64,000 nt of DNA, taken from NCBI GenBank assembly GCA_014871385.1, contig CM026423.1, positions 23,545,067 to 23,609,066 on the forward strand, given 5' to 3'. This stretch comes from Ceratodon purpureus. Taxonomy: Eukaryota > Streptophyta > Bryopsida > Pseudoditrichales > Ditrichaceae. Under the pieces are notes generated by a model. The model did not search any database and was not told the DNA's origin. It worked only from the letters and a program-made list of their open reading frames with translations. The translations under genes and the position numbers were made by a program. Shown piece by piece: positions 1-64,000 of this stretch (within the stretch, counting starts at the first letter, position 1; each line of letters opens with the position of its first letter).

Positions 1-350
1 AAGTTCATAGACATGTCCGGCGTGGTGGTGACAGAAAGTATGTCACAATCAAAAACGAAGAAGTTTGTTTAAAAGGGTGGATGATAATCATGTCAGTTTC
101 CAAAACTGAATTCTATAGACAGCGCGCCAACGCTGAGCTAGGGGTTCGATCTACACACCATGGTAACAAAGGGATGAAGAAGCGGAGGGCATCAACTAGA
201 CAGGCATTGGCATCGCTAGCATGCATTATCGACGCCTCTGCTGACTTAATGCCGCATAGATTTTGGACCCTTCCATCGGGCGACAGGGTAGTGGAGCGTG
301 TGTTGCCTTCTGGAACAAAGTGGAAGGACATCCGTGCGAGACTGAACGAG

Positions 351-1126
351 GTACGTTAGCTAAGAAGTTGCTTCTGCATATGTTTAAGTTCCCGCTGTTG
401 ACGAATTATGAGAATATATGGACAAGGATGTGCATGAATTCAACACTTCTATATTACACGTAAACTATTAATTTTACACGCATTGTTCAGATATGACAGT
501 TTTTATTTTACTAATCATCGACTTCAGGTATGTAATGGTACTATGAGAACGGTAGGAAAGATTCATTGAATTTATACTACATCTGATTTTCAGGATTTTT
601 ATGTGTATGATGTTATGCCAGATTAATTGTTCCATTTATTAATAAAACGTGAAGATTAAGGTTGCCCCCTTCATCTTACCTTACCGGGATTTGACAATCA
701 CTTTCACAGATTAAGGTTGCCCCCTTCATCTTACCTTACCGGGATTTGACAATCACTTTCACAGATTAAGGTGGCCCCCTTAATTCTAATGTACAATTAC
801 GATTACCTTATTCACGATGAATAACTTCTTGTTGACTTTCAATATACTTGCGATGACCGTCGTAATTCCGTTTCCCACTTCTACAATGATTAAGAGCAGG
901 AGTTGTTTTTCTTTCACCGTTAGAGTTCTGGATTGGGAGGATTTTGAATTATAATTAAATTTAAATTTCTATAAGCGATTTGCATCTTCGTCATTGTTAT
1001 ATTGGTTTCTGATGATTATTTTTCCCTTGTTCAAAATTGATATTCTTGCGCATGTATGGGCAGTGACGGAGATTAAGGTGACCACCTTAATTCGAACTTT
1101 AACCATAACGTTATATGCTTGTGCAA
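351..1126 (+). other. Probable intron of the DUF7869-like gene
   Basis: Starts with GTACGT directly after exon 1. It is AT-rich and has no coding frame. It holds two exact 55-bp tandem copies (654-708, 709-763) and four members of the 20-bp palindrome family (655, 710, 765, 1072). The 3' end reads GTGCAA before the in-phase GTT at 1127; a G-to-A change of an original CAG acceptor would explain this. Confidence 0.5.
654..763. repeat. Two perfect 55-bp tandem units
   Basis: The unit beginning GATTAAGGTTGCCCCC is repeated exactly at 654-708 and 709-763. A third start at 764 diverges after about 15 bases. Each unit begins with a degenerate copy of the dispersed 20-bp palindrome. Confidence 0.95.
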
Positions 1127-4100
1127 GTTAACCTTGCGTTAGGATTACCACCCATTTCTTCGTCGAATGTGAGTTTTCTGAGACGAATGGAGTTCACTGA
1201 CTGTATTATTAAACGTCGGGGGGATATGATTGCGCGATGTGGTACATGCGACCGGAGGAAGCAGCTGAGGGACGCTCATCCTTTAGGTTCTATTGCCTAA
1301 TCGTTTTATGCGAAATCACTAGGGCAACATCTTGCCGAACAAGAGGCTCATCGACAGGCATATTATTCGTCACGATACTTGTCAATTCAGAGGCCAGACA
1401 AAGTTCTAACAATTATCCATGATAAAATGGATCATTCTAAGACGGCCTCGCCATGTTTTGCGAACAGAAATAAGAATACGGATGGTTTGATGAAACTTCC
1501 CGTTTCGGTGACAGGTATGATAGCCCATGGGCACGGTGATGTCAGGTATGCTCATTACGCTCTCGATCTGTACAAGGCAGACTCGAATCATACTGTTGGC
1601 TCCATCGCTAGACTTCTCCGTGATCTAGAGCGGCTGAAATCGACGACAACAGGCACACTATTTGAGAACTCTGGCAGAACAAAGCTGTTTAGCGCACTAT
1701 TGGAAGGAAAGGACTCCTGTATTACTGCATTGGGCGTGTCTCGTGAATCAGCGGATGCGACTCCTCTCCCCCCCGTTCTTCATGTGCAACTAGACAACTG
1801 CTAGAAGGACAATAAAAGCAGGTTTGCGTTCTGCTTCTGGTCACTCCTTGTTGCGAAAGGGGTATTTTCAAAGGTTTTTGTATCATTTCTTCTTGTGGGT
1901 CACACACATGTAGACATTGATGCCTCTTTCGGAAGGTAGAGCATGAAACTGAGGGAGAACGATTATCCGACTCTGCCATCCCTCATGGAATCGTACATGA
2001 ATATTGACGAGAATACAGGGAAAGTAATTCCTCATTTGATCGAAGAAGTTCCTGACTTCAAGGCCTTTGTTGAGCCGTATATTGCGAAGGACGGGGATAA
2101 GCTTATAGGCCATACTAAGGGTCAGCAGTTCAAGTTTTCTATGCGCGAAGGTGAGCCGGTTATGCTGTTCAAGATTCTGTGCACGGATGAGCTCTGGAAG
2201 CCTACGGAGGGAATAAAGTTGTGGTCCACTGACATAACAGGAAAGCAGGTGCTGCCTTCCGGGGAGCCGAAAGAGGCTATTCCTATTCCAATGAGCAACA
2301 AAGACGAGATTGTGAAGGGGTTGTCTGGGTTCATAACGTATTGGGAGTCTCTTGCAGCACAGGATACGTCTGGGAACTACCTAGCGCAAAACGGATCTCT
2401 GATTGCTTACTAGAAAGGGGTGAGGGACGCTATGGTCTTACCGGCATCCACTACGGAGGTGCCACTAGATCTGGTGGACGGTTTCTAGCCTTCTACTCGG
2501 GTGCATGAGGGAGCGATTGATCTTTTCAATGCCGATGGTGGCATTCTGGAGGAATTTGATGATGACGATCATTTCATTGGCCCCGCCAGGGCGAGGCCAC
2601 AACCGTCCTTCCGTGTGGCGCGTGACTGCGCCAAAGGGTTCATGCTTCTGTTGCGCCCTGGAGAAAGCGATGAAGAACCGAAACCGGTTTGGCTAGCTCT
2701 GGCCCTTTTAGATCCGAAGTTGACTTCTTCACATGAGCATTACAAGCACATTCACGTGCAGTACTTCACGCCTATAAAGAAGGATCATGAAGTGCAGGAC
2801 TTCTACCGTAAGTGGGACACTACTGGAAGGGAAGCTTTGAGATGGCGGGCAGATTCTGCACAGCCCCCTTGTTGGGTGCACACGGACTCTATCTTAACTG
2901 CATGGAAACCGAGAGCTGGATCCATTAACATAAGTATTCCAACCTTGCAAGTGGAAATTGATAAGGATAATTTGAGTCGATGCGACTCTTCTGAAGAGGA
3001 CCTCGAGGAATCTGAAAGTACGTGAGAAGTTTTCAGGTAGAATTTTAATGACGGATAGTTCTGATACTGGAAAGGGATTGTGTCCAGTAGTATGCGCGCA
3101 ATGGGTGATGCTGGATTAAGGTGGTCACCTGAATCTGGTGGGATCTTTTTCTGCGCAGTTGTGCTATATATTGTTTATGATGAGCCTCGCCTTACCGCAA
3201 TAGTGGCTCCTCAGCGAGACATGTTATTTCACACGTAGTGATGGGCTATCCAAGTTTTATTGCAAAACGTTTAATACAAGGTTATTATGTCGCATTCATG
3301 TAGGTGTTATAGACTGAACGATAGTAATCTGAGATTAGAGTACAATTGCTTTTGTGTAAAATCGGAATTCTAATTTTTTATTCATATTCTATAGTATCCA
3401 TTATAATTGATTTATGCTGTTACTCTCTCCAGTGGTTTTACGAATTGGATTGTCGATGGCTACGTCTAAATGCAATGTGGGAAGTAGCGGTTTTCCGAAT
3501 ATGTAACTCTAACATTAATATTGAAGTGGTATACGGAAGTATTGGAAGTGATACTGAGCTTGTTTGGCGAAGTGTATTAGATTGCATTGACGGGTAATTC
3601 AACCGAGTAGAACGCCGAATCGTTAGAAATGCCTGTTCGGGCCCAGGGAAAGGTCTGAACTTAATTTTGGAATGAGATAAGTAAGGGCGACCGCCTTGAT
3701 CTAGAGTACAAAATCAATGGATCTATGTTTTATTGTGTCTAGAATTGTTTGACAATTATTTTGTGTCCAAGCACAATCCTTTGACTTTCACTTGTTCCTT
3801 ACTTCCACAGCGTCTTGGTTGAATTTTGTGCAATGGATTCGTGTCACGATAAACATATCGCCTGGAATGACGTAAACGCCGTCTACTACAGCTGGTATGT
3901 GTAGACTCATCAATTTGCTCAGAATAAAATTAGCGAGTTTTTGATATATTCCTAAATCTTATAAAATATTGCAGTTGTCAAGATTATTGTCTAAAGGAGT
4001 AGGATCATTTTTCAATCATACGGAATAATAAGGTCCTCTCCTAAAAAACGCAAAATATAGCCGTTTACGAGATATTTGAGTCTAAGAGGTTAGAATTAAG

Positions 4101-4850
4101 GCAGTCACCTTAATCATATTTGAGTAATGATAGTAATCAATTTCAGGTGGTGAGATTCTGGAAATTGAGGTAGCCACGTAAATTTTGTATATTACTTGTT
4201 TAAGTATGAATTTGAACAGATTTACACTTGGACTACAAATAAATTTTACGTCGCTTAAGGCCCTCTATACAAGGCATGTCTATCAGTAATTGAAGTTCAA
4301 TGTAGCGTGAAAAACATTCATGTGAATATTAATTGTAGAGATATCTTTACAATTTGGACATGTTGAGTTGGAGTCATAGAAGTCCGCATTATCTAGAGTA
4401 ACTATTACCATTGTTTTGAATGAATTGTAGTTGACGATATTTTAAGAAGAGCAAGTAATGTAATAATAGGCCATCCTGATGATGAAATGATGCGATCTCT
4501 ATATTAGAATGTGAATTACAGGTTCAGTTGCCAAGCCATGGCTCAAAACTGTTGGTTGGAATGAGTGTGTTCCATATAATCGGTCCGGGTTCAAAACCCA
4601 TTGGACTCGTCGTGAGCGAACTTGTGGTACATCATGGCTTGGTGCTGCTGGAGAGAAATTCACAGGCAGGAAATGTTGTACCAACCAACAGGGCCCACCT
4701 GAAGCACCTGAGATAGAGCTTGAAGATGCAGTGACAAGATGTTACAACGGTGGCTGTTGCCACCACCTCAATAAAAGGCGGTAGTTCTGACTATCCCTTT
4801 AATGAGGTACACCTTTTTATTTCCCATGCATTTAAGGTGATAACCTTAAT
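655..4850. repeat. Dispersed 20-bp palindrome family, consensus ATTAAGGTGNNCACCTTAAT
   Basis: Nine copies lie in non-coding DNA around the DUF7869-like gene. They start at 655 and 710 (half-degenerate), 765, 1072 (ATTAAGGTGACCACCTTAAT, both 9-base arms perfect), 3115, 3681, 4095, 4164 (degenerate) and 4831. The two centre bases vary freely while the arms are kept. At 3681 the eighth arm position has changed T to C and its partner A to G, so pairing is preserved. I saw no copies elsewhere in the window. This behaves like a binding or recognition site belonging to this element family rather than a simple repeat. Confidence 0.85.
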
Positions 4851-5303
4851 TGCTTAGACATAATAAGCAAGTGTACCAATCTTGATACATTATATCCCTT
4901 GAACATTTTTATCGTCTAATGTGTAAACTAGCAAAATAAATGTATGGAAGCAGTTGATATATGAAGTATATTTAGGAGAAGGTATTATTTGTTATTTAGT
5001 AAGATATAAATAGTTTAAGTATCTTCCACAATTTTAGAATTTAATCAAAATACTAAAACATGCTTATGTCAAATGTAATATATGATCAAAATCACAGAAA
5101 TAAAGATTCCTTTGCTCATTACTTGTTTCTTGAACATTCTGAAAGCATAAGGATCCACATTGGAAGCGAGTTATCGGTTGTATTTTTTGAATCTCCCAAT
5201 ATTTATAATCTTATACTATTCTCAATAGAGTTCTAGAAACCTTTCAACTAATTTATGCTGTGCTTCGAGGTACTGACAAATGTATCCATGGAAGTTACAT
5301 TTA
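3026..5303. other. AT-rich non-coding flank of the DUF7869-like gene
   Basis: No convincing ORF; the short open frames here lack codon character. It contains five members of the 20-bp palindrome family (3115-4850), suggesting that most of it still belongs to the same element. No right-hand terminal repeat or target duplication was recognised. Confidence 0.5.
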
Positions 5304-5494
5304 CCAATGTGTTCCCAATGTGTTCTCAATGTGTTCCCAATGTGTTCCCAATGTGTTCCCAATGTGTTCCCAATGTGTTCCAATGCGTTCCAATGTGTTC
5401 CCAATGTGTTCCCAATGTGATCCCAATGCGTTCCCAATGTGTTCCCAACATAATCCCAGTGCGTTCCCACTGTGTTCTGAAGGTGTTCCCAATC
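5304..5494. repeat. 11-bp minisatellite (unit about CCAATGTGTTC)
   Basis: About 16 head-to-tail copies of an 11-bp unit. The central units are identical and the edges degenerate (GCGTTCCC, GATCCC, ACATAATCCC). Because 11 is not a multiple of three, every frame is open, giving spurious repetitive ORFs on both strands. Confidence 0.95.
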
Positions 5495-6817
5495 AGGTAG
5501 TCGACAATTACAGTTCTAACAATTCCCAGATCTATGACAGATTTAATCTCTTCTGAACATTTCAAGTCTTCCTCATATTCCATTAATTAAGATGGACATT
5601 CCAATTTTAGGGTGATGAACAAATTGGTACATGAGAAATTCCCAAATTAATGAATATAGTGTTTACTGCTTGAAAAGAGAAGGAATAATGTTTTACAATG
5701 CGCTCCAATCTTATACTTGTATCTAAGTACTCTCAGGTTCACATTTTAGTGTCCCCTAAAAAGCCTTGTCTCCATATAATAAAGAAGTATGAATAGGCGT
5801 CGGCTCTAGGATTTTGAGACGTCAAGGAACGCTATTACTGTCTTACTTTTATTCAGTGCAGACAATGTCAAAGGCATTTATAAGACAAAGTGCACCGATA
5901 ATGATGTCTTTATATAAATTTGGAATTATGAACATATGAAGAGGTCATTGATTTTTCACCTATGATTGCTTGAAGCACATTAGTAATGATTCTAAAGGTG
6001 CACAATCCGTAGAGATGATAACGCGGTCTGCTTCAAAGGCCCAGACATAATTGAGCAGGACTTTAGAGAAACAGAAACGTCTTGAGAGAAAGAATAGGTT
6101 AGCATTTAGAGAAGATATTAAAACCTTGTACAACCTGCGTTTTAGGATGAGAAGGAAGGGTGGGAATTCTAATTAAAGGACTGTGGTTCAATCTAAGCAA
6201 GGCGGTGGATCGATTGGACGGGACGATGTTTCACCCCAAACGCTATTCTGCGTAGACGAAGACGTGACTCTTATCAAGAGGCCTGTTGCTAAGGTATGAC
6301 CTTTCATGCTCTCATATACTTGAGTCCTGAAAGTTAATATTCATTTAAGAAGGTTAGATTGTATCATTGTTATTCTGATGTTATTATGATGGCATAGAAT
6401 GTATGATAGACTTACTAGCGAGTTCAAATCATTTTCTTTTGGATGTGAGTCTTTACTTTGACTGGACTACAATCATTAGACACTACACTGATTGGATAAG
6501 AATATGTAGTGACATCAACTAGGCTACAGTCTAAGTAACGTTGATTATGGATATAAGACTCCTGCACTGCAAATACATCTAGCGCATATAGGGCATGCAT
6601 TAGGTACTCAGAACTCGCTTACTTGCTTGCATTCAGGAATGCACACATTCATTGGTATGTGACACACTAGTCTAGTGTGTCATAACCATGCTGACTTTAG
6701 TATGTCATGTCTGTTAGCTTGTGGAACATTGTTTCTCGGGTTGTATACGCTTCATCTAAGGTGCCAATAATGACAAATTGGATTTAAATATCTAAACACA
6801 CATATTTGAGAGAGACA
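5495..6817. other. Intergenic AT-rich sequence
   Basis: No supported gene, RNA or mobile element was recognised. Stop codons are dense in all frames. Confidence 0.5.
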
Positions 6818-6821
6818 TTAA

Positions 6822-7743
6822 TCCCTAAAGGTCCAGGAAACCCGTTTTGGATTTTTGCTATTTCGGGCAGCCTAGTTGAAGGGGTTAAAAGTAATATTTT
6901 TGGCTAATATTTTTACTGGATGCTCCCTTTACCACAAGATGTACGTGGTAAAATTTTCAAAGTCAAATTCCAAGTTTAGAGCCTTCATCTAGAAATTTTA
7001 GGTTTCAAGTCAAAATAGGGCAGTTTAAAATTAGGTTTTTTTTCAATTTTTTTTATAAATATGATCATAACCAAATCATTATTCAAAATCCAAAGTGAAC
7101 CAAGCCAAAAAGTTTACCAATTTTACAAAGGCAGCCTCCAAAAATTATATAAACAAGCTTCAAAGTTTTCTGTGATTTTACATTTTTTGCTTTCAAAAAT
7201 TGTCAAAATTCGAGATTTAGGAATTTTTCAAAAAAAAAAATTTCCTAAAATTTATAAACTCATAGATGTAACTTCTCACCGTTCACTTTTTTTCCAAACT
7301 AAAAAACTTTAATGTTATGTAAGTTTTGACGATTTTGTACCTGCTTTTGGAAAATAATTTGCATGAAGGCCAAAAAATCAAAATAATTCTTCAAAATTTT
7401 GCACAGAGGTGCCCAACTTAGGTACCTACATGGAAAAAAATATGAGCAAAATGTTTGGGGTAACAATCATCAAGTCTCCCTTGGCACCATTTAGACTATG
7501 CCTTTTGAGGGAAGCCGAAAAAAAATAAAATAGTAAACTTTGGAAGTTATAATCTCACAAATCATAAAGATCCAACAGTTGGAATTTGACATGGTGTTAG
7601 TGCAAGTAGTTAGGTTGAAGATCCTATGGTTGGAAATACTAGAAATGTAAATTTTATTGGAAACATGCATCAATTTCCATAGGGTGGTCAAAATCTGTGG
7701 TTTTCGGTTTTAGAAGTGCCAAAACACCTTGGACCTTTAGGGG
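6822..7743. mobile_element. MITE-like element with TTAA target duplication
   Basis: The left end reads TTAA (6818-6821) then TCCCTAAAGGTCCA. The right end, read inward on the other strand, is TTAA (7744-7747) then CCCCTAAAGGTCCA. This gives 14-bp inverted repeats with one mismatch inside a 4-bp TTAA duplication. The 922-bp interior is AT-rich and has no transposase; the 83-codon ORF at 7061 is Lys/Phe-rich low complexity. TTAA sites with CCC-starting TIRs are typical of piggyBac. A Harbinger-type MITE (TTA duplication) is the alternative. Confidence 0.55.
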
Positions 7744-7747
7744 TTAA

Positions 7748-8100
7748 CGCATACTTGAGACCATTCTATGTAATATATTCAAATGAAGGTTTTAATTAAA
7801 TACATGATCGAGTCACATACAAGCATAGATTTGAGGGAGAACATTCCATGTGGTTTGTCCAAATTGATACCACTCTACATAGATAATCAAACTAAATTAT
7901 CTACTTTAACAAAAGTGAGTGAAATCATTCTACATCACATCACCCATCAACACAAATATTTGAATCAAATTCAAATTTGAGTGCAACCACTCTATGTTAA
8001 TGACCAAGATTTTTTTTTGAATAAACCATAACATGTCATTTATCTAGACATTTTTTGAATGTCATCATTTTGTGATTTTTAATCACAATAGATCATTTAC

Positions 8101-8196
<96 letters not shown>

Positions 8197-8730
8197 ATGT
8201 ATATTTAACCATATAAAAAAATGATTTTAGTTTCTTGCATAACAAATTTAAGAGCTAGCCAAAATGTATGACATTGCTGCTTAAACTACCTTCCAAGTTG
8301 GAAAAATATCTATGGCACCATGACTTTGTCTTTCAGTGTCCGGTGAAAAAATAATATTCACAAGAAGCTATTACATTTCTATACGTCTAAAAAAAATTTA
8401 AAAACTATACTAAAAATTGACGCAATAGAAATCTACTAAAAATATTAAAAAACCCTGCATATAGACAATCATCTTTGAAGGGGTTCTAATGAGCAACATT
8501 GGGGAATAGGAACAAGATGCAGTAAGAAAAAGGAACAGGACAAATGACAGAAGGCAACTGTGAGGTGACAGGACTGTGGTAAAACGCAAGTCCAAGGTCG
8601 AAGAGAGCATGGTTCAAAGGTTCAGTGATTGCTAAACCGAGAAAGAATGAAGGAAACTACCGGGATGACAGGGAACGGGCTGGCAGGAGCATGGAGCGGG
8701 TCACAGAGGAAAAGGCGCTGTGGAAATGAA
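7748..8730. other. Intergenic, AT-rich with microsatellite
   Basis: No gene recognised. It contains the TATG/TA microsatellite at about 8100-8206 and short homopolymer runs. Confidence 0.5.
8100..8206. repeat. (TATG)n-(TA)n compound microsatellite
   Basis: Six TATG units are followed by about 35 TA units and a short TATG tail. Confidence 0.95.
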
Positions 8731-8753
8731 GGGAAGGGAAGGGAAGGGAAGGG
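8731..8753. repeat. (GGGAA)n short tandem repeat
   Basis: Four to five uninterrupted GGGAA units, about 90 bases upstream of the Hsp110 heat-shock element. Confidence 0.9.
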
Positions 8754-8818
8754 ATGCAACACTGCCAGTGGGAGACTGGAGTGAGCGCCTGAGGAGGGAA
8801 AGGGAGAGCTAGGGAGGG

Positions 8819-8890
8819 TTCCAGAAGAACGAGTTTGTTTGGAGTAGCTTAGGCGTGGAAGGCTCTAGTAGGACAGTCTCGGGGTATAAG
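8819..8890 (+). promoter_or_regulatory. Hsp110 promoter: heat-shock element plus TATA box
   Basis: TTCCAGAA at 8819-8826 fits the heat-shock factor dyad TTCnnGAA and is followed by GAAC, a partial third unit. A TATA-like TATAAG lies at 8885-8890, about 60 bases downstream. The spacing and order match plant heat-shock promoters and precede the Hsp110 coding region. The transcription start is inferred just after about 8915. Confidence 0.55.
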
Positions 8891-9229
8891 GGGCCCGGGG
8901 CAACAGCAGAGAGGGAGGAAGGGTCGGTCATTCATTCGTTTGCTCTGCTGGGTGTGCGGCACTAAGTTAAGTCCCAAGGGGGCCCCAAGTCCGGAGGCAG
9001 GGCCCAGAACCTTCCATCGACGCCGAGGACCAAACGCAGCCTCGACTTTATTCATTGTTTGTTTCCCTGCCTGGCTAGGGCACTCTTGCCATATATCGTT
9101 GTCACTGCACGCCTACACCATCGTCTTTTCCTCAACACTGCGTGCTGCTGGTATCGCTTTACCCAGGAACTAGGCGTCGGCTTCATTCATCGCTGCGGAA
9201 CGAGAGAGGGCGCATATTTCAATCCCCTG

Positions 9230-9478
9230 GTACGTGTCGGATCTGCTCTCCCTCTCTCCCTCTCTTTCTCTTTCCGTCCTCCATTCTTACAATTTTCAAT
9301 TTTATTCTCCCTTCTCTCTGCACCTCAAAACGGTTGCACTTTAAAATTTCGCCAGTGGTTGCGCGGGGGGGTTTGCCATTCTGAGGCCGAGGCACGCCAT
9401 TAGTTGTCAGGCCGCTGCAGCCGCAGCGAGGAGTAGCAACCGGGGCCATTGATTGATAAGCACGCATATTGATTCTAG
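9230..9478 (+). other. Putative 5'-UTR intron of the Hsp110 gene
   Basis: CTG|GTACGT at 9230 is a strong donor and TTGATTCTAG|GTC ending at 9478 is a plausible acceptor. The interval is pyrimidine-rich and lies entirely upstream of the ATG at 9506. Leader introns are common in plant chaperone genes. Inferred from splice signals only. Confidence 0.45.
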
Positions 9479-9505
9479 GTCAGGGCAGGCAGGCAGGGCG
9501 GCACC

Positions 9506-11959
9506 ATGAGCGTGGTAGGGCTAGATGTGGGCAATGAGAACTGCATCGTGGGCGTGGCGCGGCAGCGCGGGATCGACGTGGTGCTGAACGATGAGTCGAA
9601 GCGCGAGACGCCGGGTATGGTGTCGTTCGGCGAGAAGCAGCGGTTCGTGGGCGTGGCGGGCGCGGCGTCGGCGATGATGAACCCTAGGAACACGATATCG
9701 CAGATCAAGCGGATGATAGGGCGGCCGTTCGCGGATCCGGAGCTGCAGCGCGACCTGCGGCTGTTTCCGTTCACTGTGACGGAGGGGGCGGACGGGTTCC
9801 CGGTGATCAACGTGCAGTACCTGGGCGAGGCGCGGCAGTTCACGCCGACGCAGGTTCTTGGCATGCTGCTGTCGAATTTGAAGAGCATCGCGGAGAAGAA
9901 CCTGGGGACGTCGGTGGTGGATTGCGTGATCGGCGTGCCGGTGTACTTCACGGAGCTGCAGCGGCGCGCGTACCTGGACGCGGCCCAGATTGCGGGCCTG
10001 CACCCGCTGCGGCTGATGCACGAGACGACGGCGACGGCGCTGGCGTACGGGATCTACAAGACGGACCTGTCGGACACGGAGCCGATTAATGTGGTGTTCG
10101 TGGATATCGGGCACGCGAGCATGCAGGTGTGCATCGCGGCGTTCAAGAAGGGGCAGCTGAAGATTTTAGGGCACGCGTTCGAGCGGAGCCTGGGGGGGCG
10201 CGACTTCGACGAGGTGCTGTTTGACCACTTCGCGGCGAAGTTCAAGGAGGAGTACAAGATCGACGTGAAGTCGAACGCGCGCGCGAGCCTGCGGCTGCGG
10301 ACGGCGTGCGAGAAGGCGAAGAAGATTCTGAGCGCGAACCCGATCGCGCCGCTGAACGTGGAGTGCCTGATGGACGAGAAGGACGTGAAGGGGGTGATAA
10401 AGCGGGACGAGTTTGAGGAGCTGGCGAAGGGGATTCTGGAGAAGGTGCGGGGCCCCTGCGAGCGGGCGCTGGAGGCGTCGAAGGTGAGCACGGATAGGAT
10501 CTACGCGGTGGAGGTGGTGGGATCAGGGTCGCGGGTGCCGGCGATTCTGAAGATCCTGAGCTCTGTGTTCGGGAAGGAGCCGTCGCGGACGATGAACGCG
10601 AGCGAGTGCATCGCGCGGGGGTGCACGCTGCAGTGCGCGATGCTGAGCCCGACGTTCCGGGTGCGGGACTTCGAGGTGCAGGACTCGTTCCCGTTTGCGA
10701 TCGGGCTGTCGTGGAAGGGCGCGGCGCCGGAGACGGAGGGCGAGGAGGAGGTGTCGTCGAACAACGTGGTGTTCGTGAAGGGGAACCCGGTGCCGAGCAC
10801 GAAGCTGCTGACGTTCTACCGGTCGAGCACGTTCGCGATCGATGCGTTCTACGCGGAGACGGGGGAGCTGCCGCCGAACATGAGCCCGCGGATCGCGACG
10901 TTCACGATCGGGCCATTCACGCCGACGGTGTCGGAGAAGGCGAAAATCAAGGTGAAGATCAGGCTGAATTTGCACGGGGTGGTGTCGCTGGAGGCGGCGA
11001 CGATGATCGAGGAGGAGGAGGTGGAGGTGCCGGTGACGAGGAAGGAGGGGGCGGCGTCGAAGGAGGGCGAGGAGAAGGCGTCGTCGCCGGGAGAGGCGAA
11101 GGCGGAGGAGGGAGCGGGCGCGGAGAACGGGTCGAGCGAGAAGATGGAGACGGATGCGGCGAAGCCGGAGGTGGTGAAGAAGAAGAAGACGAAGCGGACG
11201 GACGTGTCGGTGCACGAGGTGATCCACGGCGGGCTGGCGGCTGCGGAGCTGACGAAGGCGGTGGAGAAGGAGTACGAGATGGCATTGCAGGACCGGGTGA
11301 TGGAGGAGACGAAGGAGAGCAAGAACGCGGTGGAGGCGTATGTGTACAGCATGAGGAACAAGCTGTACGAGAAGCTGCAGGACTACGTGACGGAGCACGA
11401 ACGGGAGGAGATGTCGGCGCGGCTGCAGGAGACGGAGGACTGGCTGTACGAGGACGGGGAGGACGAGATCAAGAGCGTGTACACGGCGAAGCTGGCGGAG
11501 CTGAAGAAGCAGGGGGACCCGCTGGAGGCGCGGCAGAGGGAGGAGGAGCTGCGGGGGCCGGCGATGCGGGAGCTGAGCTACTGCATCTCGAGCTTCCGGG
11601 AGGCGGCCCAGAGCAAGGACCCGAAGTTCGACCACATCGAGGGCGGGGAGAAGGAGAAGGTGATCGCGGAGTGCAACAAGGCGGAGGAGTGGTTCAAGGA
11701 CAAGAAGCAGCAGCAGGACGCGCTGCCGAAGTCGGCGAACCCGGTGCTGCTGGCGGCGGAGTTGAAGAAGAAGACGGAGGTGCTGGACAGGTTCTGCAAG
11801 CCGATCATGACGAAGGCCAGGCCAGCGCCACCGAAGCCGGCCCCGGCAGCGGAGCCGAAGGCAGCCCCGCAGCCGGGTGGGGAGGCGTCGGCGCCGGAGC
11901 CGATGGACACGGACGCGGCGGCGTCCGGGCCGGAGGCGGACACGATGCAGACGGAGTAG
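9506..11959 (+). CDS. Hsp110-class chaperone (plant Hsp70-14/15/Hsp91 type)
   Basis: 817 codons in one uninterrupted frame. The N-terminal Hsp70 ATPase domain (about residues 1-385) shows GLDVGNENC near residue 5, the second phosphate motif VFVDIGHASMQV near 195 and the adenosine motif VGSGSRVP near 340. A beta-sandwich region (about 390-500) is followed by a long acidic Glu/Ala/Gly insert (about 505-565) and an extended helical domain to the end, as in Hsp110. There is no EEVD tail; the C terminus ends in a Pro/Ala-rich segment with MDTD. Hsp110 proteins act as nucleotide-exchange factors and holdases for cytosolic Hsp70. The coding part is intronless and very GC-rich at third positions (GCG, CTG, GTG and AAG dominate), unlike the neighbours; this creates long mirror ORFs on the other strand. 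Start: MSVVGLDVGN is the usual family N terminus. Confidence 0.95.
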   Translation: MSVVGLDVGNENCIVGVARQRGIDVVLNDESKRETPGMVSFGEKQRFVGVAGAASAMMNPRNTISQIKRMIGRPFADPELQRDLRLFPFTVTEGADGFPVINVQYLGEARQFTPTQVLGMLLSNLKSIAEKNLGTSVVDCVIGVPVYFTELQRRAYLDAAQIAGLHPLRLMHETTATALAYGIYKTDLSDTEPINVVFVDIGHASMQVCIAAFKKGQLKILGHAFERSLGGRDFDEVLFDHFAAKFKEEYKIDVKSNARASLRLRTACEKAKKILSANPIAPLNVECLMDEKDVKGVIKRDEFEELAKGILEKVRGPCERALEASKVSTDRIYAVEVVGSGSRVPAILKILSSVFGKEPSRTMNASECIARGCTLQCAMLSPTFRVRDFEVQDSFPFAIGLSWKGAAPETEGEEEVSSNNVVFVKGNPVPSTKLLTFYRSSTFAIDAFYAETGELPPNMSPRIATFTIGPFTPTVSEKAKIKVKIRLNLHGVVSLEAATMIEEEEVEVPVTRKEGAASKEGEEKASSPGEAKAEEGAGAENGSSEKMETDAAKPEVVKKKKTKRTDVSVHEVIHGGLAAAELTKAVEKEYEMALQDRVMEETKESKNAVEAYVYSMRNKLYEKLQDYVTEHEREEMSARLQETEDWLYEDGEDEIKSVYTAKLAELKKQGDPLEARQREEELRGPAMRELSYCISSFREAAQSKDPKFDHIEGGEKEKVIAECNKAEEWFKDKKQQQDALPKSANPVLLAAELKKKTEVLDRFCKPIMTKARPAPPKPAPAAEPKAAPQPGGEASAPEPMDTDAAASGPEADTMQTE

Positions 11960-12979
11960 AAGGGGGATGTGACATAGAGAATTATATAGATGAGCCGACG
12001 GTCGATGTAGAGCTAACGTATAATGATTAGGTATTTGAAGTACAGACACCCCGAGAGTCCTGAAGTGTAGAGGAGGGACGCCATATTTAAAAGTGCAGTG
12101 GGTTATCCTATTTTTTTTGAGGAGCGAGGCAACGTAGTCAGGACAATTTTTGGTCATTCTGCTCCCCATACCTCAAATGAACGGGCCCAGCAGCCTGAGG
12201 CATTCTGATCTTGGCAAAGCTGTTGGTGCGAGTGTGCGCTTGGAATGATGATGGTGTGGCAGGTTCTCGGGATTTCGAAGGGGAATTTGGTGTGTGTGTG
12301 CGTGTGCTGGTCGCGTCGGTGTGGGTGGGGTTCGATTGGGTTTGATTTGGTGGGCTGTTGCAGGTGATTGTTGTGGTGATGAATACTCGGTCGGTGTCAG
12401 GAATTCAGTGGGAACCCAGAGTGGTGTGGATTTTGGATAGCTGGTTGGGGTTGTGTTTGTTGTCCATAATGTACGGTAGTTAGTGCGGTTGAAAGGGGTT
12501 GTCTTGGTCATGGTTGTGAGGTTGGAGGTGTTGATGGGAGATTGAAGTGTTAGTGGAGGCATACGAAGCCATATCTTCCATTTACATACAGTCTGTGTCC
12601 TACTAACATGCAGTTTGTGAACAATTTACAGTTTGTGAATTTACAGTGTGTGCTTGCTAAAAATTCAACTCTTGCATGCAGTTTGCTTGATGAAGTTATT
12701 TGTATCCAATGTTTTGATGAACCATCTAACTTGTGATAAAAACTACTAGTGTTGGTTTTTGAGTACAAATTTCATCCCTTGATGGATATGGAAAGTTTTT
12801 TAGGACATCCAGTGTGTACTCTTCTTGAATTGAGTGCTTAACGCATTTTTTAGTGTGTTCTTTGTACATTTTGCAGTATAGGTCTTGATTTTGCAGTAAG
12901 AATGCAAAGGAGTTGATTCAGCTCGTACACTGGACTTGTAGTAGGGAATGTACAGTACCTTGCAAATGAAGCTTCATTG

Positions 12980-13325
12980 CTGCCAACTTTGCCGCCCTCC
13001 CAAGAGCTCAAAAACTGGTATTTTACCATGAATTTTTTACCACAACATCATCTTTAAGTTCATAACACGTGTACCAAATTTCAAGGCTAAAAGATCTACA
13101 CAAAAAAAGATATTCAAAATCTACCAACATGTAGAGCTAAGAAAAAAGAATCCAATACTACCAACTCTAACACCCTCCCAAAGATTGGAAAAACAAAATT
13201 TGGCCATGAAAATTTTAGCACGAGATCATCTCTATGTTGATAATATACGGTAAAAATTTCAATATCAAAAGATTTGACCACAAAGAGATATTTGAAATCC
13301 ACCAATTGACAAGTGTAGTTTGAAA
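12980..13325. repeat. Diverged tandem duplication, period about 179 bp
   Basis: Two units share blocks in the same order: CCAACT, CCCTCCCAA, CCATGAA, ATCATCT, AAATTTCAA, AAAGAT and AAATC near ACC. The CCCTCCC block lies at 12,994 and again at 13,173. Function unknown. Confidence 0.7.
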
Positions 13326-13329
13326 AACA

Positions 13330-13410
13330 TAAATTCACTATTGCCCACCAGGTTCGAACGCGGACCAGCTATATGAGACAAACGCTCACTTCTAACCAAC
13401 CATGAGCTCG
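13330..13410 (-). other. tRNA-like sequence (possible tRNA pseudogene or SINE head)
   Basis: On the minus strand a D-arm-like GCTCATGGTTGGTTAGAAG is followed by GTCTCATATAGC (CAT anticodon position as in tRNA-Met) and a B-box-like GCGTTCGAACC. The acceptor ends pair poorly, so it is not a normal tRNA gene. No A-rich tail or target duplication was verified. Confidence 0.35.
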
Positions 13411-14652
13411 TGGCTTGGCGTTCAAAGTACCACTGCAAATTACCTTATACGCTCGTTTTTCTGGTTTTTTGTTATTGGTTATTTGTGACTAAAGTGTCTA
13501 CTCTCGAAAGGGGGGAGTAGATCTTTATCCCCATACCTTTGTCGTGAGGACATTGGATTGGGGGTGGATCGAACACACACTTAATTCACGTCGGTCTCCT
13601 CCGGAGACCAAAGTTTCTCTCTGTGGTAACGAAATGCGATTTGAACAAGGGCAGCACCGTCACTCCGATGAACTAGCAAGCATAGACCTTCGTCATGTGT
13701 TTTTTTCTCCTCTTGCTTTTCCCGCATGTTGGAGTCAAGTCTGCAAGAATTTTCAGATTCATATCATCGGTTTGAACGTAATGCCTCACTTCTGCACAAG
13801 TTATATAGGTGATAGATCGACTTCGAGTTGAATTCTGCGGCATCTCAACTCAAGATCAGAGTGACGTCTCGTACTCCGACCCGGGGGTGACATGGACAGA
13901 TGACATGACAGCAACATTGATCGAGTGAACAGAATGATGATATTTTCATTCTACTTTATGGTCTCCCATGTGCTGTTCACTGCAGTGCTGTCCGAAATTC
14001 TGGGAATCCTCAGTTCACAGAATTGGGGACTAACACATTCGAGACCGAATTAATTATACGTGCCTTTCAGAGGGGCCTGCAATGATGCGGTCGATCACCG
14101 AACTGGATAGAGCGGAGGACCGATTGACGCAGGCTGTTCCTGAAGATTCAACAGCAGCTTCTCTACAGCTTTGATGGTGGCAGCTGTTAGCCTTGAATGT
14201 TGTGTCTGCTTTGCTTGGACAGTCCTGGGACAGAAGTTGCGTGGGTTGTGCTTTCTTTGTTGCTGAGTGACTTTTTTTGATTGGTATCGTTCTCATACCG
14301 AATTGGGTCGTTTTTGTGCTGTGGGAGGGTTTTACTTGATACCGATATATTCTCAAGCGGTGCTGGTGTCATGTGCAGGAAACTTCGATGCCATCTTCAG
14401 GTGGGAGGATTTCGTCCCAATTCTCACTGTAATACATGGCTGTTTAGCGCTAAGATTGCGGACGACGGCATCGAATTGTGGGGCTCTTGTTGTGTTGCAC
14501 GGAGAGACGCCAGGGACGGAGTAATTCTTCGTTTCGTGTGGAGCTATCTGGTTGGAATCTAAGAGCGACTAAGGGTGGGCAAGTGGGATTGGTGATTTTG
14601 GATTCTGAGATTTTTGGGGAGTTTTTAGGGGAGAAAGGGAAAAGAGGTATCC

Positions 14653-15872
14653 ATGGCGCTGCTTGAAGGGAAAGTGGCACTTATAACCGGGGCGTCGTCG
14701 GGGCTAGGGCGGGAGTTTGCGTTGTCGCTGTCCAAGAACGGGGCCAACGTGATTGTCGCTGCGCGGCGGAAGCAGATGCTGGAATCACTTTGTGACGAGA
14801 TCAACGATCTTGCTAAGCGGAACAAAGTCGACGGGGCGCAGTCAGGGAAAGCGGTTGCGATCGAGCTGGATGTGAGCGGGAGCGAGTCTGCCATCGATGA
14901 TGCCGTGGAGAAAGCGTGGGCGGTGTTTGGGCCCATAGAAGTTCTCGTCAACAATGCCGGAACGAGAGGTAAAGTCCTGTTTCCTTTCTCGCCCGTTGGC
15001 TATGGCGCTCAGTCATCTTCGAATCCTAATCTTTGAAATATAAGTTGTTCAATTTCGTGATGTAGATGGAGTTAGAATTTTCAGTTCGCTGTTATATACT
15101 TCGAAGGTAAGCAATTGTGACATTTTTTCCCTCTCATCTCCATGGAAGTTCCAAAGAATATTGTGCCAGTGAGCGACAGTCCGCAATACTTTGGAGGGAA
15201 ACAGTCTTCCTATAACCACACGAATCGCTTCCAATTAAAGTGCAGGTCCAGTGCGATCCCCTTTAGATCAACAGGAGGACGAGTGGAACACCATCTTCAA
15301 CACGAATTTGCGCGGCACATGGCTCATGTCCAAGGCAGTGGCGAAGCGATTGGTAGCAGCTAAGAGAGGAGGCTCTATCATCAACATCTCCTCAATTGCC
15401 GGTCTGGAAAGAAGCTTGATACCTGGTGGCATGGCATACGGCATATCCAAGGCCGGTGTCATTCATTTGTCTAAGGTCCGGGTTCTATCCTACCTGTCAT
15501 CCTATCGCTTCCATGACATCAAATGAGTATCACTAATTGCAGGGTTATTCTAATGTGCTTGCTCCAATGTGTGATTACAACATACGGTTACAGGTGCTGG
15601 CTTTGGAGCTTGGAAAGTATAACATTCGGGCAAATGCCATAGCAGCGGGATTGTTCAGATCGGAGATCACAAATAGTCTGTTCGAGAAGGACTGGCTCAA
15701 TAAGGTTGCTGCGAAAATCGTTCCTGCTGGAAAATGGGGTAATGTCGACCCAGACTTGACGTCCGTGGTGCTCTTACTTTCAAGTGATGATTCCCAGTAT
15801 ATCACTGGCAACACATTTATCGTCGATGGTGGCCAGAGCGTGCCAAGTATGCCCATTTGGTCATCTCTCTAA
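14653..15872 (+). CDS. Short-chain dehydrogenase/reductase, NAD(P)-binding
   Basis: Three exons join to 274 codons: 14653-14968, 15246-15475 and 15594-15872. Donors are AGAG|GTAAAG and TAAG|GTCCGG; acceptors are TGCAG|GTCC and TACAG|GTGC; phases match (1, then 0). Features are the Rossmann motif TGASSGLG (about residues 12-19), NNAG near 100, the catalytic Ser in NISSIAG near 154 and the YxxxK motif YGISK near 168. The C terminus PIWSSL resembles the FSSL end of the Arabidopsis At3g55290/At3g55310 group, to which the rest also conforms. Substrate unknown; family members reduce or oxidise small alcohols and carbonyls. No signal peptide, so probably cytosolic. The first ATG of the open frame is a good start because TGASSG lies at the usual distance. 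Confidence 0.93.
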
Positions 15873-16459
15873 TTCTTTATGTGAAGCTTCTCGGGTTTCT
15901 CTTTCACACGAGTACTTGACTGCTTCTTCACTTTCATTTCAGTTTTGTGAACATGCGTAGATCATCTAAAATTCAGGAGTTTGGCCTGGACTGTCATGTC
16001 CTTTGGAGTTAGCAGCCTTTCAATCTTGAAACATTTGAATTTAATAATCATCCTGGTCTCCTACAGCGAAAGATTTCAGATTTTGTTGTTGTGAAAGTTG
16101 TGTTTTGCTTTGAGATTGGCCAGGATAACTGGAAACAGTGGAAGAGTATTGAAATCCTACTCTATAAGTTTCGGTTAAGGTATATACTACTTTCGGTCTT
16201 CAGCCAAGACATGGGGAAAAATAAAAATAATGAGTCCTAGACATGAATATATTGAACTGTAATGAATGAAATGTGGACACAACGTTCTAGAATAACTTAG
16301 TTGCAGTTTACTTCTCGAAAACTTGATGTGTATCCGGGCAATGGAGTAATGCACCTACCAAGCAAAATGATCAAGCAACTAATTTATTCTCACTAAAACA
16401 TATCCTGTACAAAATCAATCTCAAAAGTTACTGTCGAGTAGCGCAAGATGATCTTTCGA
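15873..16459. other. Convergent 3' regions of SDR and GH31 genes
   Basis: AT-rich sequence between two genes transcribed towards each other. It holds their 3'-UTRs and no additional coding signal. Confidence 0.6.
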
Positions 16460-19400
16460 TCACGCAAATGTCCACGATATCTCGAACTCTTTACCGATGG
16501 CGAGCCCCAGACCTGAAACCTCCAGATTGTGCTCCTTGTGCATCACCTTCACCTGACTCGGCTTCCCGTTCACATCTACAACACTCACAGCAGACTCCGC
16601 ACCCAACACGATGACTTTGTCCACAATCCACCTCTCTTGGAGCGCATATTCCCCGTGCTCGACATGTGAAGACAGTGTGCCGCTCTTGTTATCCACTGCA
16701 GTTTTGAACCTCACATAAGTTGACTGATTCGCTTTCAGGACCATGTCAATATCCTCTCCGTTGTCCAAGAATACCTCCCCTGATGCGGAGCTCAGGGGGG
16801 AGTTTCTCGGCAGCGCAACAAGCAGAGTGAACGGCGTCTTGCGTGCTGCAGTTGATGTCAACGCGCCCTCCTGCATGGGGATTATGGCGCCTTCATTGAC
16901 GTGCACATTGATCACGTCCCACGGCGCTTGCAGGGTGAGATTCTCGCCTTTGCTGATAATCTGCGAATGGTCAAACATGTTATACCAAGTACCTTTCGGG
17001 AAGTAAGCGTTTACTGTCGTAGCGTTGGCGGTGATGACAGGGGAGACGAGAATGTGGTCACCAATGAGGAATTGGTAGGAGACGTCGAATGTTTCCGGGT
17101 CGCTTGGAAACGCAAAGAACAGAGGTCGAATCATGGGATATCCTTTTTTATGCGCATAGTAGTTGAGGGTGTAGTAGTACGGTAGCAGCTGGTACTTCAA
17201 CCCCAACGCCTTCCTCGCGGACACAGTCGTCTTCGGGAAGAGGTAGAGTTCCTTGTTTCCATTATCTCTGATCGTATGCGCTCGCGAAAACGGGTGAAAT
17301 GCGCCCGTTTGGATCCACCGACTGCAGAGCTCATCGGTCCCCATGTCGTAAAACCCACATATGTCCGCCCCCACCATCGGAATCCCAGCCATGCCCGAGT
17401 TCATCACAGTCACAATCGAGTACGCAAGATCATCATATGTCGCCTTGTTATCCCCCGTCCAGTGTGCTGTGTGCGCACCCGCGCCAACGAACGTCGACCT
17501 CGACAACAAGAACGGCCGCTTCTGCCTAACCTCCGTGAGCGCCTTCTTCGTAGCGACCGCCTCCGACATGCCATACAAGTTATGCGCATCATACTCTGTC
17601 GTTCCATCCCAATGCGTCACCGTCATGGCCGCTGTGAGATGCCCAAGCTTCTCGTGCGTTCCAAAGTGATTGAGCTTAAACGGCGGCTCATCAAGGTTTG
17701 TGTAAGAATCTGTACACTGCAAGTAGCACGACGTGATGCCGTCTGGGAAAATCGTCCCGTTCCAAGTGCAATGTGTCCCAGTGCAGAAATTCGACACTTC
17801 GTTCATGTCAATCCACAAGCCATCAAACGGCAACTGATCATGGAAGAGCTGCACCTCGTTCGTCCACCACGGCGTCGCATTTGGGTTCAAGAAATCGGGA
17901 TACACAACCGGACCTGGCCATACTTGACCCAAATAGGGCTTCCCATCGTCGGTCTTCAAGTAGATGTCCTGCTCCAACCCTCGCTTGTAGGTCTGATAAT
18001 CGTCATACGCTGAGCCGATCCCCGGGTCGATGAGGATCACATAGTGCTGGCCATTCGCATGAAGCCCGTCCACGAATCCACGCCATTCTTTCATTGGAAA
18101 CCTCTCCTCATCGTGAGTGAAGTCCAAGAATCTGTCCGAGTAGTCGATGTCGTTCCACATCGTATCCAGTGGTATGTTCGCCTTTCTGAAATTCTCCACG
18201 ACATTCTTGACCACCGTCACATTGCGGTATCCCCATCGGCATTGGTGAAAGCCTAGCGACCAGTAAGGTTGCGCGGCCGGGCGACCCACGAGCTGCGTGT
18301 ATTGATCCATGACGTCTAGCGAAGATGGTCCCGGGAAGAAGTAGAAGTCCAAGACGCCACCAATGATACGGTACGTGAGCGAGTTCTCGCTGTAGGTGAT
18401 TTCCATGCCGTTGCTGTTGAGGAGCAGCACGCCGTGAGCAGTTCCGCCCTCTCGTACATCGATGTAAAACGGCCAATCGCCGTATAAGTCAATGTCGGGA
18501 AAGAGCGCTGCGATGTCGGTTGTCCAGAGAGTGTATGTCCTGCCCTGCTTAAGCTTCAACCCATCCGACCTTGTGCTCTCACCCAAGCCGAACAGAGTGG
18601 CGGTGCTCGGGAGCTGTGTAGAGATTTCGATGTACTGGTCCTTGAAGACGAGTGGGTTGAACTTGGCGCTCCCGTCCGCTGGTGGCGTTGAGTTAAACAA
18701 GACTTCGCCAGTGGCAATGCGCGTCACTGCGAATCCGAACGGTTGCGTGGTATACGTGACTGCTAGCACCGGCTCCGTTGCGGGTTCTAGATCGGAAGAC
18801 AGCGTTGGTCGTGGGATTATGCTCTGCGGAACCTCCCATCTCTGCTTTGCAGCGTCGGAAATGTACAGTCGCAATCGCGTGCTCTTCTCGATTCTGCATG
18901 CAGATGAATTAAGAAGTTGGGCAAGAGAAATTCTGTATTAATCAGCCAGTAACTCACGTTCACAAGGAAACAATACAATAATCATGAGAGATGTTCAACC
19001 AGGCAGCGATGGATCATGATGCACTATCGTACTGTCAATATTATGATTCAAACTACTTGCTACTTTCAATTTTAATGGCAGGTGTTTCAAACTTTCACGG
19101 CTATCAATTGATCATCGCCGTTACAACGAGTACTATGAGCAGTAATCTATGAGACATATCTTTGTATATGACATGATCAGTAATTAACTCTATAACCAAG
19201 AGAATAACAAGCAGTACTACATGAACTTACCGAGCAATGAAGCTGAGAGAGCCGATATCGCGTCCTAATGGATCGTTCCCGGAGGAAGGCGAAACCGCCA
19301 ACTTTGCCTCGAACCCTTGCTTGTTCGCATACTCCTTCACAACGGACTGCAACTTATACCTTCCACCTGCAGTGGCTGTTCGTCTGAATCCACTTGCACC

Positions 19401-19481
19401 AACTCCACCTCCAGACAGCGCAACCAACAGAAGAGTAACGATGGCCAGAACGGCCATCGTTGTGATTTGCACCTGCATCAT
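16460..19481 (-). CDS. Secreted GH31 alpha-glucosidase / alpha-xylosidase
   Basis: Two exons: 19231-19481 and 16460-18893. The donor CG|GTAAGT and acceptor GCATGCAG|A restore an Arg codon at the junction, giving 894 codons, the usual plant length. Exon 1 begins with a hydrophobic signal peptide (VLAIVTLLLVALSGGGVGAS), so the enzyme is probably apoplastic. Exon 2 carries the N-terminal beta-sandwich with AKQRWEVP, the GH31 nucleophile motif WIDMNEVSNF (Asp near residue 445) and the acid/base region HWTGDNKATYDD (Asp near 563). Plant relatives hydrolyse maltose or starch oligomers, or remove xylose from xyloglucan; motifs alone do not separate the two activities. The enlarged open frame beginning with a non-ATG codon at 18874 is explained by this intron. 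Confidence 0.94.
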
Positions 19482-20004
19482 CTCAACTCTGCTTCTATAT
19501 CCAGAAATCCTCAGTATTCATATACTTTTGGCCGCAGAAAAGACTAAATCATGGACTGCACTAGACAGATCTGTGAACTCAAGCTTTGTATGCAAGGAAT
19601 GCAGAAAGGGATTATCCAACCAGCTTGATCCAGGAGTACTCTACTTTAGAGCTCTACTCTGCTGAATTGTACAACAAGCGTTATTTTTCTGATTGTACGT
19701 AGTGTGGAATGTGTACAAACTGTACAAGTGCTCGGAGTCTTGTGAATTAGTCCTGACGGAGCAGTCCCATGAATCAATCTGCCAAGGATTGAGAGCTATT
19801 GGATTACTTTCCACTCCACCCAAACTGACAGTGACCTTTGCTTGCAAGCGATTAACTTACGGCCAATCGGCTAACCGCCCTTCTACACATGGGTCATGAG
19901 CAATCCACCCCTGTCTAGGAACTGACAAAACAGTTACGGAAAAAACCAAGACAATGTGTTTTTTGTGACAGTTGCCTCTCAGCCGCTTGAAGTACACCCT
20001 CCCA
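19482..20004. other. Upstream region of GH31 gene
   Basis: Contains the presumed minus-strand promoter and leader of the GH31 gene. No clear TATA box was chosen, and no other gene is seen. Confidence 0.45.
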
Positions 20005-20106
20005 CATACATACATACATACATACATACATACATACATACATACATACATACATACATACATACATACATACATACATACATACATACATACATACATA
20101 CATACA

Positions 20107-20136
<30 letters not shown>
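20005..20136. repeat. (CATA)n microsatellite
   Basis: About 33 uninterrupted CATA units. They create meaningless Tyr/Ile/His and Met/Tyr/Val/Cys repeat ORFs on both strands. Confidence 0.98.
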
Positions 20137-20142
<6 letters not shown>

Positions 20143-20233
20143 TATATGAATGTGAATATATATATTCATATATATATTCACATTCACATTCATATATATT
20201 CACATTCACATTCACATATATGTATATATGAAT
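20137..20233. repeat. AT-rich inverted repeat beside the (CATA)n array
   Basis: TATATGAATGTGAATATATA near 20,141 can pair with several copies of TATATTCACATTCATATA downstream (about 20,173-20,215). This gives a strong hairpin or cruciform potential at the end of the microsatellite. Confidence 0.8.
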
Positions 20234-20817
20234 ATGTGTACGCAAACTTTTATGATTTTATGATTTAAGCGGTGATATCACTATTGAAAACTTGGAGGCT
20301 GAGTCTACCTGCGAGGGTGTATACAATGTGGTGTCACTAGTAAGAAATGGTGTCAAGTACACTGGAATGAACACCAAGAACATGCCTAATTTCCTAATTT
20401 GAGGTTCTCTGAAATTGTCTATTCAGAACACTATTCAGTGTAATAGGACAACTGACATGTCTAATTGAGTCTGCAAAAAATTGACGATCAAGTTACCTTC
20501 TTTATCTGATGTACATGTAAAAGTTATGTATTTACATTGCGTAGGTGGACCGTAGAAGCTGGAACCAATAACATTGTATGTTAAAATCAATTTCCGTGGA
20601 TAGTAATAGCTGAAACATGTATATTATCTGCATCCTCATTAGTGAGGTCCAGTTAACCTATATGTATGAGAGTAGAATTTCCAAATACCTGCAATTTAAG
20701 TGCAGCCGCTGGGACTGCAGTAACCGTTCCATGTTTTTGATTGGCTCTTTACTGAGCACTAGACTGTGTGTCTAAATTGAAATGAGTGGGAGTTGCTTAT
20801 ACTTGAAGATTGACGTC
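20234..20817. other. Intergenic sequence, nothing recognised
   Basis: Mixed-composition sequence between the CATA array and an LTR fragment. No ORF or RNA gene is supported. Confidence 0.5.
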
Positions 20818-21143
20818 TGGTAAAGGGAGGATTTAACCACTAAACCCTATCCCTCACAATCTCATCAAAACCCAACAGAACCCAACTAAACTAAGTGCTC
20901 CAAACCCTCATAGAATGCTGGAAATGTACTATACAAGTGCAAAAAGAGGTCAAAACTGCATAAAATGGGTCAAAACAACCCCAAAACATGGTACAGCAGC
21001 TCCTAACAGCTCTAAGACCTCTCTTGACTCTACCTGCTCTAGTGTAAAATGATCTCTCAAAACCCTAAACCTGCCTCTTAAACCCCCTAGAAACTGACAG
21101 AATCATCCAGTCGGCTCCGGCAGAGTTCATCCAGTCGGCTGAC
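20818..21143. mobile_element. Gypsy LTR fragment
   Basis: Starts TGGTAAAGGGAGGATTTAAC and follows the 45,278 LTR almost base for base through CATCCAGTCGGCT. It then breaks off near 21,143 without the GGTTAACA terminus. Truncated LTR of the same subfamily as 45,278-45,708. Confidence 0.88.
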
Positions 21144-21672
21144 CATGGTTGTTCATGGGACCTCCCTGTCCGAAAGACTGTCCAATCCGCTCGTCCGTCC
21201 GTTAAGGGTCAGGGGAGGTCCGTTTGACCGAGACTTACGGTTGACCGTCCAAATGGTGAAATGGAAGTTACCTTGGCCACCTAGGATGCCATATGTCTGA
21301 CATGTCACCAAATATTCCACATATAGAGTTGACACGGAGGATGACGTGGCTAAGAGGTAGGGCGCCAACGCCTTGGGGGAGGGGGAGCGCGAGCGAGAGG
21401 GCGGGTGGGGGCGCGAGCACCTGCGAAGGGGGGGCGCGAGCGGGGACCAAAAATCAGGCATTGAAGGAAATGAAGACATGAGTGAAGTTTTCATATTGAC
21501 ATAAATGAGAGAAATTTCAATTCATGTCAAAACAAAAATACATTCAATAGCCTTAGCTAATGTTTTATGGACATTGACTAAGGTTAACATATAAGTATCT
21601 ACGTATAAATATATATATATATATATTATATATATATATTTTTGGAGTCATATATTATACTTTGTCTATATA
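21144..21672. other. Sequence between LTR fragment and the 21.5-kb element
   Basis: A GC-rich GAGCG-type stretch at 21,360-21,440 is followed by an AT microsatellite at 21,606-21,640. No gene is seen. Confidence 0.5.
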
Positions 21673-21740
21673 ACTTCTATAGGGGGTAGCTTGTATGCGT
21701 GCGGCGAGCGGCGAGCGGAGATTTGAAGAGCGGAGAGCAG

Positions 21741-22616
21741 AAAATGAGGCCCTAAATCTAAAAACAGTAAAGTTCTTACTAAAAATAAAAACTATTATTA
21801 GATTATTAGATTATTTTAGGAATATTCTAAGAATATTCCTAGAATATTCCTATTTATAGTAATTAATGATGACCCTATTACCGTGGACTGAATTACAGTT
21901 TTTAAATAATTTTTACCAAGTTCCCCTGCCTTTTTTTTTAATATTCCTAAAGTCGATACGACCGATAAACTAACTTTTTGAATCCTATGTCATTTTCTTT
22001 ACATTACTACATCTCTACCAATCTCATCTACATGGCATTCATCATTTTTTATTGATTGTTAATCATTTGAATTAATTTCCCTTCCCATCTTCTTCGATTC
22101 TATCCATCTTCTCAATTCCAATTCTATCTATCTATTCTATTCCTCCATTATATGTTTTATTGCGTTGATGTTAATTGCCATTTCATCTTCTTATTTTGCC
22201 ATCCATTTGCTTCTTATATATTCTTTGTTTATTTTCAATTTAATATTTTTCTCCCCTTTCAATTTTTATTTTTGAATCATGTTTTCCCTTAATGTACACA
22301 CATCCTCTTTCAGATGCATTTATTGAGTTTAATTTTTTTTAATTAATTATTTTTTTTTTAAAATTTTTAAACGAACTTTCTCTAGTTCCCCCTCAATTTT
22401 TGGTTTAGGGTATGTTGTTTACAAATTAATGAAAACAGTGTCAACAAACCCAGTCACGCCATTCAGTAGGATGAAATTCGTTTATCATTATATGGTCCAG
22501 ATTTCAAGGGCGCCAAGCATCTAGCTCTTGGATATTTAAGTAGTCGCAATAGAAGGTCACTTCCTCTTTGTTCATTCTCTTCTTGAAGCAAGTCCAAGGA
22601 AGAGCGTGTTTTGGAT
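21741..22616. other. AT-rich subterminal region of the 21.5-kb element
   Basis: Low-complexity AT and pyrimidine-rich DNA without ORFs, probably a subterminal region. Confidence 0.5.
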
Positions 22617-22784
22617 ATGGAAGATGTCAGGGATACTGCTCTCTTACTTGGTGATGTCGTTGGCCGATTTCATCCATATGTGGAGGTCGAGGGAGAAGAC
22701 GAGGCGAATGGGTGCAATGAAGGGCATTCTGGAAATGATGATGTGGATGTAGAATTAGACGTGATAGGAGACTTATGGCTGTGA
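22617..22784 (+). CDS. Small acidic ORF, unknown
   Basis: 55 codons beginning MEDVRDTALLLGDVVGRFH, rich in Asp/Glu, and preceded by ATATTTAA about 80 bases upstream. A basic stretch in another frame (PRTYSREALRRKSEA, about 22,868-22,915) could be a second exon. Not recognised; may be a captured exon or chance. Confidence 0.2.
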   Translation: MEDVRDTALLLGDVVGRFHPYVEVEGEDEANGCNEGHSGNDDVDVELDVIGDLWL

Positions 22785-23677
22785 AGAGCCACGTAGTCTC
22801 GTAGTACTTCAGGAGGAGCCGGTTGTGCCTTTGCCACCTCATGCATACTCCAAGGTCAGGAAGATTCCACCAAGGACTTATTCTAGGGAAGCATTACGTA
22901 GAAAGAGTGAAGCTTGTCTATTGTTGAAACGTCTCCGCCTACGATAAATGCCAACTAGGGAATGAGCAATGAATGTCAATGTAGCTTGTCCTGTAGTGCA
23001 GCAGGAGGTTGGTAATTATGCTGAAAATGCAAGTGGGATACCTAAACGCATTAATTTCAAAGAATAAAATGGATTTTGAAATGTATTGATGGCATTAGAA
23101 CAGTCCAACTGTTTTAGGGTACAATGAACAAAGGCCACTTGTCCAACTGAATGCTATTGTTACTCAATGTAATAAATGTGAATGACAAAACCTTTATATT
23201 GAAATACGCAATACGAGATTTGCATTGCTGACTCAATACAAGGAAAAATCCATCAGCAATGACTAAGTATCCCCATTAACCACCGTCCACTATGCGAATG
23301 CGTGTCTAAAAAAGTACGCTCCCTCCTCTTTTTTGGCCAAGGGGTGAGTCAAGATTCTACTCTCTAGGACTAGCTTGACCTCGTTGAAACTAGAGGTAGG
23401 GGCATGGATGAAAAGCTCGGTCTCAGGATCACGGTTGCAGACCTTCAAAAGGATGTAATACAAGTGTTTAGAGTACAAAAACTGAATCCTGCCTTGAAAC
23501 TTAGTCATTGTCTTCTTGAATGCAGGGCAAGTGCAACCAGACTAAGAGCTGATGGTGATCTGGTACTGTGTAATGGTAGGAGCAATGCCAAAATCCAGCC
23601 TGATGATGCAACCATGGCCCGGGTGAGGTATCATAGTGACAGAACGGAAGCAAGCTTTGACTCGGATTCGGAGGAGC

Positions 23678-24037
23678 CCATGCAGTGTCAGCGATGGTTT
23701 TGGAGTTGAATTTGGAGTTGAATTCGGAGTTGAATTTGGAGTTGAATTTGATGCGAATTCGCTCTGGCACGGGCTCTAAGGCTAGTGGCCGCGAGTAGTC
23801 CCCCACTGATTCCTGCCCCGGCCCTGGCTTCACTCTCTCTTGCTTGCCATTGCCCATGATTGCTCTTACACCTCTTCCGCTCAGGTTGCGCCTATTACTG
23901 CAAGGAACTATGGAATTGGAGGTTGCAGGTCGGGGTTGTAAGATTGCTTGACGGATCCAAGGCGCCCCTAGAGTAACTGTAGAGCGTACGTGAGTGGGAG
24001 AGAAGGAGAAGGTGGTGAGTGGAAAAGTAGCTGCCAT
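23678..24037 (-). pseudogene. Captured 5' fragment of a DUF427-type plastid protein gene
   Basis: The ATG at 24037 opens a Ser/Thr/Arg-rich segment of about 60 residues typical of a chloroplast transit peptide. SVGDYSRPLALEPVPERIRI and later TIADTAWA follow, the start of a DUF427 (PF04248) domain. Between these, a 15-bp repeat has expanded into KFNS/EFNS units (about 23,702-23,750). The rest of the domain (the RVLETSHPP region) is not readable: the frame continues but without family motifs. The gene is therefore truncated or frameshifted and probably not functional. It lies inside the 21.5-kb transposon, consistent with capture of a host gene piece. Recognition rests on motif memory. Confidence 0.45.
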
Positions 24038-24885
24038 AGGTGGCTGGTTTTGCAGCGAAAAGTTTCCGCGAGGGGAACCATATCATATCATTGTAGGAGC
24101 ACCAAGAGCAATGGGAGGAAAGCCTAGGTTAATGATATGCCAAGTGGAGCCAGCGTAATTGCCCACCAAGATAAGTTTCGTCGGAAATGTCTTCGAATGC
24201 CTCATGCTAGTGCCTCGGATATGTATCAGCGTAGATGAATTAAAAACGATTTGATCATGACCAACACTTATCGAGTCTACTTTTCGGCCAGTATTTGTTG
24301 ATCACTTCATCTTGACTATCCCTGTGTAAGAAGCAGTAGAACAACATTGAGTTGGATTCTACCAAATTTTAGGATTCTGGAGGTGATTTTACTCCGAAGC
24401 TTGTTTCTCTTCTTCATGATTTCAAACTTGTTTCCAGATAACTGCCATTCATATGAAACGGCAAGATGTGTGTGCAGAAGGATTTAGCCGGGACATGCGT
24501 AGCAGATGCACAGAAGCATCTTCATTTCCTTTCCGTGGGTGAACGAGAATTTTCTTGTTTAGCGCTTGAGAATTGCATCACTTATGCTGGGAATTGAGAT
24601 GCCGAACTGCTGTTGTCCAAATAATAATCTGAATTCAGGCTTGCAATGAGATATCTCAATGCACTGCAGATATCTTTAAGATAATAGCACTTTTGAAGTG
24701 AAACCAAAACCCTTCTTTGACATTCTATGAATGTGCATTACAGTACCCTCAAACAAAGAAGAGCCGACAAGCAGACCCAGTGACTGGCAACGTACTCCGT
24801 CGAAAGAAACTATACAACAAGTACGGTTGTTGACTATTGCAATGAAGTATAATGAACATTTGTTTGTAAAGAATTGATTGTTTAC
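24038..24885. other. Non-coding interior of the 21.5-kb element
   Basis: No recognised gene. Short open frames on the minus strand around 24,676-24,885 extend past the NECAP exon donor and appear to be intron. Confidence 0.45.
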
Positions 24886-25792
24886 CTGACTTTTTATCTT
24901 CCAGTCTAATGGAACAATTTTCACCTTTCGACACAACCTTCAAGACGCCCTCCTACGCCCACTTGTTAATGTCCCATTCATCCGCCCTACAATCAACACA
25001 GATCATCAAGGTAACTACACTTCTAGAAACAGACTAATCCACCAAAAGATCCCTGCTGTAAATTCGAAGCAGAGCACCTTTCTGGTCGACCATTTACTTG
25101 TAAGAAGCTGCACTCTTTCTTGGAGGTATCTATGACAAACAAAATAAACATGCTACTCCTTTAGCCGGGTATTACAAACAGGAACAAAACCATACTAAGA
25201 GGCTCAATAATGTACTTTGAAATCCGGCGAGTCGAATCCTAAAAGTTCCAATGTAGAATGTAAAATTGACAAAACATGATGCATGACTTAGTTAAAACCA
25301 CGACAATCGCAATGTCTTGTTGATTTCAAACTAAGTAATCCAAAAAACAACACTAATATACACTCAACATCCTTAAAAACAAAGTGATTTCCAACAACAC
25401 CTCCCATAAACCACAGATGCAATTCACAGTAAACCCTATAAACACATCCAACTACTAGAAACACACCAACTCCAAAAACTACACATAACACAAAAGAGAT
25501 TGTTGGAAGCAAAACCTAAACCCTCTCACTTCACGAAACTCTAAAACCAGTCCACCGAAGCAACAAAACGACTATCTGGTGACAAACTCCAACACCGTCT
25601 TCTAAAACCTTGACCAGTGGGCTCAAAAAAAAACCACAACAATCACACACAGCCCAAATCAACCCAAGTACTGAATTTCAAATTCCAGAGGTCTCGCACC
25701 ATATACACATAGCATTCCTTCACTTGGAAGAGCACCAACTCCGCATTGCTCTCCTGATCATCAACCGCGACGCTCTCCATCCCTGCCGCCAT
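24886..25792 (-). pseudogene. Captured exons of a NECAP/DUF1681-type gene
   Basis: The first exon (ATG at 25792) encodes MAAGMESVAVDDQ then ELVLFQVKECYVYM and ends at a GTGCGA donor near 25,699. A second exon, 24886-24986, has a TGTAG acceptor and an AG|GTAAAC donor. It encodes ADEWDINKWA, a TAG stop at 24953-24955, then LKVVSKGENCSIRLEDKKSG. These are the opening strand and PH-like core of NECAP (PF07933) proteins, which bind adaptin ears in clathrin-coated vesicles. The segment that normally joins the exons (IPPR...) and all later exons are missing. The stop replaces the Trp expected at that place. The fragment lies inside the 21.5-kb transposon. Confidence is good for the family, high for non-function. 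Confidence 0.65.
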
Positions 25793-26159
25793 ATTTTCGA
25801 AATCGCGATTTCCCAATCATGCAACAATCCACTCACCAATATACCCCGATGTACCCACCCAATTGCCCAGATCGACAAACATATCGCTCTCAGACCAATC
25901 AATCTGCTTGCTCTACTTGGCTCACAATTCCTCACTCGTCATCGTCATCCTCAGCATTCTTAGCCGGCTCGCCCTCCTCTCCGGATGCGTGTATCCTGAA
26001 GCTTCGCCTCGAGCAATGATCTGTAGACCCCAGTGGAGCCTCACTTAGGCTAGATAGAACGCAATATGATCACGAATTGGTCAATAGAAAGGAATTCATA
26101 AGAGAAGATAGTCTGGTTAGAACAGTACAGTATCTGCCATGACATTGTGACGTGGTGTT

Positions 26160-27710
26160 TTTACTCCTCTACGCTGCCTCTTATGGGCAGCGCAAGAGCT
26201 CTCCAGGGGTACTGCCGTTAACGGCAATACCCTAAGACTACATTTTTATGTCTTGAAGTTGAGGTTTTACTCTTCAACGCTGCCTCTCATCAATAGTGTG
26301 AGAGCTCTCCAAGGGTACTACCGTTGATGGCAGTACCCCGAAGCTCCTATTTTTAATTTTTTTGAAGTTGAGGTTTTACTCTTGAGGCTGTTTTTTTAAA
26401 TTTTTTGTTCTGTTTTAGATCTTCTTTGTTGCCTTTCTTCGGAAGCCCCAAAGCTCTCCAGGGGTACTGCTGTTGACGACACTACTCTAAGGCTGCTTTT
26501 ATTTTTTTTGAAGTTGAGGTTTTACTCATCTATGTTGCCTTTCTTCGGCAGCGCAAGAGCTCTCCAGGGGTACTGCCGTTAACGGCAGTACCCTAAAGCT
26601 GCTTTTATTTTTTTTGGTATTTGAATTTAACCCCTTAAAACAACAGAGGATATTTCTAGAGACGTGCCATTGACAACACAACCTCCACAGCAAATTTATT
26701 TCAACAGATCATAAAATGACCAAAAGAAGTCTGAAAAAGGAGTGCCGTTAACGGCACTTCTTTTTCGGCCTTTATCAAGAGTTGAGAAATTATCAAGTAA
26801 ACCTTCAATTGGATACTTCAAGTACTTCAAATGGCAGTAAAAAAGTACTGCCGTTAACGGCACTACCTTTGAAGGTCGTCAAAAAATTAATTTTGAGTCC
26901 GTAATTGATTTATAAAGGCTATTTTTAGGAGTTTGTAGGTATTTTGTGCATCTCAGATATGCTTTTGGGAAACTGCCGTTAACGGCACATCCTTCTTCAT
27001 GCCTTATGGGTATTTTTGAATCTCAAATTGTCCTATATTTTGATTTAGTCCCAAGTCACTTAAGCACCACCATTTTCCCTAAGATATTCTCTTAAAAGTA
27101 GTGTTGTTGCTTTGCTGTTGACAAGGCCGTGTAAGGGGTTGAAGTTGAGCACTTTTTAGACATCTTGGGAGGTCATAAAAGTAGTGCCGTTAATGGCACT
27201 CCCTTTTGACCCTCCCTTCTTATATAATTTTCCTCCCAAAACCGCTCCATGTCTAGTTTTTGCATCCTGCAGAATGGTACTTTGCTGTTGGTTTTCCGTT
27301 GACAAGGCCGTCTAAGGTAAGGAATTTGAGCACTTTTTAGACATCTTGGGAGGTCATAAAAGTAGTGCCGTTAACGGCACTCCCTTTTGACCCTCCCTTC
27401 TTATATAATTTTCCTCCCAAAACCACTCCATGTCTAGTTTTTGCATCCTGCAGAATGGTACTTTGCTGTTGGTTTTCTGTTGACAAGGCCGTTCAAGGTA
27501 AGGAATTTGAGCACTTTTTAGACATATTGGGAGGTTATAAAAGTAGTGCCGTTGACGACACTCCCTTTTGACCCTCCCTTCATATATGATTTTTCTTTCA
27601 AAACCGCTCCATGTCTGGTGCATCCTGTAGAATGGTCTGTCTAACGAAACGAAGTTGAGCACTTGCAAGACATCTTGGGAGATCATAGAAGGAGTGCCAT
27701 CATTGTGACA
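26160..27710. repeat. Two tandem arrays built around the palindrome TGCCGTTAACGGCA
   Basis: Exact palindromes start at 26,213, 26,574, 26,743, 26,849, 26,974 and 27,366. Variants with one to five changes start at 26,319, 26,468, 26,665, 27,185 and 27,547, and a badly decayed one near 27,694. In the left array (26,160-26,600) they recur about every 106 bp (one interval 149) with flanking CTCTCCAGGGGTAC. In the right array (27,120-27,700) the period is 181 bp, with GAGCACTTTTTAGACATCTT in each unit. The copy at 26,743 is the core of a 38-bp near-perfect palindrome (26,731-26,768). No coding potential. Confidence 0.92.
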
Positions 27711-28387
27711 TTCTTTTTTTCCTCTTGTGATATATGTATTTTCGTGTGTAAGTTGTTCAATGTCTTGGTATTGCGTCGTGTGCCAAGCTCGGTTCCGTCT
27801 AGTGGATGATGTTGTGGTTGTTGGATGGAGAGTAGTGAATGAAGACTCTGGCCGGGCGTTCACGGAGATGATGGCTTTTAGGCCTTTACTTATAAGATGT
27901 TCATGGTTTGAAATTTGGTTTAAGCTAAATTCTTAGGGGCATTCTTCCCAACTATCGGTAACGGGAGTGGGTTTGACAAGGGAGAAGGAGCTAGATTTTC
28001 TCAACTTAGGGGTGGGCAAGTGGTTAGGATCGAGAGGGACTTTGCTTGCCCAATTGCTTAATTTTGAGGAGCTCCTATCTTCCACTACCAAAAATTGCAG
28101 CGGATTCAGGAAGAGATAGGGAGGTATATTTCAAAAATAGTAAATTGAATTCATCTGTGATTGAATGGCTGGTCACTTTTGGAGAGATAAATGAGTTTTT
28201 ACTTTATAAATGCCATTTAATACTGTGATTCTTCTTCTATATTTGACCTTAATTCATTACAATTTCCGATTACTCATTGTGCTGCACATATCTATAGTGG
28301 ATTTCACCTTTGAAAATATGAAGAATTAGGTGTTTGAGATTCATGTTATTACCTGGATGTTTTTTTTTATAATTTTTATTTGCGTAG

Positions 28388-30019
28388 ATGCTTCACGATC
28401 TTTTGGACACAGTCCCCTAGAAATTTTCAATGCCTCTCTCTATCCAATTTCATTTGAATGCGCTGAAAAGAAATACATGTATGGAGTGTTGAGATTGGAA
28501 TACAGTTTTTCTGAAAATCTTAGTCCCAATACTGGAGCCTTACTTGGTTCTCCGCTTCGCCAACGTATGAATATGGAAATGTTTAAAAACAATCTATTCT
28601 CTGAATTTTCCTACAACACTCAGAATTGGAATTGCGTGGAATCTTTTATTGTTGAACCACTGTGCATTTATGAGAATCCACGAGAGCGGTGCAAGCGAAA
28701 CAAGTTGGCAGGACACTCAGAAGACTGTTAAAGGGTGATTTAGCTTCACCCTTAAAAAGCTAGTTTACTGTCCAGATCTAAAGAGAAACCCACTAAATTT
28801 TTATACCCACCTAGCTAGTTCTACTTAACACCATTCTGCTCTTTTATTGCACCAGATTTCTAAGTCTCCTGCCCCTTTCTACTGACATTAAAGCAACAAC
28901 CCAACAAACCCACATACATTTCCCATACCCTAACATCAATGCATACACTCAATCTACTCAAAAGAGTCTTTGTTTTCTCATTAATCTCTGCCTCATACAA
29001 TCAGTCCTGCCCTGTACAGTCCTGTTTTGCCCTCATAACTACTCCTAACTTCTACAACCCCCATTCCAACCTCCATAGTCGCACAAACTCCAAGGGGAGA
29101 GAGAGAGAGTGAGAGCCGCCAAGGTCTCACTCCTCACTACCCCCCCAACCCTAGCCGCCACCCTCCATCTGTCCGTTTTTCATCCAAGTTGATGTTTCAT
29201 CCGACTGTCAAAACTTCATCCAAAACGAAGTAACTAAGAAATCCGCAGTAACTAACTGTTTTACTGCTCCTGGCATTTTACTTTTCCTGCTCCTGTTTTA
29301 CTGCTCCTAGGTAAAAGGCAAAAAATCCCTTTAACAAAGACGACTGTCCATTATGTGAAGAATGGCCGCACACTGAGGAACCTCAGTGTTGTTGGAAAAT
29401 TCAGTCGGATGGACTCTATGTGTCTCAGTTTAGTCCTCCAAGAGGTTGCAAGCACTTTCTTAAAAAACGTGAGTTCATACTGAATCCATACACATTGCCA
29501 TTGGTCGAGAGACTTGGCGATTACATGGTTACAATGCTTAATGACCTTGACCATGAATTGATGCTAGTTTACGGACCAGTAAATGGGGACAAGACTGTCA
29601 GAACACTTCCATCCCGCATTCAGAGACCTTGTGCAAATGAACGTACCAGAGGAGTTATCTTGAGAAGGCATTAATATCCTCATTATATTACAGAATGGAA
29701 ATGCAAGTTCATTTCTGTAGCAACAAAGAAAAACTGCAAAGACGTATTCATTTGGATACCACCTGATGATCCAACATGCATGACGTGTATTGATTGCGCT
29801 TGGAAAGCAAATGACACTGGTATTTATCTAGATACCAGAGGGTGTAACCAAGACAGACCAATATGGGTAAAACAATATGATTGGTCCAAAATTTGCGGAT
29901 CAACTATGGAAGTGGAGGAAGCAAGAGCACCCATGGAAGTAGACGCTGCTGGTTCATCAGTGGAGTCAGAGATTGAAAATCCAAGCAAATGTCCAAAACT
30001 TGACCACACTGAATTGTGA
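28388..30019 (+). pseudogene. Unknown Cys-rich protein gene split by a solo LTR
   Basis: The exon starts after a pyrimidine-rich acceptor (TTTGCGTAG, ending 28,387). It reads in one frame to 28,725, stops inside an inserted LTR, and resumes in the same frame at 29,342 after the second copy of the target duplication. The joined frame ends at TGA 30,017-30,019 with one TAA at 29,672-29,674. Visible features are CxxC pairs (CPLC, CMTCIDC), Trp-rich segments and an acidic C-terminal tail (MEVEEARAPMEVDAAG). The family is not recognised. PIWV after LDTRG resembles PIWV after IDNRN in the minus-strand gene at 41,960-42,472, so the two may be related. The apparent hydrophobic N terminus before 28,388 is probably intron. 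Upstream exons were not found. Confidence 0.5.
28726..29336. mobile_element. Solo LTR (611 bp) with 5-bp target duplication
   Basis: Begins TGTTAAAGGGTGATTT and ends CCCTTTAACA, a TG...CA LTR with 10-bp terminal inversion. It is flanked on both sides by AAGAC (28,721-28,725 and 29,337-29,341). TTCATCC-type internal motifs link it to the Gypsy LTRs at 45-58 kb. No internal retroelement sequence remains, so it arose by LTR-LTR recombination after insertion into the Cys-rich gene. Confidence 0.92.
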
Positions 30020-30609
30020 CTATAGTGAGCTGTAAAAGGTTTTCTTAAATATGCGTTGAAGGATAATCTAACCATTCATAGATATCGATAGATACAAAGT
30101 GCAACTCATGTAATTAGCCCGAATGCACATATAATCATTAGGTGCAAAATGGGGTCAAAATAAGGCCGTGTAAGCCTGCCCTTTCTAGGTGAACTCCCTG
30201 CCCAAATGCGGCACTGTCGCTGGCAGCGGGTGCCAGGATCGCTGCCCGCAGAGTTAATAGGGCGACTTAATGGTCTCGGGAAGGGGTTGCGGGGCGGGTC
30301 GGTGTGCCTAGTGGCGCCGAGGTGGCTGCCTTGTTTGGTGAACCACGCCTTCTCCCATTTATTGAAGTTAAAGCCCGATTCGAAGGAGAGATGACGGGAG
30401 ATTGGTGTCAACCGTTTCAAGATTCGAAGTTTGCTGCCACAACGGGAAGAAGCCATGGAGCTCGGTCGACAGTAGGTTGGTCTCCCCACCTGGGAATGGG
30501 GTGAATCGAAGTTGGGTGCTTAGAATTTTGGTGTTGCAGGACCAACGACCCAATTCGCAGGTGAAATTCGAGAGAGTCAGGGGAAATTGTGAGAACTAAA
30601 CCAGTGAGC

Positions 30610-30792
30610 ATGATTGTGCAGATACGCGTTGGCAGCAGTTACAAACTCGAGCAGCAAACATTCGAAGGGTGTTCTTGCAACACCTCCTGCCGTGGACTGA
30701 AGAGGTTGTGTAAGTGTCAATTTCTCTATGACAAGTTTGGGTCGTGCATTTGTACATTGCATGCTATTCATTTGATCCTGCAATTTCCTTGA
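30610..30792 (+). CDS. Possible small Cys-cluster exon
   Basis: 60 codons with CSCNTSCRG, LCKC and GSCIC, a CxC-like cysteine spacing. Such CxC clusters accompany KDZ transposases, and this one sits 140 bases upstream of the transposase-like gene on the same strand. Too short to be sure; it could be an upstream exon of that gene. Confidence 0.25.
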   Translation: MIVQIRVGSSYKLEQQTFEGCSCNTSCRGLKRLCKCQFLYDKFGSCICTLHAIHLILQFP

Positions 30793-30933
30793 GTGGCTAT
30801 GGTATAGGGTTTGGTTGTTGTGAACTCTTCGGTTTTGGGTATATGGCAATCTTAAAAACGATTTTCTGCATACTTCCAGGTCGATCCGGGGCCTTGAGAG
30901 CTTGAATCTCTACTTCGAAATTCTGGACTCTCG

Positions 30934-33900
30934 ATGGCAGCACGAGGGGTGGAGCCTTCAAGCTACCGTGTTAATGCTGAGCTTGATGCACGCTATGCAC
31001 CACTTGTTAGGAGAGGTTCAATGAGATCCGAGCAATACTGCCCATCAACATTTCCAGGACGAAGGGCAGCCGGGGATACAAACATTGACTTGTGGGTCGA
31101 CGGCAGCATTTACCCGGTTGATCCAGGAACAGAGAGGCCACCTCCATTCAGAACTCTTCGAGATTGCCTGGAATTCATATGTCATGGAGAGCAAGGTCTG
31201 TATGGATATGCACGCAGATTGGGTCTCGTTGATGGAATTGGACCTACACGGCGTGAGATGGAAATGCAGTGCCGACATTTAGAAGAAGAACTCGGCAAGG
31301 TGAGAGACGACCTTGCTGGCAGCAGAGAGAGGCTCGACCATAACAGGGACATTGAGGATACATGCATGCAATTGCGGGTTGAATTGGAGACTATTCGAAC
31401 TGAGATGAGCAGCATGGAGAGAAATCATAGGGTGACGGTGCAGGGCTTGGAGACCGAGGTGCGTCGTTGGCAGCAAGCAAGTGAGCGCCTACCGGAGGGG
31501 CCTAGCCCTTTGAAGGACACGCCTATGGGGATGCGACGTAGGGCTCGACCGCTCAGGGGGATTCATGAATTGAATCATGGTTCAGGGTGGGCAAAACGCA
31601 GAGTGAAGCTCGTTAGGACGCATTTGCAACCTCATCTCGTGGATGCTGTCAACGACAACAACCGGGTCAACCATGAGAAGCAGCGACTTCATGGGGATAA
31701 AGCCTCCCAAACAGTAACTGCTGTAGCGTTAGCAAAGATACTGACTAGGCATGAAGGTCTCACCCTCGCAACTCAGCCATCTATGGAGCATGTTAAGAGG
31801 AAGATTGCTAGTAACGTCCTCAAGGCAATTGGAAAAAGGGTAGGGCCGAGTAATATTCTTGCTGCCTGCGACCAAGCAGGGGTGTCTTATCGCGGCTATG
31901 GTGCAATTTACCAAGCCGTGAAGGCTCCAGTTCGGGATTTGACCAAGGATGCCAAATCCAACATACTACCTAGTCCCTACCACGTCAGAAGGCTTCGGCA
32001 GGAGATAAATGCGAACTTGCCACAATTCATTGGCGAGTACTACCACGCTGAGGGAAGGATGGAGCTGCCAGCAGTGTCAAAGAAAACCAAAAAATCCGAG
32101 GAGCAGCGAAAGGAGGTGGTCTTAGATGAAAAGAACTCGCTATTCACGGACCTTGAGGTGGTCCAGCAGAGCATGGTGATCTTTTATGGCATCACGGAGT
32201 CAGGTATGCATCCTCTTCTTCTCTTGTTGACAGCAATGGTGAATGTTCGTTTGGTGCCAGCAACTGCATTGTGTGTCTTTAACAAAGGAAGCTAATTTGA
32301 TTGCATTACAGAAACATTCTCACGTGAGGATATTCTTGTAGAGTTGGAAGGGGCTCCGTTGATATTTGTCCTCAAGCTGGATGAGGCAGAGATTATTAAC
32401 GGGAAGAAATTTGAACGTGTTAGCATCACGTTGATGAATCGGGCTCTGGACACTAACATTCAAGTGGACCACGAGAGGTACTTCTCGGTACAATCAGAGC
32501 AGGAGATTTGGCCAGTTGCCACGTTTCAGGTCGAGAAGGAGTCCTACGATGTTCTCTCGTGGATATTTGGAAAGTCGAACATCCCCGCTGTGATAGCAGC
32601 ACAGTCAAGTGGCGAGAAACTCACGGTCCCTGAAGTTGGAGAATTCCAGGTGGAGCGGCATCTTGCTGCGGACATGAAGACGATCAAGTGTATGTACGGG
32701 CTCCAGTCAGGGCCGTCGTGTGCAATGAACTGCATATATTGCAACCAGAAGAGGATAAAGCCCACTGTGGGGACAGCAAGCCAGGCAAACGCTGCCATCA
32801 AGAGCCGTGGTAAAGCAAATTGGGTGGGGGGGCTATTTTCCAGCAGCGTACCTGAGGAACCTTGTGACATGACAACATCTACTAGGTGGAGGCCTATCCT
32901 GTCGATTCCTTTGTCCAGAGTACACATTTGTACATTGCATGCCTTGGTTCGATTGACGGAGAAGATAGTGCACATGCATATCATATATGTTTGGAACATA
33001 CAGAATCAGAGACTGAGGGCTACTGCAATCAAACAGATGGAGAAGTCGTTGTCCGCGATTGGGGCTCATGGTGGAAACGTGGAGATTAAGAGGGACCCCA
33101 AACTCAGTGGCAACACCGGAAACGTGCCGTAAAAACCCTCTTTGAGTGGTACCGTTGCCAGCAGGCTTTTTAGGCCAAGTGTTTGGTCTGGCAATGATAA
33201 GGCCTGGAAGGATATATGTCAAGCTGAGAATAAGAATGCCGGAAGTGGGGCTGACCGCATTGCAAAGTACCAGATGTGGCAAGCCTTTGAAGATGTCGTA
33301 CCATATTTGACAGGATTGGTGTTGACAGTAGAGCAACGGATGCAATTCAAGCAGAAGATACACAAGTAGGGAAAGGCATATTTAAAGGCCTTCGGAGAGG
33401 AGCATGTTACCCATTATATGGTATGCTCACGGCTCTGTCTGTTGTTGCTTTTGGTGTTTCTTCAGTGACTTAAGTATCCGGCTTTTAACCATACTATTGT
33501 CTTCTTGACCTAAGTATCCGGCTTTTAACTTCCTTCTTCTTGTTGACAGCACGTAATTGTACGGCACTCCACTTGGTTTGTGGAACACTATGGGAGCCTT
33601 GGAGTCTGGAGCTGCCAAGGCATGGAGAAATCACACCACCAAGCGAAGGCAGCACATCAAGCACATACAGCCCATGGTGGTGGGAAAGCCCGTACTAGTG
33701 CGATTCTCCAGCAGATCCAGCACTGGTACCGAAACATACAACATCGATATAGGAAAAAAATGGAAATCCAGGGAGCTGTACCTGACCCGGATGACGGAGC
33801 CATAGAGGGGTCAAGGAGACGCGAGCGGTGGCAACAATCAAACGCTACCATCGCCTGCAAGGAGTGGAGGTCAAGGAGGAGGCGTGTTGGACGAGCATAT

Positions 33901-34113
33901 GTTCCTGAAGAAGTCGTGGAGGACGAAGGAGATTGGATGATGGAAGAAGAGCAGGAATGGAATGCCAACGGGGACATGGTTGGCAGTGGGGGCGAGGAAG
34001 ATGAACAGAGGGACGCTGCTAACAACGATGAGGACATCGCGGATGCTGGCAACAGGGGTGCTGGGGAGGATATTACCCCCGATGTCGACATTGCACATGC
34101 TGACAGCGACTAG
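30934..34113 (+). pseudogene. Transposase-like gene of the 11.7-kb element, broken
   Basis: The ATG at 30934 begins exon 1 (to 32203, donor TCAG|GTATGC). Exon 2 starts at 32312 after TTACAG and keeps the frame (S-E-T-F-S-R-E-D junction). Exon 1 has a coiled-coil (about residues 105-185) and a basic DNA-binding-like middle. Exon 2 carries an Asp/Glu-rich strand region, a C-x3-C-x2-C knuckle (CAMNCIYC) and HICTLHALVRLTEKIVHMHI. Stops break it: TAA at 33130 and TAG at 33367. Reading resumes on both sides, and a further block (HYGSLGVWSCQGMEKSHHQA, from 33,583) ends at 34113 with an acidic tail. The layout matches uncharacterised transposon-borne proteins in plants and invertebrates, recalled from family knowledge. 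I cannot name the family. Probably the element's own, now dead, transposase. Confidence 0.6.
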
Positions 34114-35622
34114 GGGGCTCAGAGTCATGGAGTTTTTTTTGATATACAATGTTTTGTAGAAGGGTAATGTTATAGAGAAGTAATGCCTTTCAAAGATACT
34201 GTATTCTATAGATAGGATAGTGAAGCAAGTAGTTACATGAACGCTTAAATTGTCTTCAAATGTACTCTTTCATTAAAACAAATATAATAAAATTAAAAAA
34301 TTCAGGCAATTCACTTTCAAAATTTAGTAGATGTACGAATACATAGTCAAGTAAACATCGCCCATACTCAGACAAATTAGACTCGAATTTTTTAAACTAC
34401 ATGATCTCACATTCGCGATATCATATTTAAATTTTAGAAAATATGGATGTTCTCTGTAGAAATAAATATTACAAAAAGCCAAATTTTTCCCCTTTGAATC
34501 ATGTTCTCATGTAAAGTTATCTTGCTTTCAAATTTAGTTCTCTTAATTTTTGATCATATATCTTAGTTAATAAGTTTTTACATTTAATATTTCTTAGAGA
34601 TTTTTACGAGACCCCGGGTGCCAATAAGTTGCACACTTCTTAATTGAATTTTCTTATTTTTAATTTTTAATTCTATGTTTATCTCCTATTCTAAATATAA
34701 AAAATTAAAGATCACTTATTTTTATTTCAAAGACACACGAAAAATGAAAGAGAAAGTCTATTATTTTCTGGACTCTTCCCAGTTTTCTAGATTTTTGTGA
34801 TAGATGTTTCATATTTCTAAATTTACCAAAATTATAAAATTTTAGTAAAAATATTTAAAAATACAATAAATTACTTACTAGGAAAAGTATGAAATATCCT
34901 AAATAAATTTAAAAACGAAATAGTAGAATCAAATACACTTTCTGGGGGAGTTACAGTAGAATAAATTATAAGAATTTCGTAAACTTATACAAGTCATATT
35001 CTTCAATTTATCGAATATGAATAATAATTTATACACGTTCTTAATTTTCAATTTTCATTTTTTTCTCATTTGATGTTATCGAGAGTCCCCTTCTGAACTA
35101 CTAATTAATAGTTTTTGTTCTGTTTCCTAACAATTGTTATTTTTGGGTTTCCTTTGTTATGGTCCTAATCAATTTCTTTCCTTTTTTTTGTCCCTTTTCT
35201 TTAAGTAATTTTTTCCTAGATACAGAAACTCTACAATGAACTGTACCTGTACATTAGATAAGACATGATTAATAGTTAATGGTTTTTTTAATCAAAAGTT
35301 AATATTGTTAAGATTACATTATTTCCTTTCTCCCAATTTTATTTAATTTTCCCACCAATCATTGTTTTGGACCTTTTCTTGTTTTGGTTCCTTATTTGTT
35401 TTTTTATTTTCATTTTTTTCCCTTTTCTTTTTTAAATTTAATTAGTTTCCCAACTTCTCTTCTTTTTTGGAGATAGTCAAGTATTTTGAAAATATACGCC
35501 AAGTAAGGTTTATATTTTCATATGGTTTTCCTTCCAACTGCAGATAATTCTGTTATCTCTCATCATTTGGTTTTTGGGTTTTTATCTCTTTTTATTTTTT
35601 CTTTATTTCGGATTTTTTCCTC

Positions 35623-35658
<36 letters not shown>

Positions 35659-36300
35659 CTCTACCCATTTTTTGGAGATACATGTTTTCTTTTTTCTTTT
35701 TTGTCCCTTTCCATTTTTTTTTTCAATTACTTTTATTTTCATTTAATTCTTTTTCCATATAGATTTTGGACATCTCCCTAATCCTTCATTATTTAAGGTT
35801 TTCTTCTGTTCAGATTTTTATTCCCCTGCATTTAAGTGTTTTTGAAATTGCTAAATAAGGGTTAAATTTCATTTGGTTTTGATTATGTCTCCCTTTGTTT
35901 TTTTTTTCCCACAAAATAATTATTTTAAACCTTTTCTTTTTTTGGTTACTAACTTACTAATTTATGTTTTTATGTTTATTTATTTTCCTTTTCATTTTTA
36001 GATTTAGTTAGTTTCCCGACTTCTCTTATTTTTTTCCAATAGTCAAGTATTTTTGAAGTTGCCGAGTAAGGTTTTATTTTCATTGTGGTTTTTATTTTCA
36101 TTTGTTGTTTATTTTCATTTGGTGTTTATTTTCATTTGGTTTTTATTTTGAATTTGTTTTCCTTCCAACTTCAGAGAATTCTCTTACCTCTCATCATTTG
36201 TTTTTTGGGTTTTTACTCTCTTTTTTTAAAATTTTTTTTTTTAATTTTAATTTTTTTTCCCCGACGACTTTTAATGTGATGCGATGCTGTAGAGGGGCAA
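34114..36300. other. T-rich non-coding region with internal duplication
   Basis: Extremely AT/T-rich, with a poly-T run at about 35,624-35,658 that creates meaningless poly-Phe ORFs. Blocks such as TTAGTTTCCCAACTTCTCTT and TTTTCCTTCCAACT..CAGA recur about 566 bases apart (35,441 and 36,007), showing an old duplication. No gene. Confidence 0.7.
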
Positions 36301-36307
36301 ACATTAT

Positions 36308-36346
36308 AATGGGCGCCGGTCATCCCCTATGACCGTGGCGCCCATT
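36308..36346. repeat. GC-rich hairpin
   Basis: AATGGGCGCCGGTCAT at 36,308 pairs with ATGACCGTGGCGCCCATT at 36,329, leaving a 5-base loop and a 2-base bulge. It stands exactly where the T-rich region turns into GC-rich promoter-like DNA. Confidence 0.85.
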
Positions 36347-36639
36347 ACCCCGTGGGGTAGAGAGGGGGAGGAGCGCTCCCCTTTCCCTCCTCTTCCCGCC
36401 GTTGCTGCCAGCAACCCAGCTGTGCGACCTCGTTGACGACGGTGAGGCCGCAGTGAAGCAGCTGCAGCAGGGGGGCAAGGGGAGTAAGAGAGCGCGGTGC
36501 AAAGAGGCGGGGGAATAGAAGGGCGGCGAGGGGAGTAGAAGGAGGGGGGAAGTGAAAGGAGGAAGGCGGGAGCTGAAAGGAGGGCAGCCGGAGCTGCAGG
36601 AGAAGAGAGACGCACCTGAAGGGGGGGGTCGGGAGCTCA

Positions 36640-36775
36640 GGATTGCGGAGGCGCAGCGCTGAAGGATTGCGAGGAAAGAAGGGGGTTGCGGAGTCGCAGG
36701 GGAGAAGGGGGTTGCGGAGGCGCAGGTTAGAAGGGGGTTGCGGAGGCGCAGCGCTGAAGGAAGGAGGGACAACGG
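36640..36775. repeat. About 33-bp GC-rich tandem repeat
   Basis: Three to four imperfect units of GAAGGGGGTTGCGGAGGCGC separated by CAG-type spacers, just upstream of the RING-like gene. Possibly its leader or promoter. Confidence 0.75.
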
Positions 36776-37146
36776 CCTCTCACCGAGCTTCGGAGTTCAG
36801 GACCTTCGACAACATTCAGGTAAACTCCTTCCTTCAATTTATCTCTAATGCGGTTTTGTTGTTTTGAATTGCTCGCTGCCCAAGAAGTCGTGGCTTCAGT
36901 CTGCTGTGAGTGACTAAGTATCCGGCACATGTGAGTAGTTATCTGTAGGCTATCTATCCAAAGAACTTCACGAACTGTATGCAAGAAGCTGAGTTGTTCA
37001 TTGTTTTAGCTACAGTTGTTCTTGCTGTCAGCAAACACGAGGTAAGCATTTCCGGAGTCTATTTCGTACTTAGTATACTTGCGAGTTAGAGAGCTTGCTG
37101 TCGTGGGTACAATATGACACCAACAACTGTATGTTGTGTCGCAGCC

Positions 37147-39057
37147 ATGGTTGCTGGCAGCAAGGACGACGGTGTTCTCACGCAGTGGGACCTCCCTTTC
37201 GACCTGAAGGCTCTACCGCAGGATGTGGCGGACAAGGCCGTGGTGATGGCGCCCTTTCTTCTTGGTAGGAAGAGCGCAAACTACGACGTCGATTTCTTCA
37301 ACCGTGCGCTTGGGCTCTGCAAGAAAGGGATCTCCTTCACCGAGCTCAGCAGTGACAAGGTATGCAAGAAATCCTTGTTCATTAAGAGGTGGCCAGAACG
37401 ACATGGAGGGCGCCACCACATTGCTGACTGCACCGACAAGCAGGCTGTCGAGGCTTACACACTCCAGCATGCGAAGGTGTATGGAGGTGAAGGCCCTGAC
37501 AACGGGACATTTGGTACCTCCTTCCTTCGAGGCTGCCATCTGACCTTCGAGCTGGGCGAAGACGTCAACTGGGCAGAGAAAGCCGCGACCTTGCAGAAGG
37601 CACGTGATAAGAAAGATGCCCGCAACCCTCTCAAGCTCACACCCCCAGCCTTCAGAGAGCAGATCGAGGCCCTCATCGACGTGCTCGCTGGCCACATCGA
37701 CGACAGACCCTCTGCTGGCAACACGGTCATGGCCATTGAGGGAGTCGGCATCGGACCTAGCCACGGGGTCCTTGTTATGGGGAGCAACAGCAAGGGAGCG
37801 CCTGCAGCAGAGGGAGCTCGGGGTCGCACTCAAAGCCACCTCAAGTCGAAGGCGCCCTTGATCACTGAGGAGGAGAGCTTGCCCAAGTCTTCACTTGCTG
37901 GCAGCAAGGATGAAGACCGACCCAGCACGGATCCGAAGGCGAAGCTGGACCAAGCCAGGGCCAAGAAGGCGAGATTTCAGGCCGACCTCACGAAGAAGGA
38001 GGCTCAGAGGGACTTGTTTCTTGGAGATATCAAGAACCAGAAGACCTTTATGCAGGAGAAGGAGGATGAGGAGGGCCGGTTCTATGAGGAGATCGCTGCC
38101 CACCGTGCTGCCAGCAAGATAGCCGCGGCCGCTGGCAACACGGCGGAGAAGAAGCGATTGGATGCTCTGGCCCGTCTAGGTGGTGATCAGATGGCCAATG
38201 CGAGCAAGGCTGTCGAAGAAGCCCAGCTTCGCATTGACAACAAGGAGAAGCAGATGGATGCATTGATGGGGGACATAGACAGGTGCAAGGCCGAGATTGG
38301 TGCTCTTAGCGTGGAGATCATGACCCTAGAGCTGGCAGCGGCATTCATTCGCCCGAAGAGTGTGCTCCCACACCTGCCATCTGAGTTTCGAGCCCTCCCC
38401 ATTCAGGTTTCCGACCCTTGCCCCTTCTGTGCGCGGTACTTTGTTGACGCTGCTTGTGTACCCTTGAACTACGGCTGCTTGGCACACCCACATTGCATGT
38501 TTGAGGTTGTCTTCTCCCTTGACGCCAAGTGTAGCCGTTGCTGCCGCTCCTTGAGTGGGGGATGGCTTGGGCAATGGGGATTTCCACTGCATGAGTCGGC
38601 TCAAGCGGAGCTGCAGCACCTCCTTGAGGTTCTCAAGTCCGAGGTGGGAGCCCCAGACCTCCAGAGCCCCGTTGCTGGCAGCAAGAGGGCCGCTCAGCGC
38701 TCTTCTCCTCCTTTGGGGGAGGAAAACCAAGTCAAGAAGAAGACTCGCTTTCTGGAGGAGTCCGAGGCTTCGGGTCCGTATGTCATCGCCAAGATCTCCG
38801 CTCAGCCCTTGGTATCCGCGGCCGTGCTGCCAGCAGATGGAGGGGATGGCGATGGTGTTGCGAGCACCCAGAAGTCAGATGACCTCAGCTTCCAGCCGGG
38901 GACACAAGCCCCTCCACGCCGGGAGGCCGAGGACACAGCCACTCATGGTGGTGGACTCAGCTCCAGTACCACCGAGTCCGGGGGGACATCTCAAGACCCG
39001 GCTGAAGCTGCCATGGAGAAGCTGGTTGATGCCATCGCGACCTCAGTAGAGGCTTAG
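37147..39057 (+). CDS. Coiled-coil, RING-like Cys/His protein of the 11.7-kb element
   Basis: The frame is open from 37,114, but the first 30 bases look like the end of an intron (TGTATGTTGTGTCGCAG). The ATG at 37,147, in a CCATGG context, is therefore preferred; 636 codons. An N-terminal globular region (about 1-200) has LTQWDLPFD and an FFNRALGLC helix. A long Lys/Glu/Ala coiled-coil follows (about 255-405). A Cys/His cluster is at about 418-465: CPFC, GCLAHPHC, CSRC, then GGWLGQWGF. The spacing is RING-like but one ligand is missing. The C-terminal 170 residues are low complexity. Five copies of the element's TGCTGNCAGCA word lie inside the gene, mostly in one phase, giving repeated AGSK or AASK peptides. 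Function unknown; no stops, so possibly still intact. An upstream exon with donor TTCAG|GTAAAC near 36,820 is likely. Confidence 0.6.
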   Translation: MVAGSKDDGVLTQWDLPFDLKALPQDVADKAVVMAPFLLGRKSANYDVDFFNRALGLCKKGISFTELSSDKVCKKSLFIKRWPERHGGRHHIADCTDKQAVEAYTLQHAKVYGGEGPDNGTFGTSFLRGCHLTFELGEDVNWAEKAATLQKARDKKDARNPLKLTPPAFREQIEALIDVLAGHIDDRPSAGNTVMAIEGVGIGPSHGVLVMGSNSKGAPAAEGARGRTQSHLKSKAPLITEEESLPKSSLAGSKDEDRPSTDPKAKLDQARAKKARFQADLTKKEAQRDLFLGDIKNQKTFMQEKEDEEGRFYEEIAAHRAASKIAAAAGNTAEKKRLDALARLGGDQMANASKAVEEAQLRIDNKEKQMDALMGDIDRCKAEIGALSVEIMTLELAAAFIRPKSVLPHLPSEFRALPIQVSDPCPFCARYFVDAACVPLNYGCLAHPHCMFEVVFSLDAKCSRCCRSLSGGWLGQWGFPLHESAQAELQHLLEVLKSEVGAPDLQSPVAGSKRAAQRSSPPLGEENQVKKKTRFLEESEASGPYVIAKISAQPLVSAAVLPADGGDGDGVASTQKSDDLSFQPGTQAPPRREAEDTATHGGGLSSSTTESGGTSQDPAEAAMEKLVDAIATSVEA

Positions 39058-39730
39058 AGTCTGTGGTTTTTTTTTTGGTTCATAGTGCCATAGCGGATTA
39101 GTATTAGTGGCTACTAGTTTGTGCCACGTTGCATTTGCATTTGCTGCCCTGATTTTTGACTCTATTTTCACAGCTGCGGTGCCAGCAAGTAGTTGCTAGC
39201 AGCACTGTGTAAGTAGTTCCGATTGGGGGGGGGGGTGTTGGGGTCAGACTTTAAAAAAACCGAACCTCATTTTTTTTCGATACTTATGATGAATGTTATC
39301 CTTTTTTATTTCTATCTTGTACATGTGGCTGCCACATTGGTCGTGATGGTATGGAAGTCGCCTTGGTCGTGAACCCTAATGTGTGCTGACAGCAACATGT
39401 TCTAGAGGAAGACTTTCATTCATCAAGGGGGAAGGTTACATGATTGAAGATGTCGTACCATACATGATGTGTCAAGCACAAAGCATAGTCCCTTACAAGT
39501 GTAAATAATCATACTGGCATTGGTCTAGTGAAACATGGAGCCATCTGAAATACTGTAGGCAGACTTGTGAAGACACTAATAGATCACCTTAATGCCGTGG
39601 TGAAAACGTTGTTGTCCTACACCTCCACTATCTTGATGGTTTTGGGAACCGCCACCTCACCAAGAAGTACACGCCTCTCATTACGTATGTTGATCTACAT
39701 CAATGCCTCCAATAGAATGCGTTAGTACAA
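39058..39730. other. Convergent spacer in the 11.7-kb element
   Basis: 3' regions of two convergent genes. Contains TGCTGACAGCA at 39,384 and no ORF. Confidence 0.5.
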
Positions 39731-40744
39731 TTATGCTGATACCAAGCAGGCAGCACCTTCCATATCTAAAACCAATGGCGTGATGCTGCTTACATGTACC
39801 TTTTTTTCACGTGAACCGTCTGCTTCCACCAGAACCATGTTGTACTCTTTGGGATCATCGTCTCCGAGCGTCATTGCAATTTCATGGCGCAAGTGGGATA
39901 CAGGCCAGTCCTTGCCCACTTCAAATGCTGGCATTGGTCTCCCTCTAAATGTACAGCAGACTTCTACCATCTCCACCTCTGGTAGATGGTCAATCGCATC
40001 CCATCTGTTGTTGGCAGCACCCCGAAACCTTGTATACTGGAACCTGGTGTATAGTGTTTGCCTGCCCACATGGTACCTGAAGACAACGCTGGACCTATTC
40101 ACAACGCACTTGATAACATCCTGGCCAATGTGAAACTTCTCAGCCCATCCTGGATTCATCAGACTACTTAGGAGTGCCTCCGACGGAGAGTGTAGAACGA
40201 AGAGTGTAGGAGTCCGCCGAATGCTGTCACATGCGATCGCAAACAAGTCCACCATAACATGGACAGGCATAAACCATTGCTCATGGGCGAAACTACTGCC
40301 AGTGGACGCTTTCATCGCATTCAAAAAATCTGCTGTCAGCTTCGTCCTGAAGGCTTCGGAGGTGTGCATGTCTGGCAAAGGCCACTCCACGTCGTTGAAA
40401 CCAGGGAGCGGGATTGGTTCTATCCTCCTGTACAACGTAGGCTCTAGGGGGGGAAAATATACGCCACAAAGGAAGAATGTACCCGTGTCCAACAAGTCTG
40501 TATGGCTTCGACCATTCCAAGTCGCCTCCCCAATCTCTGCATGGAGCACAAGAATGGGACTGATGATAGACGTGGGGTGCACCCAATCATCAAAGTGCGA
40601 GGAGTATAGGTAGTTTGCCGTGCATTGCCTACTTGCTGCCACAGCGGGATCCAAGCTTAATTGACGAGGCTGATACGCATGCCGCACAAGCACCTTATCC
40701 AGGTTGCTTGCCCCACGCACACCAGGTGTCCATGAGAAATCCAC
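39731..40744 (-). CDS. Unknown cargo protein of the 11.7-kb element
   Basis: 337 codons without a stop; the first codon is GTG and a TGA lies about ten codons upstream. The true start is therefore probably in an upstream exon that I could not place. Trp/Phe/Pro-rich, globular throughout, with HFDDWVHPTSIISPILVLHA, GTFFLCGVYFPP and VHVMVDLFAIACDS. The last 85 residues (EVCCTFRGRPMPAFEVG onward) look like a beta-grasp or ubiquitin-like fold. No catalytic motif recognised. It is convergent with the RING-like gene. A partnership with it (ubiquitin-like plus RING) is attractive but purely inferred. Confidence 0.5.
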   Translation of the reverse strand: MDFSWTPGVRGASNLDKVLVRHAYQPRQLSLDPAVAASRQCTANYLYSSHFDDWVHPTSIISPILVLHAEIGEATWNGRSHTDLLDTGTFFLCGVYFPPLEPTLYRRIEPIPLPGFNDVEWPLPDMHTSEAFRTKLTADFLNAMKASTGSSFAHEQWFMPVHVMVDLFAIACDSIRRTPTLFVLHSPSEALLSSLMNPGWAEKFHIGQDVIKCVVNRSSVVFRYHVGRQTLYTRFQYTRFRGAANNRWDAIDHLPEVEMVEVCCTFRGRPMPAFEVGKDWPVSHLRHEIAMTLGDDDPKEYNMVLVEADGSREKKVHVSSITPLVLDMEGAACLVSA

Positions 40745-41836
40745 GATTTGAGCCTTGAAGGCCCCTCAAAAATTATCTCCACCATGCCGCCTTGCCTCTC
40801 TACCCCAAGGCCCTTCCGACTTTGGTTGCAGCAGAACCCACGAATCCCGGTCCAACCTCATTGGGATCCAATTGCCGTGGATATCTTGATCGTTGTGCAA
40901 AATTACGCTTTGAAGTATCGATTTTGGCCGTCTGGCCATGCTTCCCTAAACCCCAAGGTATTGGGAGACACAGAAATGAACTATAACACCTCCCTTTCGT
41001 ACCAACCAAGGCGAGGGAACATGCTGCCAGCACAGAGAAAATCAAATTTGCATAGTTTAAGCACTTGAGGAGAGGAAAATCCTGAGTTTGTAATCAGAGA
41101 TGAAGTTTGAGGAATTCATGCCTAGTCACAACGTTGCCCCCAGGAGGCAGAAAAGCTTGGATCATGTCAAGACAGGAAATTGATCATATTGAAAAAAAAA
41201 TTACCTAGTTTTGTAGCTCGCTGGCAGCAAACGGCACATTGAGTTGACAGCGAAGAAAGCCGCACTTCCACCTTGATTCAGCAAGTAACTACTCAAGCAC
41301 AATTCGCTACATGAACAACACCCACAACCCCAAACCACCTCGTCAACTCCCAGCAAGTGCTAACTCTTGCTGCCGGCACAGAATTTCCACAATCACGTGT
41401 CTCTCCCTTCGCACTAACCCACACCCACTCTCCCAAATCAGCTGGAATCCTCTCAGCCCCAACTCCCGCTGGCTGCAACCAATTTCCCAAGTGCGTCGCT
41501 TCTCCACGCCGGGCCGAACACCTGCTGGCTGCACTCACTCTCCCTACGAAGTTCAAAAACTTCGGCACTCACTCATCGTCGGTGGGGGAGGTAGGTGGGC
41601 GGACTCATAATTTCCTCGTTCAAAGTGCTGGCAGAAAGTTTGCTGACAAGAGCAGTCCGCTCGGGATCCGGTCCTTGCTCCGCCAGTCCGCTGTCAGCCC
41701 GGCACTGTAGATGTGCCCTCCACACGCCTCGCTCGGAGGTCATTGGTTCGAGCCCCCGTGGCGGTTGCTGGCACCACGGTGGCACAGCCGGTGCCACGAG
41801 GTAAAGTACGCGGGCAGCACCTGTTTTTTTCTCTCA
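40745..41836. other. Right subterminal region of the 11.7-kb element
   Basis: No supported gene. Contains TGCTGCCAGCA at 41,022, several one-change relatives, and a B-box-like GGTTCGAGCCCC at about 41,744 reminiscent of a tRNA T-arm. Confidence 0.5.
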
Positions 41837-41959
41837 CGTGCCGCTTACACGGCCTTTTTGTGACCTGATTTTGCCCCTAATGTGAAAGGCTCATAATATA
41901 CATACATCACTACTCATATACAACTGTATTGCATTCATGATTTTTTAATCACACCAATC

Positions 41960-42472
41960 TCATCTATGCTTAGGAGAGACCCAAATACCATCACTAGGAA
42001 TCACTTTCTCTCCCGGTTCCACCCATATTGGTTGATTTCTGTTGTCTATGAGGATCGACCTCAACTGATCTAACTCAATGCAACGAAGTTCACCAAATGA
42101 CGCTGTTTCTAACCTGTCATTGCGAATCGGATGTGCTAGAATCCAGGAACTCTTAAAAATATTCCAGTTCACGTTGAAGCGAAACGCTTCAAAGTCTTTC
42201 TTGGGAGTCCACTGCCCCTCTGAGTATGAATCGTAATCCCATTTTGCAAGTCGGAGGCAAGCATATTCAGTACTATTGTCAATCTCACGTCTCCAGAGCT
42301 TCGACACAACACGAGCATTCTCCACATCTTCAAACGTGATCACTACTGGAGAACTACAACTTTGAGTTGTACTAACACACACTGATTCCCAGAGATCAGG
42401 TCCATCTGCCATCCGCCAAAGCAGATCCTGAAGAATTGTTTCACAAGCAACTACTTCAAAGGTATTGCTCAT
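41960..42472 (-). CDS. Unknown protein near the right end of the 21.5-kb element
   Basis: The open frame begins at a TTG codon (42,484); the first ATG is at 42,472, giving 170 codons. Starts MSNTFEVVACETILQDLLW and ends PSDGIWVSPKHR, with many Trp and acidic residues. No signal peptide or known motif. IDNRNQPIWV resembles LDTRGCNQDRPIWV in the Cys-rich gene at 28.4-30.0 kb, so both may derive from one family carried by the 21.5-kb element. It lies outside the nested 11.7-kb element. Confidence 0.45.
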   Translation of the reverse strand: MSNTFEVVACETILQDLLWRMADGPDLWESVCVSTTQSCSSPVVITFEDVENARVVSKLWRREIDNSTEYACLRLAKWDYDSYSEGQWTPKKDFEAFRFNVNWNIFKSSWILAHPIRNDRLETASFGELRCIELDQLRSILIDNRNQPIWVEPGEKVIPSDGIWVSPKHR

Positions 42473-42484
42473 TCTCTCAAACAA

Positions 42485-43130
42485 TGCCTATGAATTGCAA
42501 GATTCTGTGTATCGATTGATGACTCTAAACAAGTAGACCAAAAACCTCTATGGTTTATATAGAATTGTTAGACATAAAAAGCTAGAATAGATCTTACCTA
42601 TAGCCGATGGAATTATCAGTGAGGACAAGCAAATTTGGGAAGGATAAATTTTTGACTAAGTAATACAATAATTATTGTACACGATTTTTTAGAAATCTCA
42701 AGAGGATTTCAATGGCATGCTTTATAAAGTGGCAGAAGCAACGAAGCTCAACTTATTTTTAAATCTATCTTTAAAATTATTTTCTAAAGTATCAAGTGCC
42801 AATTATTCACTATTTTTATCGTATCCTATATCATAGCAAGAAGATAGATTCCTATTGTCAATCGGCAAGGTATATGAAACAGAAAAAGATGTAGGATTTA
42901 AAACAACTTTAGAGGTGCATACTCAGGGCAATACGTCATCATGACGTCAGCCCTAATTTTACTTACTCCCTTTTAACTGTAGGTTAAATATGGGTTGGGA
43001 GAATTTTTCCACGGAATTACACACAATTACTATAAATTATTCTAAAAATATAACTCTAAATTTAGATACTACCCACAGTTATAGGGTATTTTTTTTTATC
43101 AAATGGGTGTTCAAAGGTCAAATCTCTGCT
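42485..43130. other. Right subterminal region of the 21.5-kb element
   Basis: AT-rich, no ORF support. Leads into the GC-rich terminal repeat at 43,130-43,176. Confidence 0.5.
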
Positions 43131-43206
43131 CTCGAATCTCCGCTCGCCGCTCGCCGCACGCATGCTAACTTTCCCTACTTCTATATGTAATATGCTGAAA
43201 GATGTA

Positions 43207-45268
43207 TTACTTTTTTTTATTTTTTCTGGCGGTGCGCCGCACCAGATTCTTTCGAGTACCCGGCTTCCTCAATGGTACTCTTACAACAATGTCTTCATCA
43301 TTAGGTGCTTCTGCACGACTATTTTCCGATGATTTCGATCCATCTGAGGATTGTGAGTCCTCGTCATCTCCATCTCCGCAATTAATAGGCACATACTCCT
43401 CCACTGTGGAATGAATGTTGCGCAATTCGTGGTCAATTGTACCATCCACCACCGTAGTCACAATTCTTTTGACCTTCCGTCTTTTGGTCTTATCGGTGAT
43501 CCCGTCCTCATTGATTACGGGTAATCTACATTTACCCAGAGCCACAGGTAATGACGAGGTAGTTCCAACAGTATATCCTGAAAAAAATGGACGAACATTT
43601 GTTGGACCTTTACTGGACCGCATCACTCCACGACGCGTCGTAGAAGGTCCGGCCGGTAGACCTGCTCCAGAAGAAGTGAGCGGAACAGTTGTATTCAGTG
43701 TTGGAGTAATTGAACCATGCCCAGTAGATCCGCTTGAACGAGGTGGGGGAGGTCTACCCAACCCAGCAAGTACTGCTCCAATTGAAGGTGTATTCTGGGG
43801 CAACGTTGTTTGAAACAATTGGCCAATAGGAATTTCATCCTCTTGTCCATTTCAAACTCTCTCTGAATGTTCATTTCTTGGAGGGCTTTCATTCAAACCT
43901 CCGGACGTGATTGTTTCTTCAACATTTTCTGGCAGAGCGCCTCGGAGTTGTTCAACTTCTTCTCCTCCCTCAACGTCTTGTGGAATTGGAATTTGCACTC
44001 CACTGTCGTTACCCCCTCCTTCATTGTCATTGTTGGAAACGCTACGAACGAGGTGAATGTCATCATTATCGCCACCATCGTTGTTTTGATGCTGAGTCAT
44101 TTCCACTTCAAATTCATAGTCAATATCATCGTCTGCCCGATCATATGCAACCTCGCCTCTAGTTCGTATTTCATTGACAACGTGGTGAGGCGAAGTAGCT
44201 GCCTCTTCATCAAATCCTCCTAGTCAAAAACTCCATTCGGCTGGTTAACGGGTTCTGTGCGTGGCATGTCACCATCAGCATTGTCCACGGGTAACTCCTG
44301 ATACTCATCATCCATAGTAGCAGGAGTGTAATGAACTCCACCGTCATCACCATCGCCTTCATTATCTTCAAGTCCGTCGTGGAATCCTTCATCTCCATCA
44401 TAATCACATACTTCTTCGTCGTGCATGGCTGCAACTTCTTCATCCGAGTCTTCGGAGAACGGTTGGTTGTCGTACCAAATAACAGGATCCGCTCCACGTC
44501 GTTCTCGAAGGAGCTTACTGTTGGTGTAAATGTATACCAAGTCCTCTGCCTTCTTCACGCCCAATTAGTTGCGAACCTTATTGTGAACAAAGGAATACAT
44601 GCTCCAATTTCGCTCACATGATGATGCCGAGCATGTTAACGAAAGGATGCGCTTTGCTATCAAGGGCAACGCATCGCCCCCAACTCGCTGCCACCATTGA
44701 TGAGGTAGCATGCGCGTCTGTCGAATGTTTGGGGCCTCCAAAGGGCTGAATGGATCGGTGCGTTCCTCAAATTGTAGTAGCTCGAACATCACAGCATCAT
44801 GGTCCACTCCAAGGCACTCACTTTAATGAATTAGCACTTGCAAGAGTGCACGCTTTGCAGCACCGTTAATCAATAGCTCGTGGCTCTCCGGGAAAATATA
44901 GGGATTCAACATGGCACCTGCGTAGTGGAGATCTGTCAACATCATCTTCCATCTCTTCATAAAATGTGTCTCAAAGCGCCCTGTATAGCGGGGTCTAGGA
45001 GAAAAGGGTCACCTTGTAGACGGAACACATGCTTCTTCTGATTATTCATGGCCAACCACGCCCTCCCCATTGCCGGTGTTTGTCCATCAAAGGGCTTCAA
45101 AGTCACTACAACCGGCTTCATAACATGCACAAGATTCTCACAACGTAACCAAAACGTCTCATCGAGAATGGTACTCCGTACTAGACCTGCTAAGGCATGA
45201 TAACGTTGCCCGTTTTGGCAATTGAATAAAGTACCCACGTATTCGTCTGATTTTTGATGGACTACCAC
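43207..45268 (-). pseudogene. Decayed hAT-family transposase
   Basis: Read on the minus strand. 45,268-44,957 carries LVHVMKPVVVTLKPFDG and MGRAWLAMNNQKK. After a frame change, 44,807-44,565 shows the hAT C-terminal dimerisation motif CSASSCERNWSMYSFVHNKV. This is followed, beyond a stop at 44,565, by a long acidic tail (to 44,220) and low-complexity segments in a third frame (44,106-43,207) with a TGA at 43,852. At least two frameshifts and three stops make it non-functional. The upstream (N-terminal) part is cut by the Gypsy LTR at 45,278. It lies just outside the 21.5-kb hAT-like element; a relationship is possible but unproven. Confidence 0.72.
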
Positions 45269-45277
45269 CTGAATTAG

Positions 45278-45932
45278 TGGTAAAGGGAGGATTTAACCAC
45301 TAAACCCTAGCTTCACAATCCCATCAAAACCCAACAAAACCCAACTAAACTAAGTGCTCCAAACCCTCATAGAATGCTGGAAATGTACAATACAAGTGCA
45401 AAAAGAGGTCAAAACTGCATAAAATGGGTCAAAACAACCCCAAAACATGATACAACAACTCCTAACAGCTCTTAGACCTCTCTGACTCTACCTGCTCTAC
45501 TGTAGAATGATCTTCCAAAACCCTAAACCTGCCTCTTAAACCCCCTGAAAACGGACAGAATCATCCAGTCGGCTTCGACAGATTTCATCCAACCGTCTGA
45601 CAGAGTTCATCCGCAGGAACTGGATGACTGTCGAGAAACTTCTTGCATGAAACTGAGAGGGGACTGGATGGGGTTAAAGGGAGAGACCGGTTGGGTCTCC
45701 GGTTAACAATATCCCCTTTTTCCGGTAGTTCTGCCCTCAGAACGCATGGAGACTACAAGAGACGGTGGTAAATGGAAAGAAGGCTAAACAGCCTGCAATA
45801 AAAAAAAACAGACTACACTAGTGAATGGTGGAGAAGAAAACTAATCCTTGGTATCAAACACAAGGAACCCCTGCCTAACTAGCAGTGATGCTAACTGCTG
45901 CCGTGAAGTCGTCCGTTGGTGGTGTCGCTCGT
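45278..45932 (-). mobile_element. Gypsy 3' remnant: LTR plus adjoining internal sequence
   Basis: LTR 45,278-45,708 (TGGTAAAGG...GGTTAACA). It is followed by a polypurine tract on the minus strand (ATATCCCCTTTTTCC on plus) and about 210 bases of internal 3' sequence similar to that of the full element at 46.5 kb. Cut at 45,932 by insertion of the next LTR element. Same subfamily as the fragment at 20,818. Confidence 0.85.
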
Positions 45933-46121
45933 TGTGGAAAGTGATTTCCACGATTGACACACCGGAATACTAATTCCGGTAGGAAAAGGATAAAAATTTA
46001 AAAATTTTGTGTTAGGAATACGGAAGTACTACTTAGATAAGTGAAACAACCGGTTAAGACGGTTGGCCGAATAAATAAGAGAACCGGAAGGTCAGCCGGG
46101 TGAGATCCGGTCGTCCGGGGT

Positions 46122-46543
46122 TGGTAAAGGGAGGATTTCCCATAAAACCCTAACCTTCACAACCCATCAAAACCCTACAAAAACCCAACTAGCAATGGTG
46201 CTGAAACACTCATACAATGCTAGAAACACTCAAAAGAAGTGGAAAGTGAGTCAAAACTGTATAAAGAGGGTTAAATCTCCCCCAAGATCATGGTACAGTA
46301 GCTCATAAAGGCTCCTCAGTCTCTCCTAACTCTGAGTGCACTAGTGAGGAATGATCCAAGAAACCCTAAAACTTGCCTTAAGAACCTAGCAGAAAACATC
46401 CAGTCGGCTACGACAGAGTTCATCCAGTCGGCTATGACAGAGTTCATCCAGCCGACTGGATGACTGTCGGAGCCAGGGATGAAAAACTGCGAAAAAGGCT
46501 ACTGAAACTGAGGGAGGGAAGATTGAGAAATCTCCGGTTAACA
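46122..46543 (-). repeat. 3' LTR of the young Gypsy element
   Basis: 422 bp, TG...CA ends. Contains two direct CATCCAGTCGGCT units spaced about 28 bp and one inverted CAGCCGACTGGATG. Confidence 0.96.
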
Positions 46544-46557
46544 TTATCCCCTTTTTC
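46544..46557 (-). promoter_or_regulatory. Polypurine tract for plus-strand priming
   Basis: Minus strand reads GAAAAAGGGGATAA directly before the 3' LTR, the usual place and composition for a PPT. The core AAAAAGGGGAT is repeated at 56,880, 57,380 and 57,684. Confidence 0.85.
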
Positions 46558-46743
46558 CGGTAGTTCTGTCCTCAGAACGTAGGGGCAGGGAAAAAAAGGG
46601 AATAAGAAAACACGACCTCGGTGTAGGAAAAATGAAAAAGGCCTAAAAAAATAAAATGTAAAAGAAAAAAGACTAATCTATTCGAACTAAGGAGAAGAAG
46701 AAAGAAAAAATTGGGGCGCTGCCGTCAGTCTTCAAGCAGTCGG

Positions 46744-49700
46744 CTAAGGCAGAGTCGGCTCTGCGCAGGTGAGCTCCTCATCTTCCAGCCAGGGCTCGAA
46801 GGTTGGGTCCCGTTCCTCAAAACGAGTCAGCCACCGTTGCTGCCGGGCCAAGTCGGCACTGTGTGCAATCAAGGCTGCAGCCACATCTTGCTGTTTAGTA
46901 ACAGCGTAATCTCGCACAGCGCGGCTAAGCTCCCGTGGCTGCAGGGTAAGGGTGGCCAATTCGGTCTTGAGGCGCTGGTTCTCCAAAATGAGGTTATCTG
47001 TTTGGAGCAGGCGAGCATTGAGGCTGTGCTCAAGCTCAAGTCGCCGAGTCGAGGGTGACGGTTGTGCAGAAGGTGGCGGCTGGGCCGCTAACTCCGTTTG
47101 AAGTGTCGTAACCTTGTGCCGAAGCTCAACGTTCTCCCGGTCCAGGTGATGCTGTGTGTCCTCCGCAGATTGCAGTCGAACAGTGAGGTCAGTGACTTGT
47201 GAGGTGAGGGTCGTGACCTGAGATTCGAGCTCTGTGACGCGGATAGCTGTGGTCTGTCGGGTGGCTTCTACCTGACGAGCAGCAGTACGTGTCCGTACGA
47301 GGACCGTGGCAATGGCATTCAAATTGTTCAGCAAGATGCTGAAGTCGGAAGACGAATTCTCAGCAGCTCCCAGACCATCAGGTGAGTCATCAGGTGGACC
47401 ACCTGAGGAGCCGGTGGAGTTGTTGCAAGTCGGGCGGTGCACTGGTGGTGTTGGTGAGGTGTTCCGTGGGTGAGGAGGAGTCGGCAGTGCTACCCGCGGC
47501 GGTGGTCTTGACGAGGACGGGTCGGCTGTGGGAGTAGCGGCCCTGGGTGGAGTCGAGGTCGGCTGAGTAAGCCGACTGAAGATTGGATAAGGCCGCCAAA
47601 CGGTAATTGCCATGCTCGTTAGAGGTTGACTGGGTCGTGCTGGCGATTGAAGGGGGCCTTGGTCGGGCTGTACTGAAGGTAGGTCAGTCTCCAGAGGGCC
47701 TGTCGAACTGATGGGCTCGAGAGGTGGTTGGTCAGGCTGATCCGATGCTGAGGACTCGTTGGAGGAGCTGCAGACGACAATTGGAGGTGGTCGTGGTGGT
47801 GCAGTGGCTCTGCCGGCGATGAACGGAGGTTCTGAGTCTGATGACGGAGCGGCATACCGGGCGTTGGGTGTGCGAGACCGCAGTGGGTATCGGCAGGATG
47901 GTGAAGCTCCCATCGCCACGAGTTCGGGGGAAGCAAGGTTGCCGGGTAGGGTGGATGGTGCCACTGATGGAGCCTGCGGGCCGAGACGACGCAACCGTTT
48001 ACTCGGCCGACCAACGTCAGAGGAGGCTTCATGGGAGCGGTTGGAAAGTGGTGTCGTCGGCTGCGGGTCCACCGAGTCGGTGATGGTTGCTGCAAGTCCA
48101 TCGCCACTAGTTTGAGCTCTTAGGGCAGAGCCGACTATGTCCGGGTGGGGGGGCGTTTGAGCAGGAGGGCCTTCGTGGCTGCCGTCGGCTGTGTCGAAAC
48201 TAGAAGAAACGTGGCGGGGTCCCGTAACCTGCTCTCGCTCCGGAAACCAGTAAGATAGGATGGCATCCAGGACAGGTGCTCCTCTGAGGCGGCGGGTACC
48301 TGGAGCCTGTGAGTGTATGTAAACCAAGTGTCGTCGGAGGTTGGTGAGGACGAACTGCGACCAATCGAAACGCTTCCCTTGGGCACCGGCAGCCTCAGCA
48401 GCACAAATGTGGTCCATGAGGTCATTGCTGACAAACAGCAAACGCTGTTTGAACCCAATAGCGTCGCCAATTGCTTGGGTCCGTACCTGATAATCGGGCA
48501 GGAGTGCGGTGGCTCGGTTACCATCGTGCTGCCAGTCCTCCTCGGCGAGACCGTACCGGCTGTAGCGTTGCTGATAGCCCGTCACCTGCTTACGACTGCT
48601 GAGATCCACTCCAGCCTCAAAGCCCAACGCAGCACGGATAACATAGGCAGTGAGTTCAACCGGCTTACCTCTAACCATAGAGCGAATAGGACCGCCCAAC
48701 TCACTTGCAGGTCGTCGCTTTCCCTTCGGCGGCTGTGTATACTCAAAACCCTCAACAAAATCGAGCAGGAGCTCTGTCCGAGGCTCCGGCCACTGGAAAT
48801 GATAAAAAACCTCCAAACTGGTCTGAGCTGCCCAATCCTCATCTTCCATCCTGGTCCAAGCAGTCCACTGTGTATATGGTTCAAAGACGACATCCCATCG
48901 GCGGTTAGGGTTGCGGGGGACCTGTATGGGTTTAGGAACACGGCCATCTACTGGGGTAAGCTTGCGCTTTGTGCCCCGTCGCTGATCCTTGCTAAGGCCC
49001 GTGGAATTCGCAGCCGACAGTGGTTTGGCGATAGCTGCAGCAGGACTTAGTGATGCTTCAGCATCAGCGGCTAAGCTGGGTGGCGTCTCCATAGTGGGTT
49101 GAGGCTGGCTGGGGCCGGGCTCGTCCATAAAATCTAGGCGATCTGCAGGAGGAAGAAGGCCCCGAGCAAAATACCGTTCGAGGGTCCCGAAGTGTCCACG
49201 TCTTCGACGTCGGCTATGTCGTCGATGCAGCGCAGAGACAGTTGTAGTAGAGCTGTCGATGAAGCCACCCCGTAATGCGTATGCCTGCGAGCAATGTATG
49301 GGGAACTCCAACGGGTCTGATGGGCTGCTCTCCGACGGGGACGTTGGAGGCGGGTCTACACCGTGAGCTCGATTTGTAACACAATGAAATTGATTAACAA
49401 GAGCTGGTGCGGAGGGAGTGAATGAACCTGAAGGGCGGGCTGTGGGATGGCAAACCCTATCGGTGAGCTGATATTGACAGTCGGCCGCGGTGTCAATTGG
49501 TGAAGGAGAAGCACCAGGGCAGGGCCGCGCCGTGCCAACTACAGTCTCCGACTTCACGGCAGCAAGAAGACCCGACCAGGAGGAAGGAAAAACGGTCGCA
49601 GCACCGAGGGACAGTCGAGAACTCGGAGAGTTGACAGACGGGGGAACAGCAACATCTGATGGTGTACAAGAAGAAGGGAAAAATGAAAATGTTGCATTAA

Positions 49701-52700
49701 TGCACTGACCCGATGTGTGTTGGGTCGTCGGTGGCTGTAAACCAAGGGAGAAGGAGGGTTGATGGTCGACGTAGGGTGCCGAAAACAGCGGCGCTACCTT
49801 GCTGCGGCCGCAAAGGCCAGAGGGAAAGCTGTCGGCAGGCGCAGAGAGTGCAGCTGAAAAGGGAGCCGCTGCAACTGAAGGCGCGGTGCCGGAACTCCGA
49901 GCAGTGTGGATAAATGGTGAAACCCGCGGTTGCTCCGAGTCCGTTGCTGTCGTCACCCGATGCACTGTGGAAGCTCCAAAAAGTGGAAAAGGCCGCAAGA
50001 GATCAGAGTCCAATGCCGAAAGACGGGTCCTGGGGGGCTGTGTAAAACTAAACCCTAGGGAAGAATGGGGAGGCAGTGTAGAGGTAGGGAAAAGTGGTGG
50101 CGCAGCATCGGGTGAGCTGTTGGCCTGGGAAGGAAATGAGAGAGTTGGATGTGGCGAGAGAGAAAAAGGGTTAGCCCGGTCGATGGGCTGAACGGAAAAG
50201 CACCCAACCGCAGGAACAAGTGGTAGGGTAGACTGGGTGTCATTACTTCTGAGAGGGTTGGTTGGGATACTAATGGCAGGACCTAAAGTAGGGTTAGGGG
50301 GGCACGCAGAGTCCTCCATTGCAGCGGGAAGGGAAGAGGCAGAGAAGATTGGCTGACTTTGGTTGAGCTCGGTATCACTTAATTGACGCTGCTCAGAAGT
50401 GGTTGATGGAGGCTGCTGCTCGTTAGGGTTCGTGGTTGAGCCACGTGGCAATTGCTTGGGGCCGACAGTGACCAACTGATCTTCAGAATAAAACCTGTAG
50501 GGTTTGAGCTTGTTAATGTTGACAATAATCGGATTGGGTTCAAAATGTTCTTCAGTGACTAGCAGGGCGGTGTTGTTAGGCAGCCGGTACTGAACACAAT
50601 ATGGCCCGAACCACCTGCTCTTAAACTTGCCAGCATGTTCCTTTTCGCCTTTTGGATACCAGAGAACATGGTCTCCCACTTGAAAGTCTTTCTGTCGGTA
50701 GTGTTGCTGACTCCACAGAGATCTGCTCCACTGCCGACTACCCGACTGATCTTGAGCTGCCAACCTGTGACTGTCCAACTGCTCCAAGTCGGCTGTGCGG
50801 GCCTGTAAAACTCGAGTATAAGTGAAATCGAGTTCACCATCAGTTCGGCGGGTAGGGACAGTATATTCAGTGGGCATAAGTGGATGTAGCCCGTATACCA
50901 ACTGAAAAGGTGTGTATCCAGTGGTAACTTTAAAGGCTGTCCTGTAGGATAGTAAGGCCGTGGGTAAATGTTCGTCCCAGTCGGTCCTGTTGTCACTGAC
51001 GAGTTTGGTAAGTATTCGACCTAGAACCTTGTTTGTGGATTCTGCTTGTCCATTGCCCTGTGGATAGTAAGTTGTAGATGTCCGATGTTGCAGGAGAAAA
51101 TGCTGTACCAAGTACTCGATGGCTTCGTTGATGAAGTGAGTGCCCTGATCACTAACCAGAGTTAGAGGGCAGCCGTAGCGGGTCAGGATGTTCTCATACA
51201 GAAACTTGGTAGTGACAGCGGCCGTATTCGTGCGGAGCGCCTTAGCCTCCACCCACTTTGTTGCATAGTCGGTTGCAACTAGAATATACCTGTTACCTGT
51301 CCTCGCCGCTGCCGGCTTAATGGGCCCTACAAAATCCAAGCCCCACTTCATGAACGGCTTTGCAGGTAGGCTGGTGACTAACTGGGCTAGTCCTGTGTTG
51401 GCCAATCCTCCGACCCGTTGGCATTTGTCGCAGGCCCTGCAATACTCTGAAACGTCCTTGTGTAGGGTCGGCCACCAGTATCCAGCATCCAGAATCTTCC
51501 TGGAGGTGATATCTTGGGAGAAGTGGCCACCTGCGCAGCCATCATGCATCTCCCGCATAACCGTGTCGGCTTGGACAGGGTCTAAGACCCTTCGGAGTAC
51601 CAAATCCTGCCCCTTCTTATGTAAGACTCCGTCCAGCAAGGTATATGGGAGGGCCCGTAACAGTAACTTCCGCTTTTCATCCTTCGACATGGTGGCAGAC
51701 GGCTCTCCAGTGCGCAGGTAGTCCCTGATGTCCTGCAGCCACTCCGGGGACACGTAGAATAGGCCAGCATCAGGAAGCTGGTCGGGAACTCCTGTAGGTG
51801 GCTCACCGTTGGGAAGTCGGCTGAGCAAGTCGGCTGCGCCATGCGTCCGGCCGGGCTTGTACACCACTGTGAAATCATATTCCTGAAATAGCAGAAGCCA
51901 TCGGGCAATCCGCCCAGACACTTGAGGCTTGTTAACCAAGTATACCAGAGCCATGTGATCTACAAAAAAAACCACCTTGTTACCCAAAAGATAATGGCGA
52001 TATTTGTTAAGGGCATAAACCATAGCCAGGGCTTCCTTTTCTGTGGTGGTATAATTCTTTTCAGCAGAATTAAGCAATCTAGAAGCATAAGAGATCGGCT
52101 GGTCACATTTCCCTGTCTGGTTCTGAGCCAACATAGCCCCGACGGCTATGTCAGAGGCATCTGTGTGGACATGAAACTCCAAATCCCAGCGGGGGGCAAC
52201 CAGGATTGGTGCCTTCGTGTATCTGTCCTTGATCTCCAACCACGCAGCTTCACACTTGTCCATCCACACAAACTCTTCGGATTTTCGCATCAGTTTGGTT
52301 ATGGGCTCCATGATGTGAGCATAGAATTTAATGTAAATTCTGTTGAACTGCGCAAACCCATTGAAAACCTGTACGTCAGCTCCGTGCTGTGGTCGGGGCA
52401 TCTCCTGGATAACTTCAATCTTCTTAGGGTCTGGCATCTTGCCTGCCTTGGAAACCACATGGCCTAGTATAATGCCAGAGGTGACCAGAAATGCACACTT
52501 CTCCGGATTTAAACTGATGCCATACTGCCTGCACTTCTCGAAACATAGGCGCAGTTTCTGTAAATGGTCGGCTAGGTCGCTGTACACTGTGAAGTCATCT
52601 AAGAACAACTTCATAAATCGCCCCAAGTATTCCTTGAACGCTTTGTTCACAGCCCTCTGATAAGTCGGCGGTGCATTAGTCAGGCCGAAAGGCATGACCA

Positions 52701-55700
52701 CCCAGACAAAGGCGCCCCATTCTGTGATGAAGGCAGTCTTGTGCCTATCCTCCGGAGCAATCGAAATCTGATAGTAACCAGACCGACCATCCAGGAAGGA
52801 GTACATCTCATAACCTGCCACAGCATCTAACACCTCTTCAGTAAACGGTAGAGGGTAAGGGTCCTTTTTAGTAGCAGCATTTAATTTTCTGTAGTCAATA
52901 CAAATCCTTAATTGACCATTCTTTTTAGGAACAACAACAATGGGTGAGAGCCAGGTTGCTTCCTCGACTGGTATGATGAACCCTGCTGCTAACAGTTTGT
53001 CAATATCCTGTTTGACAATGCTGGCATAGTTCGGGTTCATCCTGTAACGGGCCTGATGGATAGGCGGAATGTCTTTCTCCAGCACAATCCGGTGCTGAGC
53101 TACCGATGGAGGTATGCCCTTCAAATCCTTGTATGTCCAAGCAAACACATCTGTATATTCCCTCAAGAGGTCCTCAGCTGCCTTGGCCATGGCTTGCTCC
53201 AATTGAGCGCCGATCTTCAAGATCTTGGGAGACTCCTCAGAGCCAACATTGATTTTGCGTAACTGCTCCTCTTCAGTCAGGTTCCATGCTGCCACCTTCA
53301 TATCCCCTAGCTTGTCTATTACAGGTGTTTCATCCACCGGCATGTCACCCTCCGTGAAGGTATAAAAGTGTTCTGGGTAAGTGGCAGAATCCGGAACTGG
53401 GGTAGGTACCTTCGCTGAGTCGGCGGTGCCCAAGTCGGCTCTTATGTCGGCTGTGGTACAGTCGGCTCTGCGAAGGTCGGCGGGGGGTTGGTTAATCCCG
53501 TTGTTAAGTGGAAGACTCAAACCCTCCGGTAGTGTAATAGTCCCCACTGCGAATATATCCTCTTCTGTCCTCAAAAAACGATCCTCCTCCTCGTCCGTCA
53601 GCCCTTCAGCTAAATTGTAACATACAAGTACTTCTGGCAGCTTGGGCAGAGGACCTTTTCGTTGGTTGATAGATATCGTCTTGACTGTGCCGTTACCCCG
53701 AATAGTAACCAGTTTGTTTCCCCAATCATGAGTAACCTTTGCATCTATGAGCCAAGGGCGGCCCAGTAGCATGCTGTAGGCTTCGTTGACCTCCTTGTTC
53801 CTGATAACAGTCAGACTGATGTTGTACGGAATACCATGGATATGAATCCGGACATTCCTTATCAACCCCACTGGCTCCACCACGGCCTGATCAGCCATAC
53901 GCAATCGATAAGGTGCTGGTGACGGCTCCTTCAACCCCAACCGAATTCGCTCCTCCTCAGTAATTAGGTTGACACCAGACCCTCCATCTAGGAGTACGTT
54001 ATCCAATGTTAACTGCCCCACCTGCACAGAAATGACCGGAAGGCCTCGATCAATGTCTACTGCACCAACAACCAGGTTGGGGTGTACCGATGATCCCTGG
54101 GGATTCTGGATATCCACTGGTGTTGTTGTAGGCTGTGTCTTCATTGAAGTCTGCTGATGCTGAACCGGCTCAAATGACAGTCTGTGCTGTCTCTGAGTAT
54201 TGGGAAATACTTTCGCTCTGACATACTCAGTAAGGTTGGGGGCCACTTCGAGCAGTTCCCCCAAAGACACAGTAATAGGTGTCTGTAAAATCTGTCTGCT
54301 CACAGTCTTAACGGCTGTTGAAGGCTGGGAAGTAGTCGGCTCTGTCGAAGTCCCAGTCGGCACCAGCTTGGGTGGCTCCTGCAAGCAGTCCGCATCAGGA
54401 AACCCTGCCCAGTCACTATCTAGTACTGGTCCATCTGTAACCGTGGATGTAGAGTTGTCCACATTTGCTTTTTGGAGCTCCTCTTCCTTTTGCTGTGCCA
54501 GCTCATTCTCTCGATTAATCTCCTCAGTTAAAGCAATGAATTCCTTCCGGAGCCGTTCCTCCTTCTCCCAGTCTGCCTGAGTCTTGGGCAGTCGGGGTTC
54601 TGGCTCCTTCAGTTCCTTATCTTCCAGTGGAAGTCCGGCTCGCACCCTAGCCGCCCTGGTTAGTATAGTGGCCACTTCAGGGTTATCCAACTCCTGCAAC
54701 TCCACACTGTTGACACCAACAGAGTTAGTTCCTAGCTTTTCAGCAGCCAACATTTGCTGAAACTTTAGACGTAAATGGCAATTACGCATCTGATGGTCAG
54801 TGCCCAAACACAAGAAGCACCCATCAATCCTGCCAGCTCCGCTGTTTTGATATCCTCCAGGTCGGCTGTTGAACTGTCTTCCTGAGCCACTAGTCGGTTG
54901 TGTAGCCGATACTTCGTGAACTCCTACTGTCGTCTTCCCATCTGCCCTGGGTAACCTGTTGTTTGGGTTATCTGGGTTCACGAAGCAGTATTTGTCTTCA
55001 TGCCCAAATTTCTTGCATACCGTGCAGAACCTGCGGTTGACTGTCTCCACCTGATCTGCCTGGGCATTTGCAGTACTGGCCCGACTATTAGTCGGCTCTG
55101 TCCTCTTGGCCTGAAAGTATAACTTCTTCCCCGAAGCGTCAGTACAATTAGTCTCACAACGCCTAGCCAACTCCTTCAGTTCGGTAAGAGTGTTTGCTGT
55201 GGACCCACTGGTAGTCACCTTCAAGTAATCAAGCAGACCTGCCCTGAAATATGTAAGCTTGAACCCTTCTCCCACTTCTGTCTGCAGGCACTTGATCAGC
55301 TTCATAAAACGTTCATAGTAATCTTGTACCTTCTCTCCCTCACCCTGTTTGAAGGTCCGGAGAGTCATGTAAACCTGCTCATCTGAATCCTGCTCTCGAT
55401 ATCGCAGTTTGAAAGCTTCCTTAGCCTCCTCCCATGTGCAGTAAAGATGGTGATCCAGCCAATCATCAAACCATCTCTGGGCTTTATCCACCAGAGTTGT
55501 CCCGAACAGTGTGATAATCACTTGTTCATCAGTTTCCCCATTGAACCAGGCACATTTATCAAAGTAGCGGAGATGGGCATCTAGATCACTACCTTCCTTG
55601 TAGGCTCTGTACGGCAACTGCTTTCGTTGAGTACTGACAGGGGGTCGAGGAGGTGCAGAGGTGAAGTCGGTTGTGCGGGCTGTGGGCACAGCAGGGGGTC

Positions 55701-57135
55701 GCACGACTGATGTCACTGTGGAATGCCTCGGAGGTTGTGGAGGAGGTGCAGCAGTGTGAGAGCCTCCGAGAACAGCAGCTGGGCTGTAGCCCACTAGGGC
55801 AGAGGATGAGGTGTGAACTGTAGGTCTTTCCCCATAAATCACTTCAGGGACGGATTCCCCAAAAGTGGGCTCTGCTATTCTGACAGGGAATTCTGTATGC
55901 TGAGTCGGCTGGGCAGAGTGATAGGTGTCGCCTGTAAGGTGATCCACATACGCAAACGGTCGATGGACTGCCGAGGGAGCTGCAGTTGGAAGGGGTCCAG
56001 GTGTCTTTCTATCCTCTGGCACCTCCGGAGTTGGGTCGGCTAAGTAGGGGGTCCTGACCGGAATCCCTTCAGTCTGTTCCTGTTCGCGCTCCCGTCTCTG
56101 TTCCTCCCATAGATCGTGCAGCTGCGCTAGCTCCTGCCTTTCCCTTTCCACCCTTTGTTGTTCTCGTTGCTGTGCCGCTAACTGCTGGGTGGCTAACCTC
56201 TGAGCTGTCTCCTGGACCCGTCGGTTGAACTCAAGCTCCCATGCAGTCTGAGACGGTTCTGGCGGCCACTGTGGCTCAGTATGCCAGTGATGCAACGACG
56301 CCTCGCCCGAGGGTGCAGCCTGCTGTAAAGCTTCCAATTGCTGGAGGTATTTACCTGGATCAGGCCTGTTGTGAGTGTGGGTTGTAGAAATCTGTCTGGC
56401 CCTCTCTCTTCTAGCTTGTAAGTCGGCTTTGAATGCTTCCACAGCTCGCCTGTCCTCCTCTTCTTGCTCCCACTCAGCCCGGAGTCTGAATTCGTCCAGA
56501 AAATGAACATTCCTGCTGGGTCCACCTTCTGTGGGATTTGCAAGTCCCTGTTCCTGGACTGATCGACTCTTGGTCTCTTCCAGCTTCTGCTTCAAACTCT
56601 GAAAAGCAGCAGGTAAGGTTTCCAGGGTTTGTGGCAGGTGTCCAGGAGAGACTGGTCGGCTGCGCCCCCGAGTGGGCTCTGTGCCCGCGTCGGCTCTGCC
56701 AGTGACTGTACTGGGCCACTGGGTTGGTTCTGCGAAGACCTCCTGCGTCTGTCTACGTTCTTCTCTGAAAGTGTTGTAATCATCTGCAGCAGTGGAAAAA
56801 TCCCTCCTGAATGATGATGTCCTCTTCATGTCTTGATACTTCCAGGGTGTACTAGTTGGGTCAGGCTGACGGCTCAGCCTATCCCCTTTTTCGAACTGTG
56901 TCTCCCCTCCAAATCTGCTCTCTCTGGTTCTGCCATCTGATGATGACAGGTCGTTTTCCACCTCCATGTCAATGAGTTCTCCTACCTGCTTAGCCGCACT
57001 GCCCTGTGAGCTAAGTCGGCCATGTCCTTCCGCTGGAGTTGGCTCTGTCGCCCGTTCATCCCGTTGCATGTAGCGTCTGAATCGTTCCCTGGCTTGCCTT
57101 TCTGCTCGTAGGTCATTTTGGTCCCCCTCCTCCAT
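46744..57135 (-). CDS. Gypsy gag-pol polyprotein with large C-terminal extension
   Basis: 3463 codons in one frame, ATG at 57,135. Order by approximate residue: Gln/Glu/Arg-rich N terminus (1-480); retrotransposon gag (500-650); two CCHC-like knuckles ([14 protein letters not shown] near 698, [14 protein letters not shown] near 773); aspartic protease LLDGGSG near 1050; reverse transcriptase 1350-1560 with LFLDDF as the YxDD-type motif; RNase H from [11 protein letters not shown] near 1655; integrase zinc region near 1865 and core D,D,E ([22 protein letters not shown]; 1930-2030); GPY/F-like module near 2180. The last 1200 residues are unusual: Ser/Pro linkers, a globular domain (about 2740-2960) with [18 protein letters not shown], and a terminal coiled-coil (about 3290-3370). 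That domain resembles the LTR-encoded protein at 60.8 kb. AGTCGGCT is strongly over-represented in the DNA. No stops, so possibly active. Confidence 0.95.
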
Positions 57136-58152
57136 GGATGTTGGTTGTTGACTGTTGAGTTGTTCTGCTTCTTGTATGGTGCTACTTGCCTCTGCTGTTG
57201 ACTGATTGCACTTCTCCCTTCACAGTCAGTCGACTGTTCACTGTCCTGAGTCTTCCTGCCAATACAACACTCACAGACCGCAGCCCCCTAGCTGTGTGGC
57301 CCGGTTAGTAGTACCATCTTTTTCCTTACTGAAAATTTTTACTGAACATGTTCTGGGGTATACTTCCCAGCTGTTTGCTATCCCCTTTTTCGCAGTGTAT
57401 TAACTCCTACAGATTTGTAATCCTGTGGTTAACTGTCCTTACAGTTTTACCTAAAACACAATTCAATTGCAGACTCAAGTACTCCACACTATCCTACAGT
57501 CTGTCCAGGTCCCAACTTTGAGATCCGCAAGGCTGACTGAGGTGCCAATCGATATACCCAAATTCAAAATTCAAATTCCTTAACAGCAATTTTTCTGGAT
57601 CTGTAACTTTGAATCTAAAATACTAGGGTTACAGTGACTTACCTTCACCTCCTCTCCCTTGATGAGGTTGCAGATCAGCCTGTATCCCCTTTTTCGATCT
57701 GTGAACTGCCCTCAGTTCACTGTGGTGGGTGATTAAAATTCTGCCTCTCACAAAATGTCGCAGCACCTACGCCCTCCAGTCTGCAACAGATCCGCTCTGC
57801 TGTCACTGCGCTCTGGACGTGTGCTGGTCTGCCTCTGTAACTGCACCAGTGCCTCCACCTTGGAAACACCTGAGTACTTGTTGTCCTCTGTCTACTGCCC
57901 CAGTGATGTTGAGTGAAACACCAAAGATTCTGCCAGTGGTGATGGTGCAGCCTGCCCCCAATGCAGACACTTGCAGTGACTCCCAACACCCAATCAAAAA
58001 CTGTGCAGCCTGTGAACTGAGAATGAACAACAATCAGCACTACTAGGAGGTCGTAACAGCTCCTGCTGCACCCCTGCAGCCCTAATAAGTGTACTTTCTA
58101 ACCCTTCTAGTGTGTGGACAGCCCCCAAACAGCAGGAGATTCACATGGAACG
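57136..58152 (-). other. 5' leader of the young Gypsy element
   Basis: About 1 kb between PBS and ATG on the minus strand. No ORF of note. Contains two extra polypurine-like cores (57,380 and 57,684). Packaging and leader functions are presumed. Confidence 0.6.
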
Positions 58153-58171
58153 AACTAGAGCATGGTCGCCA
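58153..58171 (-). promoter_or_regulatory. Primer-binding site of the young Gypsy element
   Basis: One base inside the 5' LTR the minus strand reads TGGCGACCATGCTCTAGTT. A TGG start complementary to a tRNA CCA end is expected. The matching tRNA was not identified; it differs from the TGGCGCCG PBS at 63,703. Confidence 0.7.
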
Positions 58172-58172
58172 A

Positions 58173-58594
58173 TGGTAAAGGGAGGATTTCCCATAAAACC
58201 CTAACCTTCACAACCCATCAAAACCCTACAAAAACCCAACTAGCAATGGTGCTGAAACACTCATACAATGCTAGAAACACTCAAAAGAAGTGGAAAGTGA
58301 GTCAAAACTGTATAAAGAGGGTTAAATCTCCCCCAAGATCATGGTATAGTAGCTCATAAAGGCTCCTCAGTCTCTCCTAACTCTGAGTGCACTAGTGAGG
58401 AATGATCCAAGAAACCCTAAAACTTGCCTTAAGAACCTAGCAGAAAACATCCAGTCGGCTACGACAGAGTTCATCCAGTCGGCTATGACAGAGTTCATCC
58501 AGCCGACTGGATGACTGTCGGAGCCAGGGATGAAAAACTGCGAAAAAGGCTACTGAAACTGAGGGAGGGAAGATTGAGAAATCTCCGGTTAACA
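58173..58594 (-). repeat. 5' LTR of the young Gypsy element
   Basis: 422 bp; I see one difference from the other LTR (GGTATAGTAG here, GGTACAGTAG there). Followed by the TSD GGGGT. Confidence 0.96.
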
Positions 58595-58789
58595 GGGGTG
58601 AAGGAGAGGAAGCACCGTCCATGTGACAGAACCCTGACACCGCAGACTTAAGGGTAACCACCGAAGGGTACGATGCACGCGGGAAGAATGGCTGCAACCA
58701 TTAAAGCGCCGCCGGTCGCGACCGTCCAATGATGAAAGGCTACGACCGTCCGTCATGATGAGCTACGAACGGGCGGGAGTGAGGACAGG

Positions 58790-58796
58790 TATAAAA
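58790..58796 (+). promoter_or_regulatory. TATA box in LTR copy 1
   Basis: GGTATAAAAGGAGG, conserved at the equivalent place in copy 2 (60,560). It lies 204 bases before the ATG of the LTR-internal ORF. Confidence 0.75.
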
Positions 58797-58999
58797 GGAG
58801 GAAGAGCAGCCGTGCTCCTCCTTTCTTTTGTCATTTTGCGGCGCGCTGGATCCTTGTGTTCCACGGCGACGGGCGCAGTTAGGGTTGGACGGTAGGAGAG
58901 AGAGACGGTGAGACGGAAGTGTTTCCGTTAGGTGAGGGATTGTGGTGAGGATCGTGCGTGCAGGTGTTACCGGAGTGACGGTGAGGAAGACTTAGCAGA

Positions 59000-60179
59000 A
59001 TGGGTAGAAAGGGGAAGGAACCGGCGGAGGAAGGACAGTTGGTAAAGGTACAACGGGTCATGCCGTTGATGCCGGTAGACGACGAAGAAAAGGAGCTCCT
59101 CCGGGCCGCCTTAGATGTCATGGGCTGTGCGCTCCTATTGGACAAGGCGTGGGGTTGGAAACATTCCCTTCCGGCCCAGGAGATCCTCGTCAAGAACCCC
59201 GAAAATCGAGGAACCATCCGGGGAGAATCGGAGCAGTGGACGGCCCAAGACTGGAGGGAGACGTATGGCTTCAAGAACGTTGGAGAGATCTCAGCACCGG
59301 AGGCCCGGGAGTTTGTGTGGACGTATATCAAGGGGTCCGGAGACCGGAGAGAAGGGTGGGACCTGGATGACATCAAGGACCCGGAGGCCCGGAGGGTAGT
59401 CGGGTTTATGAACCCTATTTTCCATCCGGAAAAGCCCAAACGGATAACCATCAAGTGGGCGTCCATTTTCATTGGGGCCATGATCGGTGAGTTCTCAGTA
59501 GACTGGGGCCTCATGATAAAGACGATAGTAGACCGGCAGGTAGCCAATCTCCGGAAGACCAAGAAACAGGCCACCTGCCTTCCGTCTTTCTCATTCACCT
59601 CTACCGTCACCGGGGGCTGTTGAACCCTAAGGAGATCCTGGAGTACGATGAAATCAAGAGCCTGCAGCAGTACGCCGAACCGGAAGAGGTGTCCGATCAG
59701 GACGATGATGAGGATTGTATCGAGGTCTCTCCCACGCCGGCTAAGAGACCCCGTCCCAGCCCGGATAAGGGACAGCCGTCAGGATCAACCCATACTCCTA
59801 CCCCGACCAAGCGAACCCTGAATACGGAAGTCCTCAAACCCACCGGACCACCGGAGCACACCGGAGACCCGTGCCAGGATTTTGTAAACCTTTCGGAGCA
59901 GGTGTCGGCGTATGCTCAGTTCCTAAAGTCGACTAGGCAGCTGGAGGGCCGGTTGGCTAAGGAGGTAATTTCCATTACGGAAACGGACCGGTTGGAGGAT
60001 TGCCTGGGTATCCTTCGCAAGCACCGGGACTTAGCCAGTCTACAGACCAAGCACATCGACAAGATAGAGCAGTACCGGGAGAGGATTCGCAAGCTCAAGC
60101 AGGAGGTGCGTGATGCCCGAAAGGATTTCGATGACGCCCGTGACCGGGCAGCCCATGCCATCCAGTCAGTCGTCGAGGT
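59000..60179 (+). pseudogene. LTR-internal ORF, copy 1 (frameshifted, truncated)
   Basis: The ATG at 59,000 starts MGRKGKEPAEEGQ. Against copy 2, one C is missing in the run TTTCTCATT near 59,588, which shifts the frame; the downstream part continues in another frame from about 59,590. The N-terminal domain, the acidic DDDE patch, the Pro-rich basic segment (PAKRPRPSP) and the start of the coiled-coil are all recognisable. The ORF then runs into the terminus of copy 2 at 60,180, which truncates it at about two-thirds of full length. Many amino-acid differences from copy 2 show that the two LTRs are not recent siblings. Confidence 0.85.
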
Positions 60180-60559
60180 TGTGGAAAGTGATTTCCACGG
60201 TTGACACACCGGAATACTAATTCCGGTAGGAAAATGATAAAAAAATTAAAAATTTTATGTTAGAAATACGGAAGTACTAAGCCTATAAGTAAAACAACCG
60301 GTTTAGCCGGTCGGCTGAATAAATAAGAGACCAGAAGGCCAGCCGGGTGAGATCCGGTCGTCTGCGGTGGAGGAGAGACGGGTGCAGTCCATATGACAGA
60401 GCCCTGACCCGGCAGACTTAAGGATAACCACCAAAAGGTACAACGCAAACGGGGATAATGGCTGCAACCATTAAAACGCCGCCGGTCGCGACCGTCCAAT
60501 GATGAGGGGCTACGACCGTCCGTCATGATGAGCTACGAACGGGTGGGCGCGAGGGCAGG

Positions 60560-60566
60560 TATAAAA
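60560..60566 (+). promoter_or_regulatory. TATA box of LTR copy 2
   Basis: TATAAAA within GGTATAAAAGGAGG, 205 bases upstream of the ORF start. Likely drives both the genomic RNA and the LTR ORF. Confidence 0.78.
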
Positions 60567-60770
60567 GGAGGAAGAACCGCCATGCTCCTCCTTTCTCTTT
60601 GTCATTTTGTGGCACGACGGGTCCTTGCGCTCTAAGGCGGAGGGCGCAGTTAGGGTTAGACGGTAGGAGAGAGAGACGGTGAGACGGAAGTGTTTCCGTT
60701 AGGCGAGAGATTGTGGTGAGGATCGTGCGTGCAGGTGTTACCGGAGTGACGGAGAGGAGGACTTAGCAGA

Positions 60771-62636
60771 ATGGGTAGGAAAGGGAAGGAACCGGCGGCG
60801 GAAGGACAGTCGTTCAGGGTACAACGGGTAATGCCGTTGATACCGGCCGGCGAGAAGGAGAAGGAGCTCCTCCGGACCGCCTTAGAGTCTATGAGATGTG
60901 AGGTCCTACTGGACAAGGCATGGGGTTGGAAGCTTGCCCTTCCGGCCCAGGAGATCCTCGTCAAGAATCCCGAGAATCGAGGAACCATTCGGGGAGAGCC
61001 GGATCAGTGGACGGCACAACTCTGGAGGGAGACGTATGGTTTCAAGAACTCCGGCGAGGTCTCGACGCCGGAGCCCCGGGACTTCGTACACCGGTATCTC
61101 AAGGGGGCCGGAGACCCGAGAGAAGGATGGGGGCTGGATGACATTGCGGATCCGGAGGCCCGGAGAGTCGTAGGGTTTATGAACCCTATTTTCCATCCGG
61201 AAAAGCCCAAACGGATCACCAACAAGTGGGCGTCCGTTTTCATTGGGGCCATGATCGGTGAATTCACGGTGGACTGGGGGGTCATGATGAAGACGATAAT
61301 CGACCGACAGGTGGCCAATCTCCGGAAGACCAAGAAGCAGGCCACCTGCCTTCCGTCTTTCCTCATTCACCTCTACCGTACTAAGGGGCTGTTGAGTGCT
61401 GAGGAGGTCCGGGAGTACGATGAGCTCTTAAGCTATCAGCAGTTCGCTGAGCCGGAAGAAGTGTCCGACCAGGACGACGATGATGATGTTATTGAGGTCT
61501 CCCCCACGCCGGCTAAGAGACCCCGTCCTAGCCCGGAAAAGGGACAGCCATCCGGATCACCTCGGACTCCCGTACCGGCCAAGCGAACCCTGAACACGGA
61601 GATCCAACAGCCCACCGGACCACCGGAGCACACCGGAGATCCGTACCAGGACTTAGTTAACCTATCGGAGCAGGCGACGACGTATGCCCGGTTCTTACAG
61701 TCGACTAGGCAGGCGGAGGGCCGGTTGGCTAGGGAGGTAATGATCCTTACGGGTTCGGACCGGTTGGAGGATTGCCTGAGTATTCTTCGCAAGCACCGGG
61801 ACTTGGCCGGTCTCCAGGAAAAGCACATGGACCGGCTAGCGAAGTACCGGGAGACGAATCGGAAGCTCGAGGAGGAGGTGCGTGATGCCCGGAAAGATTT
61901 CAATGACGCCCGTGACCGGTCAGTCGAGGCCATCCGGTCGGTCGCCGAGATCAAGGCCACTTTAGCTCTTCCGGTAGATGTGGCCAACCAGTGCGCCGTT
62001 TACCAGGCCTTCCTGACCCGTCAACCGGATCCGACTATGAAGAATATAATAAAGTTCATGCACGACCGGACGCAGGTGATGAAGGACACTTGGATGATGA
62101 TGAAGAACCTGGTGGAAGTCCTCGGTTACGCAGAGGCCGGTCCGTCATCAGGGCCACCGGCAAATCAAGAGGATCCCAGACCACCGTCACCAACCAGGGA
62201 ACCGGCACCGGTGCCACCTCCAGCCTCTCCGATACGGTCGGCCATCCGGTCAGCCCAACAGGAGGTAGGACACCCGCTGGAGGATCCTATTCCGGATACC
62301 TTGAGCAGTCTGCACACTCTACCCAACTTGGATGGAGTCGAGACTGTTAACCCCGGAAACATTCCTTTGGGACCGGACCAGAGACCACCACCGGTAGATT
62401 TTATACCGGTACAGGGATCTCCGGAAACGCTCCAGGTGGATCTCAGCGCAGTTCCGGTGGCGGCACAATCTCCATCCCCGGCGGTTCAAGCAGAACGATC
62501 CCGGAAGTCCAGTGAACCGTCGGCATCTGAGGCTCCGGAAGAAGGCCCCTCGTTGAAGAAACTGAAGCGGGTACAGAAGAAGGAACGGTTGGACGGAACC
62601 CGGCATTGTCCCCGGCTCGATAAGCACAAGGAGTAG
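60771..62636 (+). CDS. LTR-encoded accessory protein (Transposase_32-like domain, coiled-coil)
   Basis: 621 codons, no stops. The N-terminal globular domain (about 20-205) contains AWGWKLALPAQEILVKNP, RGEPDQWTAQLWRETYGF and FIGAMIGEFTVDWGVMMKTI. The pattern RGxPxxxTAxxxRxxxGF and the later DW...L...P.L..L spacing match the C-terminal domain of the 3463-residue Gypsy polyprotein and the plant retrotransposon domain Transposase_32 (PF20167, from memory). Next come an acidic run, a basic Pro-rich segment (AKRPRPSPEKGQ, NLS-like), a coiled-coil (about 330-390), a Pro-rich region and a Lys-rich end (KKLKRVQKKERL). The position inside an LTR means two copies per element and expression from the LTR promoter. 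Nuclear, nucleic-acid-binding or anti-silencing roles are guesses. Confidence 0.75.
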   Translation: MGRKGKEPAAEGQSFRVQRVMPLIPAGEKEKELLRTALESMRCEVLLDKAWGWKLALPAQEILVKNPENRGTIRGEPDQWTAQLWRETYGFKNSGEVSTPEPRDFVHRYLKGAGDPREGWGLDDIADPEARRVVGFMNPIFHPEKPKRITNKWASVFIGAMIGEFTVDWGVMMKTIIDRQVANLRKTKKQATCLPSFLIHLYRTKGLLSAEEVREYDELLSYQQFAEPEEVSDQDDDDDVIEVSPTPAKRPRPSPEKGQPSGSPRTPVPAKRTLNTEIQQPTGPPEHTGDPYQDLVNLSEQATTYARFLQSTRQAEGRLAREVMILTGSDRLEDCLSILRKHRDLAGLQEKHMDRLAKYRETNRKLEEEVRDARKDFNDARDRSVEAIRSVAEIKATLALPVDVANQCAVYQAFLTRQPDPTMKNIIKFMHDRTQVMKDTWMMMKNLVEVLGYAEAGPSSGPPANQEDPRPPSPTREPAPVPPPASPIRSAIRSAQQEVGHPLEDPIPDTLSSLHTLPNLDGVETVNPGNIPLGPDQRPPPVDFIPVQGSPETLQVDLSAVPVAAQSPSPAVQAERSRKSSEPSASEAPEEGPSLKKLKRVQKKERLDGTRHCPRLDKHKE

Positions 62637-63693
62637 AATTTAGGATAGGGACCGGATAAAATGGCAGCGACTAACGATGGGGCTCCAGTGCACCCGGCTG
62701 CCAATCCGGATAGATAACGGCAGTAACTAGGAATAGAAGGCGGCCACCGGTCCGGGATTCCCGGATCCAAGATCCGGAATTTCTGGATCTCGGTGGGCCA
62801 CTTGGTCGCTTTAGGAACCGATAGGTTTTAGTATTTAAGTTAGACGTTTTTCCAAGGCCGGGGCCTTGTTTTTGTACGCCGTTTTGTTGTTGCAATTGAG
62901 AATATACTTTTGGATTTGTTGTGTCAACCGGCTGCTGACGGGTCCGTTGCCGTATGGTTTGTGGTTCTATTGTCTTCAGTAGTGTTCCGGAGGAGTGTTG
63001 AACAGTAGGAAGGTCAGGAGAGCGCCCGGAGAGACTGGGGAGGTGTCAAGCGTCGAGTGTTGACGGTTTCCAGTCCCGGAAGGAGCCCGTAGGGAAGGAG
63101 AGACGTATTGCAGCAGGGCTGGTAGTCTCAAGGACACGGAGAGCCGTGTGTACACCGGGATCCGGAAACGGACCGGTCGCTTCCTGTAGATGGGATAAAA
63201 GCCGGATGTCCTACTGCGAACCAATCCGGAAGGGAGATAGTATAGTAGAATACTGTGCAGCCGTAAGGTGATGTCATTGTAGTATGATTTCCGTATCCGT
63301 AACCGGCACTGAGTAGTTATCCGGACCGGTCCCTAGCCGTACGGAAGGATTATTACTCCACTTCTCGGGTGGTAGATAGGAACAGTGGGGTGTCCAGCCA
63401 CTATAAGTCACGGGACGGTGGAAAATCCAGCCACTTGAAAGGATAGACGGATCAGTGGGAACCGGCCACTAGTCTAAAAAGCCGGAAAATAGGAACGAGG
63501 CAAAAACTACCGGATTCGTCCAACCGTCTGTAAGACGGAGTACGGTCGGACACTGGTGGTGATTTCCGTTAAAGTCTAAAAGGAAGAAAACTATAGGTCT
63601 TCGTGGGAACGAACACGGAGTGGTTTACTTTGGAGGGTATTTAGTGTGAATTAAGTGCCTTCCGGAGGAATACGGATACCACGTCGTGCTACA
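62637..63693 (+). other. 3' non-coding part of the giant LTR
   Basis: No ORF. Dense in CCGG-containing words (GATCCGGAA, GACCGGTC). Presumed R/U5. Confidence 0.55.
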
Positions 63694-63702
63694 TGTGATT
63701 TT

Positions 63703-63720
63703 TGGCGCCGCTGCCGGGGA
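63703..63720 (+). promoter_or_regulatory. Primer-binding site of copy 2
   Basis: TGGCGCCGCTGCCGGGGA closely matches the PBS used by many plant Gypsy elements, often assigned to tRNA-Asp. It lies ten bases after the inferred LTR end. Confidence 0.85.
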
Positions 63721-63787
63721 TCTATATGATTTTCTTTCTCCGGATTTCTACGGTTGTCACTAACCCAAGTCAGGTTGTAGAAAACGC

Positions 63788-64000
63788 ATGAATCCGAATT
63801 CGGAGCCGGAAGGAGTACGGAGGTCTAGTAGAAAGAAGAAGGGTGATCAGGAGACGGAAGCCAGACCATTCGTCACTACTAGATCAGAATTTATTGAAGA
63901 CACAGATCAAGAGATAGCTGGGACTTCCGGATCCGGAGGTCAGGGTGGGACAGTACCACCCGGGCCGGTGGCCGGAGGACCGGTAGCGGGTCTTCCTATG
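63788..64000 (+). CDS. Start of gag (polyprotein) of copy 2, runs off the window
   Basis: 71 codons open to the edge from ATG 63,788. Starts MNPNSEPEGVRRSSRKKKGD: a basic, then Gly/Pro-rich N terminus as in many plant Gypsy gag proteins. The position 68 bases after the PBS fits. Only the beginning is visible. Confidence 0.65.
   Translation, partial: MNPNSEPEGVRRSSRKKKGDQETEARPFVTTRSEFIEDTDQEIAGTSGSGGQGGTVPPGPVAGGPVAGLPM

Follow-up and report, generated by a model that had tools for sequence, protein, structure and literature searches.

Mobile elements of the window

Five mobile elements were analyzed in a stretch of 64,000 nucleotides from the moss Ceratodon purpureus (the window): a DUF7869 element (A), a 21.5-kb element (B), an 11.7-kb element (C), a Ty3/gypsy retrotransposon (hereafter Gypsy) and a giant-LTR element (L). 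The sister family of L is labeled L2, and relatives of the window Gypsy are labeled G2, G3, G4, and G5. Coordinates are provided in Table 1.

The Pfam family PF25273 matched the first DUF7869 ORF piece of A at an E-value of 2e-10 and the second at 0.0012 (18.9 bits, under the cut-off of 26). Terminal inverted repeats (TIRs) accompanied by a 9-bp target duplication are a hallmark of Mutator-like elements. B has both (a 42-bp inverted repeat at 21695-21736 and 43123-43163, 93%, and the duplication ACTTCTATA at 21673-21681 and 43177-43185), and the four B ORFs scanned gave no Pfam transposase match. In both the window Gypsy and L, the gag, RT, RNase H, and integrase domains lie in this order between the LTRs. 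L continues past the window to a 3′ LTR that ends at about 73070 (window numbering), with more partial copies up to about 79 kb.

Table 1. Positions of the elements, open reading frames, and word clusters in the window
Feature	Position	Strand	Details
Word of A, ATTAAGGTGNNCACCTTAAT and variants	653..4851	.	653-781 (55-bp tandem), 1072, 3114, 4096, 4830
DUF7869 ORF pieces of A	1301..2410	+	Pfam PF25273
B, 21.5-kb TIR element	21682..43176	.	Ends read from sequence
Array of TGCCGTTAACGGCA and variants in B	26213..27616	.	6 exact; repeats of ~106 and ~181 bp
C, TIR element nested within B	30150..41884	.	TGCTGNCAGCA, 10 exact and 16 one-mismatch
ORF of C, 655 aa	37090..39054	+	5 exact TGCTGNCAGCA vs 0.04 expected (synonymous shuffle)
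Gypsy, Ty3/gypsy element	46122..58594	-	LTRs 46122-46543 and 58173-58594, 99.8% identical; AGCCGACT 19, both strands
Single frame of Gypsy	46744..57219	-	gag-RT-RH-INT and C-terminal extension of ~1400 aa
L, giant-LTR Ty3/gypsy element	60180..64000 (within window)	+	5′ LTR 60180-63693; CCGG ~24 per kb
Accessory ORF within the LTR of L	60750..62636	+	N-terminal globular domain and long coiled coil (model)

Enrichment and confinement of the words

All words were counted in each element with strands pooled, using 12 Markov-1 shuffles of each as the control. The word originally named for each element, or a part of it, ranked first among 8-mers (among 4-mers for CCGG). Leading 8-mers were ACCTTAAT in A (8 counted, 0.25 expected), AACGGCAC in the left part of B (8 and 0.1), TGCCAGCA in C (17 and 0.6), and AGCCGACT in the window Gypsy (19 and 0.34), and the leading 4-mer of L was CCGG (457 and 138). 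The best −log10 P values (A 9.6, B 12.5, C 18.6, Gypsy 26.1, L 100.4) were above the shuffle maxima (6.5, 5.1, 5.0, 5.1, and 2.1, respectively), in agreement with the original observation that each of the five elements carries its own word far above chance. For 8-mers, six controls (host region 8500-20000 and L010, L013, L015, L018, and L023) scored 3.7-5.5 with shuffle maxima of 4.2-5.8, the host region lying 1.3 above its own maximum. For 4-mers, all six exceeded their own shuffles (3.4-6.9 vs 2.3-2.8), and 4-mer words therefore need to be judged by the size of the score, which was 100.4 in L and 31.7 in L2. Correction for dinucleotide and codon bias (Markov-1 and synonymous shuffles) left the enrichment in place. 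Three of the five words extend through coding DNA and survived the synonymous-codon shuffle, namely AGCCGACT in the ORF of Gypsy, TGCTGNCAGCA in one C ORF, and CCGG in L.

The words had also been described as mostly palindromic and as occurring in coding as well as non-coding DNA. The A and B words are indeed palindromes; AGTCGGCT is not. In the window, the A and B words are clustered or arrayed outside recognized genes (all A words lie outside the DUF7869 ORF pieces at 1301-3025), so that placement in both kinds of DNA holds only for C, Gypsy, and L. The A and B word clusters in the window are partly tandem repeats.

Genome-wide, the A palindrome was found at 115 exact sites (0 for the reversed control), the B word at 1344 (control 0), and the C word at 3159 (control 92). 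The proposal that the words do not mix stood in the sense that each is nearly confined to its own element, with several exceptions. AGTCGGCT occurs outside Gypsy within Gypsy-related LTR remnants (two close to 21.1 kb, another at 45567) and once inside C (38594), single pieces of the A word and the B word turn up in B, C, or Gypsy, and of 50 genome-wide C-word sites listed, 41 fell into five groups and 9 were solitary. Background came from contigs C1 and C3, sampled in 15 windows of ten kb placed at round positions, together with one copy per relative. The host genes sampled had no such word, nor did a Copia, a further Gypsy, and a CACTA element (one of each), and a partial Gypsy (L011:7163-10000) that includes integrase and the C-terminal extension had no strong word. 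Equal density in host genes or other elements was thus not seen within the sampled DNA, and possession of a word is not universal among the sampled mobile elements.

Words and proteins in related families

C and a relative 65-76% identical to it carry 10 and 8 exact words, respectively, and one of eight distinct core sites was common to both across the 4.3 kb aligned. The word was clear in only one of the C ORFs tested. In the C relative L031, no single ORF clearly carries the C word, and the leading 8-mer is a different, repeat-driven word.

The window Gypsy is 37-41% identical to each of G2, G3, and G4 at fourfold sites, and AGCCGACT occurs 8-14 times per ORF in these families, at some positions that are new. 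Judged from these sequences, the Gypsy words are maintained within the family despite near-saturated fourfold sites. G5 (RT identity 83%) uses GACCAG instead, with 37 copies in the part that was read, alongside 3 GCCGAC and 0 AGCCGACT. Across G2-G4, windows of the C-terminal part are 18-69% identical vs 92-97% for RT windows; variation also affects the N-terminal part of gag and the linker that precedes the protease. Pro-Thr pairs number 36-43 in the four AGCCGACT-bearing Gypsy proteins vs 24-25 expected from composition. The C-terminal domain has one relative in the protein database, and its homology to the L accessory protein was rejected, the only match being a weak one of VRG type (E 0.017, probability 2.6%).

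In L, CCGG is similarly dense in coding and non-coding DNA (25.2/kb vs 23.0/kb) and is spaced more evenly than random (variance/mean 0.70-0.81 across 18.8 kb that includes several LTR copies), with no clear helical phasing at a 10-11 bp period. Diverged copies kept 516 of 585 CCGG sites, and CCGG was retained better than other CpG 4-mers in 6 of 6 copy pairs, which share copies. The word of L2 is TTCCG[A/G], which is enriched on either strand, inside coding DNA and outside it; TCCG and CGGA reach 4.4x and 4.0x in L2 pol. TCCGA and TCGGA reach 1.1-1.3x in L while CCGG reaches 4.8-5.1x. L and L2 are 29% identical in the accessory protein, 54% in gag, and 64% in pol.

The product of the L accessory ORF is a candidate reader of CCGG. 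Its model has an overall pLDDT of 60, with the N-terminal domain mostly at 70-92. DNA binding by the accessory domains is not predicted from sequence because they matched no Pfam family, and the modeled protein had no PDB match at an E-value below 0.001.

A proposed family address and its alternatives

The sequence data suggest that several unrelated families each mark their own DNA with a private word for a putative recognizer. In the best explanation, to which we give an even chance, the word would be a cis-address for a family-specific recognizer, most likely element-encoded and most likely used for anti-silencing or activation. An element would keep a short site dense along its own DNA so that the recognizer loads only on its own kind, and the recognizer would most probably be a fast-evolving protein that the element itself encodes. 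Candidate readers would be the accessory protein inside the LTR for L (globular N-terminal domain, long coiled coil), the C-terminal extension after integrase for the Gypsy lineage, and the transposase or an accessory protein, sitting as a dimer on palindromes, for the DNA transposons. Such a protein might coat the body of the element and shield it from host silencing, or activate transcription, as VANC does in VANDAL. Support comes from the enrichment and near-privacy of the words, their persistence near synonymous saturation, and their even spacing, as well as from sister families with different words and the enrichment of the L2 word on both strands. What is inferred is a protein reader for the word, its encoding by the element, and anti-silencing as its effect.

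According to two papers on Arabidopsis, VANDAL families have a dense, family-specific short motif and a variable element-encoded reader, VANC; related families have different motifs, density counts over single sites, and the motifs, carried by DNA transposons, lie for the most part in tandem repeats that are non-coding (PMC5735166, PMC10398659). As in that description, the moss words are highly enriched in their own family, rare elsewhere, and different between related families. Unlike it, three of the five moss families have the word running through coding DNA, two of these being LTR retrotransposons; the moss words also occur outside tandem repeats. Non-coding tandem-repeat placement applies in the window to B and partly to A, and does not apply to C, Gypsy, or L. 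Gypsy and L are LTR retrotransposons and not VANDAL-type MULEs, and B, with its TIRs and 9-bp duplication, had no Pfam transposase match in the four ORFs scanned. A Sirevirus study describes RM boxes, a high-copy symmetric CGG-CCG motif in the LTRs and upstream of env of Ty1/copia elements (PMC2829016). There, too, a retrotransposon group owns a high-copy motif; unlike in that account, the moss carriers are Ty3/gypsy and their words are body-wide, coding, and different between sister families. Searches of openly licensed papers, which give weak evidence of absence, yielded only the precedents named here, both for body-wide family words in retrotransposons and for DUF7869.

Word change between sister families and maintenance near saturation are what a co-evolving recognizer would be expected to produce; against a VANC-like reading stand accessory proteins with no known domain, the modeled one having no known fold. 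Quick change of these proteins may merely reflect weak constraint. As a private address CCGG is very short and would depend on its density, and plain double-strand binding does not predict the strand bias of Gypsy. AGCCGACT occurs 10 times on the coding strand and 2 times on the opposite strand of the window Gypsy frame (43 vs 2 across four Gypsy ORFs), and GACCAGG is at 13:0 in G5.

Because of this bias, an RNA-level role is possible in the Gypsy lineage: the word would be read on element RNA, perhaps by an export factor or by Gag as it packages the genome that encodes it. The Gypsy word occupies all three reading frames, as would suit such a role. Overall we consider this reading unlikely, given that shorter Gypsy cores are less skewed (GTCGGC in G2, 10 vs 2.1 expected; CTGGTC in G5, 10 vs 2.5), that enrichment of the L2 word extends to either strand and to coding as well as non-coding DNA, and that the DNA transposons, whose words are palindromic, have no packaged RNA. 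Packaging signals of the dispersed type are, in most descriptions, structured sites on RNA. In predicted folds, the words were no more accessible than planted ones (0.392 vs 0.424, P 0.26; likewise no difference for GCCGAC and GACCAG), and a structural context was rejected. Many dispersed short packaging signals have been proposed for RNA viruses (PMC6281560); for the moss words, in contrast, no structural context was found, and that of L2 is enriched on both strands.

It is improbable that each family instead exploits a different host transcription or chromatin factor that binds its word. AGCCGACT includes CCGAC, the core motif of DRE/CRT elements in plant promoters, and short simple words suit common plant factors. 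The even, body-wide spread through coding DNA is nevertheless unlike a promoter, word-free elements inhabit the same genome, and sister-specific words beside a fast-changing element protein are simpler to explain with an element-encoded reader.

That the palindromes only bind transposase or form subterminal repeats, of the kind seen in En/Spm and further TIR elements, seems quite improbable as a full account. In En/Spm, repeated short sites near element ends are read by an element protein of TnpA type. Such sites fit A and B, whose palindromes are clustered or arrayed outside recognized genes, and among the genomic A-word sites listed, several form recurring groups with distances of 2-3 and 11-13 kb. 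The words of C, Gypsy, and L, in contrast, are not limited to element ends, and this account leaves unexplained the coding-region words of C as well as the words of the LTR retrotransposons, elements that lack a transposase of this kind. TnpA activation is accompanied by demethylation, according to PMC10398659.

That the words are an artefact, whether from composition, codon usage, CpG decay, or tandem duplication, is very improbable and largely refuted here. In favor of it, CCGG is rich in CpG, local clusters occur (five GCCGAC inside ~65 nt of the Gypsy ORF, and 24-bp LTR repeats), and control 4-mers exceed Markov shuffles. Against it, words withstand synonymous and codon-order shuffles, fall in every frame and at positions that are not homologous, and include GACCAG and TGCTGNCAGCA, which have no CpG. 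CpG decay was rejected as the source of CCGG, which in L stands at 4.76x expectation vs 0.29x for GCGC and 0.11x for CGCG in the same DNA, with CpG outside CCGG at 0.66 of expectation.

Returning to the family address, we regard it as possible, though somewhat doubtful, that moss LTR retrotransposons have an even, body-wide word code in genic and non-genic parts, read by their own accessory protein, which would keep chromatin open; word and reader would change in step as families split. If so, DNA binding would constrain the coding sequence of these elements in addition to the protein it encodes, and the address word could bend codon use and even amino-acid content (compare the Gypsy Pro-Thr pairs). 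The logic of the Arabidopsis VANDAL DNA transposons would then carry over to LTR retrotransposons. Since family words differ between sisters, a matching reader is testable. The question matters for how selfish elements tell their own DNA or RNA from that of their neighbors, for which private words are a readable sequence signature.

Enrichment of words within their own elements

The window contains five mobile elements (see table). Every word was scored within each element, with the maximum of 12 shuffles as the benchmark. As first noted, each element carries a word above chance: the proposed words, or pieces of them, ranked first in all five elements and exceeded the maxima of 12 shuffles. 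Enrichment was weakest in A (9.6 against a shuffle maximum of 6.5), where a tandem repeat accounts for three sites. In six control windows, 8-mers scored 3.7-5.5 (own shuffle maxima 4.2-5.8) and 4-mers 3.4-6.9, above their shuffles. Because the 4-mers of these controls also exceeded their own shuffles, the CCGG score of 100.4 in L is to be judged against the control 4-mers.

The words were concentrated in their own elements in counts by region, in background windows and against genome-wide reversed controls, in line with the private words first noted. By region, the Gypsy element had 19 AGCCGACT/AGTCGGCT sites and each other listed region at most one, and TGCTGNCAGCA occurred 10 times in C and 0 times in other regions; 5.4 kb of L held 124 CCGG sites (42.7 expected). 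Fifteen ten-kb background windows at round positions on contigs C1 and C3 each held 3-20 CCGG sites (240 in L005, a locus of L) and at most one AGCCGACT, and the B and C words had no matches in them. Across the 362.5-Mb genome, word and reversed control were found 1344 and 0 times for B, 3159 and 92 for C, and 115 and 0 for A. Among 50 listed C-word sites, 41 fell into five groups (8, 9, 9, 9 and at least 6 sites, each within 6-9 kb) and nine were solitary. Contig C6 carried 40 of 50 A-word sites and all Gypsy reverse transcriptase (RT) matches with internal stops, in each case among the matches listed.

In the 18.8 kb made up of L and further partial copies of it, CCGG was the most over-represented of 256 tetramers. 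Its density reached 25.2 sites per kb within ORFs and 23.0 in the remaining DNA, dropping to 0 per kb directly past the L end. Spacing was more even than random, in a stretch with several LTR copies whose sites are partly non-independent.

Sequence shared between the window's B and two other B-word loci, L029 and L030, is limited to short stretches that surround the word. At these loci the word lies in arrays of 106- and 212-bp period and within a larger nested palindrome. These periods come near 10 or 20 turns of the helix. The B core is also repeated within an ORF of L029.

Positions of elements and associated features, in window numbering or in loci fetched elsewhere in the genome (L0nn)
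Feature	Position	Description
A		DUF7869 element
B	21682-43176	21.5-kb TIR element, 9-bp duplication
C		11.7-kb TIR element, nested within B
C ORFs	37090-39054; 30898-32295	TGCTGNCAGCA 5 against 0.04 and 1 against 0.01, respectively (synonymous shuffle)
Gypsy	46122-58594	Ty3/gypsy; LTRs 99.8% identical; single 3491-codon frame
L	5' LTR from 60180	giant-LTR Ty3/gypsy; runs past window end
L loci with accessory ORF	60180-63693; L005:5559-9070; L006:1436-3313	ORF inside LTR, hence two copies in this element
Further L LTR, in tandem	reaching ~79 kb (window numbering)	holds third accessory ORF
L pol ORF	L005:1354-5544	GCGC 0 against 6.3 expected (synonymous shuffle); CGCG in whole L stretch 0.11 of expectation
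LTR remnants	20818-21143; 45278-45744	~75% identity to Gypsy LTR
AGTCGGCT	21109; 21133; 45567	all within Gypsy-related LTR remnants
Minisatellite	5304-5493	CCAATGTGTTC, 11-bp unit, 17.5 copies
B-word arrays	L029:562-1343; L029:4895-6135; L030:851-1783	nested palindromes, word at centre
Repeats in ORF	L029:2843-3803	213-bp repeats
Second word beside GACCAG-family Gypsy	L011:5855-7124	clustered TTTTACTG x10, TTACTGCTC x5
384-aa ORF in C relative	L031:4302-5453	repeat-driven CCCCGCAG, 14 against 1.1 expected

Words in coding DNA and in sister families

Synonymous codons were permuted, preserving protein and codon usage. The excess survived in ORFs of C (clearly in one; see table), Gypsy (AGCCGACT 10 against 0.91 expected; maximum 5 in 2000 shuffles) and L (CCGG 92 against 46.1 in pol, maximum 59 in 1000 shuffles; 54 against 28.9 in the accessory ORF). 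Host HSP70 and GH31 genes had no significant excess of CCGG, GCCGAC, GTCGGC or CTGNCAG.

Six pairs of diverged L pieces, with copies common to several pairs, kept 516 of 585 CCGG sites. Retention beat that of other CpG 4-mers in 6/6 pairs, and the non-CpG TTTT and TGGG were retained as well as CCGG or better. Of 1779 Gypsy RT candidates, 150 were scored; these included families of ~96, 94, 93 and 83% RT identity, each represented by one copy fetched at 10 kb, which cut the frames. The three nearest held 8, 14 and 11 copies of AGCCGACT (0.64-1.24 expected) at a 4-fold-site identity to the window's Gypsy of only 37-41%; 3-5 sites per family were common to the latter, and the rest lay elsewhere, in all three frames. 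Relatives G3 and G4, which are closer to one another (4-fold identity 0.77), had nine sites in common.

AGCCGACT was absent from the 83% family, in which GACCAG occurred 37 times in L028 (12.9 expected) and 24 times in the half-copy L011 (8.8 expected). Among 150 scored of 1718 candidates for L, one copy (L032) of a sister element, L2, showed 87% RT identity, 64% pol amino acid identity and a 4-fold identity of 0.36. Its word is TTCCG[A/G]: TCCGA and TCGGA are enriched 8.1x and 5.5x in its pol and only 1.1-1.3x in L, and CCGG is lower in L2, at 2.7x. L031, a relative of C (65-76% identity, 4.3 kb aligned), has 8 exact and 11 one-mismatch C words, compared with 10 and 16 in C and none of either kind in the host region and Gypsy; aligned blocks share 1 of 8 distinct core sites. 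The C word was not clear in any single ORF of L031, whose top 8-mer is another, repeat-driven word. The observation of family-private words is real, and it is stronger than first stated because words have been kept over time and sister families use different ones.

Strand use and candidate readers

The L2 word is non-palindromic, and its enrichment extends to both strands, in coding as well as non-coding parts (in pol, 4.4x for TCCG and 4.0x for CGGA; in 1.2 kb of non-coding DNA, 3.8x and 3.9x, respectively), as double-strand recognition predicts; its longer forms in ORFs somewhat favour the coding strand. Strand counts and RNA folding favour recognition in DNA for the A, B, C and L words. Words of the Gypsy lineage may possibly act at the RNA level, given that the 8-mer lies 43 times on the coding strand of four ORFs and twice on the other; however, the shorter core is less lopsided (in relative G2, GCCGAC 21 against 5.6, GTCGGC 10 against 2.1), and RNA folding did not point to a structured site. 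It is also possible that a host factor binds the words.

The L accessory protein, a candidate reader, has a fairly confident predicted N-terminal domain followed by a long coiled coil. No relative was found by Pfam or PDB fold, and a database search returned five (32-98% identity). It is the most divergent protein between L and L2 (29% identity; gag 54%, pol 64%). In the Gypsy lineage, ~1250-1400 residues beyond integrase are among the most variable parts (18-69% identity in C-terminal windows of G2-G4) and contain a conserved region without known family; variability also extends to the gag part at the N-terminus and to the linker that precedes the protease. A survey of ORFs of at least 280 aa found words of their own in two tandem-repeat ORFs (L029, L031). 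Host genes, a CACTA transposase (L023), and one Copia and another Gypsy from L018, where the end of the locus truncates the Gypsy, had none. A partial Gypsy with the C-terminal extension (L011:7163-10000) had no strong word, which counts against a strict link.

Relation to known systems

In excerpts of PMC5735166, the VANC21 motif is YAGTATTAY in non-coding tandem repeats, and VANC6 motifs differ; repeated CGG-CCG motifs are described for Sirevirus in the abstract of PMC2829016. The B arrays resemble VANC targets, as described, in their tandem-repeat setting. Words running through LTR-retrotransposon coding sequence, as seen here, are not described in these parts of either source. For the DNA-level cases, the VANC-like interpretation originally suggested, with each word a mark that would be read by an element-encoded protein, fits best.
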